Position numbers and translations under genes: made by a program. From Desulfatirhabdium butyrativorans DSM 18734 (GTDB taxonomy: Bacteria > Desulfobacterota > Desulfobacteria > Desulfobacterales > Desulfatirhabdiaceae), in contig NZ_AUCU01000009.1 of the NCBI RefSeq assembly GCF_000429925.1, forward strand, positions 1 through 64,000: a stretch of DNA of 64,000 nucleotides, in the 5' to 3' direction. Positions 1 to 64,000 of this stretch are shown here, piece by piece. Each line of letters starts with the position of its first letter. Position 1 is the first letter of the stretch. The notes beneath the pieces were generated by a model, which did not search any database, had not been told where the DNA came from, and saw only the letters and a list, made by a program, of their open reading frames with translations.

Positions 1-1
1 G

Positions 2-718
2 ATTCGTAGTAGCCGCGTGCGGCAAGGCGTCTCGTGCTCAAGTTCATGTGAATCGTACCCATCGACCAATAGAGAAAACCGGTCTACTCGACAACGGCTG
101 CCCCATCCGACGGATGCCCTCCGGCAGTGGGCACTCCGGCAATGGGGCGATGGCCGATCAGGCGGCAGAATACTTGCCATCGGCAGACTGACCTATTATA
201 AAGGACACGAATACCTGATCGAGGCGGCAAAGGGATTGCCTTCGGGCTTTCATATCCGGATCGTTGGAGAAGGGGATCGGATGGCTGCCCTGCAGCACAT
301 GATCGATAACGGCGGCCTGGCGGATCGGGTGGCCCTGATGGGCGGGCTTCCGGATAACCGGCTGCATGCCATGCTCGATACCTGTGATTGTCTGTGTCTG
401 CCTTCGATCGAGCGTACCGAAGCATTTGGGCTTGTATTGTTGGAAGCGATGCGGTATGAAAAGCCTGTCATTGCCTGCGATGTGGCGGGCTCCGGGATGG
501 GCTGGGTGGTTGCCGATGGGGAGAGCGGCATGTTGGTGCCTCCTGCAGATGCGCAAGCGCTTGCCGATGCCATCCGGCGGATGGCGGCCGATGAAACGAT
601 GCGGGCCGCCATGGCACGGGCTGCCTTTCAGCGTTTCGAGCGCCTGTTCCGGATCGATCGTGTGGCTGCGCAGGTGGCCGAATTGTATGAGCAGTGGGCA
701 GTCGGCGGTGGGCGGTAG
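2..718 (+). CDS. GT4 glycosyltransferase, C-terminal part (5' truncated by window edge)
   Basis: The reading frame is open from base 2, so the gene enters from outside the window. From about base 105 the protein is a typical GT-B C-terminal domain: ILAIGRLTYYKGHEYLIEAA (nucleotide-sugar side Rossmann strand) and the EAFGLVLLEAM segment, which has the E-x7-E spacing of family GT4, followed by a GESGMLVPP loop. It would transfer a sugar to a lipid-linked glycan on the cytoplasmic face. The first roughly 35 visible residues are Ser/Arg rich and do not resemble a GT4 linker, so a local frameshift near bases 20-105 is possible. The last residues (EQWAVGGGR) are encoded by a GCAGTGGGCAGT-type repeat that also occurs between genes elsewhere in the window. 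Confidence 0.8.
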   Translation: MRSSRVRQGVSCSSSCESYPSTNRENRSTRQRLPHPTDALRQWALRQWGDGRSGGRILAIGRLTYYKGHEYLIEAAKGLPSGFHIRIVGEGDRMAALQHMIDNGGLADRVALMGGLPDNRLHAMLDTCDCLCLPSIERTEAFGLVLLEAMRYEKPVIACDVAGSGMGWVVADGESGMLVPPADAQALADAIRRMAADETMRAAMARAAFQRFERLFRIDRVAAQVAELYEQWAVGGGR

Positions 719-798
719 GGGGGGGCTTCTGGCCGCCCTCTTCGATAACCACGTATACTCGGCCCATCACCCCGGCCAAAGCTGTGGGCCAAAAGGGG

Positions 799-820
799 AA
801 AGTCGCCCCGGCGACTTTCT
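799..820. repeat. Short inverted repeat (GAAAGTCGCC / GGCGACTTTC)
   Basis: Ten- and nine-base arms separated by about three bases form a perfect small hairpin just ahead of the GT2 gene. A similar GAAAGTC...GCGACTTTC arrangement lies at 7492-7517. It is not followed by a T-run, so a terminator role is doubtful. Confidence 0.5.
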
Positions 821-844
821 GGGATGTTCTGGATAGGAAACGTG

Positions 845-1582
845 ATGGAGAATATCGGCAACAGGCTTGCGGTGCTGATTCCGGCGCTGAATGAGGCGGA
901 GGTGGTGGCATCCGTCATTGACGGGGTGCGGCGGCATCGGCCCGATGCCACTGTGGTGGTGATCGATGACGCGAGCACCGACGATACGGCGGCAGTGGCC
1001 GAAAGCTGCGGTGCCGTCGTGCTGCCGCTTCCCATACGTCTGGGCGCATGGGGGGCCACGCGCACCGGGTTTCGCTACGCCCGGCAGCAAGGGTTCGACA
1101 TCGTCGTCACGATGGATGCCGACGGGCAGCACCGGCCGGAGTTGATCGGCGATATCGTCTCTCCAGTCACGGAAGGCAAGACCCATGTCGTGATCGGCTC
1201 CTGTATCCGCCGCGGCAGCGTCGGCCGACGGATTACCTGGCGGTTTTTCCGGTGGCTTACGGGTCTCGATGTGGCCGATCTCACCTCCGGATTTCGCGCC
1301 TATTGTCCGGCTGCAGTCGAGGTCATCATGAGCGGGGACACGGCTCTTCTCGACTATCAGGACATCGGGGTGCTGTTTGCCCTGAGGCGGGCCGGGCTTC
1401 GCATCGTGGAGGTGCCGGTGGAGATGTGCTGTCGGCGAAACGGCATTTCCCGGGTCTATTCGTCGTGGATGCGGGTCATGCGGTACCTTGCCGTAACGAT
1501 GGTGGTTTCATTGGCCAATAAAGGTTTCAAACCTCTTCTTTCGGGGTTGATTCCCTTCGCAAGGGTCGGATCGAAGCCATGA
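845..1582 (+). CDS. GT2 glycosyltransferase, DPM1/polyprenyl-phosphate sugar transferase type
   Basis: A 245-residue protein with the canonical DPM1-like GT-A core: VLIPALNEAEVV at the N-terminus, VVVIDDASTDDT (nucleotide binding), VTMDADGQHRPEL (the metal-binding DxD region) and TSGFRAY near residue 155. Family members move a sugar from a nucleotide donor to polyprenyl phosphate or to a glycan at the inner membrane. ATG 845 is preferred because the core begins directly after it; ATG 824 and GTG 842 are in frame but add nothing conserved. The stop overlaps the next start by four bases (ATGA), so it is probably coupled to the DUF2304 protein, a pairing common in surface-glycan loci. Confidence 0.85.
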   Translation: MENIGNRLAVLIPALNEAEVVASVIDGVRRHRPDATVVVIDDASTDDTAAVAESCGAVVLPLPIRLGAWGATRTGFRYARQQGFDIVVTMDADGQHRPELIGDIVSPVTEGKTHVVIGSCIRRGSVGRRITWRFFRWLTGLDVADLTSGFRAYCPAAVEVIMSGDTALLDYQDIGVLFALRRAGLRIVEVPVEMCCRRNGISRVYSSWMRVMRYLAVTMVVSLANKGFKPLLSGLIPFARVGSKP

Positions 1583-1950
1583 CCCTCCCCTTTACCTGGG
1601 TGTCGATCGCATTGGGTGGTTTTGTGGCCATCGGCATTCTGATCCTCGTGCGAAGAAACCATCTCGTTGTCAGCCATGCCGTCTGGTGGCTTTTCGTGGC
1701 GGGGTGCAGCGTTCTGATCGGGGTTTTCCCTCGTTTGATGGACTGGATTGCCGAACGGATCGGAGTCCATTATCCGCCCATTTTCATTGTGGCTGTCGTT
1801 GTTGCCGGAATGCTGATCAAGATGCTGACCATGGATCTGCAATTGGCCGTAAACGAGCGAAAAATCCGAAGCCTTGCCCAACGGATCGCCATTTTGGAAC
1901 ATGAGCTGCGAAAAGCCCGTGGGGTTGGTGTCGATCGGGAGGAGCCATGA
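1579..1950 (+). CDS. DUF2304 small membrane protein
   Basis: A 123-residue protein with three hydrophobic segments (about residues 8-25, 34-50 and 62-83) followed by a charged, helical C-terminus (QLAVNERKIRSLAQRIAILEHEL). This layout matches DUF2304 proteins, which regularly sit next to DPM1-like GT2 enzymes in polysaccharide clusters and are presumed membrane partners; their biochemical role is unknown. Both ends overlap neighbours by ATGA, placing it in one transcription unit with the GT2 upstream and the TPR membrane protein downstream. Confidence 0.8.
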   Translation: MTLPFTWVSIALGGFVAIGILILVRRNHLVVSHAVWWLFVAGCSVLIGVFPRLMDWIAERIGVHYPPIFIVAVVVAGMLIKMLTMDLQLAVNERKIRSLAQRIAILEHELRKARGVGVDREEP

Positions 1951-3275
1951 GCGGGGCCGTGGCTGCAGGCCGGGCAAAGGGCCGGGGCAGCAAAAGTCGG
2001 CCGATCCCTCCCAGGGAGCGGCGGCCCATAGCGGCATCGCCTGCCGGTGCCGCCGTTGGCCCCGTTGCCGATGGCGCCCGGAGCCAAACCCCATCGTGGT
2101 TCGCCCATCTGGTTGAGATGGCATCGGAACACGTCCTTGCAATTCAGGTCGGTACGTTGCTGCTGTTAACGGCCATCGTTTACGGTCATACTCTCGATGT
2201 CCCGTTCTATCTCGACGATTATCCCTCCATTCAGGAAAATCCGACCGTCTATCTTTGGGATGGCAGCCTGCGCGCGATCATCTCCCAGCAGCCCCTACGA
2301 TGGATCACCTACCTGAGCTTCGCCTTGAACTATCGGGTGAATGCCTTTCAGAGTGCCGGGTATCATATTTTCAACATCGTTATTCATGCGATCAATGGTC
2401 TTCTCGTGTTCCGGCTTGTGTATTGTATGTTGCGAACGCCGGCGCTTCGGATGAGCATGAACTTACCGATGTGCATGATTGTGGATGCTGAATCGGCATC
2501 GACATGCGGGATTCGCGATCAGGATCAGGAATCCCCAACATGGATGGCGTTTTTTTCAGCAGCATTTTTTCTGATTCATCCACTGCATACTCAGGCAGTT
2601 ACATACATTGTTCAGCGGGCCGCTTCCCTTGCTTCGCTTTTCTATCTGAGCTCCATGGTCGCCTATCTCGAGGCCCGGCTCGCGCAAGAACCGCTGAGGC
2701 GTTATTCATGGGCGGGGATATGTCTCTTGAGCATGCTTTGTGCTTTTTTCACCAAGCAGAACACGGCAACCCTTCCAGCGGCTCTGGTTCTTCTGGAGCT
2801 TGTTTTCTGGAAGACGACTCCCAGAAAACTCGTGTTCATCTGCTTTGGGGGACTTTTCTCCCTGTTTGCAGCGTGGGTGCTCTTTACCAGTGTCCTGCAT
2901 CTCGATCCGTTCTCCATTCAATCGATGGCCGAAATCAGCCAGGAGACAAAGTCCATTTCGCGCCAGGCGTATCTCATGACCCAGTTTCGGGTGTTGTGGA
3001 CCTACCTGCGCCTTTACATCTATCCGGTCGGTCAGTGCCTTGACTATCAGGGCTATCCGATCTATCAGACCTTCTGGCAGACAGCCGTCCTTTATTCCTT
3101 TCTGGGCCATGTTCTTTTGATGGGGATCGGTATGTGGTGTTTCCGGCGTTATCCAATGGTCGCCTTCGGCATTTTTTTTATTATTTGGCTCACCTTGTCG
3201 AGTCGAGTGTGCTGCCGATCCGCGATGTTGCCTTCGAACACCGCGCTTACCTTCCGGATGCAGGCATATCCATGA
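1947..3275 (+). CDS. Polytopic membrane part of a TMTC-like TPR protein (5' portion, frameshifted)
   Basis: The first about 410 residues give a membrane protein with a cytoplasmic Pro/Arg-rich head, an early loop PFYLDDYPSIQENP and the segment FFLIHPLHTQAVTYIVQRAASLASLFYLSS, characteristic of TMTC/DUF1736-type membrane proteins that carry C-terminal TPRs. Some relatives are glycosyltransferases of the GT-C fold; here a sugar-transfer role is inferred only. After the T8 run at 3172-3179 the frame runs into unrelated residues (SSRVCCRSAMLPSN) and stops at 3275, while the expected continuation VESSVLPIRDVAFEHRAYLP lies in the -1 frame. The intact ancestor would be about 665 residues. See the next feature and the slippage finding. 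Confidence 0.7.
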   Translation: MSGAVAAGRAKGRGSKSRPIPPRERRPIAASPAGAAVGPVADGARSQTPSWFAHLVEMASEHVLAIQVGTLLLLTAIVYGHTLDVPFYLDDYPSIQENPTVYLWDGSLRAIISQQPLRWITYLSFALNYRVNAFQSAGYHIFNIVIHAINGLLVFRLVYCMLRTPALRMSMNLPMCMIVDAESASTCGIRDQDQESPTWMAFFSAAFFLIHPLHTQAVTYIVQRAASLASLFYLSSMVAYLEARLAQEPLRRYSWAGICLLSMLCAFFTKQNTATLPAALVLLELVFWKTTPRKLVFICFGGLFSLFAAWVLFTSVLHLDPFSIQSMAEISQETKSISRQAYLMTQFRVLWTYLRLYIYPVGQCLDYQGYPIYQTFWQTAVLYSFLGHVLLMGIGMWCFRRYPMVAFGIFFIIWLTLSSRVCCRSAMLPSNTALTFRMQAYP

Positions 3276-3943
3276 TTGTTGGATGGGGCCTCGGTTGTTC
3301 GTATAAAAATTGCACTGGAAGGAGAATGGTGCGATTGTTGGGAATCGGCCTGATCTTGCTGCTTGCTTTTGTAGCCTATTCCCGAAATGAGCTATGGCGA
3401 CATCCGATCAATTTATGGTGCCAGAATGCCGAAGCGATGCCAGAAAACAATCGGGCTTGGAGAATATACGGAAAATCGCTCATTGTGGCCGGGAAATATG
3501 AAGAAGGGATCCGTGTAATTCAAGACAAAGGCATGATCCGGCTTGGAAATGACGGTGACCAGGGGTTTTCGATGGAGCCCGAAACATTGCTGAATTTGCT
3601 TGTTGCAAATATTCGGCTGAAAAGGTATGAACAGGCCAAGGAATTAATCGACTACGGTTTTACCCTGGATATGACGCCCCTGAACCGGTCGAAGCTATGG
3701 ACCAACTATGCGAATATGATGCAGTTTCAGGGAAGGATGGCGGAGAGCGAAGCCTATTATCGGGAAGCGATCCGGGAATTCCCATCCAATCTTATTGCCA
3801 AAACCAATTTGGCGAATTTGCTGTTCACTTTGGGACGTCTGGATGAAGCGAAAGCAATCTATACCGATATCCTCAAAATCGAGCCGAATAATAACCATGC
3901 GATCAAAGGTCTTGAAATCATGGAAATGAAACAAGCGGAGTAA
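3134..3943 (+). CDS. TPR-containing 3' portion of the same membrane protein
   Basis: Homologous sequence begins at about base 3180 (YYLAHLVESSVLPIRDVAFEHRAYLPDAG) and continues through one more membrane helix (VRLLGIGLILLLAFVAYS) into tetratricopeptide repeats. Two units are clear near the end: LWTNYANMMQFQGRMAESEAYYREAIREFP and AKTNLANLLFTLGRLDEAKAIYTDILKIEP. The GTG at 3134 is the formal start of this frame, but the first 15 residues are not conserved. The two halves together make one protein. Whether they are expressed as a fusion depends on a sequence error, a true mutation, or slippage at the T8 run. Confidence 0.65.
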   Translation: MVFPALSNGRLRHFFYYLAHLVESSVLPIRDVAFEHRAYLPDAGISMIVGWGLGCSYKNCTGRRMVRLLGIGLILLLAFVAYSRNELWRHPINLWCQNAEAMPENNRAWRIYGKSLIVAGKYEEGIRVIQDKGMIRLGNDGDQGFSMEPETLLNLLVANIRLKRYEQAKELIDYGFTLDMTPLNRSKLWTNYANMMQFQGRMAESEAYYREAIREFPSNLIAKTNLANLLFTLGRLDEAKAIYTDILKIEPNNNHAIKGLEIMEMKQAE

Positions 3944-4077
3944 TGAATGCATGATCGCATGCCTCGACTATATCATGGGCTGAAATCCTGAATCGGTTTC
4001 TTTTCTTCGGGATAGGGAGTTCGGATTCCTCATGTCTGATCGTATCTGGTGCCCAATAAAAGGACCGGCCAAGAATT

Positions 4078-4214
4078 GACGGCTTCGCAAAAAGGCCGGA
4101 TGTCCCGCGTTCCGCGGGATCGTGCTGCATCCTTCGTCGTTGCGGTGTATGTCTAAGTGAGCATCGCTCTTCAGGATTTGTACGCCTTGCCTGCGGCCTT
4201 TTTGCAAAGACGCC
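4078..4214 (+). repeat. Repeat family A, copy 1 (MITE-like, terminal inverted repeats)
   Basis: The left end is GACGGCTTCGCAAAAAGGCC and the right end is GGCCTTTTTGCAAAGACGCC, an imperfect inverted copy. The interior contains CTGCATCCTTCGTCGTTGCG and CAGGATTTGTACGCCTTGCC, both found in the other copies. This copy carries an extra CCCGCGTTCCGCGGG hairpin that is shared with copy 4 but absent from copies 2 and 3. No open reading frame is inside. It lies alone between two transcription units. Confidence 0.85.
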
Positions 4215-4219
4215 CGCTG

Positions 4220-4239
4220 GACTTTTTGTGAGTTCATCA
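4220..4239 (+). repeat. 20-mer dispersed motif (GACTTTTTGYGAGTYCATCA)
   Basis: One of about a dozen intergenic copies of this motif in the window. It sits six bases after repeat A copy 1, the same placement as at 16268-16287. Confidence 0.75.
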
Positions 4240-4311
4240 AGAATTGATGATGAATGGCGGTCTATGGGAAGCTCATTCCGCACGAGAGGGGATGAAGAAT
4301 GAAAATTTCCG

Positions 4312-4340
4312 TTGACAGCCCATGGTGTTATTGGTATTTG
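4312..4340 (+). promoter_or_regulatory. Candidate sigma-70 promoter for the Ig-like secreted protein
   Basis: TTGACA at 4312-4317 is followed after 17 bases by TATTTG at 4335-4340. The -35 is perfect but the -10 is weak, so this is only a candidate. The stretch 3944-4659 around it has no long gene; it holds repeat A copy 1, the 20-mer and a long leader. Confidence 0.3.
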
Positions 4341-4531
4341 AGAGCGTAAAGTCATTGGAGAATATGGGGTAAAAGTGGATAGTGGGCATTGAATGGATGG
4401 TAGAAGCATTCAGAACGGCAAACCTCCGGATGTCAACGGCCCATGCAATCGGCAATGTAGTATGCCCCGAAAAATCGCAAGACAGGATAAGAGCGAATTG
4501 ATGAAGATCAAAATGGAAAAAGCACGGTAAC

Positions 4532-4542
4532 TTAAGGAGGTG
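4532..4542 (+). promoter_or_regulatory. Stand-alone consensus Shine-Dalgarno in the leader, with micro-ORFs
   Basis: TTAAGGAGGTG (4532-4542) continues the full complement of the 16S rRNA 3' end. It is followed only by a nine-codon frame from ATG 4543 (MRKTAMGGQ) and preceded by another nine-codon frame from ATG 4501 (MKIKMEKAR). The real gene starts at 4660 with its own site. It could be a leader-peptide site or an mRNA-stabilising ribosome-binding site, but this is not proven. Confidence 0.4.
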
Positions 4543-4659
4543 ATGAGGAAAACAGCGATGGGAGGCCAGTAGGCTGGATATTTTCGGTTGCAGCACCAAC
4601 AGCGCCGAAAGCAACAGAGTGTAGTGATTAACGGTCTAAAAATCGAGAAGGAGGGAAGG

Positions 4660-7314
4660 ATGACGAAACATGGAACAAAATGGCTGGTAGCGGCTTTGGC
4701 CGTGGCAATGGTTTTTGGTATTGCCGCTACGGGCGCAATGGCAGCAGTTAACAGCGGAGCTGCGGATTTTACGGTCAATGCATTTCCTACGGCAACAAGC
4801 GTAGGGGGCGATCCGATTAACCTGACTATCAACGTTCTGGATAAAAACGGCAATATCAATACGTTCAGCAGTGGGCAGTATGGTGACGTTCTTTTCCAGA
4901 TCACCACTTCGCTGGGTACGACAACGGTGCCAGCTTCTTCTTCCGGCGGCGCCTCTAGCGCAGGTGGGTATTATGAAGCAATGAACCTGACCAATATCCG
5001 CCCGAATGCAGGTGTGCTGCTGGCTGCCATTGAATATGGCGGCTCCTCCGGCACCGACACCGTCACCGTTTCCATGTTCGAAACGGTAATCAATGCGAGT
5101 GGTGATGTCGTTGCGGGAAATATCATTGGCACCAAAAGCGTCACGGTTACCGTGAACCAGGGAACTACGATTTCCAAAATTACAGGAATTACCTTCACGA
5201 ATGCTGTTGATGGAACGGATGCAACAACGGACTCCCAGAGGGACACGGTATCGGGAAGAGCTACAGGGATCAAAGTAACAACCGATTCCGGTTCGTCCGG
5301 CAAGGTTACGGTCAGTTTTGTGGGGATCGACAAGAAAGATTCCTTCGGGAATAATGCCAAGGGAACCACGGTTACCGCAGATGTCCAGGTCAGCAATGGG
5401 GTCGGGACGGGGACGGTTACACTGACCAAGGCAGGCTATTATGAAGTTCGAGGAGCCACCGATACGGTCGCCTATACAAGGCTGGTCGATCCGACGGCTG
5501 CAACCGATATCAGTGGAAGCGCATTTCAACTGTACGTCCGACCTGGCGCTGCCAAAAAACTGGCGCTTTCGTTTGAAAAAACTGTAGTGGCGGTAAGTGC
5601 TTCTGCTCAGAATACGAATGCAGCAACAGTTGTCCGAATGGATAGCAACGACAATGCATCGGGGTATTCCGATCCGACTACCAATCCGGCTACCAATGCG
5701 GGTCTCATTACTATTTCGTTGACGCCTACGCCCAGCACCTATGTTTCGACCGGGACGGTTACGATTGGGGCAAGTTCGGCAAGTGGAACAGGGAATATTA
5801 CAGGGCTTGCCGCAGGGACTGCAACGGTTGTTGCCAGCGCTGGCTCCACCTCCGGTTTGACGGACAGTTCGGCTGTTTCGGTTATAGCTAAAGCGGATGG
5901 TCTTACAGGGGCGTCCGTCTCGGTGACCACAGCAGCAGTTGGCTCATCCCTTACAGTTTCCACAATTAATGAGACAAGTAGTCCTGCTACGTTGAAAGCG
6001 GGGCAGCCGGTCAGTCTGAAGTTTGGAAAGCAGACGCTTTCTTCGACGCTTACTGGCAGCGCAGCGCCGTATACGGCAACCTTCACTTTACCTACAACCG
6101 CGATGTCAGGTACCCTCGTTTTGGAGATGGCCAATGGTGCGCTTGGCTCCTTTACGATTGGAACCCTTACCACCTATGGGGCCGCAGGGAAGACGGTTCA
6201 GCTGATCAATCCCAACGGATTTGCGATTACCGGATTCAATGCCAATTATCGGGGCCTGGCTTTCAATTTCCCGAACACATCGCAGGGTTCGAAATTCCAG
6301 GTGCTCGACCAGTATGGGAACGATGTATCCTTCAGCGATTCTGCTCTGACAGGCACATTGAGCTCCACAGATCTGGCAAGCGGAAACAACTCGACGGTTA
6401 ATTTGGGCAAAGGCGCAACCAGCGATGCCCTGTTGACATGGGCCAGCACGGTCAAAGGAACCAAGACCGTGACGCTGACTCCGGTCGCTACATCTGGTAT
6501 TCCAGCGATTACCTTCAATGTGGATAAGCTCGGTACGCCTACGCTTGCCTCTATTAAGGTGACGCCTGGGGCAACCTCTACCCTGGCGAATAGCTCGATT
6601 CCGCTTATTATCGAAACATTCGATACAAATGGTAAGAGGACTGCATTGAGTGGTACCAACAATCTCATTGTCACGGTCCAAAGCACCAAGCAAGTTGCAA
6701 GCTTGAGCTATACTGCTGGAGGAACAAGAACTGTTCTGGCAAGTGGATCGATCATCGATACCTATTCAACTAATGCTGGTAGTTGGGCTGCTGGTACGGA
6801 TACCGCCAAAAAGGATGGGCGGCTTGCGCTGACACTGAACACCGGAAATGTTCAGGATACAGTTCGTGTGACCGTGAGCACGCTGGATGGAACTTTATCG
6901 GCCAACAGCGGAGACATTACGGTTTCGGTGAACTCCACGAAGGAAATCGGCAATGATCCGGGTACGACTACCACAACGGTTGTTTCCGATCAGGCGGTCA
7001 TCCTGAAGATCAACACAACCAACAAATATGGCGACACCCCAGCTCATCAGTGGTTCGTGTTCACGGGTACAGCAAGTGGTATTCAGTTGCCCCTGTATCT
7101 GCTGGGTGACAAGGGTATCGTTGCAATCGTTCCCGGCCTGGATATCTATCAGTACACCTATAGCTATCCGGCAGGCAGCACGGTTCAGATTGCCCAGTTG
7201 AAGATGACGGACCTTGGCTTGAAGGCAGGCGATACGTTTGCCTATGCGTATGCATACGATACGGCAGCCGGGAAGTTTGTCATGGACAACGTGGTGATCA
7301 TTACCGTAAAATGA
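4660..7314 (+). CDS. Secreted protein with repeated Ig-like (Big-type) domains
   Basis: An 884-residue exported protein. ATG 4660 is chosen because AAGGAGGG (4648-4655) precedes it and a Sec signal peptide follows directly (residues 1-28, ending GAMA). The body is Thr/Ser/Gly/Val rich and low in Cys and built of beta-sandwich-like repeats, for example ADFTVNAFPTATSVGG, KADGLTGASVSVTTAAVGS and LASIKVTPGATSTLANSSIP, resembling bacterial Ig-like (Big) domains of adhesins or S-layer-like proteins. The last about 95 residues (from NKYGDTPAHQWF to GDTFAYAYAY and the C-terminus) form a distinct module that recurs at the end of the adjacent subtilase. It is probably surface-exposed or released; exact function is unknown. 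Confidence 0.75.
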   Translation: MTKHGTKWLVAALAVAMVFGIAATGAMAAVNSGAADFTVNAFPTATSVGGDPINLTINVLDKNGNINTFSSGQYGDVLFQITTSLGTTTVPASSSGGASSAGGYYEAMNLTNIRPNAGVLLAAIEYGGSSGTDTVTVSMFETVINASGDVVAGNIIGTKSVTVTVNQGTTISKITGITFTNAVDGTDATTDSQRDTVSGRATGIKVTTDSGSSGKVTVSFVGIDKKDSFGNNAKGTTVTADVQVSNGVGTGTVTLTKAGYYEVRGATDTVAYTRLVDPTAATDISGSAFQLYVRPGAAKKLALSFEKTVVAVSASAQNTNAATVVRMDSNDNASGYSDPTTNPATNAGLITISLTPTPSTYVSTGTVTIGASSASGTGNITGLAAGTATVVASAGSTSGLTDSSAVSVIAKADGLTGASVSVTTAAVGSSLTVSTINETSSPATLKAGQPVSLKFGKQTLSSTLTGSAAPYTATFTLPTTAMSGTLVLEMANGALGSFTIGTLTTYGAAGKTVQLINPNGFAITGFNANYRGLAFNFPNTSQGSKFQVLDQYGNDVSFSDSALTGTLSSTDLASGNNSTVNLGKGATSDALLTWASTVKGTKTVTLTPVATSGIPAITFNVDKLGTPTLASIKVTPGATSTLANSSIPLIIETFDTNGKRTALSGTNNLIVTVQSTKQVASLSYTAGGTRTVLASGSIIDTYSTNAGSWAAGTDTAKKDGRLALTLNTGNVQDTVRVTVSTLDGTLSANSGDITVSVNSTKEIGNDPGTTTTTVVSDQAVILKINTTNKYGDTPAHQWFVFTGTASGIQLPLYLLGDKGIVAIVPGLDIYQYTYSYPAGSTVQIAQLKMTDLGLKAGDTFAYAYAYDTAAGKFVMDNVVIITVK

Positions 7315-7330
7315 TCCGTAATTAACGAAA

Positions 7331-7417
7331 CATGACGGCAAGGGAGTACTTTCCTGCCGTCATGCCAACCCTCAACATGCAAAGGCAAGGTGAAATGCTT
7401 CACCTTGCCTTTGCTGT
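7331..7417. terminator. Double hairpin, intrinsic terminator region
   Basis: The first stem is CATGACGGCA (7331-7340) with TGCCGTCATG (7355-7364). The second is a perfect 16-base stem, 7379-7394 with 7399-7414, loop ATGC, followed by TGTTT. It ends the Ig-like protein transcript; the short T-run makes termination efficiency uncertain. Confidence 0.7.
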
Positions 7418-7584
7418 TTCAGGCTTTGGTAAAGCAAAAATGGAGAACCATCCATGTATGGCCGTATGATCCGGCCATACGTTCCAGAGATGGAAAGTCA
7501 CAGGTGCGGCGACTTTCGGTGGGATGACGCAGAAGGGCTTTTGCAAAAGGCTCATTGGGCCGGCGAAACCCGGAGGGGAAGGAT

Positions 7585-9162
7585 ATGATAAGCGGCAATT
7601 TCATGAGCGACAGACAAATACGATGGATACGGATGATTGCTCTGGCGATGCTTCTGGTGCTGCAGCCGATCATGGCTGTTGTCGCTAATTCGGGAACATA
7701 TTCCGAAGGTGCACGCAGCCAGAGTGGCGCAGATCGTGAGGCTTCAAGGGTGGTGGGGGCGCATCGTATCGGTTCTACCGGCATCGTGCGGCTTCGGTAT
7801 GCCAATACGGATGGGAGCGGCGGCGAAGAATGGCTGCTGAACGAGGCGACAGGATCGATGCGAAGGGCCAACCGGGGAAGCTTTCCGCCGGTAACGAGGC
7901 TGGAACAGGGCGTGTGGCTTTCGACGGACTGGAAAACCATCCTGAAACTCTCGGATATCCAGAAACTCTCGAAAGGCCAGGGAGCGGTGATCGCCCTGAT
8001 CGACACCGGGATCGACCTGAACAACGCAAACCTTTCTGGAATGCTGTGGACCAATTCCGGGGAAATCCCAGGGGATGGCATCGACAATGACGGCAACGGC
8101 TATGTGGATGATGTGCATGGCTGGAGCACGGGGGATGGAAGCAATGCGCTGCAGGACAGCTACGGTCACGGAACGGCGCTCTCATCGATCATTCAGGAGA
8201 TTGCTCCCGATGCCCGAATCATGGTATTGAAGATCAACGAGGATGGCCAGGGCAGTTTTTCGGAAGGGGCACTGCTTGAAGCGCTGTTGTATGCGAAGAA
8301 CAACGGTGCTGCCATCGTCAACCTGAGCCTCAGCATCGCCGCATCGGATGAGCTGAAAAGCGCGATCCGGCAGTTGTGGGGTATCGGGGCGGTGATTCCC
8401 GCTGCGGCCGGAAACGGCGGATCCACCAGTTCCGTGGAATTTCCGGCATCGATGGCGGAAACCATCGCCGTTGGCGCCATGTACACGGATACCCAGGTGG
8501 CTTCCTGGATTTCGCCTGTTGGCGATGCGCTCGATGTGATGGCGCCCGGGGTCGCCATACCGGTTGCGGCGATCGGCGGCGGGCAGAGTGTGATGAGCGG
8601 CACATCCTTCAGCACGGCCATGGCAAGCGCAGTGCTGGCTGTCTTGCATGGCATGGACCCCGGTTTGGGACGGGATGGCCTATACCAGGCCCTGATTCAT
8701 GGGGTGCGGGATTTGGGTGCGGCCGGAAAAGATACGACGTATGGGTATGGGGCAATCGATGGGGAAAAACTGGTTGCCTATGTGACCCAGACCGTTGGGG
8801 AGACGACCGGGAATCACGAGTACAGCGTCAGCTTGCGTACGCCTCTTAAACTGTGTGTGTTGGCGACAAATTCTTACGGGGAGACGCCTGTCCATGAATG
8901 GTTTGCCCTGTCGGCTGTGGCTGGCGGGCAGGTCCTTTCGGTTTATGTTTTCGATGGCAAAAGTCTCGTTCTTGCAGCGGCGGCCGCGGATTTGACGCGC
9001 AACGTTTATCCGTATGCTGCCGGCCAGGTCAATGTGATTGGAACGCTTTCGCTGGCGGATTTGGGTCTTTCGGAAGGAGACACACTGGCGTATGCGTATG
9101 CCTACAGCAATGAAAACGGGGAAATTCGGTTTCCGGAAGTGGTGACGATTCAGGCGAAATAG
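7585..9162 (+). CDS. Secreted subtilisin-like serine protease (S8) with shared C-terminal module
   Basis: A 525-residue protein. ATG 7585 follows GGAGGGG (7572-7578); an upstream TTG at 7555 is in frame but less likely. A hydrophobic export segment lies at residues 15-35. The S8 triad is visible: Asp140 (ALIDTGID), His195 (SYGHGTALS) and Ser341 (SGTSFSTAMAS), with the oxyanion Asn277 (AAGNGG), so the enzyme should be active outside the cytoplasm. The insert GDGIDNDGNGYVDDVHGW looks Ca-binding. The last about 100 residues (SYGETPVHEWF to GDTLAYAYAY) match the C-terminus of the Ig-like protein upstream. The neighbourhood suggests it processes or co-localises with that protein; this is inference. 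Confidence 0.85.
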   Translation: MISGNFMSDRQIRWIRMIALAMLLVLQPIMAVVANSGTYSEGARSQSGADREASRVVGAHRIGSTGIVRLRYANTDGSGGEEWLLNEATGSMRRANRGSFPPVTRLEQGVWLSTDWKTILKLSDIQKLSKGQGAVIALIDTGIDLNNANLSGMLWTNSGEIPGDGIDNDGNGYVDDVHGWSTGDGSNALQDSYGHGTALSSIIQEIAPDARIMVLKINEDGQGSFSEGALLEALLYAKNNGAAIVNLSLSIAASDELKSAIRQLWGIGAVIPAAAGNGGSTSSVEFPASMAETIAVGAMYTDTQVASWISPVGDALDVMAPGVAIPVAAIGGGQSVMSGTSFSTAMASAVLAVLHGMDPGLGRDGLYQALIHGVRDLGAAGKDTTYGYGAIDGEKLVAYVTQTVGETTGNHEYSVSLRTPLKLCVLATNSYGETPVHEWFALSAVAGGQVLSVYVFDGKSLVLAAAAADLTRNVYPYAAGQVNVIGTLSLADLGLSEGDTLAYAYAYSNENGEIRFPEVVTIQAK

Positions 9163-9163
9163 T

Positions 9164-9228
9164 CGGCAGTGGGTAGTGGGCAGTGGGCAGTGAGCAGGCT
9201 GTAGGGGCGACCGGCCGGTCGCCCCTAC
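9164..9228. repeat. GCAGTGGGCAGT tandem repeat plus 28-bp palindrome
   Basis: Bases 9164-9197 are short direct repeats of the type CAGTGGG. They are followed at 9201-9228 by a perfect palindrome, GTAGGGGCGACCGG and its complement. The palindrome recurs at 59725-59752 with one changed centre. An inverted set of the tandem units (CACTGCC) lies at 9405-9430. The whole gap 9163-9518 holds only such repeats and no gene that I can support. Confidence 0.75.
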
Positions 9229-9404
9229 GAGGTCCGGCGTATGCAAGCGTTCAGGATTGCGGCTTTTGTAGGAATCGCCCATGCAGCCGGGGCTGCACCG
9301 GTTAATGAAAGTCGCAGGAGCGAGCAACAAAAAATGGGAGCCATCCGCTTTCTTCTGACTTCTGACTCCCGTAAGAGTGTGGCGACATGACAGCCGCGCT
9401 ACGA

Positions 9405-9430
9405 CACTGCCCACTGCCCACTGCCGACTG
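9405..9430. repeat. CACTGCC tandem repeat (inverted relative to 9164-9197)
   Basis: Four units of the pattern CACTGCC/CGACTG face the 9164-9197 repeat in opposite orientation, about 210 bases apart. Related arrays occur at 691-717, 10737-10792 and 19680-19705. Confidence 0.65.
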
Positions 9431-9518
9431 CTACTGCTCCGAGATCGGAGGCGCAGCGACGCGTTTTTGTCCGGGTTACGGGATCGGCGTAGAGGGGTGC
9501 GAAAGGAGAATCCTTATC

Positions 9519-10463
9519 ATGAATGAAATTGGGGAGATAAGCCGACTGGATCGCATCGAGCAGAGCATTGAGTCGTTGGTGGAGGCACAGCGTGCTTTCC
9601 TCGAATCCCAGAAAGGGCAAAGCGCCCAGATAGCTGAGCTTCGTGAGGCACAGAAGAAGACCGACGAGCAGATAAACCGGACGGATGCCAAGATGGCAGA
9701 GCTTCGGGATGCGCAGCTCAAAACGGATGCTCAGATAGCCGAGTTGCGTGCGGCGCAGAAGATAACCGGTGAGCAGATAGCTGAGCTTCGTGAGGCGCAG
9801 AAGAAGACCGACGAGCAGATGAACCGGACGGATGCCAAGATGGCAGAGCTTCGGGATGCGCAGCTCAAAACGGATGCTCAGATAGCCGAGTTGCGTGCGG
9901 CGCAGAAGATAACCGGTGAGCAGATAGCTGAGCTTCGTGAGGCGCAGAAGAAAACCGAAGAGCTAATGGACCGGACGGAGGCGCAGATGCGCCGGACGGA
10001 TGAAAAACTGGCCAGGGTGGCGCAGCAACTCGGGGAGATGGGGTTGGTTCAGGGTGAGGTTGCCGAGGATTTGTTCTATCGGAATGTTTCCCATTTGTTC
10101 AGGCCGCTGCTAAAAGCACCCCTTGGAAGCGTTCACCGCAATCTCCGGCCGCAAGGCAGGCGGGATGTGGGAGAATACGACATCGTGGCGGATACCGGGC
10201 GTCGGGTGCTGGTCATCGAAGTCAAGAACAAGCTGAGTACAAAGTATGTGGACGACTTTCTGAGGCGTAAACTTCCACGGTTCAAGGATTTGTTCCCGGA
10301 ATATGCCGATCGGGATCTGCTGGCCGGCGTCGGCGCGCTGGTCGTCAAAGACGAAGTTGGGCGCTATGCCGAAGATGCCGGGCTCTATGTGATGACCCAG
10401 ACCACGGATGGCGGCGCTACGCTGCTGAATCGCAAGGGCTTCAAGCCGAAGGTGTTTCGATGA
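9519..10463 (+). CDS. Coiled-coil protein with PD-(D/E)xK nuclease-like C-terminal domain
   Basis: A 314-residue protein starting at ATG 9519 after AAAGGAG (9502-9508). Residues 10-170 form a long coiled coil built of 49-residue units, ELREAQKKTDEQ..RTDAKMAELRDAQLKTDAQIAELRAAQKITGEQIA, present twice almost identically with a partial third. The C-terminal about 130 residues contain EYDIVADTGRRVLVIEVKNK, where Asp, Glu and Lys are spaced as in PD-(D/E)xK nuclease folds (D-x(n)-ExK). Proteins of this layout (coiled coil plus DUF3782-like domain) are widespread and uncharacterised; a DNA-cleaving activity is not demonstrated. It has no evident link to glycan synthesis. Confidence 0.65.
   Translation: MNEIGEISRLDRIEQSIESLVEAQRAFLESQKGQSAQIAELREAQKKTDEQINRTDAKMAELRDAQLKTDAQIAELRAAQKITGEQIAELREAQKKTDEQMNRTDAKMAELRDAQLKTDAQIAELRAAQKITGEQIAELREAQKKTEELMDRTEAQMRRTDEKLARVAQQLGEMGLVQGEVAEDLFYRNVSHLFRPLLKAPLGSVHRNLRPQGRRDVGEYDIVADTGRRVLVIEVKNKLSTKYVDDFLRRKLPRFKDLFPEYADRDLLAGVGALVVKDEVGRYAEDAGLYVMTQTTDGGATLLNRKGFKPKVFR
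9636..9955 (+). repeat. 147-bp in-frame tandem duplication inside the coiled-coil gene
   Basis: Units 9636-9782 and 9783-9929 differ at only a few bases, and a partial third unit begins at 9930. The period of 147 bases equals 49 codons, so the reading frame is kept. Confidence 0.9.
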
Positions 10464-10472
10464 AGACTGATC

Positions 10473-10492
10473 GACTTTTTGCGAGTCCATCA
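10473..10492 (+). repeat. 20-mer dispersed motif, exact consensus copy
   Basis: GACTTTTTGCGAGTCCATCA lies ten bases after the stop of the coiled-coil gene. The region 10464-10813 contains this motif, an inverted repeat, a palindrome and a tandem array, but no gene that I can support. Confidence 0.8.
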
Positions 10493-10601
10493 TAACTGGC
10501 TGCTGGTACCGGGGACCCCAGACCAGCGATATGCCGAAAGAGAATTTGAATAGGCGATGGAACCGGGCATCGAAAGCGGGAAATATCGCATTGATCAGAT
10601 A

Positions 10602-10683
10602 GTGTCTGAACGGAAAACCCCTGTTTGGAGCAGCGCGCCGCATGCGGGAGGCTGTACCCAAAAAGGGATTTCCGTTCAGACAC
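10602..10683. repeat. 15-bp inverted repeat (GTGTCTGAACGGAAA) with 52-bp spacer
   Basis: GTGTCTGAACGGAAA at 10602-10616 is exactly inverted at 10669-10683. The inner flanks (ACCCCTGTTT / AAAAAGGGA) partly continue the pairing. It is probably another small non-coding repeat element. Confidence 0.75.
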
Positions 10684-10687
10684 GATG

Positions 10688-10792
10688 TAGGGGCGGGTTT
10701 GAACCCGCCCCTACTTGACACCCGCCGTACGGTACTGTGCCGACTGGCCACTGGTCACTGGCCACTGGTCACTGCCGACTGGCCACTGCCGA
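10688..10792. repeat. Palindrome GTAGGGGCGGGTT and adjoining CACTGGCCACTGGTC array
   Basis: GTAGGGGCGGGTT and its inverted copy occupy about 10688-10715. Short direct repeats of CACTGG/CCACTGGT type follow at 10737-10792, directly before the Shine-Dalgarno of the next gene. Confidence 0.65.
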
Positions 10793-10813
10793 TGAGGTTA
10801 GAAGGGGACTGCT

Positions 10814-11551
10814 ATGAAACGATTCAGAATTTTGGTTTTAACCGGAATCCTGTCTGTCAGCGCCAGCTATGGGTGGACAGCTCCGCCCATGGTGCAGAAG
10901 CACATCTTCACACCCGGCCCTGAGGCCGAGGAGAACAAACCGGCTCAGCCTCCGGCTGCGGAGCAGAAGAAGCCGACCATCGATCCCAAGCTCAAGACAG
11001 AGATCGTTTTCACCGGGGTGGTTATCGGGCCGAAAGGAAAAATCGCCCTGTGCCGGGAGGCCAAGGACAAGAACACGAAGCTGCAGAAGCGGGAAGGCGA
11101 TACGATTCTGGGGCTGACCGTGAAGCGGATCGAGCCGAACTATATGCTGCTGGCCGATGCCGACGGCAAGGAAATGCGCTTTAACGTATACCAGTCCGAC
11201 CGCAAGCGCCCGGATGCGCCGCCAGTGCCGCAAGCGGCACAGGCGCCTCCTGCGCAGCCCGGTCAGCCGGGCCAGCCGAACGCACGGCCTGGCGGCGCAC
11301 CAGGTGTTGCCGGAAGTCCGGGCGGGCCGCCCCTGCCTGGCCCTGCGGGGCAGCTTGGGCAGGCTCCTGGAAATCCGACCGCCGGAAACCAGCAGGCGAA
11401 TCCCCAGGAGCAGCAAAATGCGGCGCGGGTGAACGCCTTCAAGCAGGCCTTCGATCAGGCCAAACAGAATTTTGCGGCCGGTGTCGTGAACCAGGGAACG
11501 GCTCCGCCCAATCCGTTTCAGCAGGCTATCCAGAAAGCGCTGAGGCCCTGA
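10814..11551 (+). CDS. Exported GspC/PilP-like protein with Pro/Gly-rich tail
   Basis: A 245-residue protein beginning at ATG 10814 after GAAGGGGAC. Residues 1-22 form a signal peptide (MKRFRILVLTGILSVSASYG). A compact domain at about residues 60-125 (IVFTGVVIGPKGKIALCREAKD..LQKREGDTILGLTVKRIEPNYMLL) resembles the small beta domain of type II secretion GspC and type IV pilus PilP. A low-complexity Pro/Gly/Gln stretch follows (AQPGQPGQPNARPGGAPG), then a helical Gln-rich tail. It is probably periplasmic and anchored in an envelope machine, but no other secretion gene is in the window, so it may serve the glycan exporter. The stop overlaps the wzm start (TGATG). Confidence 0.5.
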   Translation: MKRFRILVLTGILSVSASYGWTAPPMVQKHIFTPGPEAEENKPAQPPAAEQKKPTIDPKLKTEIVFTGVVIGPKGKIALCREAKDKNTKLQKREGDTILGLTVKRIEPNYMLLADADGKEMRFNVYQSDRKRPDAPPVPQAAQAPPAQPGQPGQPNARPGGAPGVAGSPGGPPLPGPAGQLGQAPGNPTAGNQQANPQEQQNAARVNAFKQAFDQAKQNFAAGVVNQGTAPPNPFQQAIQKALRP

Positions 11552-12357
11552 TGAATTTGGACGTTTTTCTGCGCTGGCTGCTGGCGCCATTTCGTTACGC
11601 CACCCTGTTTTTCGGGTTCATCCGGCAGGAAATCCGGGGCCGGTATGCCGGATCGATGGGCGGGCTTCTGTGGAGTGTGGTCACCCCGCTTACGAATATG
11701 ATCGTCTATATCTTCGTATTTGCGGTGGTGTTCAAAATCCGGCTCAAACCGATGGAGACGGGGACCGACAACTTCGTGCTCTTTCTGCTGGCTGGCCTGC
11801 TGCCCTGGATGGCGTTTTCCGAGGCTGTGGCCAACAGCAGCGGAATGTTCGTCGGCAAGGCCAATCTCATCACCAAAGTCGCCTTCCCGCTCGAGGTCGT
11901 GCCGCTTGCAGCCGTTTCGGTCACGTTCATCCTGGCAGGTGTCGGCTTCGTCATCTTCCTGGGGTATCTGGTCCTGCTGGGGTATGCGCATGTCATGTGG
12001 CTGTGGCTTGTGCCCGTGACCGCGGTGTTCATGCTGTTTACCCTCGGGCTTGTGGTGCTGATCGGCTCGCTCAGCGTGTTCGTTCGGGACATTCAGCAGA
12101 TGATCGGGATCGTTCTCTCCCTGTGGATGTACCTGAGTCCGGTGGTCTATCCGGTCACCATGCTCTCGGAGCGGCTCCGGATGCTGATGCGGGCCAATCC
12201 CATGTTCTCCTTCATCGAACTGTATCACGAAGTGCTGTTGCGGCATCAAATGCCGGTGGACCTGTTCGGGATGGCCGCCGGATTTTCGGTGATCTCGTTT
12301 CTGATCGGCGCATGGTTTTATGAAAAAAGCCGCAATGCCTTTGCGGATGTGCTATGA
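11551..12357 (+). CDS. wzm: Polysaccharide ABC transporter permease (Wzm-like)
   Basis: A 268-residue integral membrane protein of the ABC-2 type with about six hydrophobic segments. The N-terminal amphipathic stretch FRYATLFFGFIRQEIRGRYAGSMGGLLWSVVTPL is typical of Wzm/TagG permeases, as is SPVVYPVTMLSERLRMLMRANPMFSFIELYHEVLL near the C-terminus. With the ATPase at 13145 it would export a lipid-linked polysaccharide across the inner membrane. The normal wzm-wzt adjacency is interrupted by about 790 bases containing a small toxin-antitoxin-like gene pair and a repeat A copy. Confidence 0.88.
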   Translation: MNLDVFLRWLLAPFRYATLFFGFIRQEIRGRYAGSMGGLLWSVVTPLTNMIVYIFVFAVVFKIRLKPMETGTDNFVLFLLAGLLPWMAFSEAVANSSGMFVGKANLITKVAFPLEVVPLAAVSVTFILAGVGFVIFLGYLVLLGYAHVMWLWLVPVTAVFMLFTLGLVVLIGSLSVFVRDIQQMIGIVLSLWMYLSPVVYPVTMLSERLRMLMRANPMFSFIELYHEVLLRHQMPVDLFGMAAGFSVISFLIGAWFYEKSRNAFADVL

Positions 12358-12446
12358 TGCCAGCTGATGTTGCCATTTGAATCCTCCGGAATGTGTTGTT
12401 CCATTCCTTTTTTCGAAGCCATCCAGTTTGGTAAGACGCTTAAGCC

Positions 12447-12695
12447 ATGAAAGATTTCGAACTGTCGGTTCATGCAAAACACATGTTGATGGAAAGGGGA
12501 ATTCCTGAAACATGGGTATGGTGGACATTGGAAAGTCCCGACAGAATCGTTACAGGAGATGATAACAATTTGCACTATTTCAAGACCAAAAGCGAGTTCA
12601 ATGGACGTGTACTTCATGTCGTGGTCAATGCGAACGTTGTACCAAAGAAATTGGTGACGGTTTTCTTTGACCGTCGAGCACGGAGCCATCGATGA
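12447..12695 (+). CDS. DUF4258 domain protein (toxin-like)
   Basis: An 82-residue protein: FELSVHAKHMLMERGIPETWVWWTLESPD..HYFKTKSEFNGRVLHVVVN, the pattern of DUF4258 (a conserved H-A/R-x-x-M-x-x-R-x-I helix then a beta sheet). DUF4258 proteins resemble RelE-fold toxins and are often paired with a small partner. The next gene overlaps by ATGA and encodes a DUF2283 protein, a frequent neighbour. The pair lies between wzm and wzt and has no expected glycan role, so it is probably an acquired cassette. Confidence 0.75.
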   Translation: MKDFELSVHAKHMLMERGIPETWVWWTLESPDRIVTGDDNNLHYFKTKSEFNGRVLHVVVNANVVPKKLVTVFFDRRARSHR

Positions 12696-12892
12696 AACTC
12701 AAGATCGATCAGGAAAACGACGCGCTCTATTTGCGCCTGGATGAATCCGCCGTCGTTGAATCCGAAGAAGTTCAGCCCGGTGTCATTATGGATTTCAACG
12801 AAGAAGGAAGGGTCGTCGGCATTGAAATTCTGCAGTTGAGTCTTCGGACGAAACCGGAGATGTTGCGACATTTTCAATACGAAGCTGCGTGA
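12692..12892 (+). CDS. DUF2283 small protein (putative antitoxin/partner)
   Basis: A 66-residue protein with the DUF2283 signature MKLKIDQENDALYLRLDESAVVESEEVQPGVIMDFNEEGRVVGIEIL. It is translationally coupled to the DUF4258 gene (ATGA). DUF2283 proteins are commonly found beside DUF4258 and are suspected antitoxins, but the activity has not been shown here. Confidence 0.8.
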   Translation: MKLKIDQENDALYLRLDESAVVESEEVQPGVIMDFNEEGRVVGIEILQLSLRTKPEMLRHFQYEAA

Positions 12893-12964
12893 GGAATGTT
12901 GCAGAAAACGAAAAAGCATATTGACTTCGTGGGAGATGACTGTTGTTATCGCACCATCTGATGA

Positions 12965-13089
12965 AGACTTCGAAAAAAAGACCGGATGCTGTGTCGTTCG
13001 GCTTCCCTCGTCGTTTCGGCGTAAGTTGATGGATGCCTCACTCCTCAGAATGTGCACTCCTTGCCTTCAGCCTTTTTTTCGAAGCCGTC
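12965..13089 (+). repeat. Repeat family A, copy 2 (diverged)
   Basis: The ends AAGACTTCGAAAAAAAGACC and CCTTTTTTTCGAAGCCGTCC are diverged versions of the family A terminal repeats. The interior (CCGGATGCTGTGTCG, GCCTCACTCCTCAGAATGTG, CACTCCTTGCC) matches copy 3. A fragment CCTTTTTTCGAAGCCATCCA at about 12408-12427 lies on the other side of the DUF4258/DUF2283 pair, so the cassette is bracketed by family A ends. Confidence 0.75.
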
Positions 13090-13144
13090 CAGATGATGGC
13101 TCAATTGCGAGTCCATTATCTGGTGCATATTTCGGATGGGTATC

Positions 13145-14332
13145 ATGAACGCCATTGAAGCCGAAGGGCTGACCAAATATTATCGGGTGTACAACCAGCC
13201 CATCGACCGGCTGAAGGAGGCGATCCGCAGGCGGCCCTACCACCATGTGGTCGAATCCCTGAAGGATGTGGGCTTTCAGGTGGCCTTCGGCGAGACGCTC
13301 GGCATCATCGGCGAAAACGGGGCCGGCAAATCCACCCTGCTTAAAATCCTGGCAGGCACCACCCAGCCGACATCCGGCAGGCTCCTGCGGCGGGGCCGGT
13401 TTGCGGCGCTGCTGGAGCTGGGCTCCGGTTTCAACCCGGAATTTTCGGGCCGGACGAACATCCATCTGAACGCCGCCCTGCTGGGCCTTACGGAAAAGGA
13501 AATTCGCGGCAGGGAGTCCGCCATCATCGCCTTCTCGGAGCTCGAGGAGGTGATCGACCGGCCGGTGAAGACCTACTCGAGCGGCATGCACGTTCGGCTG
13601 GCCTTCTCCATCGCCACCAGTGTCGATCCGGATGTGCTGATCGTGGATGAGGCGCTCTCCGTAGGGGACCAGCGCTTTTCCCAGAAATGCGTGGAGCGCA
13701 TGATGGGTTTCCGGGAGGCCGGAAAAACCATCATCGTCTGCAGCCACAGCATGTTTCTGATCAACGAACTCTGCGAGAAAAGCATCTGGCTGGATCACGG
13801 CCGGGTCCGGGCGGCAGGGAAAACATCGAGCGTCATCTCCGAATATCTGGCCTTTCTGGAAGAAAAGGAACGGCCGAAGAGCGCCGAGCCTGCAGGGCAC
13901 CAGCCGGGGGCTTCGGGAAATCTGCCCGAGGTGATCGTGGAGGAAATTCGTTTCGAAAAGGCGCTGACGGGGGAGGAAGTCGCCTTCATCCGGCAGTTCG
14001 ACGCCGTGACGATCCGGGTGCGCACCCGGTGCACGAACGGCGGTTTCGCCGGACATATCGGCATCGGGCTCGAACGGAACGACGGCCAGATCATCTTCGC
14101 CACCACCACCAAGAGCCAGAGCCTCCAGCCGGTCCAGTTCGAAGGCATGAAGGATATCTGCCTCACCCTTCCCCGATTTCCACTTCTCAAAGGCTCCTTT
14201 CGGGCCAAGGCAGTCGTTGCCGACGAAAACCAGATCCGGGTCATCCATGAAAAATCGAGCGATCCGCTGATGATCGAAAGCGAGCATCCGGAATTCGGCA
14301 TGCTCTGGATGGATCACGAATGGCGGTGCTGA
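13145..14332 (+). CDS. wzt: Polysaccharide ABC transporter ATPase with C-terminal recognition domain (Wzt-like)
   Basis: A 395-residue protein. Walker A is GENGAGKST (residues 57-65), the signature YSSGM is at 144-148 and Walker B VLIVDEA at 164-170, followed by the H-loop CSHS. Residues from about 245 to the end form the extra beta-sandwich domain seen in Wzt proteins that bind the capped non-reducing end of the O-polysaccharide. It therefore probably recognises a methylated or otherwise modified glycan, in keeping with the methyltransferases downstream. ATG 13145 is preferred; ATG 13136 is in frame three codons earlier. The end overlaps the following GT2 by 13 bases. Confidence 0.88.
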   Translation: MNAIEAEGLTKYYRVYNQPIDRLKEAIRRRPYHHVVESLKDVGFQVAFGETLGIIGENGAGKSTLLKILAGTTQPTSGRLLRRGRFAALLELGSGFNPEFSGRTNIHLNAALLGLTEKEIRGRESAIIAFSELEEVIDRPVKTYSSGMHVRLAFSIATSVDPDVLIVDEALSVGDQRFSQKCVERMMGFREAGKTIIVCSHSMFLINELCEKSIWLDHGRVRAAGKTSSVISEYLAFLEEKERPKSAEPAGHQPGASGNLPEVIVEEIRFEKALTGEEVAFIRQFDAVTIRVRTRCTNGGFAGHIGIGLERNDGQIIFATTTKSQSLQPVQFEGMKDICLTLPRFPLLKGSFRAKAVVADENQIRVIHEKSSDPLMIESEHPEFGMLWMDHEWRC

Positions 14333-15252
14333 TTGCGGTTGTCACCTGCAACGGGGAAGCGACGATCGGCCGGACCCTGAAGGCGGCCCTTGCCCTGGAT
14401 GCGGATGCGCCGGTTCTCGTGATCGACAATGCTTCGATGGATGCAACGATAGCTGTTGTCGGGGGGATGGAAAACCCGCGGATTCGGCTCAACCGAAACG
14501 ATGAAAACCTTGGGGTTGGCGCGGCCTTCAATGAAGCGCTGCGGCATGCGAAGACCATGGGCGCCGAATGGCTGATGCTCCTCGATCAGGACAGCGAGCC
14601 TGCGGCAGATGCGCTTGCGGTGATGCGCGAGGCGGCCTTGGATCCGGGGGACGCCGGGAGCCGGACGTCCATGAGGGTTGCCGCCCTGTTTCCGACCGTC
14701 CGTTGCCGGAGCCATCCGGATGTCATCCATTACCCGATGGATTGGACGGGGGCGGGTTTTTCGGCGGTCATCCCGGAAGAAGGGCAAGATGTGCCCGGCC
14801 GGTTGCCTGTCGATACGGCCATCAGCTCCGGGGCGCTTTACCGGGTGGCGGCCCTGGACGCCATCGGCGGGTTCAACGAGGGCTATTTCATCGATTTCGT
14901 GGATCACGAATGCCATTTGAGACTCAAGAATGCCGGATTCGGGCTGTGGTGGGTGCGGGGCGCCGAAATCCGGCACGATCTGGGCCGCATTCAGAAGAGG
15001 ACCGATTCGGGCTTGTGGATCGAGCATGCCCCGTTTCGGTATTATTATATGGCCAGGAACATGATCCGCGGGTACTGGCACTTCGGCGGGATGCGGGCGC
15101 TGTGGGGCCTGATCGGCGAAATGCGGGGGCATATCCGGCGGCTTCGGGAAAACAGCGCGGATGCCGAGGCGTGCATCGCCGCATTGCGTTTGGGAGTGGT
15201 GCATGGGATTCTTGGAAAAACGGGGAAACATCCTTCTTGCATGCGATTATAG
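14320..15252 (+). CDS. GT2 glycosyltransferase, rhamnosyltransferase type
   Basis: A 310-residue GT-A enzyme: VLIAVVTCNGEATIGRTLKAAL, PVLVIDNASMD, NLGVGAAFNEAL and the DxD-type LMLLDQDSEP at about residues 85-94. The order and spacing resemble RfbF/WbbL-like rhamnosyltransferases. It is expected to act on undecaprenyl-linked intermediates at the cytoplasmic face. It overlaps both wzt (13 bases) and the acyltransferase that follows (50 bases), so the three are probably coupled. Confidence 0.82.
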   Translation: MAVLIAVVTCNGEATIGRTLKAALALDADAPVLVIDNASMDATIAVVGGMENPRIRLNRNDENLGVGAAFNEALRHAKTMGAEWLMLLDQDSEPAADALAVMREAALDPGDAGSRTSMRVAALFPTVRCRSHPDVIHYPMDWTGAGFSAVIPEEGQDVPGRLPVDTAISSGALYRVAALDAIGGFNEGYFIDFVDHECHLRLKNAGFGLWWVRGAEIRHDLGRIQKRTDSGLWIEHAPFRYYYMARNMIRGYWHFGGMRALWGLIGEMRGHIRRLRENSADAEACIAALRLGVVHGILGKTGKHPSCMRL

Positions 15253-16135
15253 GCGCGTGGTTCCGCTTCTGGGAAGGCTGCCGCTTGCTGTCGGGCAGGC
15301 TGCGGCCATGCTGCGCGGCCTCGTGCAGGCGGCATGCGATTATGACTGGCGCTCGATCGCCGTCGGCTTTCCCTACATCCGAAGCCGGACATACACGGCC
15401 ATGGGGATGATCCGGCCGGAAAAGGGGCGGATGTGGAAAATCCGAAAGACGGCCGAGCGCTTCATGCACAATTCCAAAGAGGAATGGCAGGCCTGCCTCT
15501 TCGGGCAGGTGGATCGGATGCGGCGGATCGAGCAAAACAGCGCGGTCGATGGGCTCGATGCCCTGCTGGACATCCAGCGGCAGGGCCGGGGTGTCGTGAT
15601 GGTGGGATGCCATCTCGACAGTTTCTGCATGGGCATGGTGCTGATGGGGATGAAGGGGCTTCGGGTGCACATCATCAACACGGTGGCCATCGAGGATGAA
15701 CGGATCCAGCCCGATGTGCGGGCGTTTTTTCAGCGCAAATACCGGGCGATGGAGCGGCTGCTGAACGGCTTGATGGCCTACCACGAAACGGAAATGCCCC
15801 ATTTCTACGGGGCGCTCGAGCGTGGGGAGACGGTCTGTCTGATGGGGGATGTGCCGGGAAGCAAATCGGATGTGTGGATTCCGTTTCTGGGAACACGGCT
15901 TCGGATGCCGGTGGGTGCCTGGCATATGGCCAAACGGACGGGAAGCCTCGTCGCCGCGTTCGTGGCTGTCCAGGAAGGGGTGGGACGGTACCGGGTGGTG
16001 ACCCTGCCGCCTCGCGAAATCGATCCCGAAAGCCCGGAGAAGACGCTGGTTCCGCTGTACCGGTTTCTGGAGGTGTGGCTCCGCCGGATGCCCGAGCGCT
16101 GGGTGTCTGCGGATCTGCTGCCGGCGTATTCTTGA
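15203..16135 (+). CDS. LpxL-like lysophospholipid/lipid A-type acyltransferase homologue
   Basis: A 310-residue protein from ATG 15203, preceded by GGGAG. The C-terminal half matches the LPLAT fold of LpxL/HtrB: GETVCLMGDVPGSKSDVWIPFLGTRLRMPVGAWHMAKRTGSLVAAFV. The family's catalytic H-x4-D/E is altered: the segment MVGCHLDSFCMG has His137 but Cys142 where an acidic residue is expected. It may use a different catalytic geometry or be a non-catalytic relative. The TGA stop codon (16133-16135) overlaps the first bases of a family A repeat. Confidence 0.75.
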   Translation: MGFLEKRGNILLACDYRRVVPLLGRLPLAVGQAAAMLRGLVQAACDYDWRSIAVGFPYIRSRTYTAMGMIRPEKGRMWKIRKTAERFMHNSKEEWQACLFGQVDRMRRIEQNSAVDGLDALLDIQRQGRGVVMVGCHLDSFCMGMVLMGMKGLRVHIINTVAIEDERIQPDVRAFFQRKYRAMERLLNGLMAYHETEMPHFYGALERGETVCLMGDVPGSKSDVWIPFLGTRLRMPVGAWHMAKRTGSLVAAFVAVQEGVGRYRVVTLPPREIDPESPEKTLVPLYRFLEVWLRRMPERWVSADLLPAYS

Positions 16136-16258
16136 CGGCTTCGCAAAAAGGCCGGATGCTGTGTCGTGCTGCATCCTTCGTCGTTGCGGCGTACGTCTAA
16201 GTACGCCTCACTCCTCAGGATTTGCACTCCTTGCCTGCGGCCTTTTTGCGAAGCCGTC
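16134..16258 (+). repeat. Repeat family A, copy 3 (perfect 20-bp terminal inverted repeats)
   Basis: The ends GACGGCTTCGCAAAAAGGCC (16134-16153) and GGCCTTTTTGCGAAGCCGTC (16239-16258) are exact inverted copies. The element is 125 bases long with no reading frame. An inner palindrome-like GCGTACGTCTAAGTACGC is visible. The first two bases of the element complete the stop codon of the upstream acyltransferase gene. No obvious target-site duplication was seen. Confidence 0.92.
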
Positions 16259-16267
16259 CATAGAAGT

Positions 16268-16287
16268 GACTTTTTGCAAGTCCATCA
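16268..16287 (+). repeat. 20-mer dispersed motif
   Basis: GACTTTTTGCAAGTCCATCA follows repeat A copy 3 by nine bases, as at 4220-4239. Confidence 0.75.
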
Positions 16288-16315
16288 TGTTTGAAGCACT
16301 GGAAGATAGCGATTC

Positions 16316-17500
16316 ATGATACCGTTCTTTGAAGTGATCGATCCATCCGGAAGCAACGTTTCCCCGGAGTGCCGACTTGCCAGGGACATGGGGCGACCGC
16401 CCGGTGGCGTTGCGTGCGTTGAGGCCGAACGGAATGCGCGTTTGTGGGCGAATGGCGTGGAGGCAAAACGGATCGGTCTCATCTTCGATCCCCATTTCTG
16501 GTACAGCACTGAGTTGTGGAACCGATGGATCGAGGCTCTGGATGCCGAGGGAAGCGGGTTCTGCGGGCTCGATGCGCCGCTTGGAAACCAAAATCCGGCC
16601 TGGCGTGGGGAGAATGGGCTGTTCATTCCGCCGTATGCCACGCTTCGGCAACTGGAGGATGCCGCTTCGCAGACGATCCAAAATCCGCTGTGGATCGAGC
16701 GAACCGTGACTTCAGCCCTGGATGCGGCCGTTGTCGTTGTCGATGCGGCGGTGTTACGCAACGTCCCGGAAGAGCTGCGGATCGGGGAACTTCCACGGCT
16801 CTGGGTGGAAGAGGCCGCGCCGCTTCGGCTCTTCTGCCGGGGATGGTTGCATGCCTTTTCCGCAGTCGCCGAAGAGGGCGCCCGGCAGGATCTGCTCGCC
16901 ATGACCGACTGGCGCGGTCGGGTGCTGGAGCTCGGATGCGGCGAAGGACGGATGGGCAGGCGGTGCCGAGAGTTGGGAAACACCGTCTGGTGGATGGGTG
17001 TTGACATCGATCCGGTATGCCTTTCCCGTGCCGAAGCGCATCTGGATGCCGTGTTGTGTTGCAATCTCGATGCGGGTCTTCCCCTGGCCGAAGATGCCCG
17101 ATTCGATCGCATCGTATGCGCCGATGTGCTGGAGCATCTGAAATTTCCGTGGCGGCTTCTGGCGGAACTCCGCCGCCACATCGCAGACGATGGGCAGCTC
17201 ATCGCCTCGTTCCCCAATGTCGGGCACTGGTCCGCCATCGAGGATCTGCTGGCCGGAAGATGGGATGAAACCCCGTCGGGCCTGTTTTGTGTGACCCATC
17301 TGCGCTTCGGAACAAAAGCTACGTGGGATCGCTGGCTGAAAACGGCCGGTTGGGAGCCGATCCGCTGGGAAGAAGAGCGATTTCCGATGCCGGAGGCATG
17401 GCTGCGGATGCTTGCACTTTCGCCCGTTTCCTGGGATAAGGATGCATTGGAGACCCTGCGGTATCGGGTGGTGGCCGCTGCTGGAACGATACATCGATGA
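16316..17500 (+). CDS. SAM-dependent methyltransferase with N-terminal extension
   Basis: A 394-residue protein. The class I methyltransferase domain starts at about residue 195, with motif I VLELGCGEGRMG (203-214), an acidic strand end VDIDP, and RIVCADVLEHL for motif IV. The 190-residue N-terminal part (FDPHFWYSTELWNRWIEALD..GLDAPLGNQN) is not a domain that I recognise; it resembles accessory regions in glycan-locus methyltransferases. The likely role is methylation of a sugar in the polymer or at its end. ATG 16316 has no strong Shine-Dalgarno. Confidence 0.75.
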   Translation: MIPFFEVIDPSGSNVSPECRLARDMGRPPGGVACVEAERNARLWANGVEAKRIGLIFDPHFWYSTELWNRWIEALDAEGSGFCGLDAPLGNQNPAWRGENGLFIPPYATLRQLEDAASQTIQNPLWIERTVTSALDAAVVVVDAAVLRNVPEELRIGELPRLWVEEAAPLRLFCRGWLHAFSAVAEEGARQDLLAMTDWRGRVLELGCGEGRMGRRCRELGNTVWWMGVDIDPVCLSRAEAHLDAVLCCNLDAGLPLAEDARFDRIVCADVLEHLKFPWRLLAELRRHIADDGQLIASFPNVGHWSAIEDLLAGRWDETPSGLFCVTHLRFGTKATWDRWLKTAGWEPIRWEEERFPMPEAWLRMLALSPVSWDKDALETLRYRVVAAAGTIHR

Positions 17501-17512
17501 AGGAGGTCTGAG

Positions 17513-18109
17513 ATGAAAACGGATCAAACATCGTCGTGTTGTGGTGAACACCGGTCAAATGGCCGAAAGCATGAAGGGATGCGGCAGCTGTTTTCCACGG
17601 ATCGGGGAGGGTCCGACAGCCTCCGCTTTTGGTGGTGTATCGTTGTTGGGGTGGTCGTGCTGTTCGTATCTTCCTCGGGATGGGCACAAGACGGATTTAC
17701 CCAGTCCGATCGGGAGCGGCTCGCTCGGCTCGAAGCGGCGTTTTCGGTGTTCAGTCAGCAGATCGACAAGCGCTTCGAGCAGATCGACAAGCGTTTCGAG
17801 CAGGTGGACAAACGATTCGAGGAACTGCGGGCCGATATGAACGCCCGCTTTGAGCAGATCACCAACATGTTCTATACGATGGCCGCCATTTTCACGAGCC
17901 TGTTTGTGGCCGTCTTCGGTTTTGCCTGGTGGGATCGCCGCAGTGTGCTGTATACGGCCAAAAAAGCGGCCCGTCAGGAAGTGGAAGAGCGTACCGGAGC
18001 CATGCAGGATACCACGCTGACCGTCAGTCGAATACTCGAAGCGCTGCGGGGCTTTGCCGAGAAATCCCCCGATCTCAAGGAAATGCTCCGCAGGACCAAT
18101 CTGCTTTGA
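17513..18109 (+). CDS. Coiled-coil membrane protein with RFEQ(I/V)DK heptads
   Basis: A 198-residue protein starting after GAAGGAGG. A hydrophobic segment at about residues 42-58 is followed by a charged coiled coil with three near-identical heptads (QIDKRFEQIDKRFEQVDKRFEE), then a second membrane helix (MAAIFTSLFVAVFGFAWW) and a C-terminal helix. Similar heptad-plus-membrane proteins occur in many bacteria with no assigned role. It follows the methyltransferase by 12 bases and is probably cotranscribed. Confidence 0.65.
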   Translation: MKTDQTSSCCGEHRSNGRKHEGMRQLFSTDRGGSDSLRFWWCIVVGVVVLFVSSSGWAQDGFTQSDRERLARLEAAFSVFSQQIDKRFEQIDKRFEQVDKRFEELRADMNARFEQITNMFYTMAAIFTSLFVAVFGFAWWDRRSVLYTAKKAARQEVEERTGAMQDTTLTVSRILEALRGFAEKSPDLKEMLRRTNLL

Positions 18110-18168
18110 GGCGATCTTGTCGGGCAGCAACTTGCTCATCACCAACCCGTTGGGCCCCTTACCGAAAC

Positions 18169-19002
18169 ATGCGAACGAGAAAACGAGAAGCGTTTCAAAA
18201 CCGAACGGCATGGGATACCATCGACGATTTCGGAGAACAGTGGCGAAAGTATACCGGAAATACGGGCTATTACGGATCGACGGATTCGCTGATTGCCTTG
18301 TTTGGCAACCTGCTGAGCGCTGGAGACATTCGGGGAAAACGTATTGCCGATGTCGGGGCGGGCTCCGGGCGGTATACGAGGATGTTTCATTCGATGGGCG
18401 CAGCATCGATTCTGGCGATCGAGCCGTCATCCGCCATGGAAGTGCTGCAGCGAAACACGGCCGATCTGGATCGGATTGAATACTTGCAGGCGAGGGCCGA
18501 CGAGATTCCGGCGCTCGGATTTGACGGGGTCTTCTGTATCGGCGTGCTCCAGTTCATTCCCGATCCGGATGCCTCGCTCCAGGCCATGGGAAAGGCCCTC
18601 GGGCCCGGCGGGAAACTGTTTCTGTGGGTCTATGGGCGGGAAAACAACGAGGCCTATCTCCGCCTGTCGGCGCCCATTCGGGCTGTCAGTTGGCGGCTGC
18701 CGCACACTGCTCTCGATTTTGCGGCAGCCAGCCTTGCCGCCATCGCCTCCCTCTATGCCCTTGTATGCCGTCATGCCCGTTTGCGCCTCCCCCTTTCCGA
18801 ATATCTGCTCGGCTACTACGGCAAACTCGATTTTTACAGCCGCAAACTGATCGCCTACGATCAGCTCAACCCGAAATACGCCAAATACTACCGCAGGGAA
18901 GAGCTGGAAACCCTTTTGCGGCGAAACGGTTTTTCCGACATCCGGATGCACCATTACCTGAACTACAGTTGGAGCGCCGTTGCGACCTATGTCGGCGGTT
19001 GA
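18169..19002 (+). CDS. SAM-dependent methyltransferase (class I)
   Basis: A 277-residue enzyme taken from ATG 18169, where homology begins (WDTIDDFGEQWRKYTGNTGYYGS). Motif I is IADVGAGSGRYTR; the acidic residue closing strand 2 is in AIEPSS; motif IV region is FDGVFCIGVLQFIPDP and motif V follows in ALGPGGKLFLWVYG. The Trp/Tyr-rich opening is typical of methyltransferases in O-antigen and lipid-sugar pathways. It lies 60 bases after the coiled-coil gene and runs into the membrane protein gene downstream, depending on that gene's start. Confidence 0.8.
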   Translation: MRTRKREAFQNRTAWDTIDDFGEQWRKYTGNTGYYGSTDSLIALFGNLLSAGDIRGKRIADVGAGSGRYTRMFHSMGAASILAIEPSSAMEVLQRNTADLDRIEYLQARADEIPALGFDGVFCIGVLQFIPDPDASLQAMGKALGPGGKLFLWVYGRENNEAYLRLSAPIRAVSWRLPHTALDFAAASLAAIASLYALVCRHARLRLPLSEYLLGYYGKLDFYSRKLIAYDQLNPKYAKYYRREELETLLRRNGFSDIRMHHYLNYSWSAVATYVGG

Positions 19003-19024
19003 GCGCCTGACCGGAAAGGTTGGG

Positions 19025-20779
19025 ATGTCGTCAGGATTCGGTCAGCCAGATGACGAAAACCGGTGGAACAGACATTGGGACTGGTACATCGCTTCGGCCT
19101 GCGTGCTAGCGGCACTGTGCTGGCTTCAGTGGAACAGTCCGATTGTGCCGCTTGCGGGCGCATACGACAGCGAGATCTACCTGCGGATGGCCCGCTACAT
19201 GGCCGAAGGTCGATGGCTGGGGCCGTACGACGGGATGACCCTGATCCGGCTGCCGGTCTATCCCGCATTTGTGGGGAAGGTGGTGAGACTGGGTCTTTCG
19301 CTGCAGAATGTTCAGGTTGTTGCCAATCTTGGAGCGATTCTGGTTTTGGCCCTTGCCTTGCGGGCTGCCGGGCTGGCAGCGATTCGGATCTTTGCCGTCG
19401 TGCTCCTTGCAGGCTTCCATCCGGCCTCCTGGATGCCGTGCCGGTTTGTGGCGACTGAAGCGCTGGCACAGGCCCTGATAACGATTATGATGGCATCCGC
19501 GATCGGGATAGCGGCATCGATTGGGCGGGCGGGAGCAGCCCGGTGGGCGTGGGCCGTTCTCTTCTGTCTGGGGCTGAGCGGCGCTTTTTGGATCCGGGAA
19601 GAAGGGATGTGGCTCCTGCCCTTTGGCCTGGTGCTGGGTTGGATGATGGTTGCCGTGCGATCCGGAAATGGGGTGGGGGGCAGTGGGCAGTGGGCAGTGG
19701 GCAGTAGATACCTGGCCGATTTTCACCCACGGGGCGGCGACAATGAAGTGATCAGTGATTGGATGCAGCGACTGGGATTTGCGCTGATCGTGGGCGCTCT
19801 GGGAATTGTGTGCCTGCTGGCCGTGCGTCACTGGATCATTACACAAAACGAGCGTCACTACGGAGTGGCTGTCACGACCGAGATTTCGGAGCCCGAGTTT
19901 CGGAGAGCGTTTCGGAACCTGACGCGTCTGGATGCGAACCGGCACCACCCCTATGTGCCCGTTACCCGGGAGGCGATGGCGGCGGCCGCCCGGGTGAGCC
20001 CAGGGTTTCGGGAGCTGATGCCGGTGTTGGAGGAGCAGCTTGACGGAAAAGGCTGGTCCCGCTACGGGTGCGAATGGATGGGCATCTGCCGGGAGATTGC
20101 AGGCGGATGGATGGTGTGGGCCTTTCGGGATGCGGCGGACCAGGTCGGTAAATACGTGGATGCGAGGACAGCCCGGGCCTTTTATTCCGGGATAGCCGAG
20201 GACATCGAAGCCGCTTGCTCGGCAGGGCGGATCGAATGCTCGTCCAATCCAACCGGAAACATCCTTGCTCCTCCTCTGCAGCCTGTGGATGCCTGGCGAA
20301 TCCTGTTTTCCTGCGGCCGGGTGCTGTGGATGGCCGTTTGGATGCCGGGGCTGGGTGAGGGGATCGCGGCTGTGGAACGCCTTCCATCCGGGCCGGAAAC
20401 GACTCAGGCGTACAGATGGCTCAAAGGCGATCGGATCGACGCGGAAGCCGCCCCCCTCTACCTTTTCGGACCGCAGATTGTTTGGGTGTATCGGCTGGTA
20501 CACATAGGGAGTGTGCTGCTGATCTTTTTGGGGCTGGTATATGGGGTTGCTGGATGGTTTTACCGGTGCCGGAAACGGCGTGCCGGATTGTCCACGCTCC
20601 AGGCGGCGGCTGTGTTGTGTTGTGCCGTCATCGTCAGCCGGACGCTTCTGGTGGCCTATATCGACGCCATGAGCTTTTGGGCGCAGCTTCGGTACATGCT
20701 GTCGGTGTATCCGGCGCTGATCGTCTGGATGGGATGCATCCGTTTGCCGTCGATCATCCGGAAGTATCGTCGCTCTTGA
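19025..20779 (+). CDS. GT-C-like polytopic membrane protein (ArnT/PMT-type)
   Basis: About 584 residues with ten or so hydrophobic segments. The first extracytoplasmic loop AGAYDSEIYLRMARYMAEG carries an acidic pair in the position of the GT-C D(x)D/E motif, and is followed by LIRLPVYPAF, as in PMT/ArnT-type transferases that use polyprenyl-phosphate sugars. ATG 19025 is preferred for GGAAAGG at 19012-19018; ATG 18989 and TTG 18980 are in frame. A CAGTGGG tandem repeat at 19680-19705 is inserted in frame and encodes SGQWAVGS in a loop. The gene converges on, and overlaps by 26 bases, the minus-strand GT2. Confidence 0.7.
   Translation: MSSGFGQPDDENRWNRHWDWYIASACVLAALCWLQWNSPIVPLAGAYDSEIYLRMARYMAEGRWLGPYDGMTLIRLPVYPAFVGKVVRLGLSLQNVQVVANLGAILVLALALRAAGLAAIRIFAVVLLAGFHPASWMPCRFVATEALAQALITIMMASAIGIAASIGRAGAARWAWAVLFCLGLSGAFWIREEGMWLLPFGLVLGWMMVAVRSGNGVGGSGQWAVGSRYLADFHPRGGDNEVISDWMQRLGFALIVGALGIVCLLAVRHWIITQNERHYGVAVTTEISEPEFRRAFRNLTRLDANRHHPYVPVTREAMAAAARVSPGFRELMPVLEEQLDGKGWSRYGCEWMGICREIAGGWMVWAFRDAADQVGKYVDARTARAFYSGIAEDIEAACSAGRIECSSNPTGNILAPPLQPVDAWRILFSCGRVLWMAVWMPGLGEGIAAVERLPSGPETTQAYRWLKGDRIDAEAAPLYLFGPQIVWVYRLVHIGSVLLIFLGLVYGVAGWFYRCRKRRAGLSTLQAAAVLCCAVIVSRTLLVAYIDAMSFWAQLRYMLSVYPALIVWMGCIRLPSIIRKYRRS
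19680..19705. repeat. GCAGTGGGCAGT array inside a coding sequence
   Basis: Three and a half units of CAGTGGG occur within the GT-C-like gene without breaking its frame. The same array is otherwise intergenic (9164-9197) or at a gene end (691-717). Confidence 0.8.
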
Positions 20780-21923
20780 TGCGAAGACCCAGTACGGCAA
20801 GGGCGAAACCGTTCACCATGACCTGGATGCCGAGGCCGATGGCTGTCGTGGCGGAAATCACGATCCGCAGAATCTGCTGATAGGGCAGGGGCCCGAAGCC
20901 TGCCTCCCGCCAGATGTCGATCGCATGAAGCAGGAAACCCGCGCCGATAAGGATGAAGAGCACGCCGATGGCGATCCCCCACTCGACGGGTTTGCCCTGA
21001 ACAAGGCGGCGCCAACGGTTCTGATGGGGCAGCAGCCCCCTGTGCACGGCATAGGCTTTTACGAACAGCCCGAAGCCGAGCATCTGAAAACCGGTCAGGA
21101 TGGCTGCGGCGAAAACCAGAAGCGTGGACAGATCGAAGGTCACCCCACCGATGCGAAGCGGTGCGGGCAAGAGAAGGGTAAAACCGATCAGGCCCGACAG
21201 AAATAGGAAGAGCCCGGGAATGATGAAAAGCCACATCGGACTGTAGAGCAGCATGAAGCGCAGGTGTCGCCATCCGTCGCGCCAACTGCGCAGATGCGGC
21301 GGGCGGCTCCTGCCGTCGGGCCGAAGCGTGATGGGGACCTGATCGATGCGAAGGCCGAAGAGGCTGGCCTTGACTACCATTTCGGATGCGAATTCCATTC
21401 CGGCGGTGCACAGGCCGAGGCGATCGATGGCTTCTTTGCGGAAGGCCCGCAGGCCGCAGTGAAAATCCTGGACGGGGGAGCGGAAAAAGAGCTTTCCGAT
21501 GGCCGAGAGGACGGGGTTTCCGATCCAGCGGTGTTTCCAGGGCATGGCGCCCGGCAGGATGCGGCCGCCGCCGGAAGGCAGGCGACACCCCATGACGAGA
21601 TCGGCGCCTTGGCGCAGTTTGTCGAGGAACCGGGGGAGCTCCGAAAAATCGTAGCTTCCGTCGGCATCTCCCATGAGGATGTACCGGCCAAAGGCTGCCG
21701 CAATGCCGCCCGAAAGCGCATTGCCGTAGCCTTTGGCTTCGACAAGGACAACGCGGGCGCCTGCCGCCCGGGCAAGTTCTGCGGAGCCGTCCGTGCTGCC
21801 GTTGTCTGCAACAAGCACCTCGCCTTTAAGACTCGAAGCGTGGATGGCTTCGAGGGCCTCCCGGATGCAGGCTTCGATGGTTTCGGCCTCGTTGAGGCAA
21901 GGCATGAGGATGGTGAGTTCCAT
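20754..21923 (-). CDS. GT2 glycosyltransferase with C-terminal membrane helices (polyprenyl-phosphate type)
   Basis: A 389-residue enzyme on the minus strand, the only clear minus-strand gene here. The core shows ILMPCLNEAETIEACI, VLVADNGSTDGS, ILMGDADGSYDF (DxD region) and VQDFHCGLRAF, as in DPM1/DolP-Glc synthase-like GT2 proteins. Residues from about 225 to the end contain four hydrophobic segments, so it is membrane-anchored. Its stop overlaps the opposing GT-C-like gene by 26 bases. Its start lies only 18 bases from that of the divergent GT2 at 21942. The enzyme would charge polyprenyl phosphate with a sugar, possibly for the GT-C neighbour. Confidence 0.85.
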   Translation of the reverse strand: MELTILMPCLNEAETIEACIREALEAIHASSLKGEVLVADNGSTDGSAELARAAGARVVLVEAKGYGNALSGGIAAAFGRYILMGDADGSYDFSELPRFLDKLRQGADLVMGCRLPSGGGRILPGAMPWKHRWIGNPVLSAIGKLFFRSPVQDFHCGLRAFRKEAIDRLGLCTAGMEFASEMVVKASLFGLRIDQVPITLRPDGRSRPPHLRSWRDGWRHLRFMLLYSPMWLFIIPGLFLFLSGLIGFTLLLPAPLRIGGVTFDLSTLLVFAAAILTGFQMLGFGLFVKAYAVHRGLLPHQNRWRRLVQGKPVEWGIAIGVLFILIGAGFLLHAIDIWREAGFGPLPYQQILRIVISATTAIGLGIQVMVNGFALAVLGLRIKSDDTSG

Positions 21924-21941
21924 AACGGTTATCTCTTATCA

Positions 21942-23159
21942 ATGCGTTCCTACAAAATCAAGATCATGCCGCACATCCAGCGTCCAAAGCGTCCTGTCAC
22001 CCTTGTCATCATCGTCAACTACCATTCCGCCCGGATGTGTCTCGATGCTGCAGCTTCGGTTGTTGCTGCCGATGCGCTCGGCCCGATCCAGGTCGTTGTG
22101 GTGGACAATTCGGTGGATGCAGCCGAGGCGCATGTTCTGGGCGACGGCCTTCCTGAAGGAGTTTCGCTGATCGTCAATCCGGAAAACCGCGGGTTTGGCG
22201 TGGCCTGTAACCAGGTCCTTGCCGAGTACGCACCGGATATGATCTTTCTGCTGAACCCCGATGCCGTCATCGATCCGGAATGCCTGATTCGGTTGCAACG
22301 CTGTCTGGTGTCGGATGCGCATATCGGCGCCGTAGGACCGCAGATTTACTGGGATGCGGCCAGGCGGTTTCTGCTGCCGCCGTCGCTGCCGACGGAAGCA
22401 ATGGCGTTTCACGGATCTCTGGCTCCCTATCCGGCGCTGGAGCGCCTCCTGTGCCTGATGTGGCGGCGCTGGGCGCTTCGGGTGTGGAAAGCCGTAAAAC
22501 CCCTTCGGGTGTGGAATCTATCGGGCGGGCATGTCCTGCTCGATGCGGCAGCGGTTTGTCGGGCCGGAGGGCTTTTCGATGAGCGGTTTTTCCTGTATTA
22601 TGAAGATAGTGATTTGTTTCTGCGGCTTCGGCAGGCTGGATACCGGCTGATGGTCGAGCCTTGGGCTGTCGTGGTGCATGGTTTCGATCGGTGCGCCCGG
22701 GCCGAAATTGCGCAGAAACGGCAATGGATGCAGGAGTCGGCTGGCCGGTTTTGGGAAAAACACGGTGCCGGCACAGCAGGGCGTTTTTTCCGGAAAGACA
22801 GGGTGCATTTGAACCTTCGATCCTTCCTTCAGGCCGCAGACAGGATCTGGGATGGCGTGCTGCCAGGCGAAACCGCATCCTCCCCGGATGCGGTCTTTCC
22901 GGAGGCTTTTTCGATGAAAGTCCCGGCGGAGCTTTCTTCCGGATGGCTCTTCGAATGGAGCCCGAACGAGAATTTTCTGCCTGCCGCCGGCTGCCTCGGG
23001 ACGGGAGGCGCCCTGGAATTTTCTGCGGAAGATTTCGCATTGTTGTCCCCGGGAAGGTACGCGGCAAGAGTCGGCAGGGATGGGGCCTGGTTTCCGGAGG
23101 CGGTGAAATTTTGGATCATCAAGGATGATGGCATCGCAAAAAGTCGATCTACCCCCTGA
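21942..23159 (+). CDS. GT2 glycosyltransferase (rhamnosyltransferase-like) with C-terminal extension
   Basis: About 405 residues. The core reads VTLVIIVNYHSARMCLDAAAS, VVVVDNSVDAAEA, NPENRGFGVACNQV and MIFLLNPDAVIDPE (DxD equivalent NPD), then GGHVLLDAAAVCRAGGLFDERFFLYYEDSDLFLRLRQAGY, all typical of WbbL-like transferases. ATG 21942 or ATG 21966 could start it; neither has a good Shine-Dalgarno. The last 120 residues form an extra domain that I cannot identify. The final residues (DDGIAKSRSTP) and the stop are encoded by the left end of a family B repeat, so the natural C-terminus may have been replaced. Confidence 0.8.
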   Translation: MRSYKIKIMPHIQRPKRPVTLVIIVNYHSARMCLDAAASVVAADALGPIQVVVVDNSVDAAEAHVLGDGLPEGVSLIVNPENRGFGVACNQVLAEYAPDMIFLLNPDAVIDPECLIRLQRCLVSDAHIGAVGPQIYWDAARRFLLPPSLPTEAMAFHGSLAPYPALERLLCLMWRRWALRVWKAVKPLRVWNLSGGHVLLDAAAVCRAGGLFDERFFLYYEDSDLFLRLRQAGYRLMVEPWAVVVHGFDRCARAEIAQKRQWMQESAGRFWEKHGAGTAGRFFRKDRVHLNLRSFLQAADRIWDGVLPGETASSPDAVFPEAFSMKVPAELSSGWLFEWSPNENFLPAAGCLGTGGALEFSAEDFALLSPGRYAARVGRDGAWFPEAVKFWIIKDDGIAKSRSTP

Positions 23160-23456
23160 TTTTCGGGTATTTCCGGGCCTGAGCATGGGGACGGGTACGC
23201 CTTTTGATGCTGCAGCGGAAACTTGTTTGAAGCCGCCGGAGCTCACGCCAAAGGCGTGATTGGGCCGGGCATGCAAAGCGCTTCGGCTTGTGTTTGAAAA
23301 GTTTGCTATTTCAATGAGATGTTCTCTCCTGGAGCGTCTGGCCACATGCCCGGCTCTTACGAGATCGGGCGGCTGAGTTTTTCCGATGCAGCGAAAAAGG
23401 CGTGCCCGCCCCCATGCGGCTCATTGGAGACTCACTGACTTTTTGCGAGATCATCA
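23126..23456. repeat. Repeat family B, copy 1 (full, long imperfect hairpin)
   Basis: The element is bounded by TGATGGCATCGCAAAAAGTC (23126-23145) and its inverse GACTTTTTGCGAGATCATCA (23437-23456). Inside, the left half (GCCTGAGCATGGGGACGGG, ACGCCTTTTGATGCTGCAGC, TTGAAGCCGCCGGAG, GGGCCGGGCATG) pairs imperfectly with the right half (CATGCCCGGCTC, GGCGGCTGAGTTT, TCCGATGCAGCG, AAAAGGCGTGCCCGCCCCCATGC). There is no coding frame. It fills the whole gap between two glycan genes. Confidence 0.85.
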
Positions 23457-23468
23457 AGGAATGATGAG

Positions 23469-25352
23469 ATGACGAAAAATGCGGCAGCCGACAGCACCCC
23501 GACCGAAACAGCCCGATGGGCGAGTCTCCCCGAGCCGTTTCACTTTTATCGGTTGATGCTGGATGGGGACCATCTGCATTTCGGCTTTTGGCCGGAAGAG
23601 GAGCCGGAGCTCTCGCTCGAAGAAGCCCAACAGCGATTGTTCGAGCGGATGGCCGCCCTGCTTCCGAAAGCGCCGGCCCGGATCCTGGATGTGGGATGTG
23701 GATTGGGAGTTTCGGCGCATGCATTGGGGCTTTTGGGGTATGAGGTGACGGCAATCGCGCCTTCGGATGAGCTGATCGCCTATGCCCGGGAACAGTACGG
23801 AGCGCCGAATGTCCGCTTCGAGGCAGCCGATTTTCTGGATGAAGATGCCGCCTTTCGAAAACGCCGCTACGATGTTCTCTGGTTTCAGGAGTCGCTGCAG
23901 TATTTGCATCCCATTGACGTCTTGCTGAAGGCCTGTCAGGATCTTCTTGAGCAAGAGGGCGGGCGCATTGTCCTGTGTGACGAGGTGGTCAGCGGGAACG
24001 GGCCGCTGGATGGAAGCCTTGTGCATCCGTTGCGGAACATCCTGCTTGGCTTGGCTGCGGCCGGTTTTCGGGTGCGTCATCTGGAGCGGATCGGTGAACG
24101 GGTCAGGCCGACCTGCAGGGAAATGATCCGGCGATTCGATGGCCATCGCGACATGCTGCTGCAAGCGATCGGCGGAATGGATACAGCCCGGCGCATCGAT
24201 CATTACCGGAACGGCTGGCAGTCGCAGGCCGGGTGGTACGAAACCGGGCGGATGAATTATGCAGTGCTCTGCGCCACTCGGGATGCACTCGTCATCCGAA
24301 CCTATCGGGATGGGGACGAAGAGCGCATCCTGCCGATGTTCCGGGAAATCTTCGGTGTGGATCGAAGTCTCGCGCATTGGCAATGGAAATTCCGGGACAA
24401 TCCCTTCGGTGGGGGGGCCATTAGCCTTGCGGAAGACGCACAGGGCAGGCTGGCGGCCCATTTCTGCGGCTATGCCGTTCCGATGGCTGAAACCTCGGTG
24501 CCGAGGCGACATTTCATCACCTATCAGGGCGGGGACACCATGACCCATCCGGCGTTTCGGGGGGCCGGAATCGGAAAAGACAGCGCGCTCGCCCGGACGG
24601 CCCGCTGCTTTTATACGGCGTTTTGCGAAGGGAAAACCCCGTTCATCTACGGTTTTAACACCGGCATCATCCGGAAATTGGGGGAGCGCTTCCTCGGATA
24701 CGAATATCTGCCCGAAGTTCCCTATCATGTGCTGGAGATTGGACGCCTTGCCGCATGCTCCGTTTGGGAAAGGTTCTTGTGGCGGATCCGGGGATTTTCG
24801 GTGGAGAGGGTGACGCGCATCACCGATGCGTATTCGCTGTTTTTCGATCGGGTATCACGGCATTACGGCCTTCTGGTCGAGCGAGACGACCGGTATCTCC
24901 GATGGCGGTATCTCGAATGCCCGGATGGCGTCCATCGGGTCTATGCGCTTCGGCGCTGGGGAAAACTGGTCGGCTGGGGGGTGTTCCGGCGAAAAGGGGA
25001 TGTGCTCGCATGGGGGGATGCCCTCTTCGATCCGGTGCAGGTGCATGCCCTGGAGTATTGGCTTGCCGAAGGGTTGCGGTGGGAGCATGCGATGAAGGAG
25101 AGAACAACGACCGGAGGAACCCCGGTGTCCGGCAATGCCGAGCCATCCGAATCCAAAGCCGTTTGCCGGATCGAAGCCTGGTTTTCACCGAATCCGAGCT
25201 GGTGGACCGATGCACTCCGACGTGTCGGGTTTATCGTGAAGCCTGAGCCCCACCACCTGTTTCCGTGCGTGAAGCGTTTTTCGGATCAGTATGATCTTCA
25301 GGCCCTTGGCGCAAGGTGGTACTATACTTGGGGAGACAGCGACCTGTTCTGA
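23469..25352 (+). CDS. Methyltransferase-GNAT acetyltransferase fusion
   Basis: A 627-residue two-domain protein. Residues 1-270 are a class I methyltransferase: ARILDVGCGLGVSAHALG (motif I), YDVLWFQESLQYLHP (motif IV region) and a sugar O-methyltransferase-like opening HFYRLMLDGDHLHFGFW. From about residue 275 a GNAT-type acyltransferase begins (VIRTYRDGDEERILPMFREIFG), with the acetyl-CoA loop region HPAFRGAGIGKDSALA near 360-375, followed by a second GNAT-like half up to the end. It could methylate and acylate the same sugar. The start ATG 23469 follows AAGGA. The gene is bounded by repeat B upstream and repeat A downstream. Confidence 0.75.
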   Translation: MTKNAAADSTPTETARWASLPEPFHFYRLMLDGDHLHFGFWPEEEPELSLEEAQQRLFERMAALLPKAPARILDVGCGLGVSAHALGLLGYEVTAIAPSDELIAYAREQYGAPNVRFEAADFLDEDAAFRKRRYDVLWFQESLQYLHPIDVLLKACQDLLEQEGGRIVLCDEVVSGNGPLDGSLVHPLRNILLGLAAAGFRVRHLERIGERVRPTCREMIRRFDGHRDMLLQAIGGMDTARRIDHYRNGWQSQAGWYETGRMNYAVLCATRDALVIRTYRDGDEERILPMFREIFGVDRSLAHWQWKFRDNPFGGGAISLAEDAQGRLAAHFCGYAVPMAETSVPRRHFITYQGGDTMTHPAFRGAGIGKDSALARTARCFYTAFCEGKTPFIYGFNTGIIRKLGERFLGYEYLPEVPYHVLEIGRLAACSVWERFLWRIRGFSVERVTRITDAYSLFFDRVSRHYGLLVERDDRYLRWRYLECPDGVHRVYALRRWGKLVGWGVFRRKGDVLAWGDALFDPVQVHALEYWLAEGLRWEHAMKERTTTGGTPVSGNAEPSESKAVCRIEAWFSPNPSWWTDALRRVGFIVKPEPHHLFPCVKRFSDQYDLQALGARWYYTWGDSDLF

Positions 25353-25393
25353 AAGAAGCTTGGCATACTGCCCTGGAAGGAGTTTGTCAAAGA

Positions 25394-25413
25394 TGATGAT
25401 CTCGCAAAAAGTC
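25394..25413 (-). repeat. 20-mer dispersed motif, inverted
   Basis: TGATGATCTCGCAAAAAGTC lies just before repeat A copy 4, whose orientation is also reversed. The pair A plus 20-mer therefore keeps its relative arrangement. Confidence 0.75.
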
Positions 25414-25422
25414 CATCATATG

Positions 25423-25560
25423 GACGGCTTTGAAAAAAGGCCCCCAGGCAAGGAGTGCAAATCCTGAGGAGTGAGGCGTACTTAGACGTACGCCGCAACG
25501 ACGAAGGATGCAGCACGATCCCGCGGCACGCGGGATATCCGGCCTTTTTGCGAAGCCGTC
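25423..25560 (-). repeat. Repeat family A, copy 4 (reverse orientation)
   Basis: The ends are GACGGCTTTGAAAAAAGGCC (25423-25442) and GGCCTTTTTGCGAAGCCGTC (25541-25560). The interior is the complement of copies 1 and 3 and includes the CCCGCGGCACGCGGG hairpin that marks the longer subtype. It directly precedes the DUF4258/YgiT-like cassette. The gap 25353-25627 has no other recognisable content. Confidence 0.9.
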
Positions 25561-25627
25561 AACCTTGGAAGATGGGTTTCTTTAGGACATTTTTCAGTTC
25601 AAGATGTCCATGAAATGAGGGTTTGGT

Positions 25628-25945
25628 TTGAGCATCGATATTGAATGGATTCGAAAGCATATTACCAATGGTGAATATCTCTATCGTCTCCATGCAGCAG
25701 AAAGAGCATCCGAACGGAATATCGATCCCCTTGATGTAAAGGAAGCACTGATAAACGGGGATATTATCGAACAATACCCAGAAGATCCGAGAGGTAAAAG
25801 TTGTCTGGTATGTGGGAAAACAGCTTTGGGAAGAATATTGCATATTCTGTGTGGATGTTCGGAGGATATCTTGTGGATTATCACAGTATATGAGCCGGAC
25901 CCGATAATATGGTCAAATGATCGCAAAAGGAGATATTCGCCATGA
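25628..25945 (+). CDS. DUF4258 domain protein (toxin-like)
   Basis: A 105-residue protein, TTG start at 25628 after a GAGGG. The sequence IRKHITNGEYLYRLHAAERASERNIDPLDVKEALINGDIIEQYPED..SCLVCGK..LHILCG is typical of DUF4258 proteins with a C-x-x-C-G core. It overlaps the following gene by ATGA. The partner carries a YgiT-type zinc finger, an arrangement recognised in many genomes as a probable toxin-antitoxin or regulatory pair. Confidence 0.8.
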   Translation: MSIDIEWIRKHITNGEYLYRLHAAERASERNIDPLDVKEALINGDIIEQYPEDPRGKSCLVCGKTALGRILHILCGCSEDILWIITVYEPDPIIWSNDRKRRYSP

Positions 25946-26205
25946 AATGCGTTGAATGTGGCGGGGAAATGATGGATGTGATCGGAACCGTTAAAATGAC
26001 CTGTCGGGACGGAAGCCTGATCTTGTTCAAGGGGATTCCGATGAAACAGTGTAGACAATGTGGAGAACAATATCTTTCAGGACAATGGTCCGAAACAATA
26101 GGCGAAATGATGCGACGAAGAGAAGAACTGGCATATGATGAAATCCTGCGGGTGCCTGTTGTCCATATCGATGGTTCCCTTCACCTTTCAGGTGTTGTTG
26201 GATGA
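25942..26205 (+). CDS. YgiT-type zinc-finger protein (MqsA N-terminal-like, putative antitoxin)
   Basis: An 87-residue protein with two CxxC pairs, MKCVECGG and CRQCGEQYLSG, as in the zinc-binding N-terminal domain of MqsA/YgiT, without the HTH DNA-binding domain of full-length MqsA. It is coupled upstream to DUF4258 (ATGA) and, unusually, also overlaps the next gene by ATGA (26202-26205), an enzyme of the glycan locus. The cassette may thus drive or sense expression of that operon; this is inference. Confidence 0.8.
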   Translation: MKCVECGGEMMDVIGTVKMTCRDGSLILFKGIPMKQCRQCGEQYLSGQWSETIGEMMRRREELAYDEILRVPVVHIDGSLHLSGVVG

Positions 26206-28175
26206 AACAAGAGAGCGAACTGATCCCTTTTGTGCCCTTCGACCCTGTCGGGAAACGGGTCCTCGTGCTGGCGCCCCATCCGGACGATGAAACCATCGGT
26301 TGCGGAGGAACGCTTGCCCTGCACCGGTTGGCTGGGGGTCCGGTCCGGGTGGTGTTTCTGACCGACGGCTCGAAGGGAACTGCGGATGCATGCGTGACTG
26401 CTGAGCAATGCGCTCGGGAGCGGCGACAGGAAGCCCTTGCCGCCTGCGCTGCTCTGGGGATTTCCGATGTCGTGTTCTGGGACTATGAAGACCGCAGGCT
26501 TTGCGATGCCCGATGCAGCCTGAACCGGCTCATCGAAACGATCGAAGACTTTCGGCCGGAGCGCATTTATGTGCCTTCGATTCTGGAGTTTCATCCCGAT
26601 CATCGCATGACGGCCTTTCTGATCGGGGATTTCGCATCGAGTGTTGCAGGGTTCGACGATGTCGAAATCTGGATGTACGAGGTGAATCAACCCGTTTGCG
26701 TGAATACCCTTGTCGATATTTCTCCCGTTCTCGATCGGAAGCAGTCGGCACTCGCCTGTTATGCCTCCCAACTGAAGGTGCGGCCCTACGATGCCGTAAG
26801 CCTCGCCCTGAACCGATTCCGGTCGCTTACCCTACCCGAGGGATGCACCCATGCCGAAGGGTTTTTCCGGTGTACGCTCGGCGACATTCGGAAAAATGGT
26901 CTTTATGGGCTTCCAATCGTTTGCATCGATCGCTACCGGCCGGCCGTTTGGGAATCCGGGCCCTTGGTGTCCATTCTCATCCGGACAAAGGATCGGCTCC
27001 AGCATTTGGCTAATGCCATCCGATCCGTCGTCGGGCAGACGTATCGCCATATCGAGATCGTGGTGGTGAATGACGGGGGGGAGGATGTCCAGGGGCTGGT
27101 GGAGCGGGAGGCGCGAGGTCTTCCGGTGACGTACATCCGCCATGAGACGTCGAAAGGAAGGGCTTCTGCCGCCAATGCGGCGCTCACTGCCGCCCGAGGG
27201 GCATGGCTGAATTTTTTGGACGACGACGATGTGCTCTATCCCGATCATGTCGAAACCCTGATCCGAAAGCTTCAGGAATGCGGCGGGGATGCAGCCTACG
27301 GCGGGGTGCGCACCTGCCGCTATCGATCCGTTGAAACCGTTTCAGAGGGGCCTCTCAGCGAGGAAATCCGCTTCAACCATCCCTTCGATCCGGATGTTCT
27401 GCTCTTCGAGAACTATCTGCCGATCATGAGTGTGCTCTTCTCCAAAGCGGCGCTTTCCGAGATGGAGCGGTGGTTCGATGAACGCCTGATCCTGTTTGAA
27501 GACTGGGATTTTTGGATTCGGCTCTCGAGGGGCCGAGCCTTTCATCACGTGGATGCGATTACGGCGGAATATCGGTTGTACGGAGAAGAGGACATCGAAG
27601 AAGCCCATCGCAGCAAATATCGATACGATGAAGCACAGGCCGATTTGTTTGACCGAGCCAAACCGTGGATGGATGGAAAGGCCTGGCTGCAGTTTCAGCG
27701 GAAGGGCTCTTATGGGGAGCTCAAGCGGCAAAACGAAGGGCTGGCTTCTGAGCTGTTCCGGCTTCGGCGCCATGCGGAAGCTTTGGAGCAGAGGCTTTGC
27801 GCCCTTGAATCGCTTCGAAGCGAAGAAATCCGGGGGTTGGTGGAAGCACTGTCTTCCGAACGAATGCAGCAGGTCGATACGTGGATCGAACGTCTGGCGG
27901 AACAGGCGACGGCCTTGCAGGACGTGATGCAGGAGTGGCGGGCTTTTCAAGGGGCACGAAGGGAATGTCCCGATTCTCCTGGTGAAGCGTGTATGCCGAA
28001 TCGCCCCGGATCGATCCGCCGATTCCTGCGGCGGATCGAGGCCTTGTGCCGCTTCGATCCGGACTGGTATCGCCGGCAATATCCGGATGTAGCGGCTTCG
28101 GGCCGAAGTCCTTTGGTGCATTTCCTGCTGCATGGCATGCGGGAAGGGCGACAATCCTTTGATATGAACAAATGA
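26202..28175 (+). CDS. PIG-L deacetylase-GT2 glycosyltransferase fusion
   Basis: A 657-residue protein. Residues 15-230 are a PIG-L/LmbE de-N-acetylase: VLAPHPDDETIGCGGT (Zn ligands H, D, D) and HPDHR near residue 131. Residues about 247-450 form a GT2 domain: VSILIRTKDRLQHLANAIRSV, VVVNDGGED, and LNFLDDDDVLYPDH. A coiled coil follows (500-590), and the C-terminus has the small module FDPDWYRRQYPDVAASGRSPLVHFLLHGMREGR found at ends of several bacterial glycan enzymes. One polypeptide could deacetylate an N-acetyl sugar and transfer a sugar to it. It is coupled to the YgiT-like gene upstream. Confidence 0.85.
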   Translation: MKQESELIPFVPFDPVGKRVLVLAPHPDDETIGCGGTLALHRLAGGPVRVVFLTDGSKGTADACVTAEQCARERRQEALAACAALGISDVVFWDYEDRRLCDARCSLNRLIETIEDFRPERIYVPSILEFHPDHRMTAFLIGDFASSVAGFDDVEIWMYEVNQPVCVNTLVDISPVLDRKQSALACYASQLKVRPYDAVSLALNRFRSLTLPEGCTHAEGFFRCTLGDIRKNGLYGLPIVCIDRYRPAVWESGPLVSILIRTKDRLQHLANAIRSVVGQTYRHIEIVVVNDGGEDVQGLVEREARGLPVTYIRHETSKGRASAANAALTAARGAWLNFLDDDDVLYPDHVETLIRKLQECGGDAAYGGVRTCRYRSVETVSEGPLSEEIRFNHPFDPDVLLFENYLPIMSVLFSKAALSEMERWFDERLILFEDWDFWIRLSRGRAFHHVDAITAEYRLYGEEDIEEAHRSKYRYDEAQADLFDRAKPWMDGKAWLQFQRKGSYGELKRQNEGLASELFRLRRHAEALEQRLCALESLRSEEIRGLVEALSSERMQQVDTWIERLAEQATALQDVMQEWRAFQGARRECPDSPGEACMPNRPGSIRRFLRRIEALCRFDPDWYRRQYPDVAASGRSPLVHFLLHGMREGRQSFDMNK

Positions 28176-28194
28176 TCCTGGAGTTGACTGATTC

Positions 28195-30675
28195 ATGAGT
28201 GATCCGTGCATAAGTGTGATCCTACCAGCGTACAATCACGAAATCTATGTTGCCTCTGCCATCGACACTGTGTTGAAGCAGACATTTGCCGATTTCGAGC
28301 TTCTTATCATCGACGATGGTTCCAGGGACAACACCTGGTTTGAAATCCAGCGGTTCACCGATGAGCGGATCCGCAGCTTTCGTCAAGAAAACAGGGGGGC
28401 TGCTGCAGCCATCAACCGGGGAATCGAGATGGCCAGGGGGAGGTATATAGCCATCCTCAATTCGGACGATGTCTACCACCCCGAAAGGCTTGCCCTGTGC
28501 CTAAGCTTCATGGAGGATCATCCCGAAGTGCAGGTATTGGCGAGCCGGGTGGAGCCGATCGATCCGGAAGGATCGGTGTTGAACGATCCAGAAGATCCGG
28601 AATACGGATACTGGCTGAAATGGTACGGGGATGCTCTTGCAACGGTGCAAGGAGACAATGATTTTTTCTTTTCCCTCCTGCAGGTCAATTACGTCGTTTC
28701 GACATCCAATCTGTTTATCCGATCCGCTCTGTTCCAATCCGAAAAGCCCTTCGACTCGACGCTTCTGTATTGTCACGACTACGAATTTCTGCTTCGGACG
28801 GTTTCGCGTCATCCCTTTGGCTTCATCCAGCGGCCGTTGTTGCAGTACCGCTTGCATCCGACCAATACCATTCGGACGGAATCGTTCCTGAAAAGGTTCG
28901 AGGTGCAGTATGCCGTGTTTCATGCCCTTGACTTCGAAGGATGGAACGAATTGCCGCCGAATGCCCAGAAGCGGATGGGAACGATCTGGTATCGGGGGCT
29001 GGAACGGAACCCGGATATCCATCCGCGGCGCCTGTTGGATTCGGCGGATCAACAGCTTTGGATGCTTACGGAAAAAATCGCCCGAAAGGAGCAAGAGCTT
29101 CAGGCGCTTTCGGATCAGGTTGTGCAGAAAGACATCCAGATTCAAGCAGTAGTCGAGAAGGTCGTGGAAAAAGACCGAGAGCTACAGATGGTTTCGGATA
29201 GGATCCGGGAAAAAGATTCAGCGCTTCAAGCCCTTATGGAAGAAATCCGTAAAAAAGATGTTCAACTCGATGAAGTCGGCCATGAGCGGGAGGATATCCG
29301 ACGGGAATTGATTCGAAAGCAGGCGGAATGTGAGGCCCTGCGGCAGCGGATCGTCGATCTGGAAGCCGCTCTGAAACGTCAGGAAGCCGATTGCGCCGAA
29401 TGGAAAACCCGGATGCACCGGGCGGAAATCCAGCTCGTGGAGGCCGACGCGCAGATCGCCACCGTCCGGCATCATTTTGCGGAAAAGGAGCGGCTTCTTC
29501 AGGAAATTTTTGCTTCCAAAGGATGGAAATGGCTCAGCCGGTACCGGGATGCAAAAATCAAGCTTCGACAAACCCTTCATCCGTCTGTTGAATCGTCTCC
29601 CGTGACCGATGAAAAAACCTATCATGTGCGTCAACCGAAACGGGTCAGACCCAGCCGGCCGAAGGTCATCCATGCCCTCGCGAATTTTTTGACCGGTGGA
29701 TCGAGCCGTCTCGTCGTGGACCTGGTCGAACATTTGGGGGATCGCTACGATCAAGAAGTGGTCTCCTTTCTCATTCCTACTCCGCTGGCCTATGCCGGTG
29801 TTCCGATTCATCAGTTTCCGATGGAAATGACCGTGGATTCGGTCACGGCCTTTCTGAAGGAGAAGAAAGCCGATCTTCTTCACGTCCACTATTGGGGGGA
29901 AGGGGATGCCGCCTGGTACCGCAAGGTGTTTCAGGCGGCCGAGAACTGGAACGGAATTCTGATCGAAAACGTCAACACGCCTGTTGTTCCCTATGTGCAC
30001 GATCGAATCGATCACTACGTATATGTGAGTGAATATGCCAGGGATTTTGCGGCGTGTGTCGCGGAAAAATCTTCGGTCATCTATCCGGGAAGCGATCTTC
30101 GTCTCTTTGACAGAGGGGATACCCCGATTCCGGACAATGTGATCGGTATGGTGTACCGGCTCGATCCGGACAAACTCAAGGAAAATGCCATCGACGTCTT
30201 CATCGAGGTCGTGAAGCGCAGGCCGACGACTCAAGTGCTCATCGTTGGCGGCGGATACTATTTCGAAGCCTATCGGACCCGCGTGTCGGAGCAGGGGGCG
30301 AGTGCCAATTTCGAGTTCACCCACTACGTTCCCTATGCGTTGCTCCCCGAATACTACAGGCGGTTGTCCGTGTTCGTTGCGCCCGTCTGGAAGGAGAGCT
30401 TCGGGCAGGTGTCGCCGTTTGCGATGAGCATGAAAATCCCCGTCGTGGGTTACCGCATCGGTGCATTGCCGGAAATTCTGGGGGACGATAGCCTTCTGGC
30501 GGACAATGTGGACGATTTGGCTTCGATCCTTGTCGATCTTCTCGAGGATCGGGATCGAAGACTTGCCATCGGAGAGCGCAATTTCGAGCGCGTTCATGAG
30601 CGTTTTTCGGTGGAGGCCATGATCGATGCCTACGAACGACTGTATGCCCGTCTGTTCAGCGAAAGGAAATCCTGA
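28195..30675 (+). CDS. GT2-coiled coil-GT4 bifunctional glycosyltransferase
   Basis: An 826-residue protein. The N-terminal GT2 domain (residues 5-220) has ISVILPAYNHEIYVASAID, LLIIDDGSRDNT and AILNSDDVYHPERL (DxD equivalent SDD). A long coiled coil (about 290-440) carries repeated KD/KE-rich heptads (KDIQIQ, KDRELQ, KDSALQ, KDVQLD). The C-terminal GT-B domain (from about 480) has the GT4 features TGGSSRLVVDLVEHLG, VIGMVYRLDPDKLKENAIDVFIE and ESFGQVSPFAMSMKIPVVGYRIGALPEIL. Two sugars could be added successively, with the coil as spacer or oligomer. It begins 19 bases after the PIG-L/GT2 gene. Confidence 0.85.
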   Translation: MSDPCISVILPAYNHEIYVASAIDTVLKQTFADFELLIIDDGSRDNTWFEIQRFTDERIRSFRQENRGAAAAINRGIEMARGRYIAILNSDDVYHPERLALCLSFMEDHPEVQVLASRVEPIDPEGSVLNDPEDPEYGYWLKWYGDALATVQGDNDFFFSLLQVNYVVSTSNLFIRSALFQSEKPFDSTLLYCHDYEFLLRTVSRHPFGFIQRPLLQYRLHPTNTIRTESFLKRFEVQYAVFHALDFEGWNELPPNAQKRMGTIWYRGLERNPDIHPRRLLDSADQQLWMLTEKIARKEQELQALSDQVVQKDIQIQAVVEKVVEKDRELQMVSDRIREKDSALQALMEEIRKKDVQLDEVGHEREDIRRELIRKQAECEALRQRIVDLEAALKRQEADCAEWKTRMHRAEIQLVEADAQIATVRHHFAEKERLLQEIFASKGWKWLSRYRDAKIKLRQTLHPSVESSPVTDEKTYHVRQPKRVRPSRPKVIHALANFLTGGSSRLVVDLVEHLGDRYDQEVVSFLIPTPLAYAGVPIHQFPMEMTVDSVTAFLKEKKADLLHVHYWGEGDAAWYRKVFQAAENWNGILIENVNTPVVPYVHDRIDHYVYVSEYARDFAACVAEKSSVIYPGSDLRLFDRGDTPIPDNVIGMVYRLDPDKLKENAIDVFIEVVKRRPTTQVLIVGGGYYFEAYRTRVSEQGASANFEFTHYVPYALLPEYYRRLSVFVAPVWKESFGQVSPFAMSMKIPVVGYRIGALPEILGDDSLLADNVDDLASILVDLLEDRDRRLAIGERNFERVHERFSVEAMIDAYERLYARLFSERKS

Positions 30676-30683
30676 TTCCCGCC

Positions 30684-32087
30684 ATGCACCCGCTTCGAAT
30701 TCTGCTTCCCGTTCATGTCTTCTTTCCGGAACATTTCTATGGAACCGAAACCTACACCCTGCAATTGGCCCAATGTCTGAGGCAAATGGGGCATAGGCCC
30801 ACTGTTTTGACCTCTGTGCTGTATGGTGAGAAGGGAAGAGGCGGTGCGGTCTATACCTACGAATATGACGGATTCGAGGTCGATTGCATCGATCAGAACA
30901 TCCAGCCGCTGGCCCACTATCGGCAATTGCATCGAAGGGCGGATTTGTATCCGCTGATTGCGGAAATTTTCCGTAAGCGGGCTCCGGATGTGGTCCATGT
31001 CAATCATTTGATGGGGCATACGGGTGTGTTGCTCGAAGTGGTGCGGGACATGGGGCTTGCGGCTGTGGCAACACTTACGGATTTTTACGGGATCTGTCCC
31101 AACAGCAAGCTGATGCGCTACGATGAGGCCTTGTGTACCGGGCCGGAATACGGATCGACCAATTGCCTGGCCTGCTATATCCGGGAGCACGAATACGAGT
31201 TCGTTCACCGAAACCTATTGGCAACAGCCATCCGGAGCAACGGCTCGCTGAAATGGACGGCAAGACTGCTGCCATTTGCAGCCGCCCTGCCTGGCTTTCG
31301 AAGATCGATCATCGCGGATCGGATCGGTGCCGTCCGTGAACGGATCAGGTATTTGCGATCGCTCTATTCCGTGTATCGCAAAATGATCACGCCGACAGCC
31401 TTCCTGCACGAGGCGTATGTCCGAAACGGGTTCTACCCGGAAAAGCTTCACAAGATCCATTTCGGGATCGATCTAAGCGTGGTGAAACCGTTTCGAAAGG
31501 ACCCCGGCCGGATGCCGGCTCCACTGACCTTCGGTTACATCGGGCAGATCACCCCCCACAAGGGAGTGGATCTGTTGGTGGAGGCATTCGTCCGCTTGCA
31601 GGCCGACAATGCCCGGCTGCTGCTCTTTGGTCCCAGGGACCAGAGCCCCGGATACATGCGGCAGATCGAGACGCTCGCTTCCGGAAATGCCCGTATCGCG
31701 TTCCGGGACACGTTTCCCAGCGACCGACTGGGCGAGGTCCTCTCCGAAATCGATGTCCTCGTCATTCCTTCCCGCTGGTACGAAAACAGTCCCCTTGTGC
31801 TGCTCTATGCGCTTGCCTCCAAAACGCCGGTCATCGTCACAGACATGAAGGGCATGAATGAATTCGTGATCGACGGCTGGAACGGCTACACGTTTCAAAA
31901 GGATAATATGGCGTCATTGCTTGGGAAAATGAAACAGCTCACGGAGCGTCCCGAGATTTGGATGGATCTTTGCAGGAACGCCGATTATTCAAAGGGTGTG
32001 ATGGATCATGCGCGGGAGGTGGAAGCGATCTACCAGGCTATTTTGGGAGAAGGGGCTACATCCGCCGGAAAGGCGGTGGCATCATGA
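30684..32087 (+). CDS. GT4 glycosyltransferase
   Basis: A 467-residue GT-B enzyme: ILLPVHVFFPEHFYGTETYTLQLAQCL opens the acceptor domain. LTFGYIGQITPHKGVDLLVEAFVRL opens the donor domain, and ENSPLVLLYALASKTPVIVTDMKGMNEFV is its C-terminal GT4 sugar-nucleotide site. A Cys-containing insert CPNSKLMRYDEALCTGPEYGSTNCLAC (broken here as separate short stretches: CPNSK..LCTG..NCLAC) resembles a small metal-binding loop seen in other cluster GT4s. It starts eight bases after its neighbour and ends with an ATGA overlap to the epimerase. Confidence 0.85.
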   Translation: MHPLRILLPVHVFFPEHFYGTETYTLQLAQCLRQMGHRPTVLTSVLYGEKGRGGAVYTYEYDGFEVDCIDQNIQPLAHYRQLHRRADLYPLIAEIFRKRAPDVVHVNHLMGHTGVLLEVVRDMGLAAVATLTDFYGICPNSKLMRYDEALCTGPEYGSTNCLACYIREHEYEFVHRNLLATAIRSNGSLKWTARLLPFAAALPGFRRSIIADRIGAVRERIRYLRSLYSVYRKMITPTAFLHEAYVRNGFYPEKLHKIHFGIDLSVVKPFRKDPGRMPAPLTFGYIGQITPHKGVDLLVEAFVRLQADNARLLLFGPRDQSPGYMRQIETLASGNARIAFRDTFPSDRLGEVLSEIDVLVIPSRWYENSPLVLLYALASKTPVIVTDMKGMNEFVIDGWNGYTFQKDNMASLLGKMKQLTERPEIWMDLCRNADYSKGVMDHAREVEAIYQAILGEGATSAGKAVAS

Positions 32088-33031
32088 ATATTTTAGTTCT
32101 TGGCGGAGCCGGATTCATTGGGTCCCATATCGTGGATGCCCTGGTTGACCGCGGCCATCGGGTGCGGGTCTTCGATCTTCCGAATGTGAACCGCAGCAAT
32201 CTTCAGCACAGCCTGAACGCCATTGAATTCTTCGAAGGGGATTTCGGCAATGTTCAGGATACGGCCCGGGCCCTCGAGGGGGTGAATGTGCTGATTCACC
32301 TGATCTGTACCACCCTGCCCGGACCATCCAACGAAAATCCGATCTACGACGTGGAAAGCAATGTCATCGGAACCCTGAACCTGTTGAACGAGGCCTTGAA
32401 GCACGGGGTTCAGAAGATCGTATTCGCCTCTTCGGGAGGGACGGTGTATGGCATTCCGAAAGAGTTGCCGATAGCGGAAACCCATCCGACGGATCCGATC
32501 TGCTCCTATGGCATCACGAAGCTCATGATCGAAAAGTACCTCTACCTCTATCACCGGATTCACGGATTGAACTGTACGGTGCTGCGCTTTGCGAACCCTT
32601 ACGGCGAGCGGCAGCGGATCACCGGGGTTCAGGGGGCCATCGCCGTTTTTCTCGGGAAAGTCCTGCACGATCAACCCATTTCCATTTGGGGGGATGGGAC
32701 GGTGGCGCGGGATTATTTCTATATTGGTGATCTGGTGGAGGCTGTATGTCGGGTGGTGGAGGGGGATTGCCCTTCGCTGGTGTACAACATCGGAAGTGGA
32801 ACGGCACTGAGCCTGAACGACATGCTCGAATGGATCCGGCGGGTGACCGGAAAGAACCCGGTGGTTCACTATGAGCCGCAGCGGGCACTCGATGTGCCGA
32901 TCAATTGTCTCGATATCGGCCGGGCGGGACGGGAGTTGGGCTGGTTTCCCCAGGTCAGCCTCGAGGAAGGACTCGAGCGGACCTGGGCTTGGCTGAAGCG
33001 CCGAATGGCGGATCGGAGAGCAGAGCCGTGA
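32084..33031 (+). CDS. NAD-dependent nucleotide-sugar epimerase/dehydratase (GalE-like SDR)
   Basis: A 315-residue extended SDR. The Rossmann motif is GGAGFIGSH (residues 7-15), the catalytic Tyr-x3-Lys is in SYGITKLMIEKY, and the C-terminal substrate pocket has LRFANPYGERQ and IWGDGTVARDYFYIGD, matching UDP-glucose 4-epimerases and relatives. It should make a nucleotide-sugar donor such as UDP-Gal or UDP-GalNAc for the surrounding transferases; the exact sugar cannot be told. ATG 32084 overlaps the GT4 stop by ATGA. Confidence 0.88.
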   Translation: MNILVLGGAGFIGSHIVDALVDRGHRVRVFDLPNVNRSNLQHSLNAIEFFEGDFGNVQDTARALEGVNVLIHLICTTLPGPSNENPIYDVESNVIGTLNLLNEALKHGVQKIVFASSGGTVYGIPKELPIAETHPTDPICSYGITKLMIEKYLYLYHRIHGLNCTVLRFANPYGERQRITGVQGAIAVFLGKVLHDQPISIWGDGTVARDYFYIGDLVEAVCRVVEGDCPSLVYNIGSGTALSLNDMLEWIRRVTGKNPVVHYEPQRALDVPINCLDIGRAGRELGWFPQVSLEEGLERTWAWLKRRMADRRAEP

Positions 33032-33774
33032 GTTCCGTCGATGCATCCATCGTGATGGTGTTGCATGTGGAAGGCCGTTGGGCTCATCCGGCGGTTGTGA
33101 GCGCCTTGAAGGCCATCGAACGGGCGGAAGATGCAGGCATCGTCTCGGAACTGGTTTTGGTTCTGGATCGGCCTGACGATGCGACCTTGCAGTACGTCGA
33201 TCGGTATCGGCATCGGGACCGGGTTCGAGTAGCGGCTGTGGATTTCGGCGATCCGGGGATGGCCCGAAACGAGGGGATTGCCCAAAGCCTGGGTCGCTGG
33301 GTGAGTGTTATGACGCCGAACCATCGGTTATGTGACAACTGGGTGGTGTATGCGGTCAGCATGTTGCGGGAGTGTCCGGAGGAACGCATCGCCCGGCCGG
33401 AATACCTTGTGGTTCTGGGGGGAAGGCATTGGGTGCAGCGGTTGATGGGTTCCCATGCGGCGGAATTTCAGGCGGGTTCGCTTCTGGTCACGCATGTGTA
33501 CCGGACAGGGTTTTGCTGTGCGTCGAAATCTGTATTCGAACGGGTAGGGTATCCTTCGGTGCGGGAGCCGATGGAAGCCGAAACGATCGATTGGTATTGG
33601 ACCTGTGAAACACTGGCATACGGTATCGGGCATAGAATCGTTCCTCAAACCGTTCTGTTCGTGTATGACCCGGAAGGGAGTTCCGTGGAAAACCGATCGA
33701 TCGACGGCCGTTCGGCGCTGCTGCAGGCATCGAGGCTCTTTGAGGCGAACATTTGGCAATCGATGGTGGGCTGA
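33028..33774 (+). CDS. Small GT2-like glycosyltransferase
   Basis: A 248-residue protein from GTG 33028, placed by GGAGAG seven bases upstream and a GTGA overlap with the epimerase. The N-terminal half follows a GT-A fold (DASIVMVLHVEGRW, LVLVLDRPDD, DPGMARNEGIAQSLGRWVSVMTPNHR), with TPNHR in place of the usual DxD. That metal site is atypical. Family membership is therefore moderately supported, and catalysis is uncertain. A longer frame upstream is only the shadow of the epimerase gene. Confidence 0.65.
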   Translation: MSSVDASIVMVLHVEGRWAHPAVVSALKAIERAEDAGIVSELVLVLDRPDDATLQYVDRYRHRDRVRVAAVDFGDPGMARNEGIAQSLGRWVSVMTPNHRLCDNWVVYAVSMLRECPEERIARPEYLVVLGGRHWVQRLMGSHAAEFQAGSLLVTHVYRTGFCCASKSVFERVGYPSVREPMEAETIDWYWTCETLAYGIGHRIVPQTVLFVYDPEGSSVENRSIDGRSALLQASRLFEANIWQSMVG

Positions 33775-33777
33775 GCC

Positions 33778-35379
33778 ATGCCTTTTCTTCGCGATTTCGC
33801 TTCCGGGGGGTTGCGCCGATGCATGGATGCGGCTCGGAGCCGATTGATGAAATGGCCTGTGCTTCATCGGCTGTGGGGAAAGACGGTTGAAGCGGCTCGA
33901 ACATATGTCGAAGGTCGAAAAGCGTCCAGTAGTGACTTGTCGGGTTCGGGTGGAAGTCCTTTGGAGCCGGCGATTTCCAGCAATTCGTGTATCGGGCCAT
34001 TGCCCGAATGGCTCATCCGGCAGTGGCTGGCCATGCACGACATCGATCCATCGATCTTTCCCGATCGGGAAACCATCGATTCGATTTCGTTCTATCAGGT
34101 GTATCCAACTGCAGCAGCACCCGTTTTCTCTCGGTTGATGGATGCAACCGGACACCTCCCGGATCATGTTTTTTTGGTACCCTGGTTGGACAAGGGAGGC
34201 GCCGAGCGGGTGGCGCTCAATTATGTGCGAGCCGTGCGGCGTGTAGCTCCGGAAAGGCGGGTGGTCGTTGTAGCGACCCATCCGGCCGAATCCCCCTGGG
34301 CATCCAAACTTTCCCCAGACGTTTCTTTCATCGAATTCGGCAAATGCACAGACCATCTCAACGATGTGGAACGGGAACATCTGCTCGTGCGATGGTTGAT
34401 GCAGACTTCTCCGAAAGCCGTTCACAACATCAATTCCCGGCTGGGGTTCCAGGTGTTCGAGCGCTATGGCTCGGTGCTGCGCAACCGGATGCGACTCTAC
34501 ATGAGTGCATTCTGCACAGATTTCACCCCAGAGGGAAAACGGATCGGATATGCCGTGGAATTTCTTCCACGCATCATCGATCATCTGACGGCCGTCACGG
34601 TAGACAACCGAACCTTCCGGGATCAGTTGATGGAATGGTATGCCTTCGATCCGAAAAAATTGGTGGTGCATCATCAGCCCATAGAGCAATCGGGTTGTGC
34701 AGCGTCGAAGAATGCGGTTGACCGTGATTCGTCACGAACGTGTTTGGAAACCGCCTCTTTCCGGCCTGGAAGGCGGTTGGGTGCAGGGAAGTCAAAAAAG
34801 TCTTTTTCTGTGATGGCGGAGAAAAAGACCCGGCTCGATGTGCTCTGGGCAGGCCGGATCGACGATCAGAAACGGCCCGACATTCTGTTGAGGATTATCG
34901 AGGCTGCAGCCGATCTCCCTTTCTTTTTCCATGTTTACGGAGCTGCGGTATTGAATCGGGATCGGTATACCCAGAGGCTTCGGCAATATGACAATGCCTG
35001 GTATTATGGACCCTTTGACGGGTTTGAATCCCTCCCGATTACCAGCTTTGATGCTTTTCTCTACACATCCCAATGGGACGGCCTGCCGACCATCCTGCTG
35101 GATGCCGTTTGGGCAGGACTTCCGATTGTCGCCTCCGATGTCGGGGGGATTGCTGAATTGATTGTTCATCGGCAAACCGGTTATCTGGTGAGGCCGTTTG
35201 ACGAGGTTGCGGGCTATATCCGGATGATGCAGGAGATTTTTGCCCAACCGTCGCATGCTTTGGAGATTGCCGGGCGCGCGAAGCGGTATGTGGAAACACA
35301 TCATTCATGGGAACACTTCTGTCAGGATGTCGGATGCCTGCCGGGATATGTCGAGAGTGTCCGGTCCCTACAGGGGTAA
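33778..35379 (+). CDS. GT4 glycosyltransferase
   Basis: A 533-residue GT-B enzyme starting three bases after its neighbour's stop. The first about 130 residues are an uncharacterised extension. The acceptor domain is marked by VFLVPWLDKGGAERVALNYVRAV and the donor domain by LDVLWAGRIDDQKRPDILLRII and DGLPTILLDAVWAGLPIVASDVGGIAELI, all typical of GT4. It probably adds one sugar to the lipid-linked chain. A low-similarity insert near residues 310-345 (SRTCLETASFRPGRRLGAGKSKK) looks like a linker. Confidence 0.85.
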   Translation: MPFLRDFASGGLRRCMDAARSRLMKWPVLHRLWGKTVEAARTYVEGRKASSSDLSGSGGSPLEPAISSNSCIGPLPEWLIRQWLAMHDIDPSIFPDRETIDSISFYQVYPTAAAPVFSRLMDATGHLPDHVFLVPWLDKGGAERVALNYVRAVRRVAPERRVVVVATHPAESPWASKLSPDVSFIEFGKCTDHLNDVEREHLLVRWLMQTSPKAVHNINSRLGFQVFERYGSVLRNRMRLYMSAFCTDFTPEGKRIGYAVEFLPRIIDHLTAVTVDNRTFRDQLMEWYAFDPKKLVVHHQPIEQSGCAASKNAVDRDSSRTCLETASFRPGRRLGAGKSKKSFSVMAEKKTRLDVLWAGRIDDQKRPDILLRIIEAAADLPFFFHVYGAAVLNRDRYTQRLRQYDNAWYYGPFDGFESLPITSFDAFLYTSQWDGLPTILLDAVWAGLPIVASDVGGIAELIVHRQTGYLVRPFDEVAGYIRMMQEIFAQPSHALEIAGRAKRYVETHHSWEHFCQDVGCLPGYVESVRSLQG

Positions 35380-35420
35380 GAGCTTTTTTATGAGTGGTTT
35401 CAAAAGACAGGTGCAGGCAG

Positions 35421-37217
35421 ATGGCGAACACACAACTTGCTAAATTGCATTGGAAAAGCCTGTTGCCGCATATCCTCGTTCTTCTCTGGCTGGTCTTCCT
35501 GGCTTCGACCATCTGGCGGCATGCGACGGAAAGTGTTCAGCCACCTCATTTCGATCCGCTCTCCTATATGCAAAAGGCCATGAATTTCTGGGATGCCGTT
35601 GAACAGGGAGAATGGTTCAATCCCTTGAACATAGAGCCGATTGTCCGGCCGCCCGGGACCATTCTGATGTCTTATCCCTTTGGCTTCTCTCCGGATTATC
35701 GGGGTTTTTATTTCAGGTCCGCCTTTTTGCCGATTCTTTTCGTTGTTCTTGCCGTGTACTGGGTTCTTGGTTTTTCGACAAGCGCTTCATCGGAATGGTA
35801 TGTGGTGATGATGGCGCTGTTTCTTTCTACTATTCCAATATTTTATAATTTCGATGTCAGCGAAGTGAATCCTGGCCCCGTTCATTGGGGGCTTGTAGAT
35901 AATTTTCAAGCCGGTGTTGCGACCCTGGCTGCTGCAGGATACATCAAAAGCTTGCAGTCGAAATCCTTGTTGCCGTTGGCCCTGGGGTCAATGTTTGGTT
36001 CCCTGACATTGATGATCAAACCATCGGGTCTCATGGTTATGGCCCTGCTGACTCTTACATGGGTGACCGTTCTGACGTTCGAATGGATTTCTGCACGAAA
36101 TTCCAAAGTCATTCCCTCATGCACGAAAAGGTATGTGATTCTCGGTGTCCTGTTGATCATGGGTATTGATGCTCTTGCAATCACCACTTCTTTGTTTTCA
36201 AAATATTTTTCTCTTGAAAACTTCGAATATGCACAAAAAACGCTTGCTACCATGAAAAGTGTGTTGAATACGCCTTTATCCATACTGCTTTTGCTGGTAA
36301 TATCCAGCATTGGTTTTCCATTTGTCTTGTGGTTCCTGTGGAAAGGTGTCTTGTTGTCTATCGACTGGTCTCGCAAGAACAAGCGGATTTTTCCGCTTTC
36401 AGTGATTACCTTGGGGTTTGTGACGAGTGCCGGGATTATTTGGATCCTGGGTTTGTGGTATTGGCTGGTCGTTCAGGCCGGGGACAATCAGGTACGATAT
36501 TTTTATCCATTTTTTCTGATGGGAGTTATGTGCCTGCTCCCAGTTTCGTCCTTGATGTTCCGGAAAAGCGGCAGAAGCATACGCCTAACCGAATGGTTAT
36601 TGTGTGGTTTGGCAGTATTCAATATTGCTGCGCTTTTAGTCCAGGACAACCCTTCCCTGTCCTGGCAGCGGTTGGCGGGTGTAAATGTGACGGTTGGTCA
36701 GGACCGTGAAATCGTGGAGCAGGCCCATGCTTTTCTTGAAGATATCAGAAGGAGGAATCAGCCTGCAACGGTATATACATTTTACAGTGGATTGCAATAC
36801 ATCTTTGCGACGGCCGGTTGTTACGAAGGCTTGGTGCGGCCTACGCTACCTGCCTTCCAACCCATTTTTATGGCGGACTGGCTTCGCGGTTTTGTTGTCA
36901 GGACAGAAGAGCTGAGTGGAGTCGATTTTATTATTGTTCGAAAAGATTTGGGATCCTTGTCGAAAAAGTTTCGCAACCAAAAAATCGAATCCGATTGGGA
37001 TGAGGCCATTGTTTTTCAGGCATGGTTGTGCACGCTGAGCGAGTCTGCCGGTGTGCGCATCGCTTCCGATGGGACGGTGCTGCGTTTGTTGCAGATTGTG
37101 GATCGAAAAGCGTTTCGGGAGGCCATTGTATCTTTTGTTGAACAGCATGACTGGCGTCCGGAATTTGTTCGGGCCAATCCAAATCTGAAATGGGTCGATC
37201 CGGCGGTTTCGGGCTGA
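35421..37217 (+). CDS. Polytopic membrane protein, GT-C-like
   Basis: About 598 residues with nine or ten hydrophobic segments (for example ILVLLWLVFLASTIW, AFLPILFVVLAVYWVLGF). An early loop FDPLSYMQKAMNFWDAVEQGEWFNPLNIEPIVRPPGTILMSYPFG has the D-x-Y and RPPG pattern of GT39/ArnT-like transferases. Its first residues after the last helix are soluble (VTVGQDREIVEQAHAFLEDIRRR), as in PMT-type C-terminal domains. ATG 35421 is preferred over GTG 35394, which is in frame. The codons here are somewhat AT-richer than in neighbouring genes, which may indicate a separate origin. Confidence 0.65.
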   Translation: MANTQLAKLHWKSLLPHILVLLWLVFLASTIWRHATESVQPPHFDPLSYMQKAMNFWDAVEQGEWFNPLNIEPIVRPPGTILMSYPFGFSPDYRGFYFRSAFLPILFVVLAVYWVLGFSTSASSEWYVVMMALFLSTIPIFYNFDVSEVNPGPVHWGLVDNFQAGVATLAAAGYIKSLQSKSLLPLALGSMFGSLTLMIKPSGLMVMALLTLTWVTVLTFEWISARNSKVIPSCTKRYVILGVLLIMGIDALAITTSLFSKYFSLENFEYAQKTLATMKSVLNTPLSILLLLVISSIGFPFVLWFLWKGVLLSIDWSRKNKRIFPLSVITLGFVTSAGIIWILGLWYWLVVQAGDNQVRYFYPFFLMGVMCLLPVSSLMFRKSGRSIRLTEWLLCGLAVFNIAALLVQDNPSLSWQRLAGVNVTVGQDREIVEQAHAFLEDIRRRNQPATVYTFYSGLQYIFATAGCYEGLVRPTLPAFQPIFMADWLRGFVVRTEELSGVDFIIVRKDLGSLSKKFRNQKIESDWDEAIVFQAWLCTLSESAGVRIASDGTVLRLLQIVDRKAFREAIVSFVEQHDWRPEFVRANPNLKWVDPAVSG

Positions 37218-37219
37218 AG

Positions 37220-37291
37220 CTATCGGGAAGCCGGGTGCCCCCGGTCCCATGCGGCTCGCTTTAGACCAATGGACTTTTTACGAGTTCATCA
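37220..37291. repeat. Repeat family B, right-end remnant
   Basis: GGTGCCCCCGGTCCCATGCG, then GCTCG and GACTTTTTACGAGTTCATCA (37272-37291) match the right end of copy 1 (CGTGCCCGCCCCCATGCGGC to GACTTTTTGCGAGATCATCA). The left half is missing. Confidence 0.65.
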
Positions 37292-37315
37292 ACTTTCAGA
37301 ATTGCACGATTTCCA

Positions 37316-38749
37316 ATGACACGACTGGAACAGGAACATCAAACATACCTTCGCAACCGCTCCGGGCACTGGGATGCACTCGCCGATCGTCCCATTGGAG
37401 CGCTTTCCCGCCATTATCGTCAGCGTCTTGCAGATGTATACAGCCACGCCGTGGGGTCTTGTGAGCGTATACTCGAGCTGGGATGCGGCAGGGGGGATCT
37501 GCTGGCCAAGCTCGAACCGGAATTGGGTGTCGGCGTGGATCTTTCCAACCGGATGATCGATGAAGCGCGGGCCCGCTATCCGAGTTTTCAGTTTCATTGT
37601 GCAGACGCTCAGGATTGCGATCTGGGAGATGTGACCTTCGATGTGATCATTCTTTCGGATTTGCTTAACGATCTGTGGGATGTTCAGGCCACATTGGTTC
37701 ATATCCGGCGGTACTGCCATGCGGGAACCCGTATCGTGTTCAATGTTCAAAGCCATCTATGGGAATATTTCCGGCGACTTGCCGAAAAGAGGCAATGGGT
37801 TACCCCCAATTTGCCGCAGAACTGGCTGACCCCCACCGATATGGATAATCTGGTCACGCTCTCCGGATATGAACTGGTTCAACGATGGCAGGAGGTGTTA
37901 TGCCCGGCGGACATCCCGCTGTTGGCCACTCTGCTCGACCGCTTTCTGGTAAAGCTTCCGTTTTTCCGGATTGCGGCGCTCACGAATTTTTATGTGATCC
38001 GGCCTCTTGGTTTGTCGCCGAAGCCATGCATGCCTTCGGTCTCGGTCGTTGTTCCTGCTCGGAACGAAGCGGGACATATCGGCGAGATCCTGAGCCGGAT
38101 TCCGAAGATGGGATCCAGGACAGAAGTGATTTTCGTCGAAGGCAATTCATCGGATAACACCTTCGAGACGATTCAACAAGCGCTCGCTGATTTGCCGAGA
38201 GACAATTATCGCTTGATACGCCAGCCCGGAAAAGGCAAGGGGGATGCCGTTCGCGCCGGATTCGAGATCGCTACCGGTGATATCCTCATGATTCTCGATG
38301 CGGACATGACCGTTCCACCGGAAGATCTGCCCCGCTTTTATGATATTCTGGCCAACGATTTGGGTGAATTTGCAAATGGAGTGCGTCTGGTTTATCCGAT
38401 GCAGGATCGTGCCATGCGATTTTTCAATCTGCTCGGCAACAAATTCTTCAGTTGGGCGTTCAGTTGGCTGTTGGGCCAGGCGATTCGTGACACGCTTTGT
38501 GGTACCAAAGTCTTGTGGGCGAATGATTACCGCCGGATTGCGGACCAACGAAGCGACCTGGGCGAATTCGATCCGTTTGGTGATTTCGATCTGCTTTTTG
38601 GCGCTTGCCGATGCCACTTGAAGATCATGGAAATCCCCATCCGATATCAGGCCAGGAGATATGGAGAAACCAACATTCGGCGTTGGGCACACGGGTGGCT
38701 TCTGCTGCGGATGGTGGTGTTTGCGGCAAGACTGCTGAAGTTCAAATAA
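37316..38749 (+). CDS. Methyltransferase-GT2 fusion
   Basis: A 477-residue protein. Residues 1-235 are a class I SAM methyltransferase (ERILELGCGRGDLLAKLEPE, VGVDLSNRMID, FDVIILSDLLNDL). Residues about 240-477 are a DPM1-like GT2: PSVSVVVPARNEAGHIGEIL, VIFVEGNSSDNT, ILMILDADMTVPPEDL and DTLCGTKVLW, with the GNKFFSWAFSWLLGQAIRDTLCGTK segment of the polyprenyl-phosphate class. The fusion suggests linked methylation and sugar transfer, or tethering of a membrane-proximal pair. The start ATG 37316 follows the repeat remnant directly. Confidence 0.85.
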   Translation: MTRLEQEHQTYLRNRSGHWDALADRPIGALSRHYRQRLADVYSHAVGSCERILELGCGRGDLLAKLEPELGVGVDLSNRMIDEARARYPSFQFHCADAQDCDLGDVTFDVIILSDLLNDLWDVQATLVHIRRYCHAGTRIVFNVQSHLWEYFRRLAEKRQWVTPNLPQNWLTPTDMDNLVTLSGYELVQRWQEVLCPADIPLLATLLDRFLVKLPFFRIAALTNFYVIRPLGLSPKPCMPSVSVVVPARNEAGHIGEILSRIPKMGSRTEVIFVEGNSSDNTFETIQQALADLPRDNYRLIRQPGKGKGDAVRAGFEIATGDILMILDADMTVPPEDLPRFYDILANDLGEFANGVRLVYPMQDRAMRFFNLLGNKFFSWAFSWLLGQAIRDTLCGTKVLWANDYRRIADQRSDLGEFDPFGDFDLLFGACRCHLKIMEIPIRYQARRYGETNIRRWAHGWLLLRMVVFAARLLKFK

Positions 38750-38759
38750 ATCTCGATGG

Positions 38760-38945
38760 GTTCAATAGACAAAGTCGTCTTGGCTCCCTCAGTTTTAGGT
38801 CGCTTTCGGAGGGCAATGGAGCATTGCCAGGGATTCTTTTCGAAAACATTTTGCTGCCGAAAGAATTGATGCCCCAACAATCTCTGCCGGATTCAAACAC
38901 ATCTCCGTTGCATCGAAAGTGCCACCAGACCTCGTGCTTGGGATA
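38760..38945. repeat. Repeat family B, degenerate half copy
   Basis: CCAACAATCTCTGCCGGATTCAAACACATC and TCCGTTGCATCGAAAGTGCC (in parts) align with the right half of family B copy 3 (CCAACGATCTCCGG, GGCTTCAAACAAGTATCCG, TGCAACATCAAAAGG). The 5' part is too diverged to delimit. The first codons of the long open frame at 38919 lie in this repeat, which is why the start at 39024 is preferred for the next gene. Confidence 0.5.
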
Positions 38946-39023
38946 GACAACAGCGGGAAATCGGGATTCAAGAGATATTTTGCGAGACTGTTCGCTTTGT
39001 ATCAACATCGAGGGTTGTTTGCA

Positions 39024-40622
39024 GTGAAATGGCTTCAAATGAATTCGTGGATCCGCTTTGGACTGATCCTGCTTTTTGGCCTGTGCATCACAACGCCGCC
39101 TGTGGCGACCATCCTGATGCCCAGGCAGAATGTTTCGAAACTGGAGAATCGAAAGCTTGCCGAATTTCCGGAATGTCGCGGAGCGGATATTCGAAATTTT
39201 CCGATCCGGTTCGAAAGGTATTTCAAGGACCACATTGGCTTTCGGGACTTGCTGACGGTTCTGTACAACCGGGCAATGGTTGTCTGGTTCCAGCAATCTC
39301 CCAATCCCTTCTTTTCACTTGGAAAAGACGGATGGTTGTTCATCAGCTCGGAGCAATCAATGGATGATGTGTTGGGGAAAGCCGCTCTGGAACCGGAAAT
39401 GCTTCAGCAATGGGGATGGATGCTGCAGGGAAGAAAGGATTGGCTGGCCAAACAGGGGATACGCTACCTCTTTGTCATAGCCCCCGACAAACAGAGTATC
39501 TATCCGGAGTATCTTCCGGATGCCATCCGGAGAAGGGCGGCACGGACAAAGCGCATCGATCAGTTGACGGCTTATCTCAAGGCGCATACGACCGTTCCGG
39601 TCCTGGATTTGCGGCCTGCCCTGCTTGCAGCCAAATCAGCCGGCAGACAGATCTATTTCCGTTCGGATTCCCATTGGAACAGTGAGGCGGGATGGATTGC
39701 CTACCAGCAGATCATGGATGTCGTGACCGGCTGGTTTCCGGATCTTCAGAGGCTCGATCCATCTCGTGTCGTACAAGTACAAAGGCCCTTCGTCAGGGGA
39801 GACATCGCCACGCGGTTGGGAATGGGAGATTTCTTCCGGGAACAGGAAACAGCCTTCTGGGTGCCGGCATCCTGTGTCACATCGGTGAAACCGATTTTTA
39901 ACGAGGTTTCCCACTGGAAACACTGCCCGAGCGGCTCCCATCGCGTGATCGTGGCAAGGGATTCCTTCTTTGTTTTTATCGAACCCTATGTTTCCGAAAC
40001 GTTCCGGGAGGCTACTTTTATCTGGAAAGAATCACCTGCGACAACCAGCTACGATTATCCTTTGATCAAGCGCTTGATCCGGGAAGACAAGCCCGATCTG
40101 GTGATCGAAGAACGGGTCGAGCGGTTTCTGGGAGCTGGACCTGAAATGTCCCTGGAAGAGCAGTTCGATCAGGCTTCGGCAGCTTGCGTTTTGGATGCTG
40201 TGCATGGTTTTCAGGGACTTGAAGGGGTTCACGATGTGAAAGTGGTTTCCGGTTCAAGGGGATTGGGTATCCATGCCACCAGCGGAGATCCCTGGCTCCT
40301 GCTTCGGATCGATGAGCCGAAACCCGGTCCTGTAATTGTCCGTATCCAAATGGAAAGCCCTGTCGATACGAAAATGCAGGTTTTTTACAGAACGGACGAT
40401 CGCTCCGGTTATGCGGAGCGCAACAGTTTTTGGTATCCTCTCACAAAAGGCATGAATACGGTGTATGTCCTGCTGGAAAAGTCGCAGATGCTTCGGTATC
40501 TGCGGATCGATCCTGGCACAGCCGAAGGCCTTTATGTGCTGGAACGCATCGAAGTCCGTTCATTGCACCCCGATCCGGATGCATCCATCTCGTTTGATGG
40601 GACGCATCGTGCAACGCCATAG
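39024..40622 (+). CDS. AlgX/AlgJ-like SGNH O-acetyltransferase with C-terminal beta module
   Basis: About 532 residues from GTG 39024 (GAGGG nine bases upstream). A single N-terminal anchor (WIRFGLILLFGLCITTPP) precedes an AlgJ/AlgX-type SGNH domain. Its signatures are LENRKLAEFPE, HIGFRDLLTVLYNRAMV, GKDGWLFI, the catalytic D-x-H in FRSDSHWNSEAGW and the Ser site VIVARDSFFVFIEPYVSE. Family members transfer acetyl from an MBOAT partner to a polysaccharide in the periplasm. The last about 105 residues (SGDPWLLLRIDEP to YVLERIEVRSL) form a module repeated in four other proteins here. The MBOAT is two genes downstream. Confidence 0.85.
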   Translation: MKWLQMNSWIRFGLILLFGLCITTPPVATILMPRQNVSKLENRKLAEFPECRGADIRNFPIRFERYFKDHIGFRDLLTVLYNRAMVVWFQQSPNPFFSLGKDGWLFISSEQSMDDVLGKAALEPEMLQQWGWMLQGRKDWLAKQGIRYLFVIAPDKQSIYPEYLPDAIRRRAARTKRIDQLTAYLKAHTTVPVLDLRPALLAAKSAGRQIYFRSDSHWNSEAGWIAYQQIMDVVTGWFPDLQRLDPSRVVQVQRPFVRGDIATRLGMGDFFREQETAFWVPASCVTSVKPIFNEVSHWKHCPSGSHRVIVARDSFFVFIEPYVSETFREATFIWKESPATTSYDYPLIKRLIREDKPDLVIEERVERFLGAGPEMSLEEQFDQASAACVLDAVHGFQGLEGVHDVKVVSGSRGLGIHATSGDPWLLLRIDEPKPGPVIVRIQMESPVDTKMQVFYRTDDRSGYAERNSFWYPLTKGMNTVYVLLEKSQMLRYLRIDPGTAEGLYVLERIEVRSLHPDPDASISFDGTHRATP

Positions 40623-40632
40623 GAGGATGTTC

Positions 40633-42300
40633 GTGCAACGTGTGGATCACCGATTGTGCATCCATCACTGGTGCCGGATTTGCTGCATCGGTCTTTTCTG
40701 GATCATGCTGGCTGCGCCGTTGGTGGTGATGGGTGTGATGCCCGTAAAAACCGTATCGCAGAATGAAAACCGCAACCTTGCCGAATTTCCGAAACTCCAG
40801 GCGAATCGGTTGAATGCGTATTTCAGGGGGATCGAATCCTACTGGAACGATCACATCGGTTTCCGGGATGCGCTCACCTTCATCTACAACTACATCTTGT
40901 GGGCCGGTTTTGACCAATCCGGTTTTTCCTGGGTAACAGTGGGCAAATCGGGGTGGTTTTTTTTCGGAGGCGATCAATCCAATGAGGATGTGCTGGGCAA
41001 GGTGGTGTTGCGGGATGCGGACCTGAAGCAATGGGCCGGTGTCATTCAGGCCAAAAAGGACTGGTTTGACAGGCAGAACATCCGGTATGTGTTTGTTCTG
41101 GCTCCCAACAAGCAAAGCGTATACCCGGAATATCTGCCGGACTGGATGAGGCGGCATGCCGTTTCGGTCAGGCGGATCGACCGACTGGTGGAAGTGCTGC
41201 GAAAACATACCGATGTTGAAATCATCGATCTGCGGGACGCGCTCCTGCGGGAAAAAGATAGGGAGCCCGTTTTTTTCCGAACGGATTCGCACTGGAACTG
41301 GCAAGGGGCTTATGCCGCCTATCGGCAGGTCATCGACAGGCTTCACGACTGGTTCCCCGATATGGAGCCCTTGCCGAAGTCCCGAATGACCGAAATTGTC
41401 AGGGACTTTCGACACGGGGACCTGCGGATGGGATTGGATGGGGTGATTTGGGAAAAGGAAAGGGTGTGGTTGCCTGCGGAGCCTTGTTCCAAATGGAATG
41501 GAACGGCTTTTGACCGGTATCTGTATGAAAAGCGGTGCGGGACCGGTCGGACGCGGGCCATCGTTCTTCGGGATTCCTATATGGATTTTGTCGAGCCGTA
41601 TCTTTCGGAACATTTCGGAGACGTCGTCTATATCTGGAAACGCTGGGCCGAGGATTCCGGAACCGAACACCGGCTATACAAGGAATGGATCGAAAAGATG
41701 CGGCCGGATCTCGTCATCGAAGAGCGGGTCGAAAGACTGGTCGGACAGATTCCGGCAGTGACGATGGAACAGCGATTCGATTATGCCGATCCGGTTCTCG
41801 GTCATTGGGATGGCACCATCGGTTTCGACGGCATTGAACCCTATCACCAGGTTCGATTGGAACCCGAAAATGGAGGACTTCTGATATTTGCCACCGGAAA
41901 TGATCCCGGGGTGCGACTTCCCGAAATGGGGCAGAATACCGGCCCCCTGATCATCAGAATCGAGATCGAAAGCCCTGCGGATACGGTCCTGCAGATGTTT
42001 TATGCAACCGATGAAAAAAGCGGATACAGCGAAGCGAAAAGCCGGAAAATGTCACTCGAAAAAGGGGTAAACACGGTTTTTTTGTGTATTGAAGAGCCGG
42101 CAATCCAGGGGCAGTTGCGCCTGGACCCCGGATATGCCATTGGAACCTACCGCTTGCAATCGATAGAAATACGGAAGGATCAGGTTGCTTCCCTTTTGCA
42201 GGCGTATGACGCCGGGCGGATGAGTTCTCACGCTCGTTCGCAAATGGGAACCAGCAGACGACGCGTCGGCTCAACTATGGGTTCAGCCCATAACCCATAA
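40633..42300 (+). CDS. AlgX/AlgJ-like SGNH O-acetyltransferase, second copy, with C-terminal beta module
   Basis: A 555-residue paralogue of the previous gene. AGGAGG (40621-40626) sits directly before ATG 40627 but six bases before GTG 40633, so the GTG is the better start. The same SGNH signatures occur: ENRNLAEFPKL, DHIGFRDALTFIYNYIL, GKSGWFFFGG, FRTDSHWNWQGAY (D-x-H) and AIVLRDSYMDFVEPYLSE. The C-terminal module (GNDPGVRLPEMG to TYRLQSIEIRK) matches the first copy. The final 30 residues are low-complexity and partly derived from the CCATAACCTATAACC repeat at the gene end. Confidence 0.85.
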   Translation: MQRVDHRLCIHHWCRICCIGLFWIMLAAPLVVMGVMPVKTVSQNENRNLAEFPKLQANRLNAYFRGIESYWNDHIGFRDALTFIYNYILWAGFDQSGFSWVTVGKSGWFFFGGDQSNEDVLGKVVLRDADLKQWAGVIQAKKDWFDRQNIRYVFVLAPNKQSVYPEYLPDWMRRHAVSVRRIDRLVEVLRKHTDVEIIDLRDALLREKDREPVFFRTDSHWNWQGAYAAYRQVIDRLHDWFPDMEPLPKSRMTEIVRDFRHGDLRMGLDGVIWEKERVWLPAEPCSKWNGTAFDRYLYEKRCGTGRTRAIVLRDSYMDFVEPYLSEHFGDVVYIWKRWAEDSGTEHRLYKEWIEKMRPDLVIEERVERLVGQIPAVTMEQRFDYADPVLGHWDGTIGFDGIEPYHQVRLEPENGGLLIFATGNDPGVRLPEMGQNTGPLIIRIEIESPADTVLQMFYATDEKSGYSEAKSRKMSLEKGVNTVFLCIEEPAIQGQLRLDPGYAIGTYRLQSIEIRKDQVASLLQAYDAGRMSSHARSQMGTSRRRVGSTMGSAHNP

Positions 42301-42325
42301 CCTATAACCTATCGCCTATCGCCTC
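42279..42325. repeat. CCATAAC/CTATAAC/CTATCGC short tandem repeats
   Basis: Seven-base units CCCATAA, CCTATAA and CCTATCG run from inside the last codons of the AlgX-like gene across its stop into the gap before the MBOAT. They form the C-terminal tail of the protein. Confidence 0.6.
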
Positions 42326-42340
42326 TATGAGGATTCCTGT

Positions 42341-43780
42341 ATGAGCTTCAGCTCGATCATTTTTCTTTTCGGCTTTTTGCCGGTAGCGCTGCTGCTGTAT
42401 TTTATCAGTCCCGGCAGGGGCCGGAATACAGTCCTGCTGTTGCTGAGTCTCGTTTTCTATACCTGGGGCGAGGTCGAATATGTCTGGATTCTGGGCGTAT
42501 CGATCCTGGCCAATTATGTCGGGGGGCTTCTGGTCGATCGTTTCAGGAGCCGGATCGTTCTGGGGACGGCGATTGCAGCCAATATCGCTCTGCTCGGCGT
42601 CTTCAAATACGCCAATTTTCTGGTGGATTCCCTGAATGCCGTTTTGGGTTGGGCGCACATCCATCCAATCGCCATACCGGCAATGCACCTGCCGATCGGT
42701 ATTTCCTTCTATACGTTCAAGGCAATCTCCTACCTCATCGATGTTTACCGCCAGGAGGTTCCCGCCAACCGGGACCCATTTGATGTAGCGCTTTACATAT
42801 CGCTTTTCCCCAATTTGATGGCGGGCCCGATCGATCGTTACAAAGGCATTGCGGAGCGTATCCGGCAGCGAAGCGTTTCCCTGGAAGGCTTTTCCAACGG
42901 CGTTCAACGATTCATTGTCGGATTGGGGAAAAAGGTTCTGCTGGCAAGCACTCTGGCTGGCACGGTGGATAAAATTTATCAGATTCCGCAGCATGAATTG
43001 ACGTCGGTCCTGGCCTGGTTTGCGGCTGTCTGCTATACGTTACAAATTTATTTCGATTTTTCAGGATATACGGACATGGCTGTCGGACTGGGGCGGATGT
43101 TCGGATTCCGGTTGATGGAGAACTTCGAATTTCCCTACCGTTCGACCTCGATTCAGGAATTCTGGCGAAGATGGCATATTTCTCTGTCCACCTGGTTTCG
43201 GGATTATCTGTATATTCCGCTTGGGGGAAACCGAAAAGGAGAGATGCGAACGTATCTCAACCTGGCGGTCGTGTTCTTTTTGTGCGGGTTGTGGCACGGT
43301 GCCAACTGGACATTTGTGATCTGGGGCCTGTTCCATGGGCTTTTTCTCGTTCTGGAGCGGGCTGGATTGGCTTCGTGGCTTAAACGGACCTGGAAACCGA
43401 TTTCACATATCTATGCCATGCTGGTCGTGACCATCGGGTGGGTATTTTTCCGGGCCGAATCCCTGGGGAAAGCCACCGGCATGCTGAAGGCCATGTTCGG
43501 CGCGGCCCAGGGGGACGGTGTTTCCCAGCCCTTCGATTTTTTCTGGGATCGACACATCGGCTTTGTTTTGATATGCTCCATCGTCTTTTCCATGCCCATT
43601 TCGCAATGGTTACAGGATGGGAAACAGCGGCTGATGCAGGCGGGCGGGCCTCGAAAGAACACCATTTTGTTGAATGGATGGGAGATTGCAACTGTCTGCG
43701 GCCTGCTGCTGGTCATGATTGCATCCATGGCATCCCTCGCGGCCGGCGTGTATCAACCGTTCATCTATTTTAAGTTTTGA
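42341..43780 (+). CDS. AlgI-like MBOAT O-acyltransferase
   Basis: A 479-residue membrane-bound O-acyltransferase with about ten hydrophobic segments. The family's features are clear: LPIGISFYTFKAISYLIDVYR, FPNLMAGPIDRY, YFDFSGYTDMAVGLGRMFG, FEFPYRSTSIQEFWRRWHISLSTWFRDYLYIPLGGNRKG (shown here as FEFPYRSTS, FWRRWHISLS, YIPLGGNRKG) and the catalytic histidine in CGLWHGANW. It would pass acetyl groups across the membrane to the two AlgX/AlgJ-like proteins upstream, giving an O-acetylated polysaccharide. A short remnant of a second MBOAT head lies at 57949. Confidence 0.92.
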   Translation: MSFSSIIFLFGFLPVALLLYFISPGRGRNTVLLLLSLVFYTWGEVEYVWILGVSILANYVGGLLVDRFRSRIVLGTAIAANIALLGVFKYANFLVDSLNAVLGWAHIHPIAIPAMHLPIGISFYTFKAISYLIDVYRQEVPANRDPFDVALYISLFPNLMAGPIDRYKGIAERIRQRSVSLEGFSNGVQRFIVGLGKKVLLASTLAGTVDKIYQIPQHELTSVLAWFAAVCYTLQIYFDFSGYTDMAVGLGRMFGFRLMENFEFPYRSTSIQEFWRRWHISLSTWFRDYLYIPLGGNRKGEMRTYLNLAVVFFLCGLWHGANWTFVIWGLFHGLFLVLERAGLASWLKRTWKPISHIYAMLVVTIGWVFFRAESLGKATGMLKAMFGAAQGDGVSQPFDFFWDRHIGFVLICSIVFSMPISQWLQDGKQRLMQAGGPRKNTILLNGWEIATVCGLLLVMIASMASLAAGVYQPFIYFKF

Positions 43781-43866
43781 CGGCATCTCCAAACGCCACC
43801 AGCCCGGTAGGATTTCGCATTTGGCGGGATGTGGCCATCCTTGGTTCGACGCGTTGCTTTATCTGG

Positions 43867-43886
43867 ATTCCGGCTTTCGCCGGAAT
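43867..43886. repeat. Short palindrome ATTCCGGCTTTCGCCGGAAT
   Basis: A perfect 8-base stem with TTTC loop, continued by GACG, belongs to a widely dispersed proteobacterial intergenic palindrome (Neisseria dRS3-like). A diverged relative (ATTAGCCGGAATGACGGG) is near 59787-59803. It lies in the 43781-43946 gap, in which I see no other feature. Confidence 0.7.
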
Positions 43887-43946
43887 GACGACCGAAAACC
43901 TGTTCGATATTTTGGCTTGTGGGCGAAATTCCGCCTCAGGAACGTC

Positions 43947-46900
43947 ATGATCCATACTTCCGAAAAACCCTGTTCCATCACCGTCGTCATTCCCTGCTAC
44001 AACCAGGGGAAATATCTTGCTGAATCGATTGGCTCCGTTCTATCCCAGACCATCGATGATGTGGAAATCCTCATCGTCAACGACGGCTCGACCGATCCAG
44101 AAACGATCGAAGTCCTGAATACCCTTGCCTACCCGAAAACCCGGCTCATCCACACGACCAACCAGGGGCTGGCTGCGGCGCGCAACAACGGGATTCGTGA
44201 GGCGAAGGGTCGCTACATTCTGCCGCTCGATGCCGACGACCGGATCGGTCCGACCTATCTCGAGCAGGCCGTTCGAATTCTCGATGAAAATCCGGGAATC
44301 GGCATCGTTTACTGCAGGGCGGCTTTTTTCGGAGCTGTCGAAAAGCCCTGGAATCTTCCGGAATTTTCGCTCTCGGAGATGCTGATCGACAACATCCTTT
44401 TCTGCTCCTGTGTCTTTCGAAAGGCCGACTGGGAACTGGTAGGCGGCTACCGGACGGACATGATCTACGGATGGGAGGATTACGATTTCTGGCTGTCCCT
44501 GATCGAGCGGGGGCGGCTCGTCCATCGCATCCCCGAAGAGCTCTTTTTCTACCGGATCAGCCCGGAGTCGATGCTTCGAACGAAAACCCGTGAACAGAAA
44601 ATCGAGATGTATGAGCGGGTGTTTCATCACCATCGGGAATTTTTCGAACGCAACATCCGCCTGTGGATCGATCGGCTGATCGATATTCCCGTGGATCGTA
44701 CCCGCAAATGGATGGCCCAGGTCTATGTGGATACCGGCATGGGGTTTAATGAAAAGCAGACGGTTGTGGCCTATGTCGGAGGGGATGAACGAAACCTCGA
44801 ATTTGATCTGAGCCGGTTTGATCGGATTCAGGGCATCCGGATCGATCCGGTGAACAGCCCAGCCGTGGTTTGCCTGTATCGGATTGTGCTGAAGGATGCT
44901 TCGGGGCGGGAGCAGACCGCATCCATCCGGTCTCACAACGCATTGCTGGAAGAAGACGGCCATTTCGTGTTCACATCGACAGATCCGCACTGGATCATCG
45001 AGGGTATCGATGGCCCTGCCCGGTCGATTCGGGTCGAACTTGATTTCCTGGCGATTGGTAACGAGGCGTTCGACCGCTTGTTGCACCATCAGAATGTACG
45101 GATCGCCGAGCTGCAGCAGACGTTGCATGAGAAATCCATTCTGGTTTCTCAGCAGCGCGACCGGCTGGTTCATCTGGAAACCGTTCTTCAGGACAAGGAC
45201 CGTGCCATCCAGGACAAGGACCGTGCCATCCAGGACAAGGACCGACATATTCGCAACATCGAGTTTTCGTTGAACCGTATCAAGGGCTCATTGATCTGGC
45301 GAACGGCCGATTTCTGCCGAAAATGGATGGTTTTCTTTCCGATCGATCTTGCCCGGAAATCGTTCAAGGCTGCCGATATCCTGCGAAGAGAGGGAATGCG
45401 GGGGCTTTTCCACCATCTGTGGCTGCATCTGACCAAGGCCGATCGGCAGCAGGCCGAAGAGCAGCCGGCGGTTGTGGGGATCGGTCTTACCCAGGCGGAT
45501 TATGAAGCTTGGATGGCGACCCGTCGCTTGAGCGACGACCGTCGGAACGAGATACGTCGTCAGATTGCCGCAATGCCTGTGAAACCGAAAATCAGCGTCA
45601 TCGTTCCGGTGTATGAGGTCGATGGCATCTGGCTGGAGAAGGCCATCCAATCGGTTGTGGATCAGGTGTACGACAACTGGGAGCTTTGCCTTGCCGACGA
45701 TGCTTCCCCGTCCGGGCATATTCGGGAAATTCTTCAGAAATGGGCGGATCGGGAACCCCGTATCCGGGTGCACTTTCTCACCCGAAACCGGGGGATTGCC
45801 CTTGCATCCAATGCGGCTGCTCAGATGGCGACCGGCGACTTCATCGGTTTCCTGGATCACGACGACACCCTTTCACCGGATGCCCTCTTCGAAGTGGCAT
45901 CGGTGCTGCAGCAGCATCCGCAAGTCGATCTGGTCTACAGCGACGAGGACAAGATGGACCTCGATGACCGCCGGATCGAGCCCTTTTTCAAGCCGGACTA
46001 TTCTCCGGATCTTCTCTTATCTCAGAATTACATCTGCCATTTCACCGTCGTTCGAAAAACCCTCTTCGATACCGTTGGCGGTTTCCGCGACGGGTTCAAC
46101 GGCTCTCAGGACCATGATCTCATCCTGCGGATCCTCGAGAAAACGGATCAGGTAGCCCACATTCCCAACATCCTGTATCATTGGCGAAAAATACCCGGAT
46201 CGACGGCAGCCGTCTATGATGCGAAGTCCTATGCCTGGGAAGCAGGCAGAAAAGCCATCGAGCAGACACTGAAGGCAAGAGGTGTCGAGGCTTCTGTGTT
46301 CTGTGGAAGATGGCAGGGAAGCTATCGGGTGAAACGACGAATTTCCGGTCAGCCTCTTGTTAGCATCCTGATTCCCTTTCGGGATCGGGCCGATCTTCTC
46401 GAAACATGCATCCTCTCCGTACTCGAAAAATCGAGCTGGCCGGCTTTCGAGATCATCGGCATCGACAACGGAAGCTCGGCACCTGAGACAGCGAAGCTCA
46501 TGCAGCGACTGGCCGATATGGACGCCCGGGTGACATTTCTTCCGTATCGAGAGCTGTTCAATTATTCCGCCATCAACAATTTCGCTGTTTCCCAGGCGAA
46601 GGGGGAACATGTCGTTCTGATGAACAGCGACATCGAAATCATCACCCCTTCTTGGATCGAGGCCCTGCTCGAGCACAGCCAGCGTCCGGAAGTCGGAGCC
46701 GTCGGAGCCAAGCTGTATTATCCCGACGGCCGGATTCAACATGCCGGAATCGTTGTCGGTATGTTCGGAAATGCCGGACATCCCCACCGCTTCTTCCAGC
46801 CGGATGACAACGGTTATTACGCCAGACCTCATGTCATCCACAACGTGAGCGCTGTTACCGCAGCCTTGATGATGGTGAAAAAATCCCTGTACGAAAGCGT

Positions 46901-47195
46901 CGGCGGTCTCGATGCGGCGCATTTGGGGATCGCTTACAATGACGTGGATTTTTGTCTCAAGCTTCGGCAGAAAGGTCTGCTCAACGTCTTTACGCCGTAT
47001 TGCGAGGCCATTCATCACGAATCCGCATCGCGTGGGTATGAATCTACATCGGAAAAGCGAGAGCGTTTCGAGCGGGAGCGGCAGCTGTTCGAAAGCCGAT
47101 GGGCTGGGGTCATCGATGCCGGAGACCCCTATTACAATGTGAATCTCAGTCTGAAATCCGAGGATTTCGCCATCCGGCTGGAGCGGGAACCATGA
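43947..47195 (+). CDS. Triple-domain GT2 glycosyltransferase
   Basis: A 1082-residue protein from ATG 43947 (AGGA upstream). Three GT-A domains are visible. Domain 1 (residues 10-230) has ITVVIPCYNQGKYLAESIG, ILIVNDGSTDP and LPLDADDRIGP. Domain 2 (from about 545) has ISVIVPVYEVDGIWLEKAI, LADDASPSG and GFLDHDDTLSPDAL. Domain 3 (from about 800) has VSILIPFRDRADLLETCI, GIDNGSSAPE and VVLMNSDIEIITP, ending NDVDFCLKLRQKG. Between domains 1 and 2 lie a lipid/glycan-locus beta region (DLSRFDRIQGIRIDP, FTSTDPHWIIEG) and a short coiled coil made of a 21-base tandem repeat (KDRAIQD, 45190-45250). It may act as a chain polymerase-like transferase. Confidence 0.88.
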   Translation: MIHTSEKPCSITVVIPCYNQGKYLAESIGSVLSQTIDDVEILIVNDGSTDPETIEVLNTLAYPKTRLIHTTNQGLAAARNNGIREAKGRYILPLDADDRIGPTYLEQAVRILDENPGIGIVYCRAAFFGAVEKPWNLPEFSLSEMLIDNILFCSCVFRKADWELVGGYRTDMIYGWEDYDFWLSLIERGRLVHRIPEELFFYRISPESMLRTKTREQKIEMYERVFHHHREFFERNIRLWIDRLIDIPVDRTRKWMAQVYVDTGMGFNEKQTVVAYVGGDERNLEFDLSRFDRIQGIRIDPVNSPAVVCLYRIVLKDASGREQTASIRSHNALLEEDGHFVFTSTDPHWIIEGIDGPARSIRVELDFLAIGNEAFDRLLHHQNVRIAELQQTLHEKSILVSQQRDRLVHLETVLQDKDRAIQDKDRAIQDKDRHIRNIEFSLNRIKGSLIWRTADFCRKWMVFFPIDLARKSFKAADILRREGMRGLFHHLWLHLTKADRQQAEEQPAVVGIGLTQADYEAWMATRRLSDDRRNEIRRQIAAMPVKPKISVIVPVYEVDGIWLEKAIQSVVDQVYDNWELCLADDASPSGHIREILQKWADREPRIRVHFLTRNRGIALASNAAAQMATGDFIGFLDHDDTLSPDALFEVASVLQQHPQVDLVYSDEDKMDLDDRRIEPFFKPDYSPDLLLSQNYICHFTVVRKTLFDTVGGFRDGFNGSQDHDLILRILEKTDQVAHIPNILYHWRKIPGSTAAVYDAKSYAWEAGRKAIEQTLKARGVEASVFCGRWQGSYRVKRRISGQPLVSILIPFRDRADLLETCILSVLEKSSWPAFEIIGIDNGSSAPETAKLMQRLADMDARVTFLPYRELFNYSAINNFAVSQAKGEHVVLMNSDIEIITPSWIEALLEHSQRPEVGAVGAKLYYPDGRIQHAGIVVGMFGNAGHPHRFFQPDDNGYYARPHVIHNVSAVTAALMMVKKSLYESVGGLDAAHLGIAYNDVDFCLKLRQKGLLNVFTPYCEAIHHESASRGYESTSEKRERFERERQLFESRWAGVIDAGDPYYNVNLSLKSEDFAIRLEREP

Positions 47196-48934
47196 AGCGA
47201 AATCTTGAAGCGCTTCGGCATACGGACTTCGACCTGGTCATTGTCGGAGGGGGAATTACCGGGGCTTGCCTGTGCCATGATGCCGCTCTGCGCGGCTGGC
47301 GGGTAGCGCTGCTGGAAAAAGGGGATTTCGGCGGATTCACGTCATCGGCATCCTCTAAGCTCATTCACGGAGGTATCCGGTATTTGCCCACAGGTCAGTT
47401 CTGGAAAGTGCGGGAGTCCTCGGAGGAAAGGGCTTTTTTCCACAATATCGCCCCGCACGCGACCCGAACCATTCCTTTTATCGTTCCGACCTTCGTGAGC
47501 GGCTGGATGAAAGGGCGGGCGGCCATGTTGGCCGGCCTGACCTTGTACGAGTGGATCGGCCTTGGATTGAACGACAGGATTCGGGATCCGGGCAAAAAGG
47601 TTCCGGTAAGCCGTTTCATCGGCCGAAACGAGCTGGTACGCCGCTTTCCGCTCCTTCATCGCTTGGACGGGTTGAGCGGAGCCTACATCCTGTATGAATC
47701 CCATATGGTCAGTTCGGAGCGGATGACGCTGGCGTTCGTCAAGAGCGCCTGTCGCAATGAAGCCGTTGCCGCCAACTACCTGCAGGTGACCGATTTCCTT
47801 CGCCTGCGCGACAAAACGGTCGTGGGGGTTGTGGCCGAGGACCGGTTCAGCGGGGAGCGGATCGAAGTACGGGGGCGGGTTGTCGTGAACGCGGCAGGTC
47901 CTCATATTCCGATACTGAACGATCTGCTGCCGGAATTGCGGCTCAAGAAGCGGCCTGCCGGGTATTCCAAGGGCGTGCATCTGGTGACCCGCCAAATTCT
48001 TCCCGATCATGCACTGACCTTGACGACCCGAAAGAAAATTCAAGGAGTCCTTACAAGAGGCGGAAGGCATGTTTTCATCATTCCGTGGCGCCACCGCTCT
48101 CTGATCGGCACGACGGATGTCCCTTTTTCTGGAAACCTGGACGATGTCCGGGTGACGGAAAGCGATATTCTCGACTTCATGGAAGATCTCAACGCCTGCC
48201 TGCCGGGGCTGAATTTGTGCCTCGAAGACGTTCACTACGCCTGGGCAGGCCTCTATCCTCTGCTCGTTCGGGAAATCAAACCCGATACCTATCAGGGAAC
48301 CGGCGAATATCAGATTGTGGATCACGAGAAGCAGGACGGTATCCCAGGAATCTGGACGGTTTTCGGCGCCAAGTATACGACAGCAAGACGGGTGACGGAA
48401 AAGGCGGCGGATCGAATCGCCGGGAAGCTGGGATGGGGGAGCCGCTGTCGGCCGACTCGTCACGCCCCCCTGGAAGGGGGCGCCATTCGGTGCGTGGAAA
48501 CGTATCGAAGGGATCTCCTGAACCGGTATGCGGGGCAGGTGGATGCCGAAGTGCTGGATCATCTGCTCTTCCTGTATGGAACGGAAACGGAAACATTGAT
48601 TCGTTATGGGATCGAAGAGAAGTCGCTCTTGGAGCCGATTTCACCGGATTTCCCGTCCATCCGCGCCCAGGTCGTCCATGCCGTCCGCTGCGAGATGGCC
48701 ATGACCCTTTCGGATGTGTTGTTCCGAAGAACCGATATAGCCACTGCGGGATATCCTGGACGCCAAACAGTCATTGATGTCGCCGAAGGGGTGGGTCGAT
48801 GCCTGGGTTGGGATGAAGGGCGCAAGGCGGTCGAAATAGAAGAAGTCGAACAGGCCTATGCAGTGATTCGCACCGTTCAGGGCAAAGGGGGAAGCCGCAG
48901 CCGTATCGGTGGTATGAGCGAGGAGGAAAGGTGA
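47192..48934 (+). CDS. FAD-dependent glycerol-3-phosphate dehydrogenase-like oxidoreductase (GlpD family)
   Basis: A 580-residue protein starting with an ATGA overlap to the GT2. The FAD-binding motif LVIVGGGITGACLCHDAALRG is at residues 16-36 (GxGxxG), followed by SSASSKLIHGGIRYL and VVNAAGPH, all hallmarks of GlpD. The region IIPWRHRSLIGTTDVPF and the C-terminal DUF-type domain also match. GlpD converts glycerol-3-phosphate to dihydroxyacetone phosphate at the membrane. In a glycan operon this is unexpected; it could supply or recycle a glycerol-phosphate-derived substituent, or oxidise another polyol phosphate. The stop overlaps the next start (GTGA). Confidence 0.85.
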   Translation: MKRNLEALRHTDFDLVIVGGGITGACLCHDAALRGWRVALLEKGDFGGFTSSASSKLIHGGIRYLPTGQFWKVRESSEERAFFHNIAPHATRTIPFIVPTFVSGWMKGRAAMLAGLTLYEWIGLGLNDRIRDPGKKVPVSRFIGRNELVRRFPLLHRLDGLSGAYILYESHMVSSERMTLAFVKSACRNEAVAANYLQVTDFLRLRDKTVVGVVAEDRFSGERIEVRGRVVVNAAGPHIPILNDLLPELRLKKRPAGYSKGVHLVTRQILPDHALTLTTRKKIQGVLTRGGRHVFIIPWRHRSLIGTTDVPFSGNLDDVRVTESDILDFMEDLNACLPGLNLCLEDVHYAWAGLYPLLVREIKPDTYQGTGEYQIVDHEKQDGIPGIWTVFGAKYTTARRVTEKAADRIAGKLGWGSRCRPTRHAPLEGGAIRCVETYRRDLLNRYAGQVDAEVLDHLLFLYGTETETLIRYGIEEKSLLEPISPDFPSIRAQVVHAVRCEMAMTLSDVLFRRTDIATAGYPGRQTVIDVAEGVGRCLGWDEGRKAVEIEEVEQAYAVIRTVQGKGGSRSRIGGMSEEER

Positions 48935-50238
48935 AACCTCTCCGAACGGTTGTGTCCCGAATGGCCGATGCGATGCGGAGCCATCCGAAGCTCTCGAGGA
49001 TGCTGCTGGCGGGTCTTTTGTTGCGGCTTCTGATCATGCCGTTTTTTGCGCATGTCGATTTTCTGAGCGAATATGCGCGGATTTTCGCCAGCCTCCGTCA
49101 GGGGAATCCCTTTCTGTATCCGTCCCGCCCGATCCTTACCCTGATCGAGCTGTTGTTTCTGAAACTGACGATTCCTCTTCTTCCCGAGCATGGCGAGATC
49201 CTGCTGCTGCGCAACGCCATGCAACCGACGGCAGGCCTTTCGGATTATTTTCTCTTCGTGAGTGATCCGGGCATCTACCGAACGCTGTTTCTGCTCAAAA
49301 TTCCCTATCTCCTCTTCGATATGGGGACGGCGCTCGTCTTGTTCCGGATGCTTTCCGGAAGCCGGTACCAGTGGACAGCGTTGCGGCTTTGGTGGTTCAA
49401 TCCGGTGACCATCTATGCTTTCTATATTTTCGGGCGCTACGAATCCATTGCACTGTTTTTCATCGCCCTGACCCTGGCCGCACTCCAGCAGGAAAAACGA
49501 ATCGCTGCGGCCGTCGCTTTCGGGCTTGCGATGAACTGTCGGGAAATCGTGTTCATGTACGCACCGTTGTTCATCCTGTCGTTATGGAGCGGATCGCTTC
49601 AGAAAAAGGACGTTCGTTCGCTGATCGTACCGCTTGGGATCGTGATCGGATTCATTGGATTGTCCGTCGGGATTCGCCATTTTTTCGGCAGCCACTCCCC
49701 CCTGTCTGAGGCTGGAAGAAGTGAAGCCGATTTTGGATTTGCCTTGTTCGGGATGCAGCATGGATGGCTGCTGCCGTTTTTCCTGTGGTACGGCATGGTG
49801 GGCATCTGGCTGTTTGAAACCCGCCAGCGCAATCCGATGATCCGATTCGGTGTGTCGGTCAATGCGGCGCTGATCGGATTTTTTCTGTTCGTAACCCACA
49901 GTGCCCATTATCCTTCCTGGATGATGGTTTTTCCGGCGGCATTGATGGCTGCCGGATGCAGGCCGGTCAGGGCGATTGTGTTGTTTTCGGCAGCCTGGTT
50001 CCTGTACTGGATGTTTCATACCGATGCAGGGGTGTTCACCCTGTTTCTGGCATCTCCGCTGACCGTCAACTTCTTCGGATGGGAAACCCTTCCGCAACGT
50101 TATGCCGAATGGATCGGAGACGCCCGCCTCCTTTCTCTGGACAGGCTGCAAGTGATCGTACACAATATCTATGCCTCCTGCCTCCTGTATTGGGCATGGA
50201 AAATTCTGCGAACGGATACCTATGACCCTGTTTCGTAA
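48931..50238 (+). CDS. Polytopic membrane protein, GT-C-like (copy 1)
   Basis: A 435-residue membrane protein with about ten helices, GTG start 48931 after GAGGAGGAAAG. Diagnostic stretches are LIMPFFAHVDFLSEYARIFASLRQGNPF near the N-terminus, FVSDPGIYRTLFLLKIPYLLFDMGTA, and WWFNPVTIYAFYIFGRYESIALFFIALTLAALQQEKRIAAAVAFGLAMNCREI (given in parts: NPVTIYAFYIFGRYES, GLAMNCREI), reminiscent of GT-C/DUF2029-type mannosyltransferases. A clear paralogue with the same segments is at 58379. It overlaps the envelope beta-module gene by 17 bases, a pairing repeated in the second copy. Confidence 0.7.
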   Translation: MKPLRTVVSRMADAMRSHPKLSRMLLAGLLLRLLIMPFFAHVDFLSEYARIFASLRQGNPFLYPSRPILTLIELLFLKLTIPLLPEHGEILLLRNAMQPTAGLSDYFLFVSDPGIYRTLFLLKIPYLLFDMGTALVLFRMLSGSRYQWTALRLWWFNPVTIYAFYIFGRYESIALFFIALTLAALQQEKRIAAAVAFGLAMNCREIVFMYAPLFILSLWSGSLQKKDVRSLIVPLGIVIGFIGLSVGIRHFFGSHSPLSEAGRSEADFGFALFGMQHGWLLPFFLWYGMVGIWLFETRQRNPMIRFGVSVNAALIGFFLFVTHSAHYPSWMMVFPAALMAAGCRPVRAIVLFSAAWFLYWMFHTDAGVFTLFLASPLTVNFFGWETLPQRYAEWIGDARLLSLDRLQVIVHNIYASCLLYWAWKILRTDTYDPVS

Positions 50239-51430
50239 TGCCTGGGGATGGATGTTTCTGCTTCTTGCCGCTTGGATCTTTCCATCTCCGGTGCGGTGTG
50301 AGGAAGCCGTCCTGGCGGCATTTTTGGAAAAGGCAGCGTGGCAACTTCACGATGTCCGCCAGGCCGAAGACGGTGCCTTCGAAATCGTCGGATCCGATCC
50401 CCAGTGGATTTCGCCTGCGATTCAGAAGCCGCTGACCGCCGTTCGGGGATTTTTCGGGGAACTCTCCTTCGAGAATTGTCCATCCGCTGTTTCTGTGCAA
50501 TTGTTTTGGGGAACCGATGAGAGCGGTTACACCGAAGCATCGAGCTATCGCTTTACGGCCGATCCCGACAAGGCGGGACGGCTCGCGTTCTTCCTGCCCT
50601 TCGATCCGGAATGGCTGGCCCATGCCGTGACGAAGTCGGCCCTTCTGCATCATCTTCGACTGGATGTCGATGCACCGGTAGGCAAAAGGCTTCGCATTCG
50701 GCAAATCGGTATTGTACAAACGTTTCAACCGGATCTGGCCCGCTGGATTCCCCCGGATCTCGTTTATCCCGTTCTGGAACGGGAAGTTCCATCGGATGTT
50801 TCCGAGATCGGCCCTTGGAGGGAGCATGACCTGATGCCGGATGGGGATGGGTTCTGGCGGGTGGCTGGTGAAGACCCGTTCTGGCTTTCTCCGAATATCG
50901 ACATTTTCCCCCGACGGGTGAAGGGGGTATTCGTCGAGATGGATGTTCAGCCGTCCGTTTCCTTGAAACGGATTGCGTTGCAGGTGTTCTGGAGAACGTA
51001 TGAATTGGATTTCAATGAAATACGGAGCTTTCGCTTGATCGTCCGACCCAGGGATGGTGCCGTGCGATTTTTCCTGCCGCTTCTCGTATTGCCGCCGGAT
51101 GATCTGCTGAAGCATCTGCGAATTGATCTGGACGGATGTGCATCGTGCAAAGTCCGGTTGCGTTCAGTGCAATTCGTGACTGGAGATCTTCGGGAATATC
51201 GGGCTTGGTTGCCGCGGCAGTTGATCTACGGCCTCGGGAAAAACGTTTATGGAAGGAATATTCTCGAGGATATTGCGGCCAATCTCCGAAGAGACAAGAT
51301 CTTTCTGTTGTTGTATGGATGCTGTATCGCAGGATGTGTGTGGCTTCTGTATCCTCTGCGAGGCCGAAAGCACCCGTCTGTCGGATCCCAAGATGCTACG
51401 GAGTGCAAGCATACGGCATCGGGATGCTGA
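50222..51430 (+). CDS. Exported protein of two beta modules with C-terminal membrane anchor (copy 1)
   Basis: A 402-residue protein from ATG 50222. A signal peptide (residues 1-25, ending VRCEE) is followed by two copies of a roughly 150-residue module. Module 1 has VGSDPQWISP, VQLFWGTDESGYTEASSY and LRLDVDA; module 2 has AGEDPFWLSP, LQVFWRTYELDFNE and LRIDLDGCASCKVRLRSVQFV. Near the C-terminus YGLGKNVYGRNILEDIA precedes a hydrophobic helix (IFLLLYGCCIAGCVWLLYPL). The module also ends the two AlgX-like proteins. It is probably periplasmic, inner-membrane anchored and glycan-binding; no known family was recognised. A paralogue is at 60061. Confidence 0.65.
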   Translation: MTLFRNAWGWMFLLLAAWIFPSPVRCEEAVLAAFLEKAAWQLHDVRQAEDGAFEIVGSDPQWISPAIQKPLTAVRGFFGELSFENCPSAVSVQLFWGTDESGYTEASSYRFTADPDKAGRLAFFLPFDPEWLAHAVTKSALLHHLRLDVDAPVGKRLRIRQIGIVQTFQPDLARWIPPDLVYPVLEREVPSDVSEIGPWREHDLMPDGDGFWRVAGEDPFWLSPNIDIFPRRVKGVFVEMDVQPSVSLKRIALQVFWRTYELDFNEIRSFRLIVRPRDGAVRFFLPLLVLPPDDLLKHLRIDLDGCASCKVRLRSVQFVTGDLREYRAWLPRQLIYGLGKNVYGRNILEDIAANLRRDKIFLLLYGCCIAGCVWLLYPLRGRKHPSVGSQDATECKHTASGC

Positions 51431-51498
51431 AATGGATATCCGCTCTTTACTTTTTTGCAGGAATGGCGACAACCCTTCACAAACAGACAAGGACTTGA

Positions 51499-53361
51499 AT
51501 GTGCGGCATTTGTGGTTTCAGCTGGAACGATGCGGAGTTGATCCGTCGGATGAGCCGGCGGTTGATTCATCGGGGACCGGATCAGGACGGGCATTTCTGC
51601 TGTGACGGTGCTTCTCTGGGGCACCGAAGGCTCAGCATCATCGACCTGAGCCAGAACGGCAGACAACCCATGTTCAACGAAGACCGATCCCTGGTCTTGG
51701 TCTTCAACGGGGAAATCTACAATTTTCGAGAGCTTCGGGAAGAACTGCTTCAGAAAGGCCATGTTTTTGCGAGCCATTCGGATTCGGAAGTCATCCTGCA
51801 TGCCTGGGAGACATACGGTACGGGGGCGCTCGAACGATTGAGAGGCATGTTTGCCTTCGCACTGTATGAGGCGGCGTCCGGACGGATCTATCTGGTCCGG
51901 GATCGGATCGGGATCAAACCGCTGTATTATGCCGTTCAGAATGGACGGCTACGCTTCGCTTCGGAAATCAAAGCCATTCTGGAGGATGAGCGCATCGAGC
52001 GATCCCTCAATCCCCAGGCGCTTTACGACTATCTCGGATTTGAATTCGTTCCTGCACCGGATACGTTTTTCAAAGGCATTTCCAAAATTCCAGCCGGACA
52101 CTATTTCGTTTGGGAAAAAGGGCAGGGAAATCTGGTTCGCTACTGGGATCTGCGCATGAAGCCCGGAAGTCACAGACTTTCCTTCGATGAGGCGGTCGCC
52201 ACCGAGCGCAGACTTCTGGAAGAAGCCGTCGCAAGCCATTTGATCAGCGACGTCCCGCTCGGGGTTTTTCTATCCGGCGGACTCGATTCCAGTGCGCTGG
52301 TAGCCATGATGCGGCGGCGTATCACCGGGTCCCTGAAAACCTTTACGATTGGCTATCGGGATCCGTCCTTCAGCGAAACAGAATATGCCCGGATCGTTGC
52401 CGATCATTTCCAGACGGATCATCAAGTGTTGATGATCGACGATCTGAAGCCCGAGTATGTGGAGCAGGCGCTGTGGCATTTGGATGAGCCGATGACCGAT
52501 CTATCCGCCGTGCCGCTCTATCTGTTGTGTCAGCAGGCCAAACGCCATGTGACCGTATGTTTGAGCGGAGAGGGCGGAGACGAAAGTTTCGCAGGGTACG
52601 ACCGTTTCAAGGCAAGCCGTTTGTATCGCTGGTATTGCTATGTGCCGAGGGAGATTCGTGACGGTGTGATCGCCAAAATCGTGGATCGCTTGCCGGATCG
52701 TCCCCAGAAGAAGGGGCTGATCAACATGCTCAAGCGATTTGTGGAAGGCGCGAGGCTGCCCGACGAAGCCATGCACCTGCGGTGGCAATACTTCCTGCCT
52801 CCGGAAATGGTCGATCCATTGTTCAAACCCGATTTCCGGGAAAATCTCGTTCTGGATCCGTTCAGACAGATCCGGCAATATGCCGAGCGATGCGACGCCG
52901 AAGATCCGGTCAATCGTGAAGTGTATCTCGACATGCGTTTCATGATGACCGACAGCGTTCTGATGAAAGTGGACAAGATGAGCATGGCCAGTGCCCTCGA
53001 AATCCGGGTTCCCCTTCTGGATCATGTGTTCGTCGAATTCATGGCATCCCTTCCCGGAGACTGGAAGCTGAAGGGGCTGACGACAAAACATGTATTTCGG
53101 GAGGCATTGAAGGGAATCCTTCCCGACAAGATTGTGTATCGGGGAAAACAGGGATACAGCCTGCCGGTGAAGAACCTGCTGCGAAACGAGCTGAAATCGT
53201 ATATGGTCGATCTGTTGAAGTCTTCGGCCATCATCCGGGAAACGATGAACATCGACTTCATCGATCGGTTGATTGGCGAGCATCTTCAGATGCGGCACAA
53301 CCACAACCATATCCTGTGGGCCCTGATGAATGTCGCCATCTGGCATCTGCATTTCTTCTGA
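51499..53361 (+). CDS. asnB: Glutamine-dependent asparagine synthetase family amidotransferase (AsnB)
   Basis: A 620-residue protein of standard AsnB length. The mature N-terminus MCGICGF gives the nucleophile Cys2 of the Ntn glutaminase, with HRGPDQDG and FNGEIYN in the same domain. The synthetase domain has the PP-motif VFLSGGLDSSALVAMM for ATP pyrophosphate and CLSGEGGDESFAGYDRF further on. In polysaccharide clusters such enzymes often amidate sugar carboxylates or act on peptide-linked uronic acids rather than make free asparagine. That role here is inferred from context. Confidence 0.9.
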   Translation: MCGICGFSWNDAELIRRMSRRLIHRGPDQDGHFCCDGASLGHRRLSIIDLSQNGRQPMFNEDRSLVLVFNGEIYNFRELREELLQKGHVFASHSDSEVILHAWETYGTGALERLRGMFAFALYEAASGRIYLVRDRIGIKPLYYAVQNGRLRFASEIKAILEDERIERSLNPQALYDYLGFEFVPAPDTFFKGISKIPAGHYFVWEKGQGNLVRYWDLRMKPGSHRLSFDEAVATERRLLEEAVASHLISDVPLGVFLSGGLDSSALVAMMRRRITGSLKTFTIGYRDPSFSETEYARIVADHFQTDHQVLMIDDLKPEYVEQALWHLDEPMTDLSAVPLYLLCQQAKRHVTVCLSGEGGDESFAGYDRFKASRLYRWYCYVPREIRDGVIAKIVDRLPDRPQKKGLINMLKRFVEGARLPDEAMHLRWQYFLPPEMVDPLFKPDFRENLVLDPFRQIRQYAERCDAEDPVNREVYLDMRFMMTDSVLMKVDKMSMASALEIRVPLLDHVFVEFMASLPGDWKLKGLTTKHVFREALKGILPDKIVYRGKQGYSLPVKNLLRNELKSYMVDLLKSSAIIRETMNIDFIDRLIGEHLQMRHNHNHILWALMNVAIWHLHFF

Positions 53362-53366
53362 CTCCT

Positions 53367-53386
53367 GATTTTTTACAAATCCATCG
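53367..53386. repeat. 20-mer dispersed motif, degenerate
   Basis: GATTTTTTACAAATCCATCG lies six bases after the asnB stop and just before the Shine-Dalgarno of the next gene. It matches the 20-mer at about 14 of 20 positions. Confidence 0.4.
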
Positions 53387-53406
53387 TAACGTAGAGGAGA
53401 TTCGTA

Positions 53407-54387
53407 GTGAACATACTGGTGACTGGAGGGACAGGGTTTACCGGAAAGGCGCTGGTGCGCAGGTTGTTGCAGGATGGTCATCGGGTGGTTGCCCTGGATT
53501 ACAAGGAAGGGCTCAAAACCCAGGAGCTTCGGGACTGGGGGGCCAAGGTGGTTATCGGAAGCGTTACCGATCCGGAAGTGGTCGACCGATGCATGAAGGA
53601 TATCGAGGTAGTCCACCATCTGGCTGCAGCGTTCCGGGAACTGGACGTGCCCAACCGGTATTATTACGAGGTCAACGTCGAAGGCACCCGAACGGTTCTG
53701 GATGCCGCCTGGCGGCATGGTGTCCGAAAATTTATTTACTGCAGTACCTGTGGTGTGCATGGCAACATCGATCATCCCCCTGGCGATGAAACGGCTCCCA
53801 TTCATGCGGCGGATTATTATCAGCAGACGAAATACGAAGCCGAACCGGTCGTTCAGTCCTATTTCCGAAAGGGTTTGAAAACCGTCATTCTGCGACCTGC
53901 TGCGATCTCCGGCGATCCCGAACGCTTTTTCATGATCTTCAAGCGCGTCGCATCGGGGGTGTTCCCGATGTTCGGGGATGGAAAAACCCTCTATCATCCG
54001 TTGTACATCGATCACCTGGTGGATGCCTTCGTTTTGAGTATGGCGGAAGGCAAGGGGGACGGAGAAGCCTACCTCATCGCAGACGAGCATTATCTGACCA
54101 TCGAGGAATTGGTCCGTCGAACGGCCAAAGCCTTGGGGGTACGGGTCAAAATTCCCCATTTTCCCCTTCTTCCTGTCATGATTGCGGGTCATGTGTGTGA
54201 AGCCGTTTGCAAACCCTTTCATATCGCTCCGCCGATTTTCCCGAGAAGGGTGGACTGGTTTCGGCAGAACAGAGCCTTTAAGATCGACAAGGCGAAGCGG
54301 GATCTGGGATATCGACCCACGGTCGATATCGACGAAGGGTTGAGACGGACGGCGCAGTGGTATCGAGAAGAAGGGCTTCTTTCGTGA
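53407..54387 (+). CDS. NAD-dependent SDR (epimerase / 3-beta-HSD-like), copy 1
   Basis: A 326-residue extended SDR starting at GTG 53407 with GAGGAGA seven bases upstream. The NAD motif is TGGTGFTGK; the catalytic triad's YQQTK lies near residue 145. HHLAAAFRELDVPNRYYYEVNVEGT is characteristic of 3-beta-HSD and sterol-type or hopanoid-type nucleotide-sugar SDRs. The C-terminus CEAVCKPFHIAPPIFPRRVDWF is shared with the 62589 gene. It probably modifies a sugar nucleotide or a lipid-linked intermediate. Confidence 0.82.
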   Translation: MNILVTGGTGFTGKALVRRLLQDGHRVVALDYKEGLKTQELRDWGAKVVIGSVTDPEVVDRCMKDIEVVHHLAAAFRELDVPNRYYYEVNVEGTRTVLDAAWRHGVRKFIYCSTCGVHGNIDHPPGDETAPIHAADYYQQTKYEAEPVVQSYFRKGLKTVILRPAAISGDPERFFMIFKRVASGVFPMFGDGKTLYHPLYIDHLVDAFVLSMAEGKGDGEAYLIADEHYLTIEELVRRTAKALGVRVKIPHFPLLPVMIAGHVCEAVCKPFHIAPPIFPRRVDWFRQNRAFKIDKAKRDLGYRPTVDIDEGLRRTAQWYREEGLLS

Positions 54388-54452
54388 CATACGGCTGTTT
54401 CCGAAGATGGGCGGATCGTTGCGAGCGGTGGCTTTTGGCTTGAGCAATCGAT

Positions 54453-55454
54453 ATGGATAAGCATTCGGAAACCGTTCGTACGCGAAAGAAATGGCTTTGG
54501 TTGAAGCTCTGTTTCGGGCTGGGGACGTTTGCCCTGTTGTTCTGGCTCTTCGATCCGAAAGCCACCCTGTCGATGTTGGCCAAGGCCAGCGTTCCCCACC
54601 TGTTTCTGGCGTTGCTGAGTTGTGTCGTCGTTCTGATGGCCCGATCTCTGCGTTGGCTTGTGATCATGCGGGACATGGGGTTTCAGGGCCGATTCTGGCG
54701 GATCGTCGAGATCTATGCCATCAGCCTCTGGTTCAATACCTTCCTGCCTGGAAGCGTCGGAGGGGATGCTTACAAAGTGTACGGTCTGATCCAGGATGGT
54801 TCCAAACCGATCCAGTCCTTCGCGACGGTTCTGATGGAACGGTTGAGCGGGCTGGGGGCGCTGATATCGATCGCCATTTTCTCGGTGATCGGGTTTGGCC
54901 ATCTGATGCCGATCCCCTCCTGGATGCTGCTCAGCCTCATTCTGATGGTTGCAGCTTTAGTGGTCGGGATCCTGTTTTCGGTACGATTGATTGAACCGGG
55001 AGCGCTCTTATTTCGGAAAAGATTCCCCCGGATTTCGCAGCGGTTGACGGATGAGCGAATCCGGCTGCTGGCGGATGTATTTCACGATTTGATCCGCAAC
55101 AAGCGCCTTCTTTGGCGTGCCTATGTTCTAGGCTTGCTGCTGCAGCTTGTGGTGCTCGTTTCCTATTATGTCGTATCCCTTGCACTGAACGAGCGGATAT
55201 CCATTCTGTTCTTTCTGATCTTTTTCCCGTTGATCGAGATCGTTTCGCTGATTCCAATCACCGTGAACGGCATGGGAATCCGGGAGTTGATGCTCGCCGT
55301 TTTTCTGCAATATGCGGGGGTAGGTCCTTCCTATGCCATTGGTTTTTCGATTCTTCTGCGACTCATCCTGGTGGTGCTGGCTCTTGCGGGAGGCCTGCTG
55401 CTGCTGGTGAGGCCGGGAACGGTTGGAAATCGGTCGGAGAATGTGCCCAAATGA
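54453..55454 (+). CDS. UPF0104 / lysylphosphatidylglycerol synthase transmembrane-type flippase-like protein
   Basis: A 333-residue protein with eight or so hydrophobic segments. NTFLPGSVGGDAYKVYGL followed by VLMERLSGLGALI, and NGMGIRELMLAVFL near residue 275, are the family hallmarks of the LPG synthase TM domain (UPF0104). Members without the synthase domain are thought to flip or transport lipid-linked substrates. In this operon it may move a lipid-linked sugar across the inner membrane. It ends in an ATGA overlap with the acyltransferase. Confidence 0.85.
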   Translation: MDKHSETVRTRKKWLWLKLCFGLGTFALLFWLFDPKATLSMLAKASVPHLFLALLSCVVVLMARSLRWLVIMRDMGFQGRFWRIVEIYAISLWFNTFLPGSVGGDAYKVYGLIQDGSKPIQSFATVLMERLSGLGALISIAIFSVIGFGHLMPIPSWMLLSLILMVAALVVGILFSVRLIEPGALLFRKRFPRISQRLTDERIRLLADVFHDLIRNKRLLWRAYVLGLLLQLVVLVSYYVVSLALNERISILFFLIFFPLIEIVSLIPITVNGMGIRELMLAVFLQYAGVGPSYAIGFSILLRLILVVLALAGGLLLLVRPGTVGNRSENVPK

Positions 55455-56206
55455 AAAAAACCCATGTGTCGGTTACAGCGGCATCCAGTGCGATCGATCG
55501 GTACCGTTCGGTGATCGTTGGAAATTTATCCACAGGGTATCTGATCCGATATGAAGGCTCGATGTTGTTGTCCGCAATACCTGGGGCTGCCGGAATATTC
55601 CTTCGCTCCAGGATCTGGCCCCGGCTTTTCGGCAGTTGCGGAAAAGGCTGCCTGTTCGGGAGCCATGTGATCCTGCGCCATCCGCACCGTATCCATATCG
55701 GAGACCGTGTGGTGGTCAGCGACGGATGCATATTGGACGCACGCAACGACGAGACGGATGAAGTGATGGTTATCGGAAATGACGTGATGCTGTCGAACGA
55801 TGTCGGGATCCATTGCAAGGGGGGGAAGGTTTGGATTGGAGACAGTACCGGCATCAATGTTCAGACCGTCATTCAATCCGTGGACGGGAATCCCGTTCGA
55901 ATCGGAAGAGACGTCATCATCGGCCCGCGCTGTTATATCGTCGGTGGGGGCAGCTACCGAATGGATCGTCTGGATCTGCCGATGCGCCTTCAGGGAATCC
56001 GGCCGGACGGGGGGCTCGTCATCGAAGACGATGTGTGGCTTGGTGCCAATGTAACGGTGATGGGCGGTGTTGTCGTTCATACGGGCAGTGTTGTTGCGGC
56101 CCATGCCGTCGTGACGCATTCGGTGCCGCAACGGGCAATCTGCATGGGGATCCCGGCCCGAGTTGTCCAGATTCGGGGGCAAGGGGATGCCGTTCATAAC
56201 ACTTGA
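55451..56206 (+). CDS. Left-handed beta-helix (hexapeptide) acyltransferase
   Basis: A 251-residue enzyme from ATG 55451. The hexapeptide repeats run from about residue 70 to 235: IHIGDRVVVSDGCILD, VMVIGNDVMLSNDVGIH, VWIGDSTGINVQTVI, VIIGPRCYIVGGGSY, VIEDDVWLGANVTVMGGVVVHTGSVVAAHAVVTHSVP. This is the WbbJ/CysE type fold that O-acetylates sugars in the cytoplasm. The TGA stop (56204-56206) is the first three bases of a repeat family B element. An N-terminal tail of about 60 residues is not conserved. Confidence 0.88.
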   Translation: MKKTHVSVTAASSAIDRYRSVIVGNLSTGYLIRYEGSMLLSAIPGAAGIFLRSRIWPRLFGSCGKGCLFGSHVILRHPHRIHIGDRVVVSDGCILDARNDETDEVMVIGNDVMLSNDVGIHCKGGKVWIGDSTGINVQTVIQSVDGNPVRIGRDVIIGPRCYIVGGGSYRMDRLDLPMRLQGIRPDGGLVIEDDVWLGANVTVMGGVVVHTGSVVAAHAVVTHSVPQRAICMGIPARVVQIRGQGDAVHNT

Positions 56207-56514
56207 TGGCCTCGCAAAAAGTCAGCAGCTCCTTATTGACCCGCAGGAGGGCGGATGAATTTTGCTCAGCAGCGGAAAAACTCAGCAGCCCGATCTCGTA
56301 GGATCGGGCGGGGTGCCAAAATGAAAACGAAGGTTTTCTGAAAGACAACATACTGTTTTTCAGTCGAAAATGGATAAAGCGCGTCCGCCCGATCCTACGA
56401 TCTCCGGCTGCTTCAAACACGTTTCCGCTGCTTCGCAAAACACCACCCGCCCACCTGCTGGAAGTCCGGCATTGGAAGAAAATCGGTGGGTGGCGACTTT
56501 TTGCGGGTCCATTC
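56204..56514. repeat. Repeat family B, copy 2 (full)
   Basis: It is bounded by TGATGGCCTCGCAAAAAGTC (56204-56223) and its inverse GACTTTTTGCGGGTCCATTC (56495-56514). Internal arms CAGCAGCGGAAAAACTCAGCAGCCCGATC / GATCCTACGATCTCCGGCTGC (shown as short pieces: CCCGATCTCGTAGGATCGGG and CCGATCCTACGATCTCCGGC) pair imperfectly. The first TGA is the stop codon of the upstream acyltransferase gene. The gap 56207-56555 contains nothing else. Confidence 0.85.
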
Positions 56515-56555
56515 CACTGGATGAGCTTTACGAAAGCATGCTTCGACAAAACCAC

Positions 56556-57941
56556 ATGAAAAAAGGCCTTCTCCTTTGGGTAGGGATATGGCTCCTCGCC
56601 CTGATGCTTGCGGCTGAGATATCGGCACGGGATACGGCAGCATCCCTGCCCCATGCCCGCGTGGTGTGGCTGCAGGACATCGATGACGGAAAGGATGTTT
56701 TTGCCAGAGGGGATCGATTGCGCTTGATGGGGTGGGATTCGCTCGATGGAAAAGGCGAGCGGCCGATTCTACAGAGCCACGGCCCCTATCGGCGCCCCCT
56801 GATGACCTCCGATGGAACGGCTGTGGTTTTCTCCGTGGGAAACGCCGAGTCGGTCCAGGTAGTTGGATGGCGTGGCGGTGTCCCCCGAACCATCGGAGCA
56901 GGTGTTGCCATCGATGTATGGAAGGATTTTCGGACGGGCAAGCAGTGGGTCTATGTGGCTCAGGATCCCAAGCCGAGCGATTCGGTGAACGAGCGATTCG
57001 GAAGAATTGTCCGCATTGCGATCGATGATCCGGGGGTCGTTGAATTGGTCTGGGATCGATCGATTGTCGGTATCGAAAATTTTCAGCTTTCCCGAGATGG
57101 AAAGCAAGCGAGCGGGACATTCCCCTGGCCACAGGTCGGCATTGCTCAGGTGGCGCAACAACGATTCGATGGCTATGGCAAAGGTTGCTGGGCATCCCTG
57201 TCTCCGGACAACAGTGCCGTTCTGGCTTTTTTTGACGGGATGCACCGGAACTGGTGGATGCGTTCGGCCAGCCACGAATCTCCGTGGAAGGTGAACATCG
57301 CCCTGGCCCCCGGGATCGACGGTCATGAAGTCTATCATCCAAGGTGGAGCAACCATCCCCTGTATCTTGTTCTTACAGGTCCTTACCGGCACCAGGTCGG
57401 ACCCAATGCCATTCTGGGCGGTGGACGACAGGTCGAAGTCTACCTGGGGAAATTTTCGAAGGATTTGACGAAGGTCGAATCCTGGGTGCGGATCACCCAC
57501 AACGAAAAAGGAGATTTCTATCCGGATGCCTGGATTGAACATGGGGAACGCTTTGACCTCGATGTAACGGCAATCGGTGCAAAGGGTGCGCAGAAGTCCC
57601 CCATCGCGGAGGGGTTGGAGCGTCGATCAATCGAGGCCACCCTGATGGAGATGAGCGGGATACCGGACCCGAAGGATATTCTACCGTATCGCAACGCCCT
57701 GGCCGTGTATCGCTATGCGCTTCGTTCCGAAGATCGGGATGCCTTTCAGCATGCAGAAATTCTCGTGGCGCACTGGGTCATTCGCGACGGGAAGAAGCTT
57801 TCGGGGTATCCGAGAGTTCCGGGGCGCGTCTACCGGATGACGATCGAAGATATGGCCCTTCATCCCGAATGGGAAAGCGAGCGCCTGATCCGGGACATGG
57901 ATGCCTGGGACCTGCCTCTGTATGTCGAAGTGTCGGAATAA
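56556..57941 (+). CDS. Exported beta-propeller-like protein of unknown function
   Basis: About 461 residues from ATG 56556. A signal peptide (MKKGLLLWVGIWLLALMLAA) is followed by a beta-rich protein with TolB/WD40-like strands, for example ARGDRLRLMGWDS, MTSDGTAVVFSV, LSRDGKQASGTFPW, LSPDNSAVLAFFDG and HPRWSNHPLYLVLT. This spacing of about 45 residues with D-G and S-P turns suggests a propeller of perhaps six blades. The last 110 residues are helical (ILPYRNALAVYRYALRSED). I do not recognise a family. An in-frame extension to 56370 runs through the repeat B copy and is rejected. Confidence 0.6.
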   Translation: MKKGLLLWVGIWLLALMLAAEISARDTAASLPHARVVWLQDIDDGKDVFARGDRLRLMGWDSLDGKGERPILQSHGPYRRPLMTSDGTAVVFSVGNAESVQVVGWRGGVPRTIGAGVAIDVWKDFRTGKQWVYVAQDPKPSDSVNERFGRIVRIAIDDPGVVELVWDRSIVGIENFQLSRDGKQASGTFPWPQVGIAQVAQQRFDGYGKGCWASLSPDNSAVLAFFDGMHRNWWMRSASHESPWKVNIALAPGIDGHEVYHPRWSNHPLYLVLTGPYRHQVGPNAILGGGRQVEVYLGKFSKDLTKVESWVRITHNEKGDFYPDAWIEHGERFDLDVTAIGAKGAQKSPIAEGLERRSIEATLMEMSGIPDPKDILPYRNALAVYRYALRSEDRDAFQHAEILVAHWVIRDGKKLSGYPRVPGRVYRMTIEDMALHPEWESERLIRDMDAWDLPLYVEVSE

Positions 57942-57948
57942 CCATGCA

Positions 57949-58047
57949 TGGCTATTCGGCTCGATCATCTTTCTGTTTGGATTTTTGCCGCTGGTCCTTT
58001 CGGCGCATTTTTTCCTTTCCTTTGGAAAAGTCTCTGTTTCAACCTGA
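57949..58047 (+). pseudogene. N-terminal remnant of an MBOAT (AlgI-like) gene
   Basis: In the frame of TCG 57961 the translation WLFGSIIFLFGFLPLVLSAHFF aligns with the start of the MBOAT at 42341 (MSFSSIIFLFGFLPVALLLYFI); SIIFLFGFLP is identical over ten residues. The DNA is also close (TCGATCATCTTTCTGTTTGG versus TCGATCATTTTTCTTTTCGG). The frame ends at TGA 58045-58047, four bases before a half repeat B. The original ATG is out of frame. Confidence 0.8.
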
Positions 58048-58050
58048 TGT

Positions 58051-58190
58051 TGATGGAGTCGCAAAAAGTGGCTGTACCCCCGGGTTGTTGGTTTTTGCCG
58101 GGTCTGAGCATGGAGGGTGGGTATGCCTTTTGATGCTGCACCGGAAACCGTTTGAAGCTGCCGGAGATCGCTTGATGGTCTCCGGATTTC
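58051..58190. repeat. Repeat family B, left-half copy
   Basis: It begins TGATGGAGTCGCAAAAAGTG (58051-58070) and continues with GGTCTGAGCATGGAGGGTGG, TATGCCTTTTGATGCTGCAC, CGGAAACCGTTTGAAGCTGC and CGGAGATCG, close to copy 1. The right half is missing. It lies exactly between the MBOAT head and the GT2 tail remnants. Confidence 0.8.
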
Positions 58191-58265
58191 TGATGGGGTC
58201 GCTTCGGTTGTGGCTTCAGCCATTGGTGCCGACGTCACACGAGGTGATTCGGGAAGGCAGGGGGA

Positions 58266-58382
58266 AATGATGTGGACTTTTATCTGAAACTGCGGCAAAA
58301 TGCCCGCCTCAATGTCTTCAGCCTCGATTGCAAGGCGATTTATCATGAATCCGAAGACTTGGCCATTCGGCTGCCGGAGTGA
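58266..58382 (+). pseudogene. C-terminal remnant of the triple GT2 glycosyltransferase
   Basis: The frame from AAT 58266 reads NDVDFYLKLRQNARLNVFSL and DCKAIYHESEDLAIRLPE to TGA 58380. It matches the end of the 43947 gene (NDVDFCLKLRQKGLLNVFTP, YCEAIHHES and SEDFAIRLERE) with an internal deletion of about 50 residues. Upstream bases 58190-58265 may hold a further degraded piece. The TGA overlaps the GTG of the next gene, as in copy 1 where GlpD intervenes. Confidence 0.85.
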
Positions 58383-59728
58383 AACCTGTGGGCGAACGAA
58401 ATTGGATGGAACGCCTTCGAAATGCCTTTAGCCAGGATCATGCCGGACTGATCCCGCTGCTCGGCGCTGGCTTGCTGATCCGTCTGCTGCTGATGCCGTT
58501 TTTTGCTCATGTCGATTTTCTGTCGGAATACGGCAGGATGTACCAGATTGTCGCTACCGGAAAACCGACACTCTACCTGGGCCGGATCGTTGTCGTTTTG
58601 ATCGAGCAGATCTTTCTCCGGCTGTTTCTGCCGCTTTTACCCGATGCCGGTACCATGTTGCGTTTCAACGACATGAGACAGTCAACGGCCGGGCTGCCCG
58701 AATATTTTCTCTTCGTGAGTGATCCTCAGATTTTCCGAACCCTCTTTCTCCTGAAGATTCCCTACCTTCTCTTTGACCTATGTACCGCCTGGGTGCTTTG
58801 CCGGCTGATGTCCGGAAAGACCGGGCAGAAAACGGCCCTTTGCCTGTGGCTCTTCAATCCAATTACGCTTTATGCGTTTTATGTCTTCGGCCGTTTCGAA
58901 TCCATCCCGATTTTTTTTCTGGCGCTGACCCTGTTTTTGCTGAAGAAAGACCGCTGGATCGCTTCCGCTGTCGCTCTCGGACTTGCCATAAACTGCCGGG
59001 AAATTATCGTGCTCTATCTGCCCCTGTATGCATTTGCCCTTTTCGACAGGGATTGGAATCGAGGTGTCGTTGCGCGCCGGGTGATTCCCGCATGGATTGT
59101 CCTGTTGCTGATAACGATTCTGCCGTTTTGGATGAAAATGCACCTTGAAACACCGCTTGCGGCGGGTTCTGCCATGCAGGATATGGAAAGCGCTCAGGCC
59201 TTGCTCGGGATGCAGTTTCATTGGTTCGAGCCATTCGTCTTCTGCTATGCAGCCATCTGCCTGTGGTTGATCGAGGATCGCTCCCTGGATGCATTCGAAC
59301 GCTTTTTGACGGCCACAGGGCTTTGCATCCTGAGTTTCCTGCTGGTGGTCTCCCACAGTGCCCATTATGCATCCTGGATGGTGTTGTTCCCGATTGGCGC
59401 GCTGTATTTCGAAAAACCGCTGCTGAAACCTTTTCTGATCTTTTGTGCCTGCTGGCTGGTGACGTGGGCGGTGCAGACCGATGCCGGGGTATTTACCTTG
59501 TTTCTGGCTTCTCCGCTGTCCATGAATTTTTTCAGTTTCAAAACGCTGCTCGGGGTATATGAAAACACCGTCGGACCTCATGTGCCGATCAGTCGCAGCA
59601 TGCTCATCTGGTCGATGAAAACGATCTATGCGGCGTGCATAGCCTATCTGATGGTTCTTTTTTTTCGAAAGTCCGGTACTGGCCATGCATCATGTCCTGT
59701 TTATCGTGAAAATCAAGGTAGCCTGTAG
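58379..59728 (+). CDS. Polytopic membrane protein, GT-C-like (copy 2)
   Basis: A 449-residue paralogue of the 48931 protein, GTG start 58379 in a GTGA overlap with the GT2 remnant. The shared stretches are LLMPFFAHVDFLSEYGRMYQ, FVSDPQIFRTLFLLKIPYLLFDL and NPITLYAFYVFGRFESIPIFFLALTLF. The protein appears intact, so it may still work although its upstream partners are lost. The stop codon overlaps a 28-base palindrome. A beta-module gene follows after a repeat-filled gap, as in copy 1. Confidence 0.7.
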   Translation: MKPVGERNWMERLRNAFSQDHAGLIPLLGAGLLIRLLLMPFFAHVDFLSEYGRMYQIVATGKPTLYLGRIVVVLIEQIFLRLFLPLLPDAGTMLRFNDMRQSTAGLPEYFLFVSDPQIFRTLFLLKIPYLLFDLCTAWVLCRLMSGKTGQKTALCLWLFNPITLYAFYVFGRFESIPIFFLALTLFLLKKDRWIASAVALGLAINCREIIVLYLPLYAFALFDRDWNRGVVARRVIPAWIVLLLITILPFWMKMHLETPLAAGSAMQDMESAQALLGMQFHWFEPFVFCYAAICLWLIEDRSLDAFERFLTATGLCILSFLLVVSHSAHYASWMVLFPIGALYFEKPLLKPFLIFCACWLVTWAVQTDAGVFTLFLASPLSMNFFSFKTLLGVYENTVGPHVPISRSMLIWSMKTIYAACIAYLMVLFFRKSGTGHASCPVYRENQGSL

Positions 59729-59752
59729 GGGCGACCGGCGGGTCGCCCCTAC
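59725..59752. repeat. GTAGGGGCGACC palindrome
   Basis: A 12-base stem (GTAGGGGCGACC / GGTCGCCCCTAC) with four-base loop, the same element as 9201-9228. Bases 59726-59728 are the TAG stop of the upstream gene. The gap 59729-60060 holds this palindrome, a diverged ATTAGCCGGAATGACGG element and two related segments (59822-59852 and 59971-60005, both ending CGCCATGA.CAT.TATCG). Confidence 0.8.
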
Positions 59753-59889
59753 GAGTCCCTGCAAATGCCTTGGTCTGTATTACCGCATTAGCCGGAATGA
59801 CGGGTTGGGTTTTCATTCCCAGACGAGGCGACTCCGCCATGAGCATTTATCGTGAACATCTGAATTCAGGACAAAGTTTTAAGGGTTAA

Positions 59890-59925
59890 GGGGTGGATCG
59901 GAACGTTTTGATTTTGTAGGGGCGG
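59890..59925. repeat. GGGGTGGATCGGAACGTTTT repeat
   Basis: The segment GGGGTGGATCGGAACGTTTT, continuing to TAGGGGCGG, recurs at 63625-63653 with GGGGTGGATGGGAACGTTTT and TAGGGGCGG. Both lie in gaps before or after a beta-module or SDR gene of the duplicated segment. Confidence 0.6.
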
Positions 59926-60060
59926 CTCTCTGTGGCCGCCCTCCCGGAACCAGGGATCGTATTTTTATCCACGAGGGCGGTGACCCTCGCCATGAACATG
60001 TATCGAAAAAAAATTCGCCTGGGCGTTTTGCAACGCCTTCAAAGGTGGTTATCGCCTCGA

Positions 60061-61251
60061 ATGGATAAAACATTCAAGATTGTTTGCTGGATCATCGCAA
60101 CGATGGTTGTTTGCTGCGGGCTGCCCTGCTCCAGTGCCCAGGCCCAGACCGGTCCGCTCATTCCGATCCGCATCCAGGGGAAGGTTCTGGAACAAGCCTG
60201 GATGTTGAACGATATGGTGCAGACGGAAGATCGCCGGTTTCAGGGGGCAGGGCCGGATCCCTACCTCGTGAGCCCCGAACTGGGCGTTCCGATTCGGGAT
60301 GTGAATGGAATTGTCCTGTATTTGCAGGGTGATCCGGAAAATGGACCCATTCCGATACAGGTATACTGGAAAACCGATGTCCACGGCTTCCGGGAAGATA
60401 CGAGTTTCATTTTTTCAGTTGAAGCCACCGGCAAACCGCAGAGGGTCTGGCTGCCGTTTGCGGATGCCATTCTTCCGGGATCGGATACGGTACGGCTGTT
60501 GCTTATTCGGGTCGATTGGGTGAGGCTTGGGGATACCATTGGATTTTCCCGGATGGATGTCCTTCTCAACGGAGAAACACCGCCTGCGGATGCCATGCTG
60601 CCATTGATGATTCGTGAACCGATACGGGAAATCCCCATTCATGATGATTTCTGTCAATACGGCGAATATCGGATACACGACATGATCGCTGAAGGATCGG
60701 ATGCCTGGCGGGTGAATGGGGCGGATCCGTATCTGGAGACAGCCGATCTCAACGTTCGGCTCATGCGGGTCAAGGGAATGTATATCCGATTCCGAATCAG
60801 CGGTCGCGAAAATCCGTATCCGTTTCAGGTCTTCTGGAAAACCTATTCCGCCGATTACGATGAAAAGCGCAGTTTTTGGCTCCGCGCGCAGGTGAAGGAC
60901 GGTGAAGGCGCCTTCTACATTCCATTCCGGGTGCTGCCTGTCGAGGATATGCTGAAAACGATCCGGATCGATCTCGAAAAATGTCCGAACTGCCTTTTTC
61001 AAATGGTGGAAGGCAGGCTGATCACCCGCGAAGATCCGGCATTGCTGCGGCAGGTTCCACCGAACATCATGGTGGCATTGGGCCGAAGCGTATATGGAAA
61101 GGATGTTCTGCAGGACATTGTGGAAAAATCGCGGCGTGATCCCGGATTTCTGGCGGTATGGGGTTTACTGGTTATTGCCGTGGCCGGCGTTACCGGGTAC
61201 ATTGTGTGGAAGGGGCGCGTTTCCAGGAAACTGAGGGGCGGGGTTTCATGA
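60061..61251 (+). CDS. Exported protein of two beta modules with C-terminal membrane anchor (copy 2)
   Basis: About 396 residues if started at ATG 60061, which gives a good signal peptide (MDKTFKIVCWIIATMVVCCG). ATG 59992 and an earlier start are in frame but lie in a repeated segment. It is a paralogue of the 50222 gene: module 1 has AGPDPYLVSPELG, IQVYWKTDVHGFREDTSF; module 2 has NGADPYLETADLN, FQVFWKTYSADYDEKRSF and IRIDLEKCPNCLFQMVEG. VALGRSVYGKDVLQDIV precedes the terminal helix (LAVWGLLVIAVAGVTGYIVW). Both copies lie just after the GT-C-like membrane protein, so the two probably act together. Confidence 0.65.
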   Translation: MDKTFKIVCWIIATMVVCCGLPCSSAQAQTGPLIPIRIQGKVLEQAWMLNDMVQTEDRRFQGAGPDPYLVSPELGVPIRDVNGIVLYLQGDPENGPIPIQVYWKTDVHGFREDTSFIFSVEATGKPQRVWLPFADAILPGSDTVRLLLIRVDWVRLGDTIGFSRMDVLLNGETPPADAMLPLMIREPIREIPIHDDFCQYGEYRIHDMIAEGSDAWRVNGADPYLETADLNVRLMRVKGMYIRFRISGRENPYPFQVFWKTYSADYDEKRSFWLRAQVKDGEGAFYIPFRVLPVEDMLKTIRIDLEKCPNCLFQMVEGRLITREDPALLRQVPPNIMVALGRSVYGKDVLQDIVEKSRRDPGFLAVWGLLVIAVAGVTGYIVWKGRVSRKLRGGVS

Positions 61252-61321
61252 GACGTCATCAAAATGTCTTGCGGCAAAAAATGGTGGATGGGGTCCACTC
61301 CGTTTGGAAAGAGGGGATGCC

Positions 61322-62575
61322 GTGACCGATCCTACCAAAGGAAATGAGGGAAATACGAGAACGGATGACCTGTTGTCATCTCGGCCCGTTGTGGTCCATA
61401 TCGCACCGACGCCTTTCTTTGCCAATCGCGGTTGCCATATCCGCATCGAGAACGAAATCCGGGCGCTTCGATCCCATCCGTATCGGATCGTTGTGGTGAC
61501 CTATGCCCATGGAAACGATCCGGACGGTATCGATGTTCGCCGCATCCATGCCATTCCCGGATATACGAAAACCGATGCGGGCTATTCCCCGTTCAAGTTT
61601 CTGGCCGACATTTTCTTGTTTTTCAAGGTCCTTGCCGTTTGTCGGTGCGAAAAGCCCGTTGTCCTGCATGCCCACCTGCACGAAGGCGCCTTGATCGGTT
61701 GGGCTGTCTGTCGCTGCCTGGGCTCGCCTAAACCGGCTCTGGTCTTCGACATGCAGGGGAGCCTTTCGGGGGAGCTTGCAGCCTATGGGGCTTTTGGCGA
61801 AAACTCTCCCCTGTTGCGGGCATTCGAATGGATCGAAGGCCGGATCAGCCGGATGGCGGATTTCGTGATTTGTTCTTCGTTCAACAGCTTTCGCTGTCAC
61901 GAGCGGTTCACGCATGGAGGGGTCCCCGCGGAAATTTTCACGGACATGGTGCCGGAGCGGTTTTTTCAGGAACCGGATCGTGTCCGTCTCCGGCAACGGC
62001 TTGGTATCCAGCCGAACCAGCGGGTGCTGATCTATACCGGGGGGCTTCTGCCTGCCAAGGGGTTGGATGAACTGCTTGCCACTGTTCGGATGCTTCTTGA
62101 AAGGCATGACGATCTGGTGTGTATTCTGGCAGGATATCCGATGGATCGGGTGAAGGAAGAAGCCCAAAATTGCCATTGGGGCGATCGTTGCATCATACCT
62201 GGCGAAGTCTCTTACGATCGACTTTCCGACTGGCTGGGAGCAGGCGATGTCGCCATCGATCCAAAGCCGGATACAGCAGGGGAGGCCAGCGGCAAGATCG
62301 TTCACTACATGGCAGCAGGACTTCCGGTGGTGTGTTTCGATTCGGCATCCAACCGTACGCTTTTGGGGGATGCAGGCTACTATGCCGACAGCAGCGAAGG
62401 AGTCTTTGGATTGGTTGCGGCTGTCGAGAGGGTGTTGTCAGATGGGGCGGCGGCGAGGCAAAGAGGTATCGCCGGAAAACGGCGGGCGCAGAAGACCGTG
62501 TCGCCGGGCGGTGTCGGGAAGCGGCTTGCCGATTTATATCGTCGTCTTGCGCAAGGGCGATTCGGTGGTCCATAA
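61322..62575 (+). CDS. GT4 glycosyltransferase
   Basis: A 417-residue GT-B enzyme from GTG 61322, preceded by GAGGGG about six bases upstream. VVVHIAPTPFFANRGCHIRIENEI opens the acceptor domain; RVLIYTGGLLPAKGLDELLATV and VAIDPKPDTAGEASGKIVHYMAAGLPVVCFDS form the donor domain with the expected acidic residues. In copy 1 the corresponding place between beta-module gene and SDR is held by asnB. It probably adds one sugar in the cytoplasm. Confidence 0.82.
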   Translation: MTDPTKGNEGNTRTDDLLSSRPVVVHIAPTPFFANRGCHIRIENEIRALRSHPYRIVVVTYAHGNDPDGIDVRRIHAIPGYTKTDAGYSPFKFLADIFLFFKVLAVCRCEKPVVLHAHLHEGALIGWAVCRCLGSPKPALVFDMQGSLSGELAAYGAFGENSPLLRAFEWIEGRISRMADFVICSSFNSFRCHERFTHGGVPAEIFTDMVPERFFQEPDRVRLRQRLGIQPNQRVLIYTGGLLPAKGLDELLATVRMLLERHDDLVCILAGYPMDRVKEEAQNCHWGDRCIIPGEVSYDRLSDWLGAGDVAIDPKPDTAGEASGKIVHYMAAGLPVVCFDSASNRTLLGDAGYYADSSEGVFGLVAAVERVLSDGAAARQRGIAGKRRAQKTVSPGGVGKRLADLYRRLAQGRFGGP

Positions 62576-62588
62576 AGGAGGCGTACTT

Positions 62589-63572
62589 TTGAAAACAGCA
62601 TTGGTGACAGGTGCCAACGGCTTTGCAGCGAGCGTGTTGTGCAGAAAGCTCCTCGAGCGGCAATACCGGGTTCGGGGGCTTGTCCGAAAGGGAGCGGATC
62701 TGCGCCTGATCGACGGTTTGGATATAGAACTCTTCTATGGCAACCTCGGTGGTCCGGAACCGCTGATCGAGGCTTGCAGCGGCATCGACGTGGTCCTTCA
62801 CCTTGCGGCGGCCTATCGAAAGGAAAATGTTCCCCGGAAAACCTTCTGGGATGTCAACGTCAACGGGACCCGAAAAGTCCTCGATGCCGCTGTTGAAAAC
62901 GGTGTAAAGCGTTTTGTGCATTGCAGCACGATCGGCGTTCAGGGCGATATCAAGAATCCGCCTGCAACGGAAGAGCATCCCTTCGATCCCGGGGACGCCT
63001 ATCAGCGCTCGAAACTTGAAGGAGAGCTTCTGGTGCGCGAGACCTTCCGCAAAACGGGACTGGCTGGAACCATCGTTCGGCCCGTCGCCATCTATGGACC
63101 TGGAGACACGCGACTGCTCAAGCTCTTCCGGCATATCGACCGGGGAACGTTCCGGATGATCGGCTCCGGCCAAACCTGTTATCACATGGTTCATGTGAAT
63201 GATGCTGTTCAGGGCTTCCTTCTTGCCGCCGAGCATCCGAATGCCGTCGGCGAGGTCTTCGTGATCGGTGGGGAAAACTGGACGACTTTAAACGAATTGG
63301 CGGAGATGATCGGGGCCATTCTCGGGAAACCGGTTTCCAGGCAGCACATACCGGCCGGGCTTGTCTGGGCTGCCGCCGTTCTGTGCGAAGCCGTCTGCAA
63401 ACCGTTCAACCTTCCCCCCCCGCTGTACCGGCGAAGGGTGAGCTTTTTTCTGAAACATCGCGCCTTTGATATTTCCAAGGCAAAACGGCTTCTCGGGTAC
63501 ACCCCACGGATAGGGCTTGAGGAAGGCCTGCGGCAGACCGCCGAATGGTATCGCAGGCAGGGGTGGTTGTGA
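62589..63572 (+). CDS. NAD-dependent SDR (epimerase / 3-beta-HSD-like), copy 2
   Basis: A 327-residue paralogue of the 53407 gene. AAGGAGG (62576-62582) sets TTG 62589 as the start; a longer frame upstream runs inside the GT4 gene. The NAD motif is modified to TGANGFAAS, missing the usual last glycine, and the catalytic YQRSK is present. The hallmark HLAAAYRKENVPRKTFWDVNVNGT and the C-terminal CEAVCKPFNLPPPLYRRRVSFF match copy 1. It probably acts on a sugar-nucleotide or lipid-linked sugar. Confidence 0.82.
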   Translation: MKTALVTGANGFAASVLCRKLLERQYRVRGLVRKGADLRLIDGLDIELFYGNLGGPEPLIEACSGIDVVLHLAAAYRKENVPRKTFWDVNVNGTRKVLDAAVENGVKRFVHCSTIGVQGDIKNPPATEEHPFDPGDAYQRSKLEGELLVRETFRKTGLAGTIVRPVAIYGPGDTRLLKLFRHIDRGTFRMIGSGQTCYHMVHVNDAVQGFLLAAEHPNAVGEVFVIGGENWTTLNELAEMIGAILGKPVSRQHIPAGLVWAAAVLCEAVCKPFNLPPPLYRRRVSFFLKHRAFDISKAKRLLGYTPRIGLEEGLRQTAEWYRRQGWL

Positions 63573-63707
63573 TAGCGAATGGCTTGAAGAATTGTTAAAA
63601 CAATGAGTTAGGGAACAGGGAACAGGGGTGGATGGGAACGTTTTTAGGGGCGGATCGCCTCTACAGGTTTTTTCACTTCGCACCACGCACATCGCATCTC
63701 CCATTTT

Positions 63708-64000
63708 TGATGGGCTCGCAAAAAGTCTAAAAGTCTCATCCGAGACGCATGGGGGGAGATACGCCTTTTTCGTTGCATCGGATAAACTCAGCCGCCCGAG
63801 CTCGTAAGGGCCGGGCATGTGGCCAGACTTCAACGATGGGTCATTGGAATGCAACTTCTTGTTATTCAAACAGATATGGCTTGAATGAGCATGCCCGGCC
63901 CAACGATCTCCGGCGGCTTCAAACAAGTATCCGATGCAACATCAAAAGGCGTATCTCCTCCCATGCTCAGGCCCGTCAAGAGCCATAGCCGGGGTAAAAG
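63708..64000. repeat. Repeat family B, copy 3 (runs off the window)
   Basis: It starts TGATGGGCTCGCAAAAAGTC (63708-63727). The left half holds ATGGGGGGAGATACGCCTTT, TTGCATCGGATAAACTCAGC and GGGCCGGGCATG. The right half holds ATGCCCGGCCC, GATCTCCGGCGGCTTCAAAC, TATCCGATGCAAC, AAAAGGCGTATCTCCTCCCATG and GCTCAGGCCCG, a long imperfect inverted repeat. The closing 20-mer would lie beyond base 64000. Before it, 63573-63707 contains the 63625-63653 repeat and no gene. Confidence 0.8.

Follow-up and report, generated by a model that had tools for sequence, protein, structure and literature searches.

In hydrolases, CBMs keep the chain near the catalytic site. To our knowledge, these modules are well studied in breakdown enzymes and scarcely in assembly enzymes, and the common recognition of one chain by acetyltransferases, glycosyltransferases and the enzymes of other surface-glycan steps is largely an open matter. 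Extracytoplasmic O-acetylation is usually carried out by a pair of an AlgX-like protein and an MBOAT protein. The CBM of Pseudomonas AlgX has been proposed to guide alginate (PMC4148444). AlgF mediates the contact between AlgJ and AlgX and acts as an adaptor, and does not bind alginate (PMC10641220).

The window, that is, the whole stretch of 64,000 nucleotides of Desulfatirhabdium butyrativorans DSM 18734 that was analysed, contains seven copies of one module on five proteins of a polysaccharide-building gene cluster: one copy in each of two AlgX-like proteins, one in a triple GT2 glycosyltransferase, and two in each of the proteins encoded at 50171-51430 and 59932-61251. All features described here are on the forward strand. 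AlgX-like SGNH acetyltransferase 1 (38919-40622; Pfam ALGX, E 1.5e-24) has one N-terminal TM segment, the DSHW and RDS triad motifs, and at its C-terminus module A (40203-40568). AlgX-like SGNH acetyltransferase 2 (40465-42300; ALGX, E 7.3e-22) is 42% identical to the first and carries module B (41818-42189) at its C-terminus. Both modules are of standard order by profile search. An eighth copy is located outside the window: a third AlgX-like protein, encoded on contig C10 of the same genome, carries it at the C-terminus. The DxHW motif and the nucleophile-Ser DS-block motif of AlgX/PatB SGNH acetyltransferases are kept (SDSHW/ARDSF, TDSHW/LRDSY and TDTHW/FRDSY). Modules A and B and the contig C10 copy resemble the C-terminal CBM of Pseudomonas aeruginosa AlgX (residues 348-463) in their position directly after the SGNH domain, but phmmer aligns the SGNH part only, and similarity to that CBM is not detectable in the sequence. 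The MBOAT acyltransferase (AlgI/PatA-like) encoded at 42341-43780 (Pfam MBOAT, E 6.8e-29) is without the module, and is expected to be the acetyl donor partner of both AlgX-like proteins. The triple GT2 glycosyltransferase (43719-47195) has three GT2 stretches by Pfam, and module E (44709-45056) lies between GT2-1 and a coiled coil.

Double-module proteins C (50171-51430) and D (59932-61251) each come after a polytopic membrane protein. The first polytopic protein (48931-50238) is GT-C-like by appearance and has no Pfam match above cut-off, and the second (58379-59728) is 46% identical to it. Protein C consists of a signal-peptide-like N-terminus, modules C1 (50321-50722) and C2 (50795-51184), and a C-terminal TM segment (about 51299-51355). 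Protein D, which is 30% identical to C, consists of an N-terminal TM segment or signal, modules D1 (60181-60573) and D2 (60643-61035), and a C-terminal TM segment (about 61150-61206). All four modules are of standard order by profile search, and D1 is the most diverged. The second unit, from 58379 onward, looks like a duplicated cassette, because a related epimerase pair (42% identity) is located farther downstream in each of the two units. The identities suggest three routes by which the copy number has grown: tandem duplication of the AlgX gene, duplication within C and D, and duplication of the cassette. Relatives have proteins in which the module is fused to a polytopic part, but an origin of the 50171 and 59932 proteins by the splitting of such a fusion is not supported: the partner membrane proteins match one fusion only with E 0.006 (73 residues aligned), and in genome G040 a homologue with 43% identity to the partner adjoins a GT2 and no module protein. 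A search of genome contigs gives no close relatives of the double-module protein, and a protein of the C/D type is not seen outside this genome in the searched relatives.

The sequence-only reading had described a pattern that recurs at the ends of both AlgX-like proteins, twice in each double-module protein and in part in the triple GT2. When all 536 stop-to-stop ORFs of the window of at least 60 codons were scanned together with shuffled controls, the complete four-part motif was found three times in the window ORFs and 0 times in the shuffles, and its part Q[VLM]F[YW]xT was found five times, with 0.0 expected. All of these occurrences are within the named carriers. The short motif is real and confined to the carriers, but it is not diagnostic alone, and D1 and the GT2 copy have no literal match to it. 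Because the motif describes the module incompletely in this respect, profiles were used for the recurrence test. A standard-order profile built on 18 copies found at other loci, and on none of the window, detects AlgX-like 2 (E 1.7e-34), AlgX-like 1 (7.9e-28), 59932 (9.6e-8) and 50171 (6.1e-6), and gives E 0.55 for the GT2 protein and E 2.7 for the best non-carrier ORF of the window. A profile of 17 permuted-order copies, from which the window copies were likewise excluded, detects AlgX-like 2 (4.5e-14), the GT2 protein (1.5e-11), AlgX-like 1 (3.8e-11), 50171 (8.2e-10) and 59932 (9.7e-5), with the best non-carrier ORF at E 3.4. These independent profiles recover exactly the five named proteins and no other window ORF, which confirms the recurrence at the places named. 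In the alignment of the six standard-order window copies, D, P, Q, T, E and S are invariant. The identity of module copies to module B ranges from 15 to 46%. Upon comparison with hhalign, the profiles of the AlgX type and the double-module type score 52.6, whereas the highest of 200 column shuffles reaches 19.4.

The AF2 model of module B (pLDDT 87.4, pTM 0.83) has ten strands in a jelly-roll, in agreement with the earlier description of a single beta-rich module. The GT2 copy, module E, is modelled with a pLDDT of 89.4. The prediction is a compact two-sheet beta-sandwich, as in the jelly-roll CBM superfamily of about 120-150 residues, and the models assign the module, at roughly 120 residues, to the CBM-like jelly-roll fold class. 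When the standard form is compared with the PDB by Foldseek, 122 matches with E <= 0.001 are obtained. The best 50 of these 122 are mostly CBMs (CBM16, 29, 4, 22, 6, 11 and a hyaluronan-binding module), with E of about 2e-5 and TM mostly 0.5-0.66 and at most 0.66, and they also include Cry toxin and ephrin-receptor domains. The permuted model gives no PDB match with E <= 0.001. This is consistent with a strand order that is absent from solved structures, given that the alignments made by Foldseek are sequential. The module resembles the jelly-roll CBMs (CBM16, CBM29, CBM4, CBM22 and CBM6) in size, in the two-sheet fold, and in being a separate module on carbohydrate-active enzymes, but differs from them in that it has no Pfam match, is present on biosynthetic rather than degradative enzymes, and also occurs in a rotated strand order. 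The most conserved residues (R, D and DP) adjoin strands in the AF2 model. The conserved acids possibly form a metal site or a structural site. A viral fold search yields many phage tail jelly-rolls and is too unspecific for use.

The absence of a match to a named domain, which had been noted before, is borne out: the models of Pfam and NCBIfam cover no part of the module. No relevant family of either database passes its curated cut-off on the module of the window carriers, no relevant Pfam family is found for any of 24 modules of standard order and 22 of permuted order, and NCBIfam gives GT2-type matches only, outside the module. Img2, a mitochondrial ribosomal protein family, scores 19.2 bits on the GT2 module of a single sequence against a cut-off of 34.4 bits, and was taken as a chance match. 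The galactose-binding-like mannanase family Mann_GBD_bact (PF21253) matches part of the permuted GT2 module of a relative below threshold (24.2 bits, cut-off 27), but this is a single carrier and the window copies have no match. No match is obtained when the PDB sequences are searched with the six window copies or with the permuted profile, nor when the GT2 copy is compared with plasmids and phages by tblastn, and PHROGs gives no relevant match. A literature search, which was incomplete, found no paper describing the module. The module family appears to be unregistered in Pfam and NCBIfam, and the fold itself is of a known kind.

The best match to a PDB sequence by hmmsearch is chain M of 8gtc, the megatron of phage R4C (residues 502-624 on profile positions 9-115, E 0.025). 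It is the sole PDB sequence match near significance and covers nearly the whole module. Residues 482-629 of this protein have been designated a carbohydrate-binding domain by the authors, from its fold similarity to CtCBM11 (PMC10276861). The R4C domain differs from the module in being part of a phage tail protein, where it is inserted in a mannanase-like domain; its strand order is the standard one. Relatives of this domain are found in the tail proteins of many Klebsiella phages, and a profile of these relatives aligned with the module by hhalign scores 32.7 over 60 columns (maximum of 200 shuffled controls, 19.4). Kinship between the module and the R4C megatron domain is likely, rather than proven, on these profile scores. 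The R4C link is weak when taken alone, and the name of the domain comes from the fold, not from a binding assay.

The copy in the triple GT2 protein had been regarded as partial. Profile doubling and the AF2 model correct this assignment: module E is a whole module with its halves swapped, such that strands 6-10 precede strands 1-5. In the GT2 protein, QVYVDTGMGFNEKQT ... IRIDP comes first and HFVFTSTDPHWIIE comes after, and the same order is seen in many relatives. When the standard profile is aligned with the permuted profile, positions 46-123 of the former fall on 3-80 of the latter (78 columns, score 93.6, E 1.7e-16), and a second, wrapped-around segment places positions 3-37 on 91-126 (E 2.5e-6). 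When the permuted profile is doubled, hhalign covers 120 columns in a single alignment (score 125.6, E 1.9e-20). The merging of two segments upon profile doubling is how circular permutation is normally recognised. The strand order in the AF2 models is 1-10 for module B and 6-10, 1-5 for module E, with one short extra strand in the latter. Both forms carry GxDP, QhFW/Y, Y/FxExxS and LRxDP. In a rotated joint alignment, which presupposes the permutation, the residues common to both forms are R (42/42), D (41/42), P (41/42), D (39/42) and E (37/42). Thus the profile alignments and the predicted structures show that the GT2 module is a circular permutant of the standard-order module, and that the two forms are homologous.

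A third arrangement appears to exist in relatives, in which the membrane-protein type is cut one strand earlier (order 5-10, 1-4). The first strand of this type matches by sequence the RIEIES strand of module B, and the hhalign alignment starts at standard column 46 when most of the permuted set is of the membrane type, and only at column 54 on the GT type. Tandem modules are present in C and D and in the relatives L013, L058/L068 and L079-L081. Tandem modules would be the natural intermediate, and we infer that the permutation arose via tandem duplication.

The module is patchy among the sampled relatives. By profile, 22 of 389 genomes sampled from the class and 14 of 395 from the phylum have the standard form; for the permuted form, the numbers are 13 of 146 (order) and 10 of 297 (phylum). 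The two sets of counts overlap, as the two profiles cross-match. The carriers in relatives are assigned by Pfam to ALGX, Acyl_transf_3, GtrII, PMT_2 (weakly), GT2, GT4, methyltransferase-GT, Radical_SAM and SPASM. Thus the module is a separate module on carbohydrate-active enzymes in the ALGX, GT2, GT4, GtrII, PMT-like and Acyl_transf_3 carriers, radical SAM being the exception. In many unnamed polytopic proteins of relatives, the permuted module follows the first predicted TM segment and precedes the second, and small TM-module-TM proteins are also among the carriers. The sequence-only reading had taken the carriers to be periplasmic or membrane-bound. This does not apply to all of them: the triple GT2 protein has no TM segment by hydropathy, and radical-SAM and methyltransferase-GT carriers occur in relatives. 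Several contigs contain at least two different carriers. In a genome of the same family (G005), an AlgX-like protein (L015) adjoins an OafA-like acyltransferase-3 (L017), and their modules are 75% identical (77.6% DNA identity over 407 bases), whereas their catalytic parts are unrelated and do not align. As judged from these identities, the module has been exchanged between unrelated acyltransferases. Module B has 44% identity to module A and as much (46%) to its counterpart on a SPASM radical-SAM protein. From the G005 pair and this likeness, therefore, the module spreads independently of the catalytic domain.

The best explanation of the whole, which we consider likely, is that a shuffled CBM-like module binds the polysaccharide of the cluster or its lipid-linked precursor. 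The module-bearing enzymes would then serve one surface polysaccharide: the two AlgX-like proteins would acetylate it, the triple GT2 would elongate it, and the two signal-module-module-TM proteins, each beside a polytopic membrane protein, would handle it at the membrane. Binding of the polysaccharide or the lipid-linked precursor would keep the chain near each catalytic site, and each enzyme of the pathway would hold the same growing or finished chain. Glycan binding itself, which the sequence-only reading had raised, is probable from the predicted fold and by analogy. It is plausible and favoured in view of the CBM fold neighbours, the likely phage relative, the glycan-assembly carriers, the near-identical modules on neighbouring acyltransferases and the precedent of the AlgX CBM with its proposed guiding role, and the identity of the ligand and the tethering role are also what we infer. 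As counterpoints to glycan binding, a CBM fold alone is no proof of sugar binding, a glycan substrate is not obvious for the Radical-SAM/SPASM carriers, and the similar-looking AlgF, with its two beta-sandwiches, does not bind its glycan (PMC10641220).

AlgF is also the model for a protein-protein adaptor, in which the module would dock the enzymes on each other or on a common scaffold and couple synthesis, acetylation and export. Like AlgF, C and D consist of two tandem beta-sandwich modules without a catalytic domain, periplasmic and encoded alongside AlgX and MBOAT proteins, but they differ from AlgF in having a C-terminal TM anchor, and the AlgF family match is missing: the 50171 protein has no Pfam match at all and the 59932 protein no relevant one. 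That several enzymes of the cluster carry the same module would likewise be in keeping with docking on one partner in common, and the Radical-SAM carriers fit an adaptor better than they fit glycan binding. However, the fold neighbours of the module are mostly CBMs, whereas protein-binding domains head the reported neighbours of AlgF (PMC10641220), and a likely relative of the module is present in phage tail proteins. The carriers are probably located on both sides of the inner membrane, which makes a single protein partner unlikely. We regard the adaptor as rather unlikely. Binding of the glycan is favoured because the glycan or its lipid-linked precursor would also occur on both sides, and because the module is exchanged between enzymes that have only the substrate in common.

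It is considerably less probable that the module is an inert structural spacer, whose stable jelly-roll would only hold catalytic domains in place or keep them soluble, and which has spread by duplication without a specific ligand. The location of the most conserved residues beside strands, where they could stabilise the core, and the wide divergence of the copies (15-46% identity to module B) would suit a spacer, but the modules of unrelated neighbouring acyltransferases of one locus are still 75% identical, and the invariant polar residues are kept even in the permuted chain. That the standard module is the known AlgX CBM inherited with the AlgX-like enzymes, the other copies being unrelated jelly-rolls, is very improbable despite the equal C-terminal position behind the SGNH domain (PMC4148444, PMC9734138), since the sequence match to Pseudomonas AlgX ends at the SGNH domain, independent profiles recover the copies in non-AlgX proteins, and AlgX is missing from the Foldseek best 50 of 122 for the standard module.

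Binding of the glycan by the module can be extended to a bolder proposal, for which we regard the chances as even: the module may represent a new CBM family dedicated to polysaccharide assembly, permuted at two cut points and exchanged such that the enzymes of a locus read the same glycan. If this is true, permutation would fit the module to three kinds of site: the C-terminal end of a protein, the junction of a catalytic domain with a coiled coil, and the stretch that separates two membrane helices. A recurrent, rotated module on several kinds of enzyme of one locus provides a simple test of whether acceptor specificity is set by a common glycan handle. The module would also let annotators assign many unnamed membrane proteins to glycan loci. 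A scan of genome contigs with a narrow alignment gives two loci, in named records of two Deltaproteobacteria MAGs, and one copy is likely to be on an Aliarcobacter plasmid.

A cassette is present twice in the window, at 48931-54387 and 58379-63572, with the same gene order in both copies. It consists of genes for a polytopic protein (46% between the copies), a double-module protein (30%) and, downstream, an NAD-dependent epimerase (42%), while the intervening genes differ between the two copies.

The first ~75 codons of the listed ORF for the triple GT2 protein (43719-43950) are LDSGFRRNDDRKP, which we take to be typical of a dispersed repeat. The real start of this ORF is probably a later ATG (MIHTSEKPCS). 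A protein similar to glycerol-3-phosphate dehydrogenase (an FAD oxidoreductase) is encoded amid the polysaccharide genes at 47099-48934, and is possibly linked to a glycerol-phosphate portion of the glycan.

Three tandem matches to the circularly permuted module are found in a 1557-residue GT2 protein of a related genome (L079-L081, G045:C323). A likely copy of the module is encoded by an unannotated 111-codon stretch, which may be frame-broken, of the Aliarcobacter cibarius (Campylobacterota) plasmid pACIB (L137:5986-6321), immediately downstream of a TM-bearing ORF. Among Klebsiella siphophages, tail tip or fibre proteins often contain relatives of the carbohydrate-binding domain of the phage R4C megatron protein (loci L083-L085).

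Elsewhere in the window, a large, repeat-rich secreted protein (4588-7314) and its subtilisin-like neighbour (7555-9162) have alike C-terminal domains of ~100 residues (TNxYGxTPxHxWF ... LGLxxGDTxAYAYAY), perhaps representing a sorting signal. The protein encoded at 9387-10463 contains tandem coiled-coil repeats (AQLKTDAQIAELRAAQKITGEQIAELREAQKKTDEQ) followed by a nuclease-like C-terminus.

Follow-up and report, generated by a model that had tools for sequence, protein, structure and literature searches.

A non-canonical GlpD-like oxidoreductase and its linked SDR in bacterial polysaccharide clusters

The model we propose for the GlpD-like gene of Desulfatirhabdium butyrativorans is that of a flavoenzyme of GlpD origin devoted to glycan biosynthesis and not of a glycerol-3-phosphate (G3P) dehydrogenase: it would oxidise a hydroxyl of a precursor, and an SDR would process the resulting ketone. 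We give this reading a probability of about one half. The protein belongs to a separate branch, has lost two arginines, is found in surface-sugar clusters and has one kind of reductase in its company; for these reasons, its probable task is the editing of a sugar building block and not the burning of glycerol.

The gene and its polysaccharide cluster

The window, i.e. the whole stretch of DNA analysed, covers 64,000 nucleotides of one contig (C3) of strain DSM 18734. The gene starts with an ATG at 47192 and stops at 48934, leaving an open frame of 580 residues. As stated in the preliminary description, it overlaps both of its neighbours, and an aggagg motif stands shortly ahead of the downstream membrane-protein gene. 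The features of the region are the following:

43941..47195, + strand, multi-domain GT2 glycosyltransferase, the upstream overlap partner (start chosen within the longer ORF 43719-47195)
47192..47195, + strand, ATGA overlap (4 bp) of the GlpD-like gene with the upstream GT2 gene
47192..48934, + strand, GlpD-like FAD oxidoreductase of the non-canonical clade, group A (580 aa; Pfam, residues, model and tree)
48931..48934, + strand, GTGA overlap (4 bp) of the GlpD-like gene with the downstream membrane-protein gene
48931..50238, + strand, polytopic membrane protein with no Pfam match, GT-C-like by topology only
50171..51430, + strand, protein of unknown family (second copy at 59932-61251)
51499..53361, + strand, AsnB-like amidotransferase (GATase and Asn_synthase)
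53407..54387, + strand, cognate SDR of extended type with TGGTGFTG and YQQTK motifs, about 4.5 kb downstream of the GlpD-like gene
54453..55454, + strand, LPG_synthase_TM, flippase-like membrane protein
55112..56206, + strand, ORF with a hexapeptide-repeat acyltransferase part from about residue 120 onward
58379..59728, + strand, the other copy of membrane protein 48931-50238
61304..62575, + strand, GT4 glycosyltransferase
62247..63572, + strand, second SDR, of the same branch as 53407

Besides the AsnB, the SDRs, the LPG_TM protein and the hexapeptide ORF, the cluster contains many glycosyltransferases, AlgX-like and MBOAT acyltransferases, an ABC-2 membrane protein at 11551 and an ABC ATPase at 13136, whose Wzt_C match is weak and below the cut-off. 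The earlier view of a GlpD-like oxidoreductase amid a polysaccharide cluster is confirmed by the ORF, its DAO and DAO_C domains, its GlpD fold and a surrounding cluster with an ABC exporter. The duplication of the neighbour set is also real, since the pairs 48931/58379, 50171/59932, 53407/62247 and 38919/40465 share 46%, 30%, 42% and 42% identity, respectively. In the ORF 62247-63572, the similarity to SDRs sets in only near 62598, and the called start is therefore probably too early. The structure model of the membrane protein 48931 is too poor for use (pLDDT 47.5).

A clade distinct from ordinary GlpDs

The GlpD-like protein matches DAO (E 1.7e-44) and DAO_C (1.3e-23) in Pfam. An AlphaFold model computed on 31 sequences of the clade (mean pLDDT 90.9) has alpha-glycerophosphate oxidase 2rgh among its best structural matches (Z 41.4, 2.2 A over 520 residues) and superposes on the E. 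coli GlpD-DHAP complex 2r4e with a Z of 39.8 (2.4 A, 489 residues), glycine oxidase scoring far lower (Z 26.7). The NCBIfam models for G3P dehydrogenase/oxidase all remain far under their cut-offs, with 223 vs 360, 205.4 vs 352 and 203.6 vs 840 bits.

For comparison, 97 GlpD-like proteins were collected from the window, its relatives, one contig scan (the best 80 of at least 445 confirmed relatives) and E. coli K-12; the short fragments L116 and L128 were dropped before the counts, leaving 95 proteins. In this sample, which includes the best 80 of the at least 445 relatives, 33 of the 95 proteins form one clade (FastTree 0.99), composed of group A (6 members, the window protein and L040 included), group B (12) and group D (15). 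The 61 ordinary GlpDs consist of a sister group, C, with 20 members, and 41 others. A careful tree was then computed on 70 rows; it omitted the trait columns, took in five additional members and used only every second row of group C and of the remaining ordinary GlpDs. The clade comprises 38 of these rows, all lacking R317, with a support of 100/98 and one loss of R317. Its members come from several phyla of bacteria and, in one case, from an archaeal MAG. The window protein lies within this non-canonical clade, lacks R317 and is linked to an SDR from the cognate branch. The open 580-residue frame and 28 columns that are invariant across 31 of the 33 clade rows of the alignment (L084 and L098 left out) led us to reject a pseudogene.

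The FAD and substrate regions had both been described as intact. This holds for the FAD region, in which GxGxxG, E33 and H50 are retained, and for the substrate region only in part: R54, Y55, H233 and K354 are kept, but R317 is replaced by a tyrosine (Tyr355) and R332 by a glycine (E. coli numbering). From structure work on E. coli GlpD, we take R317 and R332 to be part of the grip on the substrate phosphate; in the present analysis, the pocket claim for these two residues would follow from conservation alone. Indeed, in the sample with the best 80 of at least 445 relatives, R317 is present in 61/61 ordinary GlpDs and in 0/33 clade members, and R332 in 61/61 and 1/33; L154, a member added later, also has R332. 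Columns 317 and 353 split the 33 sampled clade members from the 61 ordinary GlpDs with no exception, and column 332 does so with one. Position 317 is Tyr in group A (6/6), Val, Thr or Ile in group B, and mostly Leu, Val or Thr in group D. Group A has kept H233, which groups B and D have lost; K354 persists in A and D and gives way to Arg in B; R54 is kept in the whole clade and Y55 in all members but one. Among the 144 genomes described below, R332, H233 and K354 are all present in 56/56 R317-type copies.

With the FAD site retained, as are the residues that face the cofactor, the enzyme should still oxidise a C-OH group. The loss of the arginines and the variation of residue 317 among groups A, B and D would fit a different, perhaps group-specific substrate; in the window protein, which keeps H233 and K354, a small phosphate ester would thereby stay a possible one. 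Compared with GlpD and type 1 GlpO, the window protein thus shares DAO and DAO_C, the full-length fold (Z ~40), the FAD site, H50, R54, Y55, H233 and K354, and differs by the missing R317 and R332, the scores below the NCBIfam cut-offs, the polysaccharide setting, the linked SDR and a clade of its own (100/98).

Group C contains the nearest R317-bearing relatives, with 31-39% identity, and differs from the clade by the retention of R317, R332 and H233 in 20/20 members. It also differs by its neighbours: a GlcD-like gene lies within 5 kb in 13/20 group C loci, 10/41 loci of other ordinary GlpDs and 0/33 loci of the present clade. The GlcD-like flavoprotein beside a group C GlpD is presumably ADHAP-synthase-like. 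The supply of DHAP for ether lipids, as supposed for group C, was rejected for the present clade, no GlcD-like neighbour being found within 10 kb in 33/33 loci.

Gene neighbourhoods and the linked SDR branch

The loci were picked by GlpD similarity only, the neighbour profiles derive from proteins of L044, L042 and the window, and the counts were taken over all ORFs, because earlier greedy gene calls (SDR within 5 kb in 19/33 vs 1/61) lost genes lying under longer antisense ORFs, such as 53407. The median total flank is 12.9 kb for the clade, 11.9 kb for the 41 others and 17.8 kb for group C. The loci are phylogenetically dependent and not independent draws from evolution, so that the p-values are descriptive only. 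Within 5 kb, an SDR is found in 23/33 clade loci, 1/20 group C loci and 0/41 others (descriptive p=3.9e-13; sample with the best 80 of at least 445 relatives), and a GT4 glycosyltransferase in 19/33, 0/20 and 2/41, respectively. Within 10 kb, AsnB (14/33), the hexapeptide protein (15/33) and LPG_TM (12/33) occur in clade loci, each with 0/61 outside the clade. At least one glycan-cluster marker lies within 10 kb in 27/33 clade loci, and none was found within this distance in L040, L058, L062, L065, L089 and L091. These relatives from many phyla strongly support the idea that the gene is a functional part of the polysaccharide cluster.

No SDR of the linked kind was found within 5 kb in 10/33 clade loci. 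Five of them (L040, L058, L062, L091, L084) are short contigs or contigs that end just behind the gene; the other five (L065, L070, L089, L109, L112) are neither. The most compact cassette, in G131 (L182), reads GlpD-SDR-Hexa-LPG_TM-AsnB. In G040, one contig carries the GlpD end, a GT4 and a GT-C-like protein (43%), and another carries genes for AsnB, an SDR with 76% identity, Hexa, LPG_TM, UbiA and HAD.

The SDRs that accompany this GlpD type belong to one branch. In a tree of SDR ORFs of at least 250 aa (the SDR ORFs of L063 and L069, being shorter, were left out), all 16 SDRs lying within 1.5 kb of a GlpD-like gene group with the window SDRs 53407 and 62247 in one branch of 22. Among the clade loci with an SDR of tree length within 5 kb, 20/21 fall into one branch together with both window SDRs, and six other SDRs from the same clusters are separate from it (0.99). 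The SDR of L049 scores like the others, yet it branches between the linked SDRs and the unrelated ones. SDR 53407 is the sister (1.00) of the SDR beside the group A GlpD of L059. The usual partner is an extended SDR of the HpnA/OleD/3beta-HSD-like type, with a TGxTGFTG-like motif and YxxxK.

The association was also found at the level of whole genomes, in a set of 144 consisting of the genome of D. butyrativorans and of relatives from its family and order. With 53407 as the query of a reverse search, the scores fall from 197 to 153 bits (E 6e-58 to 2e-44), and the SDR cut-off was placed in this gap after it had been seen. The non-canonical GlpD is present in 11 and the cognate SDR in 11 of the 144 genomes, with 10 shared (p=1.6e-13). 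The GlpD fragment of G040, located at a contig end, came to light via contigs fetched for the SDR and GT-C-like genes of this genome; when it is left out, 9 of 10 are shared (p=9.5e-12). The exceptions are G126, with the SDR and without the non-canonical GlpD, and G045, in which the reverse is observed. The R317-type GlpD has no association with the cognate SDR in the same 144 genomes (5/50, p=0.51).

Proposed role and competing readings

In the proposed model, the GlpD-like enzyme would act on a sugar or polyol unit that is attached to a larger precursor; it would oxidise a secondary hydroxyl of this unit and deliver the electrons to the quinone pool. The SDR 53407-54387, or its second copy 62247-63572, would reduce or otherwise process the ketone, and the polymer would thereby receive a sugar that is inverted or modified. 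The simplest joint reaction would be one in which one enzyme oxidises and the other reduces, as in DprE1/DprE2. We infer a substrate other than G3P, a coupling to quinone and an action of the two proteins as an oxidation-reduction pair. GlpD is a monotopic quinone-linked enzyme, and its whole fold is kept in the model, which makes the quinone coupling likely. In the window, the SDR is located some 4.5 kb from the GlpD-like gene and is not adjacent to it, an observation that counts against the pairing.

A persistent G3P dehydrogenase, which would remove or recycle glycerol-3-phosphate or supply DHAP for the glycan pathway, seems to us quite improbable, although the full GlpD fold, the residues R54, Y55, H233 and K354 of group A and the position of the gene as the sole GlpD of its genome all speak for it. 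R317 and R332 are lost, the NCBIfam scores (223 vs 360 and 203.6 vs 840 bits) are far too low, and Pfam lists, for the 38 window ORFs scanned, neither a CDP-glycerol or LTA-type transferase nor any family of cytidylyltransferases. GlpK was not found in the genome either, the sole FGGY kinase found being best as a xylulokinase (240 bits, below the cut-off) and reaching 148.6 bits as a glycerol kinase against a cut-off of 590. The role in glycerol-phosphate or polyol-phosphate metabolism that had been envisaged for the gene loses its support through the same missing arginines, transferase and cytidylyltransferase families and kinase score. According to the preliminary description, the lack of a second GlpD would make this gene the normal one. 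The genome (97.3% complete) yielded no further DAO_C protein; the GlpD-like gene is single copy there, and three other strong DAO matches are best as ThiO (below the cut-off), L-pipecolate oxidase (below the cut-off) and L-2-hydroxyglutarate oxidase. Yet this decides nothing, because the absence of a canonical GlpD is common and four genomes (G028, G059, G115 and G131) carry both types together: at E<=1e-40, an R317-type GlpD is present in 50/144 genomes and missing from 94/144, D. butyrativorans included. We reject the reading as a housekeeping GlpD in view of these four genomes, of the failure to find GlpK and of the presence of a GpsA-type NAD G3P dehydrogenase.

A further reading would make the protein a stand-in for DprE1 and the SDR the equivalent of DprE2, the substrate being a polyprenyl-phosphate pentofuranose delivered by UbiA and HAD. 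We consider it doubtful. A UbiA gene is located within 5 kb in 4/33 clade loci vs 1/61 others (descriptive p=0.05) and on a cluster contig of G040, and three of the genomes with a UbiA locus (G099, G106 and G059) are devoid of DprE1 at 1e-10; DprE1 was found in none of the seven genomes tested besides that of D. butyrativorans. Its lack would equally fit a plain ribofuranose. UbiA/HAD/GT-C systems that have an SDR or DprE1/E2 are described in PMC11127046, which calls the SDR process analogous to DprE1/E2. These three-component pentofuranose systems (UbiA, flippase and GT-C) resemble L044, with HAD, UbiA and PMT_2, L046, with a HAD-UbiA fusion and a weak PMT_2, and L047, with UbiA, each beside the GlpD-like gene and the SDR. 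They differ from 29/33 clade loci, in which no UbiA lies within 5 kb, and from contig C3, since the UbiA matches of the genome are on C1, C14, C66 and C71. Furthermore, C14 carries a UbiA-DprE1-DprE2 (PPPRS) operon, and Shimia L112 has DprE1 and DprE2 near its GlpD-like gene. The rarity of UbiA, the operon on C14 and L112 are the grounds on which we reject DprE1 replacement as the general explanation and do not retain it as the main reading. It is likewise unlikely that the FAD oxidation and the SDR reaction are independent modifications, made to different sugars or to something other than a sugar (e.g. before methylation by a neighbouring methyltransferase), and that they owe their linkage to cluster membership only. 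Methyltransferases are similarly linked to the clade, the L044-type within 5 kb in 10/33 loci and the L060-type within 3 kb in 9/33, each vs 0/61; but it is one SDR branch, and not any SDR, that accompanies the gene across phyla, and the co-occurrence in genomes is nearly one to one.

Beyond the dedicated glycan flavoenzyme proposed here, we advance tentatively, as a possibility with the odds against it, that the GlpD-like protein and the SDR constitute a second, independently evolved stereo-editing pair for (lipid-linked) sugars, coupled to quinone and distributed over many phyla, which would parallel DprE1/DprE2 on an unrelated flavin fold. In such a pair, the flavoenzyme would be a monotopic membrane protein of GlpD origin, and the SDR would return the hydride to the opposite face. 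The likeness, if the inference holds, would be that of an FAD oxidase and an SDR reductase in a glycan pathway. The difference is in the proteins: the flavin fold of DprE1 is FAD_binding_4/ALO, of the VAO type, whereas the window protein has a DAO domain and the GlpD fold. PF04030 weakly matches the DprE1 copy of C14, and the DprE2 of the same operon has 244 aa, whereas the partner SDR of the window is of the extended type and on the same strand as the GlpD-like gene. Should the pair indeed epimerise lipid-linked sugars, the reaction carried out by DprE1/E2, which is a validated target against tuberculosis, would have a second solution.

In the searchable literature, which holds few subscription journals and no preprints, we found no published account of a GlpD-like gene in glycan clusters, and the authors of PMC11127046 state that they are aware of no other epimerases in O-antigen side-chain glycosylation systems. 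The clade and its linked SDR would predict an undescribed redox step in glycan assembly.

At first glance the members of the clade are GlpDs; the residue columns, together with the linked SDR, allow their re-annotation. Four members lie on alphaproteobacterial plasmids. In three of them (L152-L154: Antarctobacter SMS3, S2214 and Indioceanicola), no SDR of the linked kind was found within ~12 kb, and the plasmids of Antarctobacter SMS3 and strain S2214 have glycosyltransferases and an O-antigen ligase around the clade member; the Indioceanicola record carries no annotation. The Leisingera NJS201 plasmid has a methyltransferase, the FAD oxidoreductase (annotated as two pieces), an epimerase and a GT4, with an acyltransferase and LPG_TM farther on. 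Three clade members in named plasmid records carry only the annotation 'FAD-dependent oxidoreductase'.

Duplicated neighbours of the GlpD-like gene

The duplicated set includes a GT-C-like membrane protein without a Pfam match, present in two copies:
48931-50238, GT-C-like membrane protein, first copy
58379-59728, GT-C-like membrane protein, second copy
Among the 144 genomes of the set, a relative at 1e-8 was found in only one other genome (G040). The pattern of duplication extends past the window, as seen in a pair of paralogues (55%), at 56370-57941 and at 1005-2414 of sampled locus L055, which likewise have no Pfam match and are each preceded by a hexapeptide-type gene.

Neighbours of groups C and D

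In 13 of the 20 loci of sister group C, whose GlpD keeps R317, a GlcD-like flavoprotein gene lies directly downstream (L042, L043, L071-L074, L076, L077, L080, L087, L090, L092 and L105). This flavoprotein resembles alkyl-DHAP synthase; for the L042 copy the top NCBIfam match is GlcD, below cut-off. The association suggests the provision of DHAP for ether lipids.

At 9 of the 33 loci of the clade without R317, all with a group D GlpD (L060, L063, L064, L066, L067, L088, L089, L093 and L109), a methyltransferase of one family is encoded no more than 3 kb away, versus none of the 61 other GlpDs.

DprE1/DprE2-type genes and further copies

Two gene runs include a UbiA-type protein and the epimerase pair:
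G000:C14:61000-64000 (L149 7037-9968), adjacent UbiA, DprE1-like and DprE2-like genes, own genome, apart from the polysaccharide cluster
L112 9863-17884, GlpD-like gene and the run behind it, Shimia sp. R9_2
The former UbiA resembles polyprenyl-phosphate phosphoribosyltransferases (219 bits, slightly under the model cut-off). In Shimia, the genes behind the GlpD-like one encode a UbiA-type protein (496 aa) whose N-terminus is HAD-like, then a protein of 139 aa, DprE1, DprE2 and a protein of 544 aa.

The annotation of the Leisingera NJS201 plasmid copy of the GlpD-like gene (L151 12007-13502) is split into two overlapping CDS, possibly by a frameshift, either in the gene or in the sequence. In genome G099, the contig with the GlpD-like gene carries a second cognate-type SDR (G099:C147:34027-35004; L185 8019-9065) at a distance of some 30 kb from that gene.
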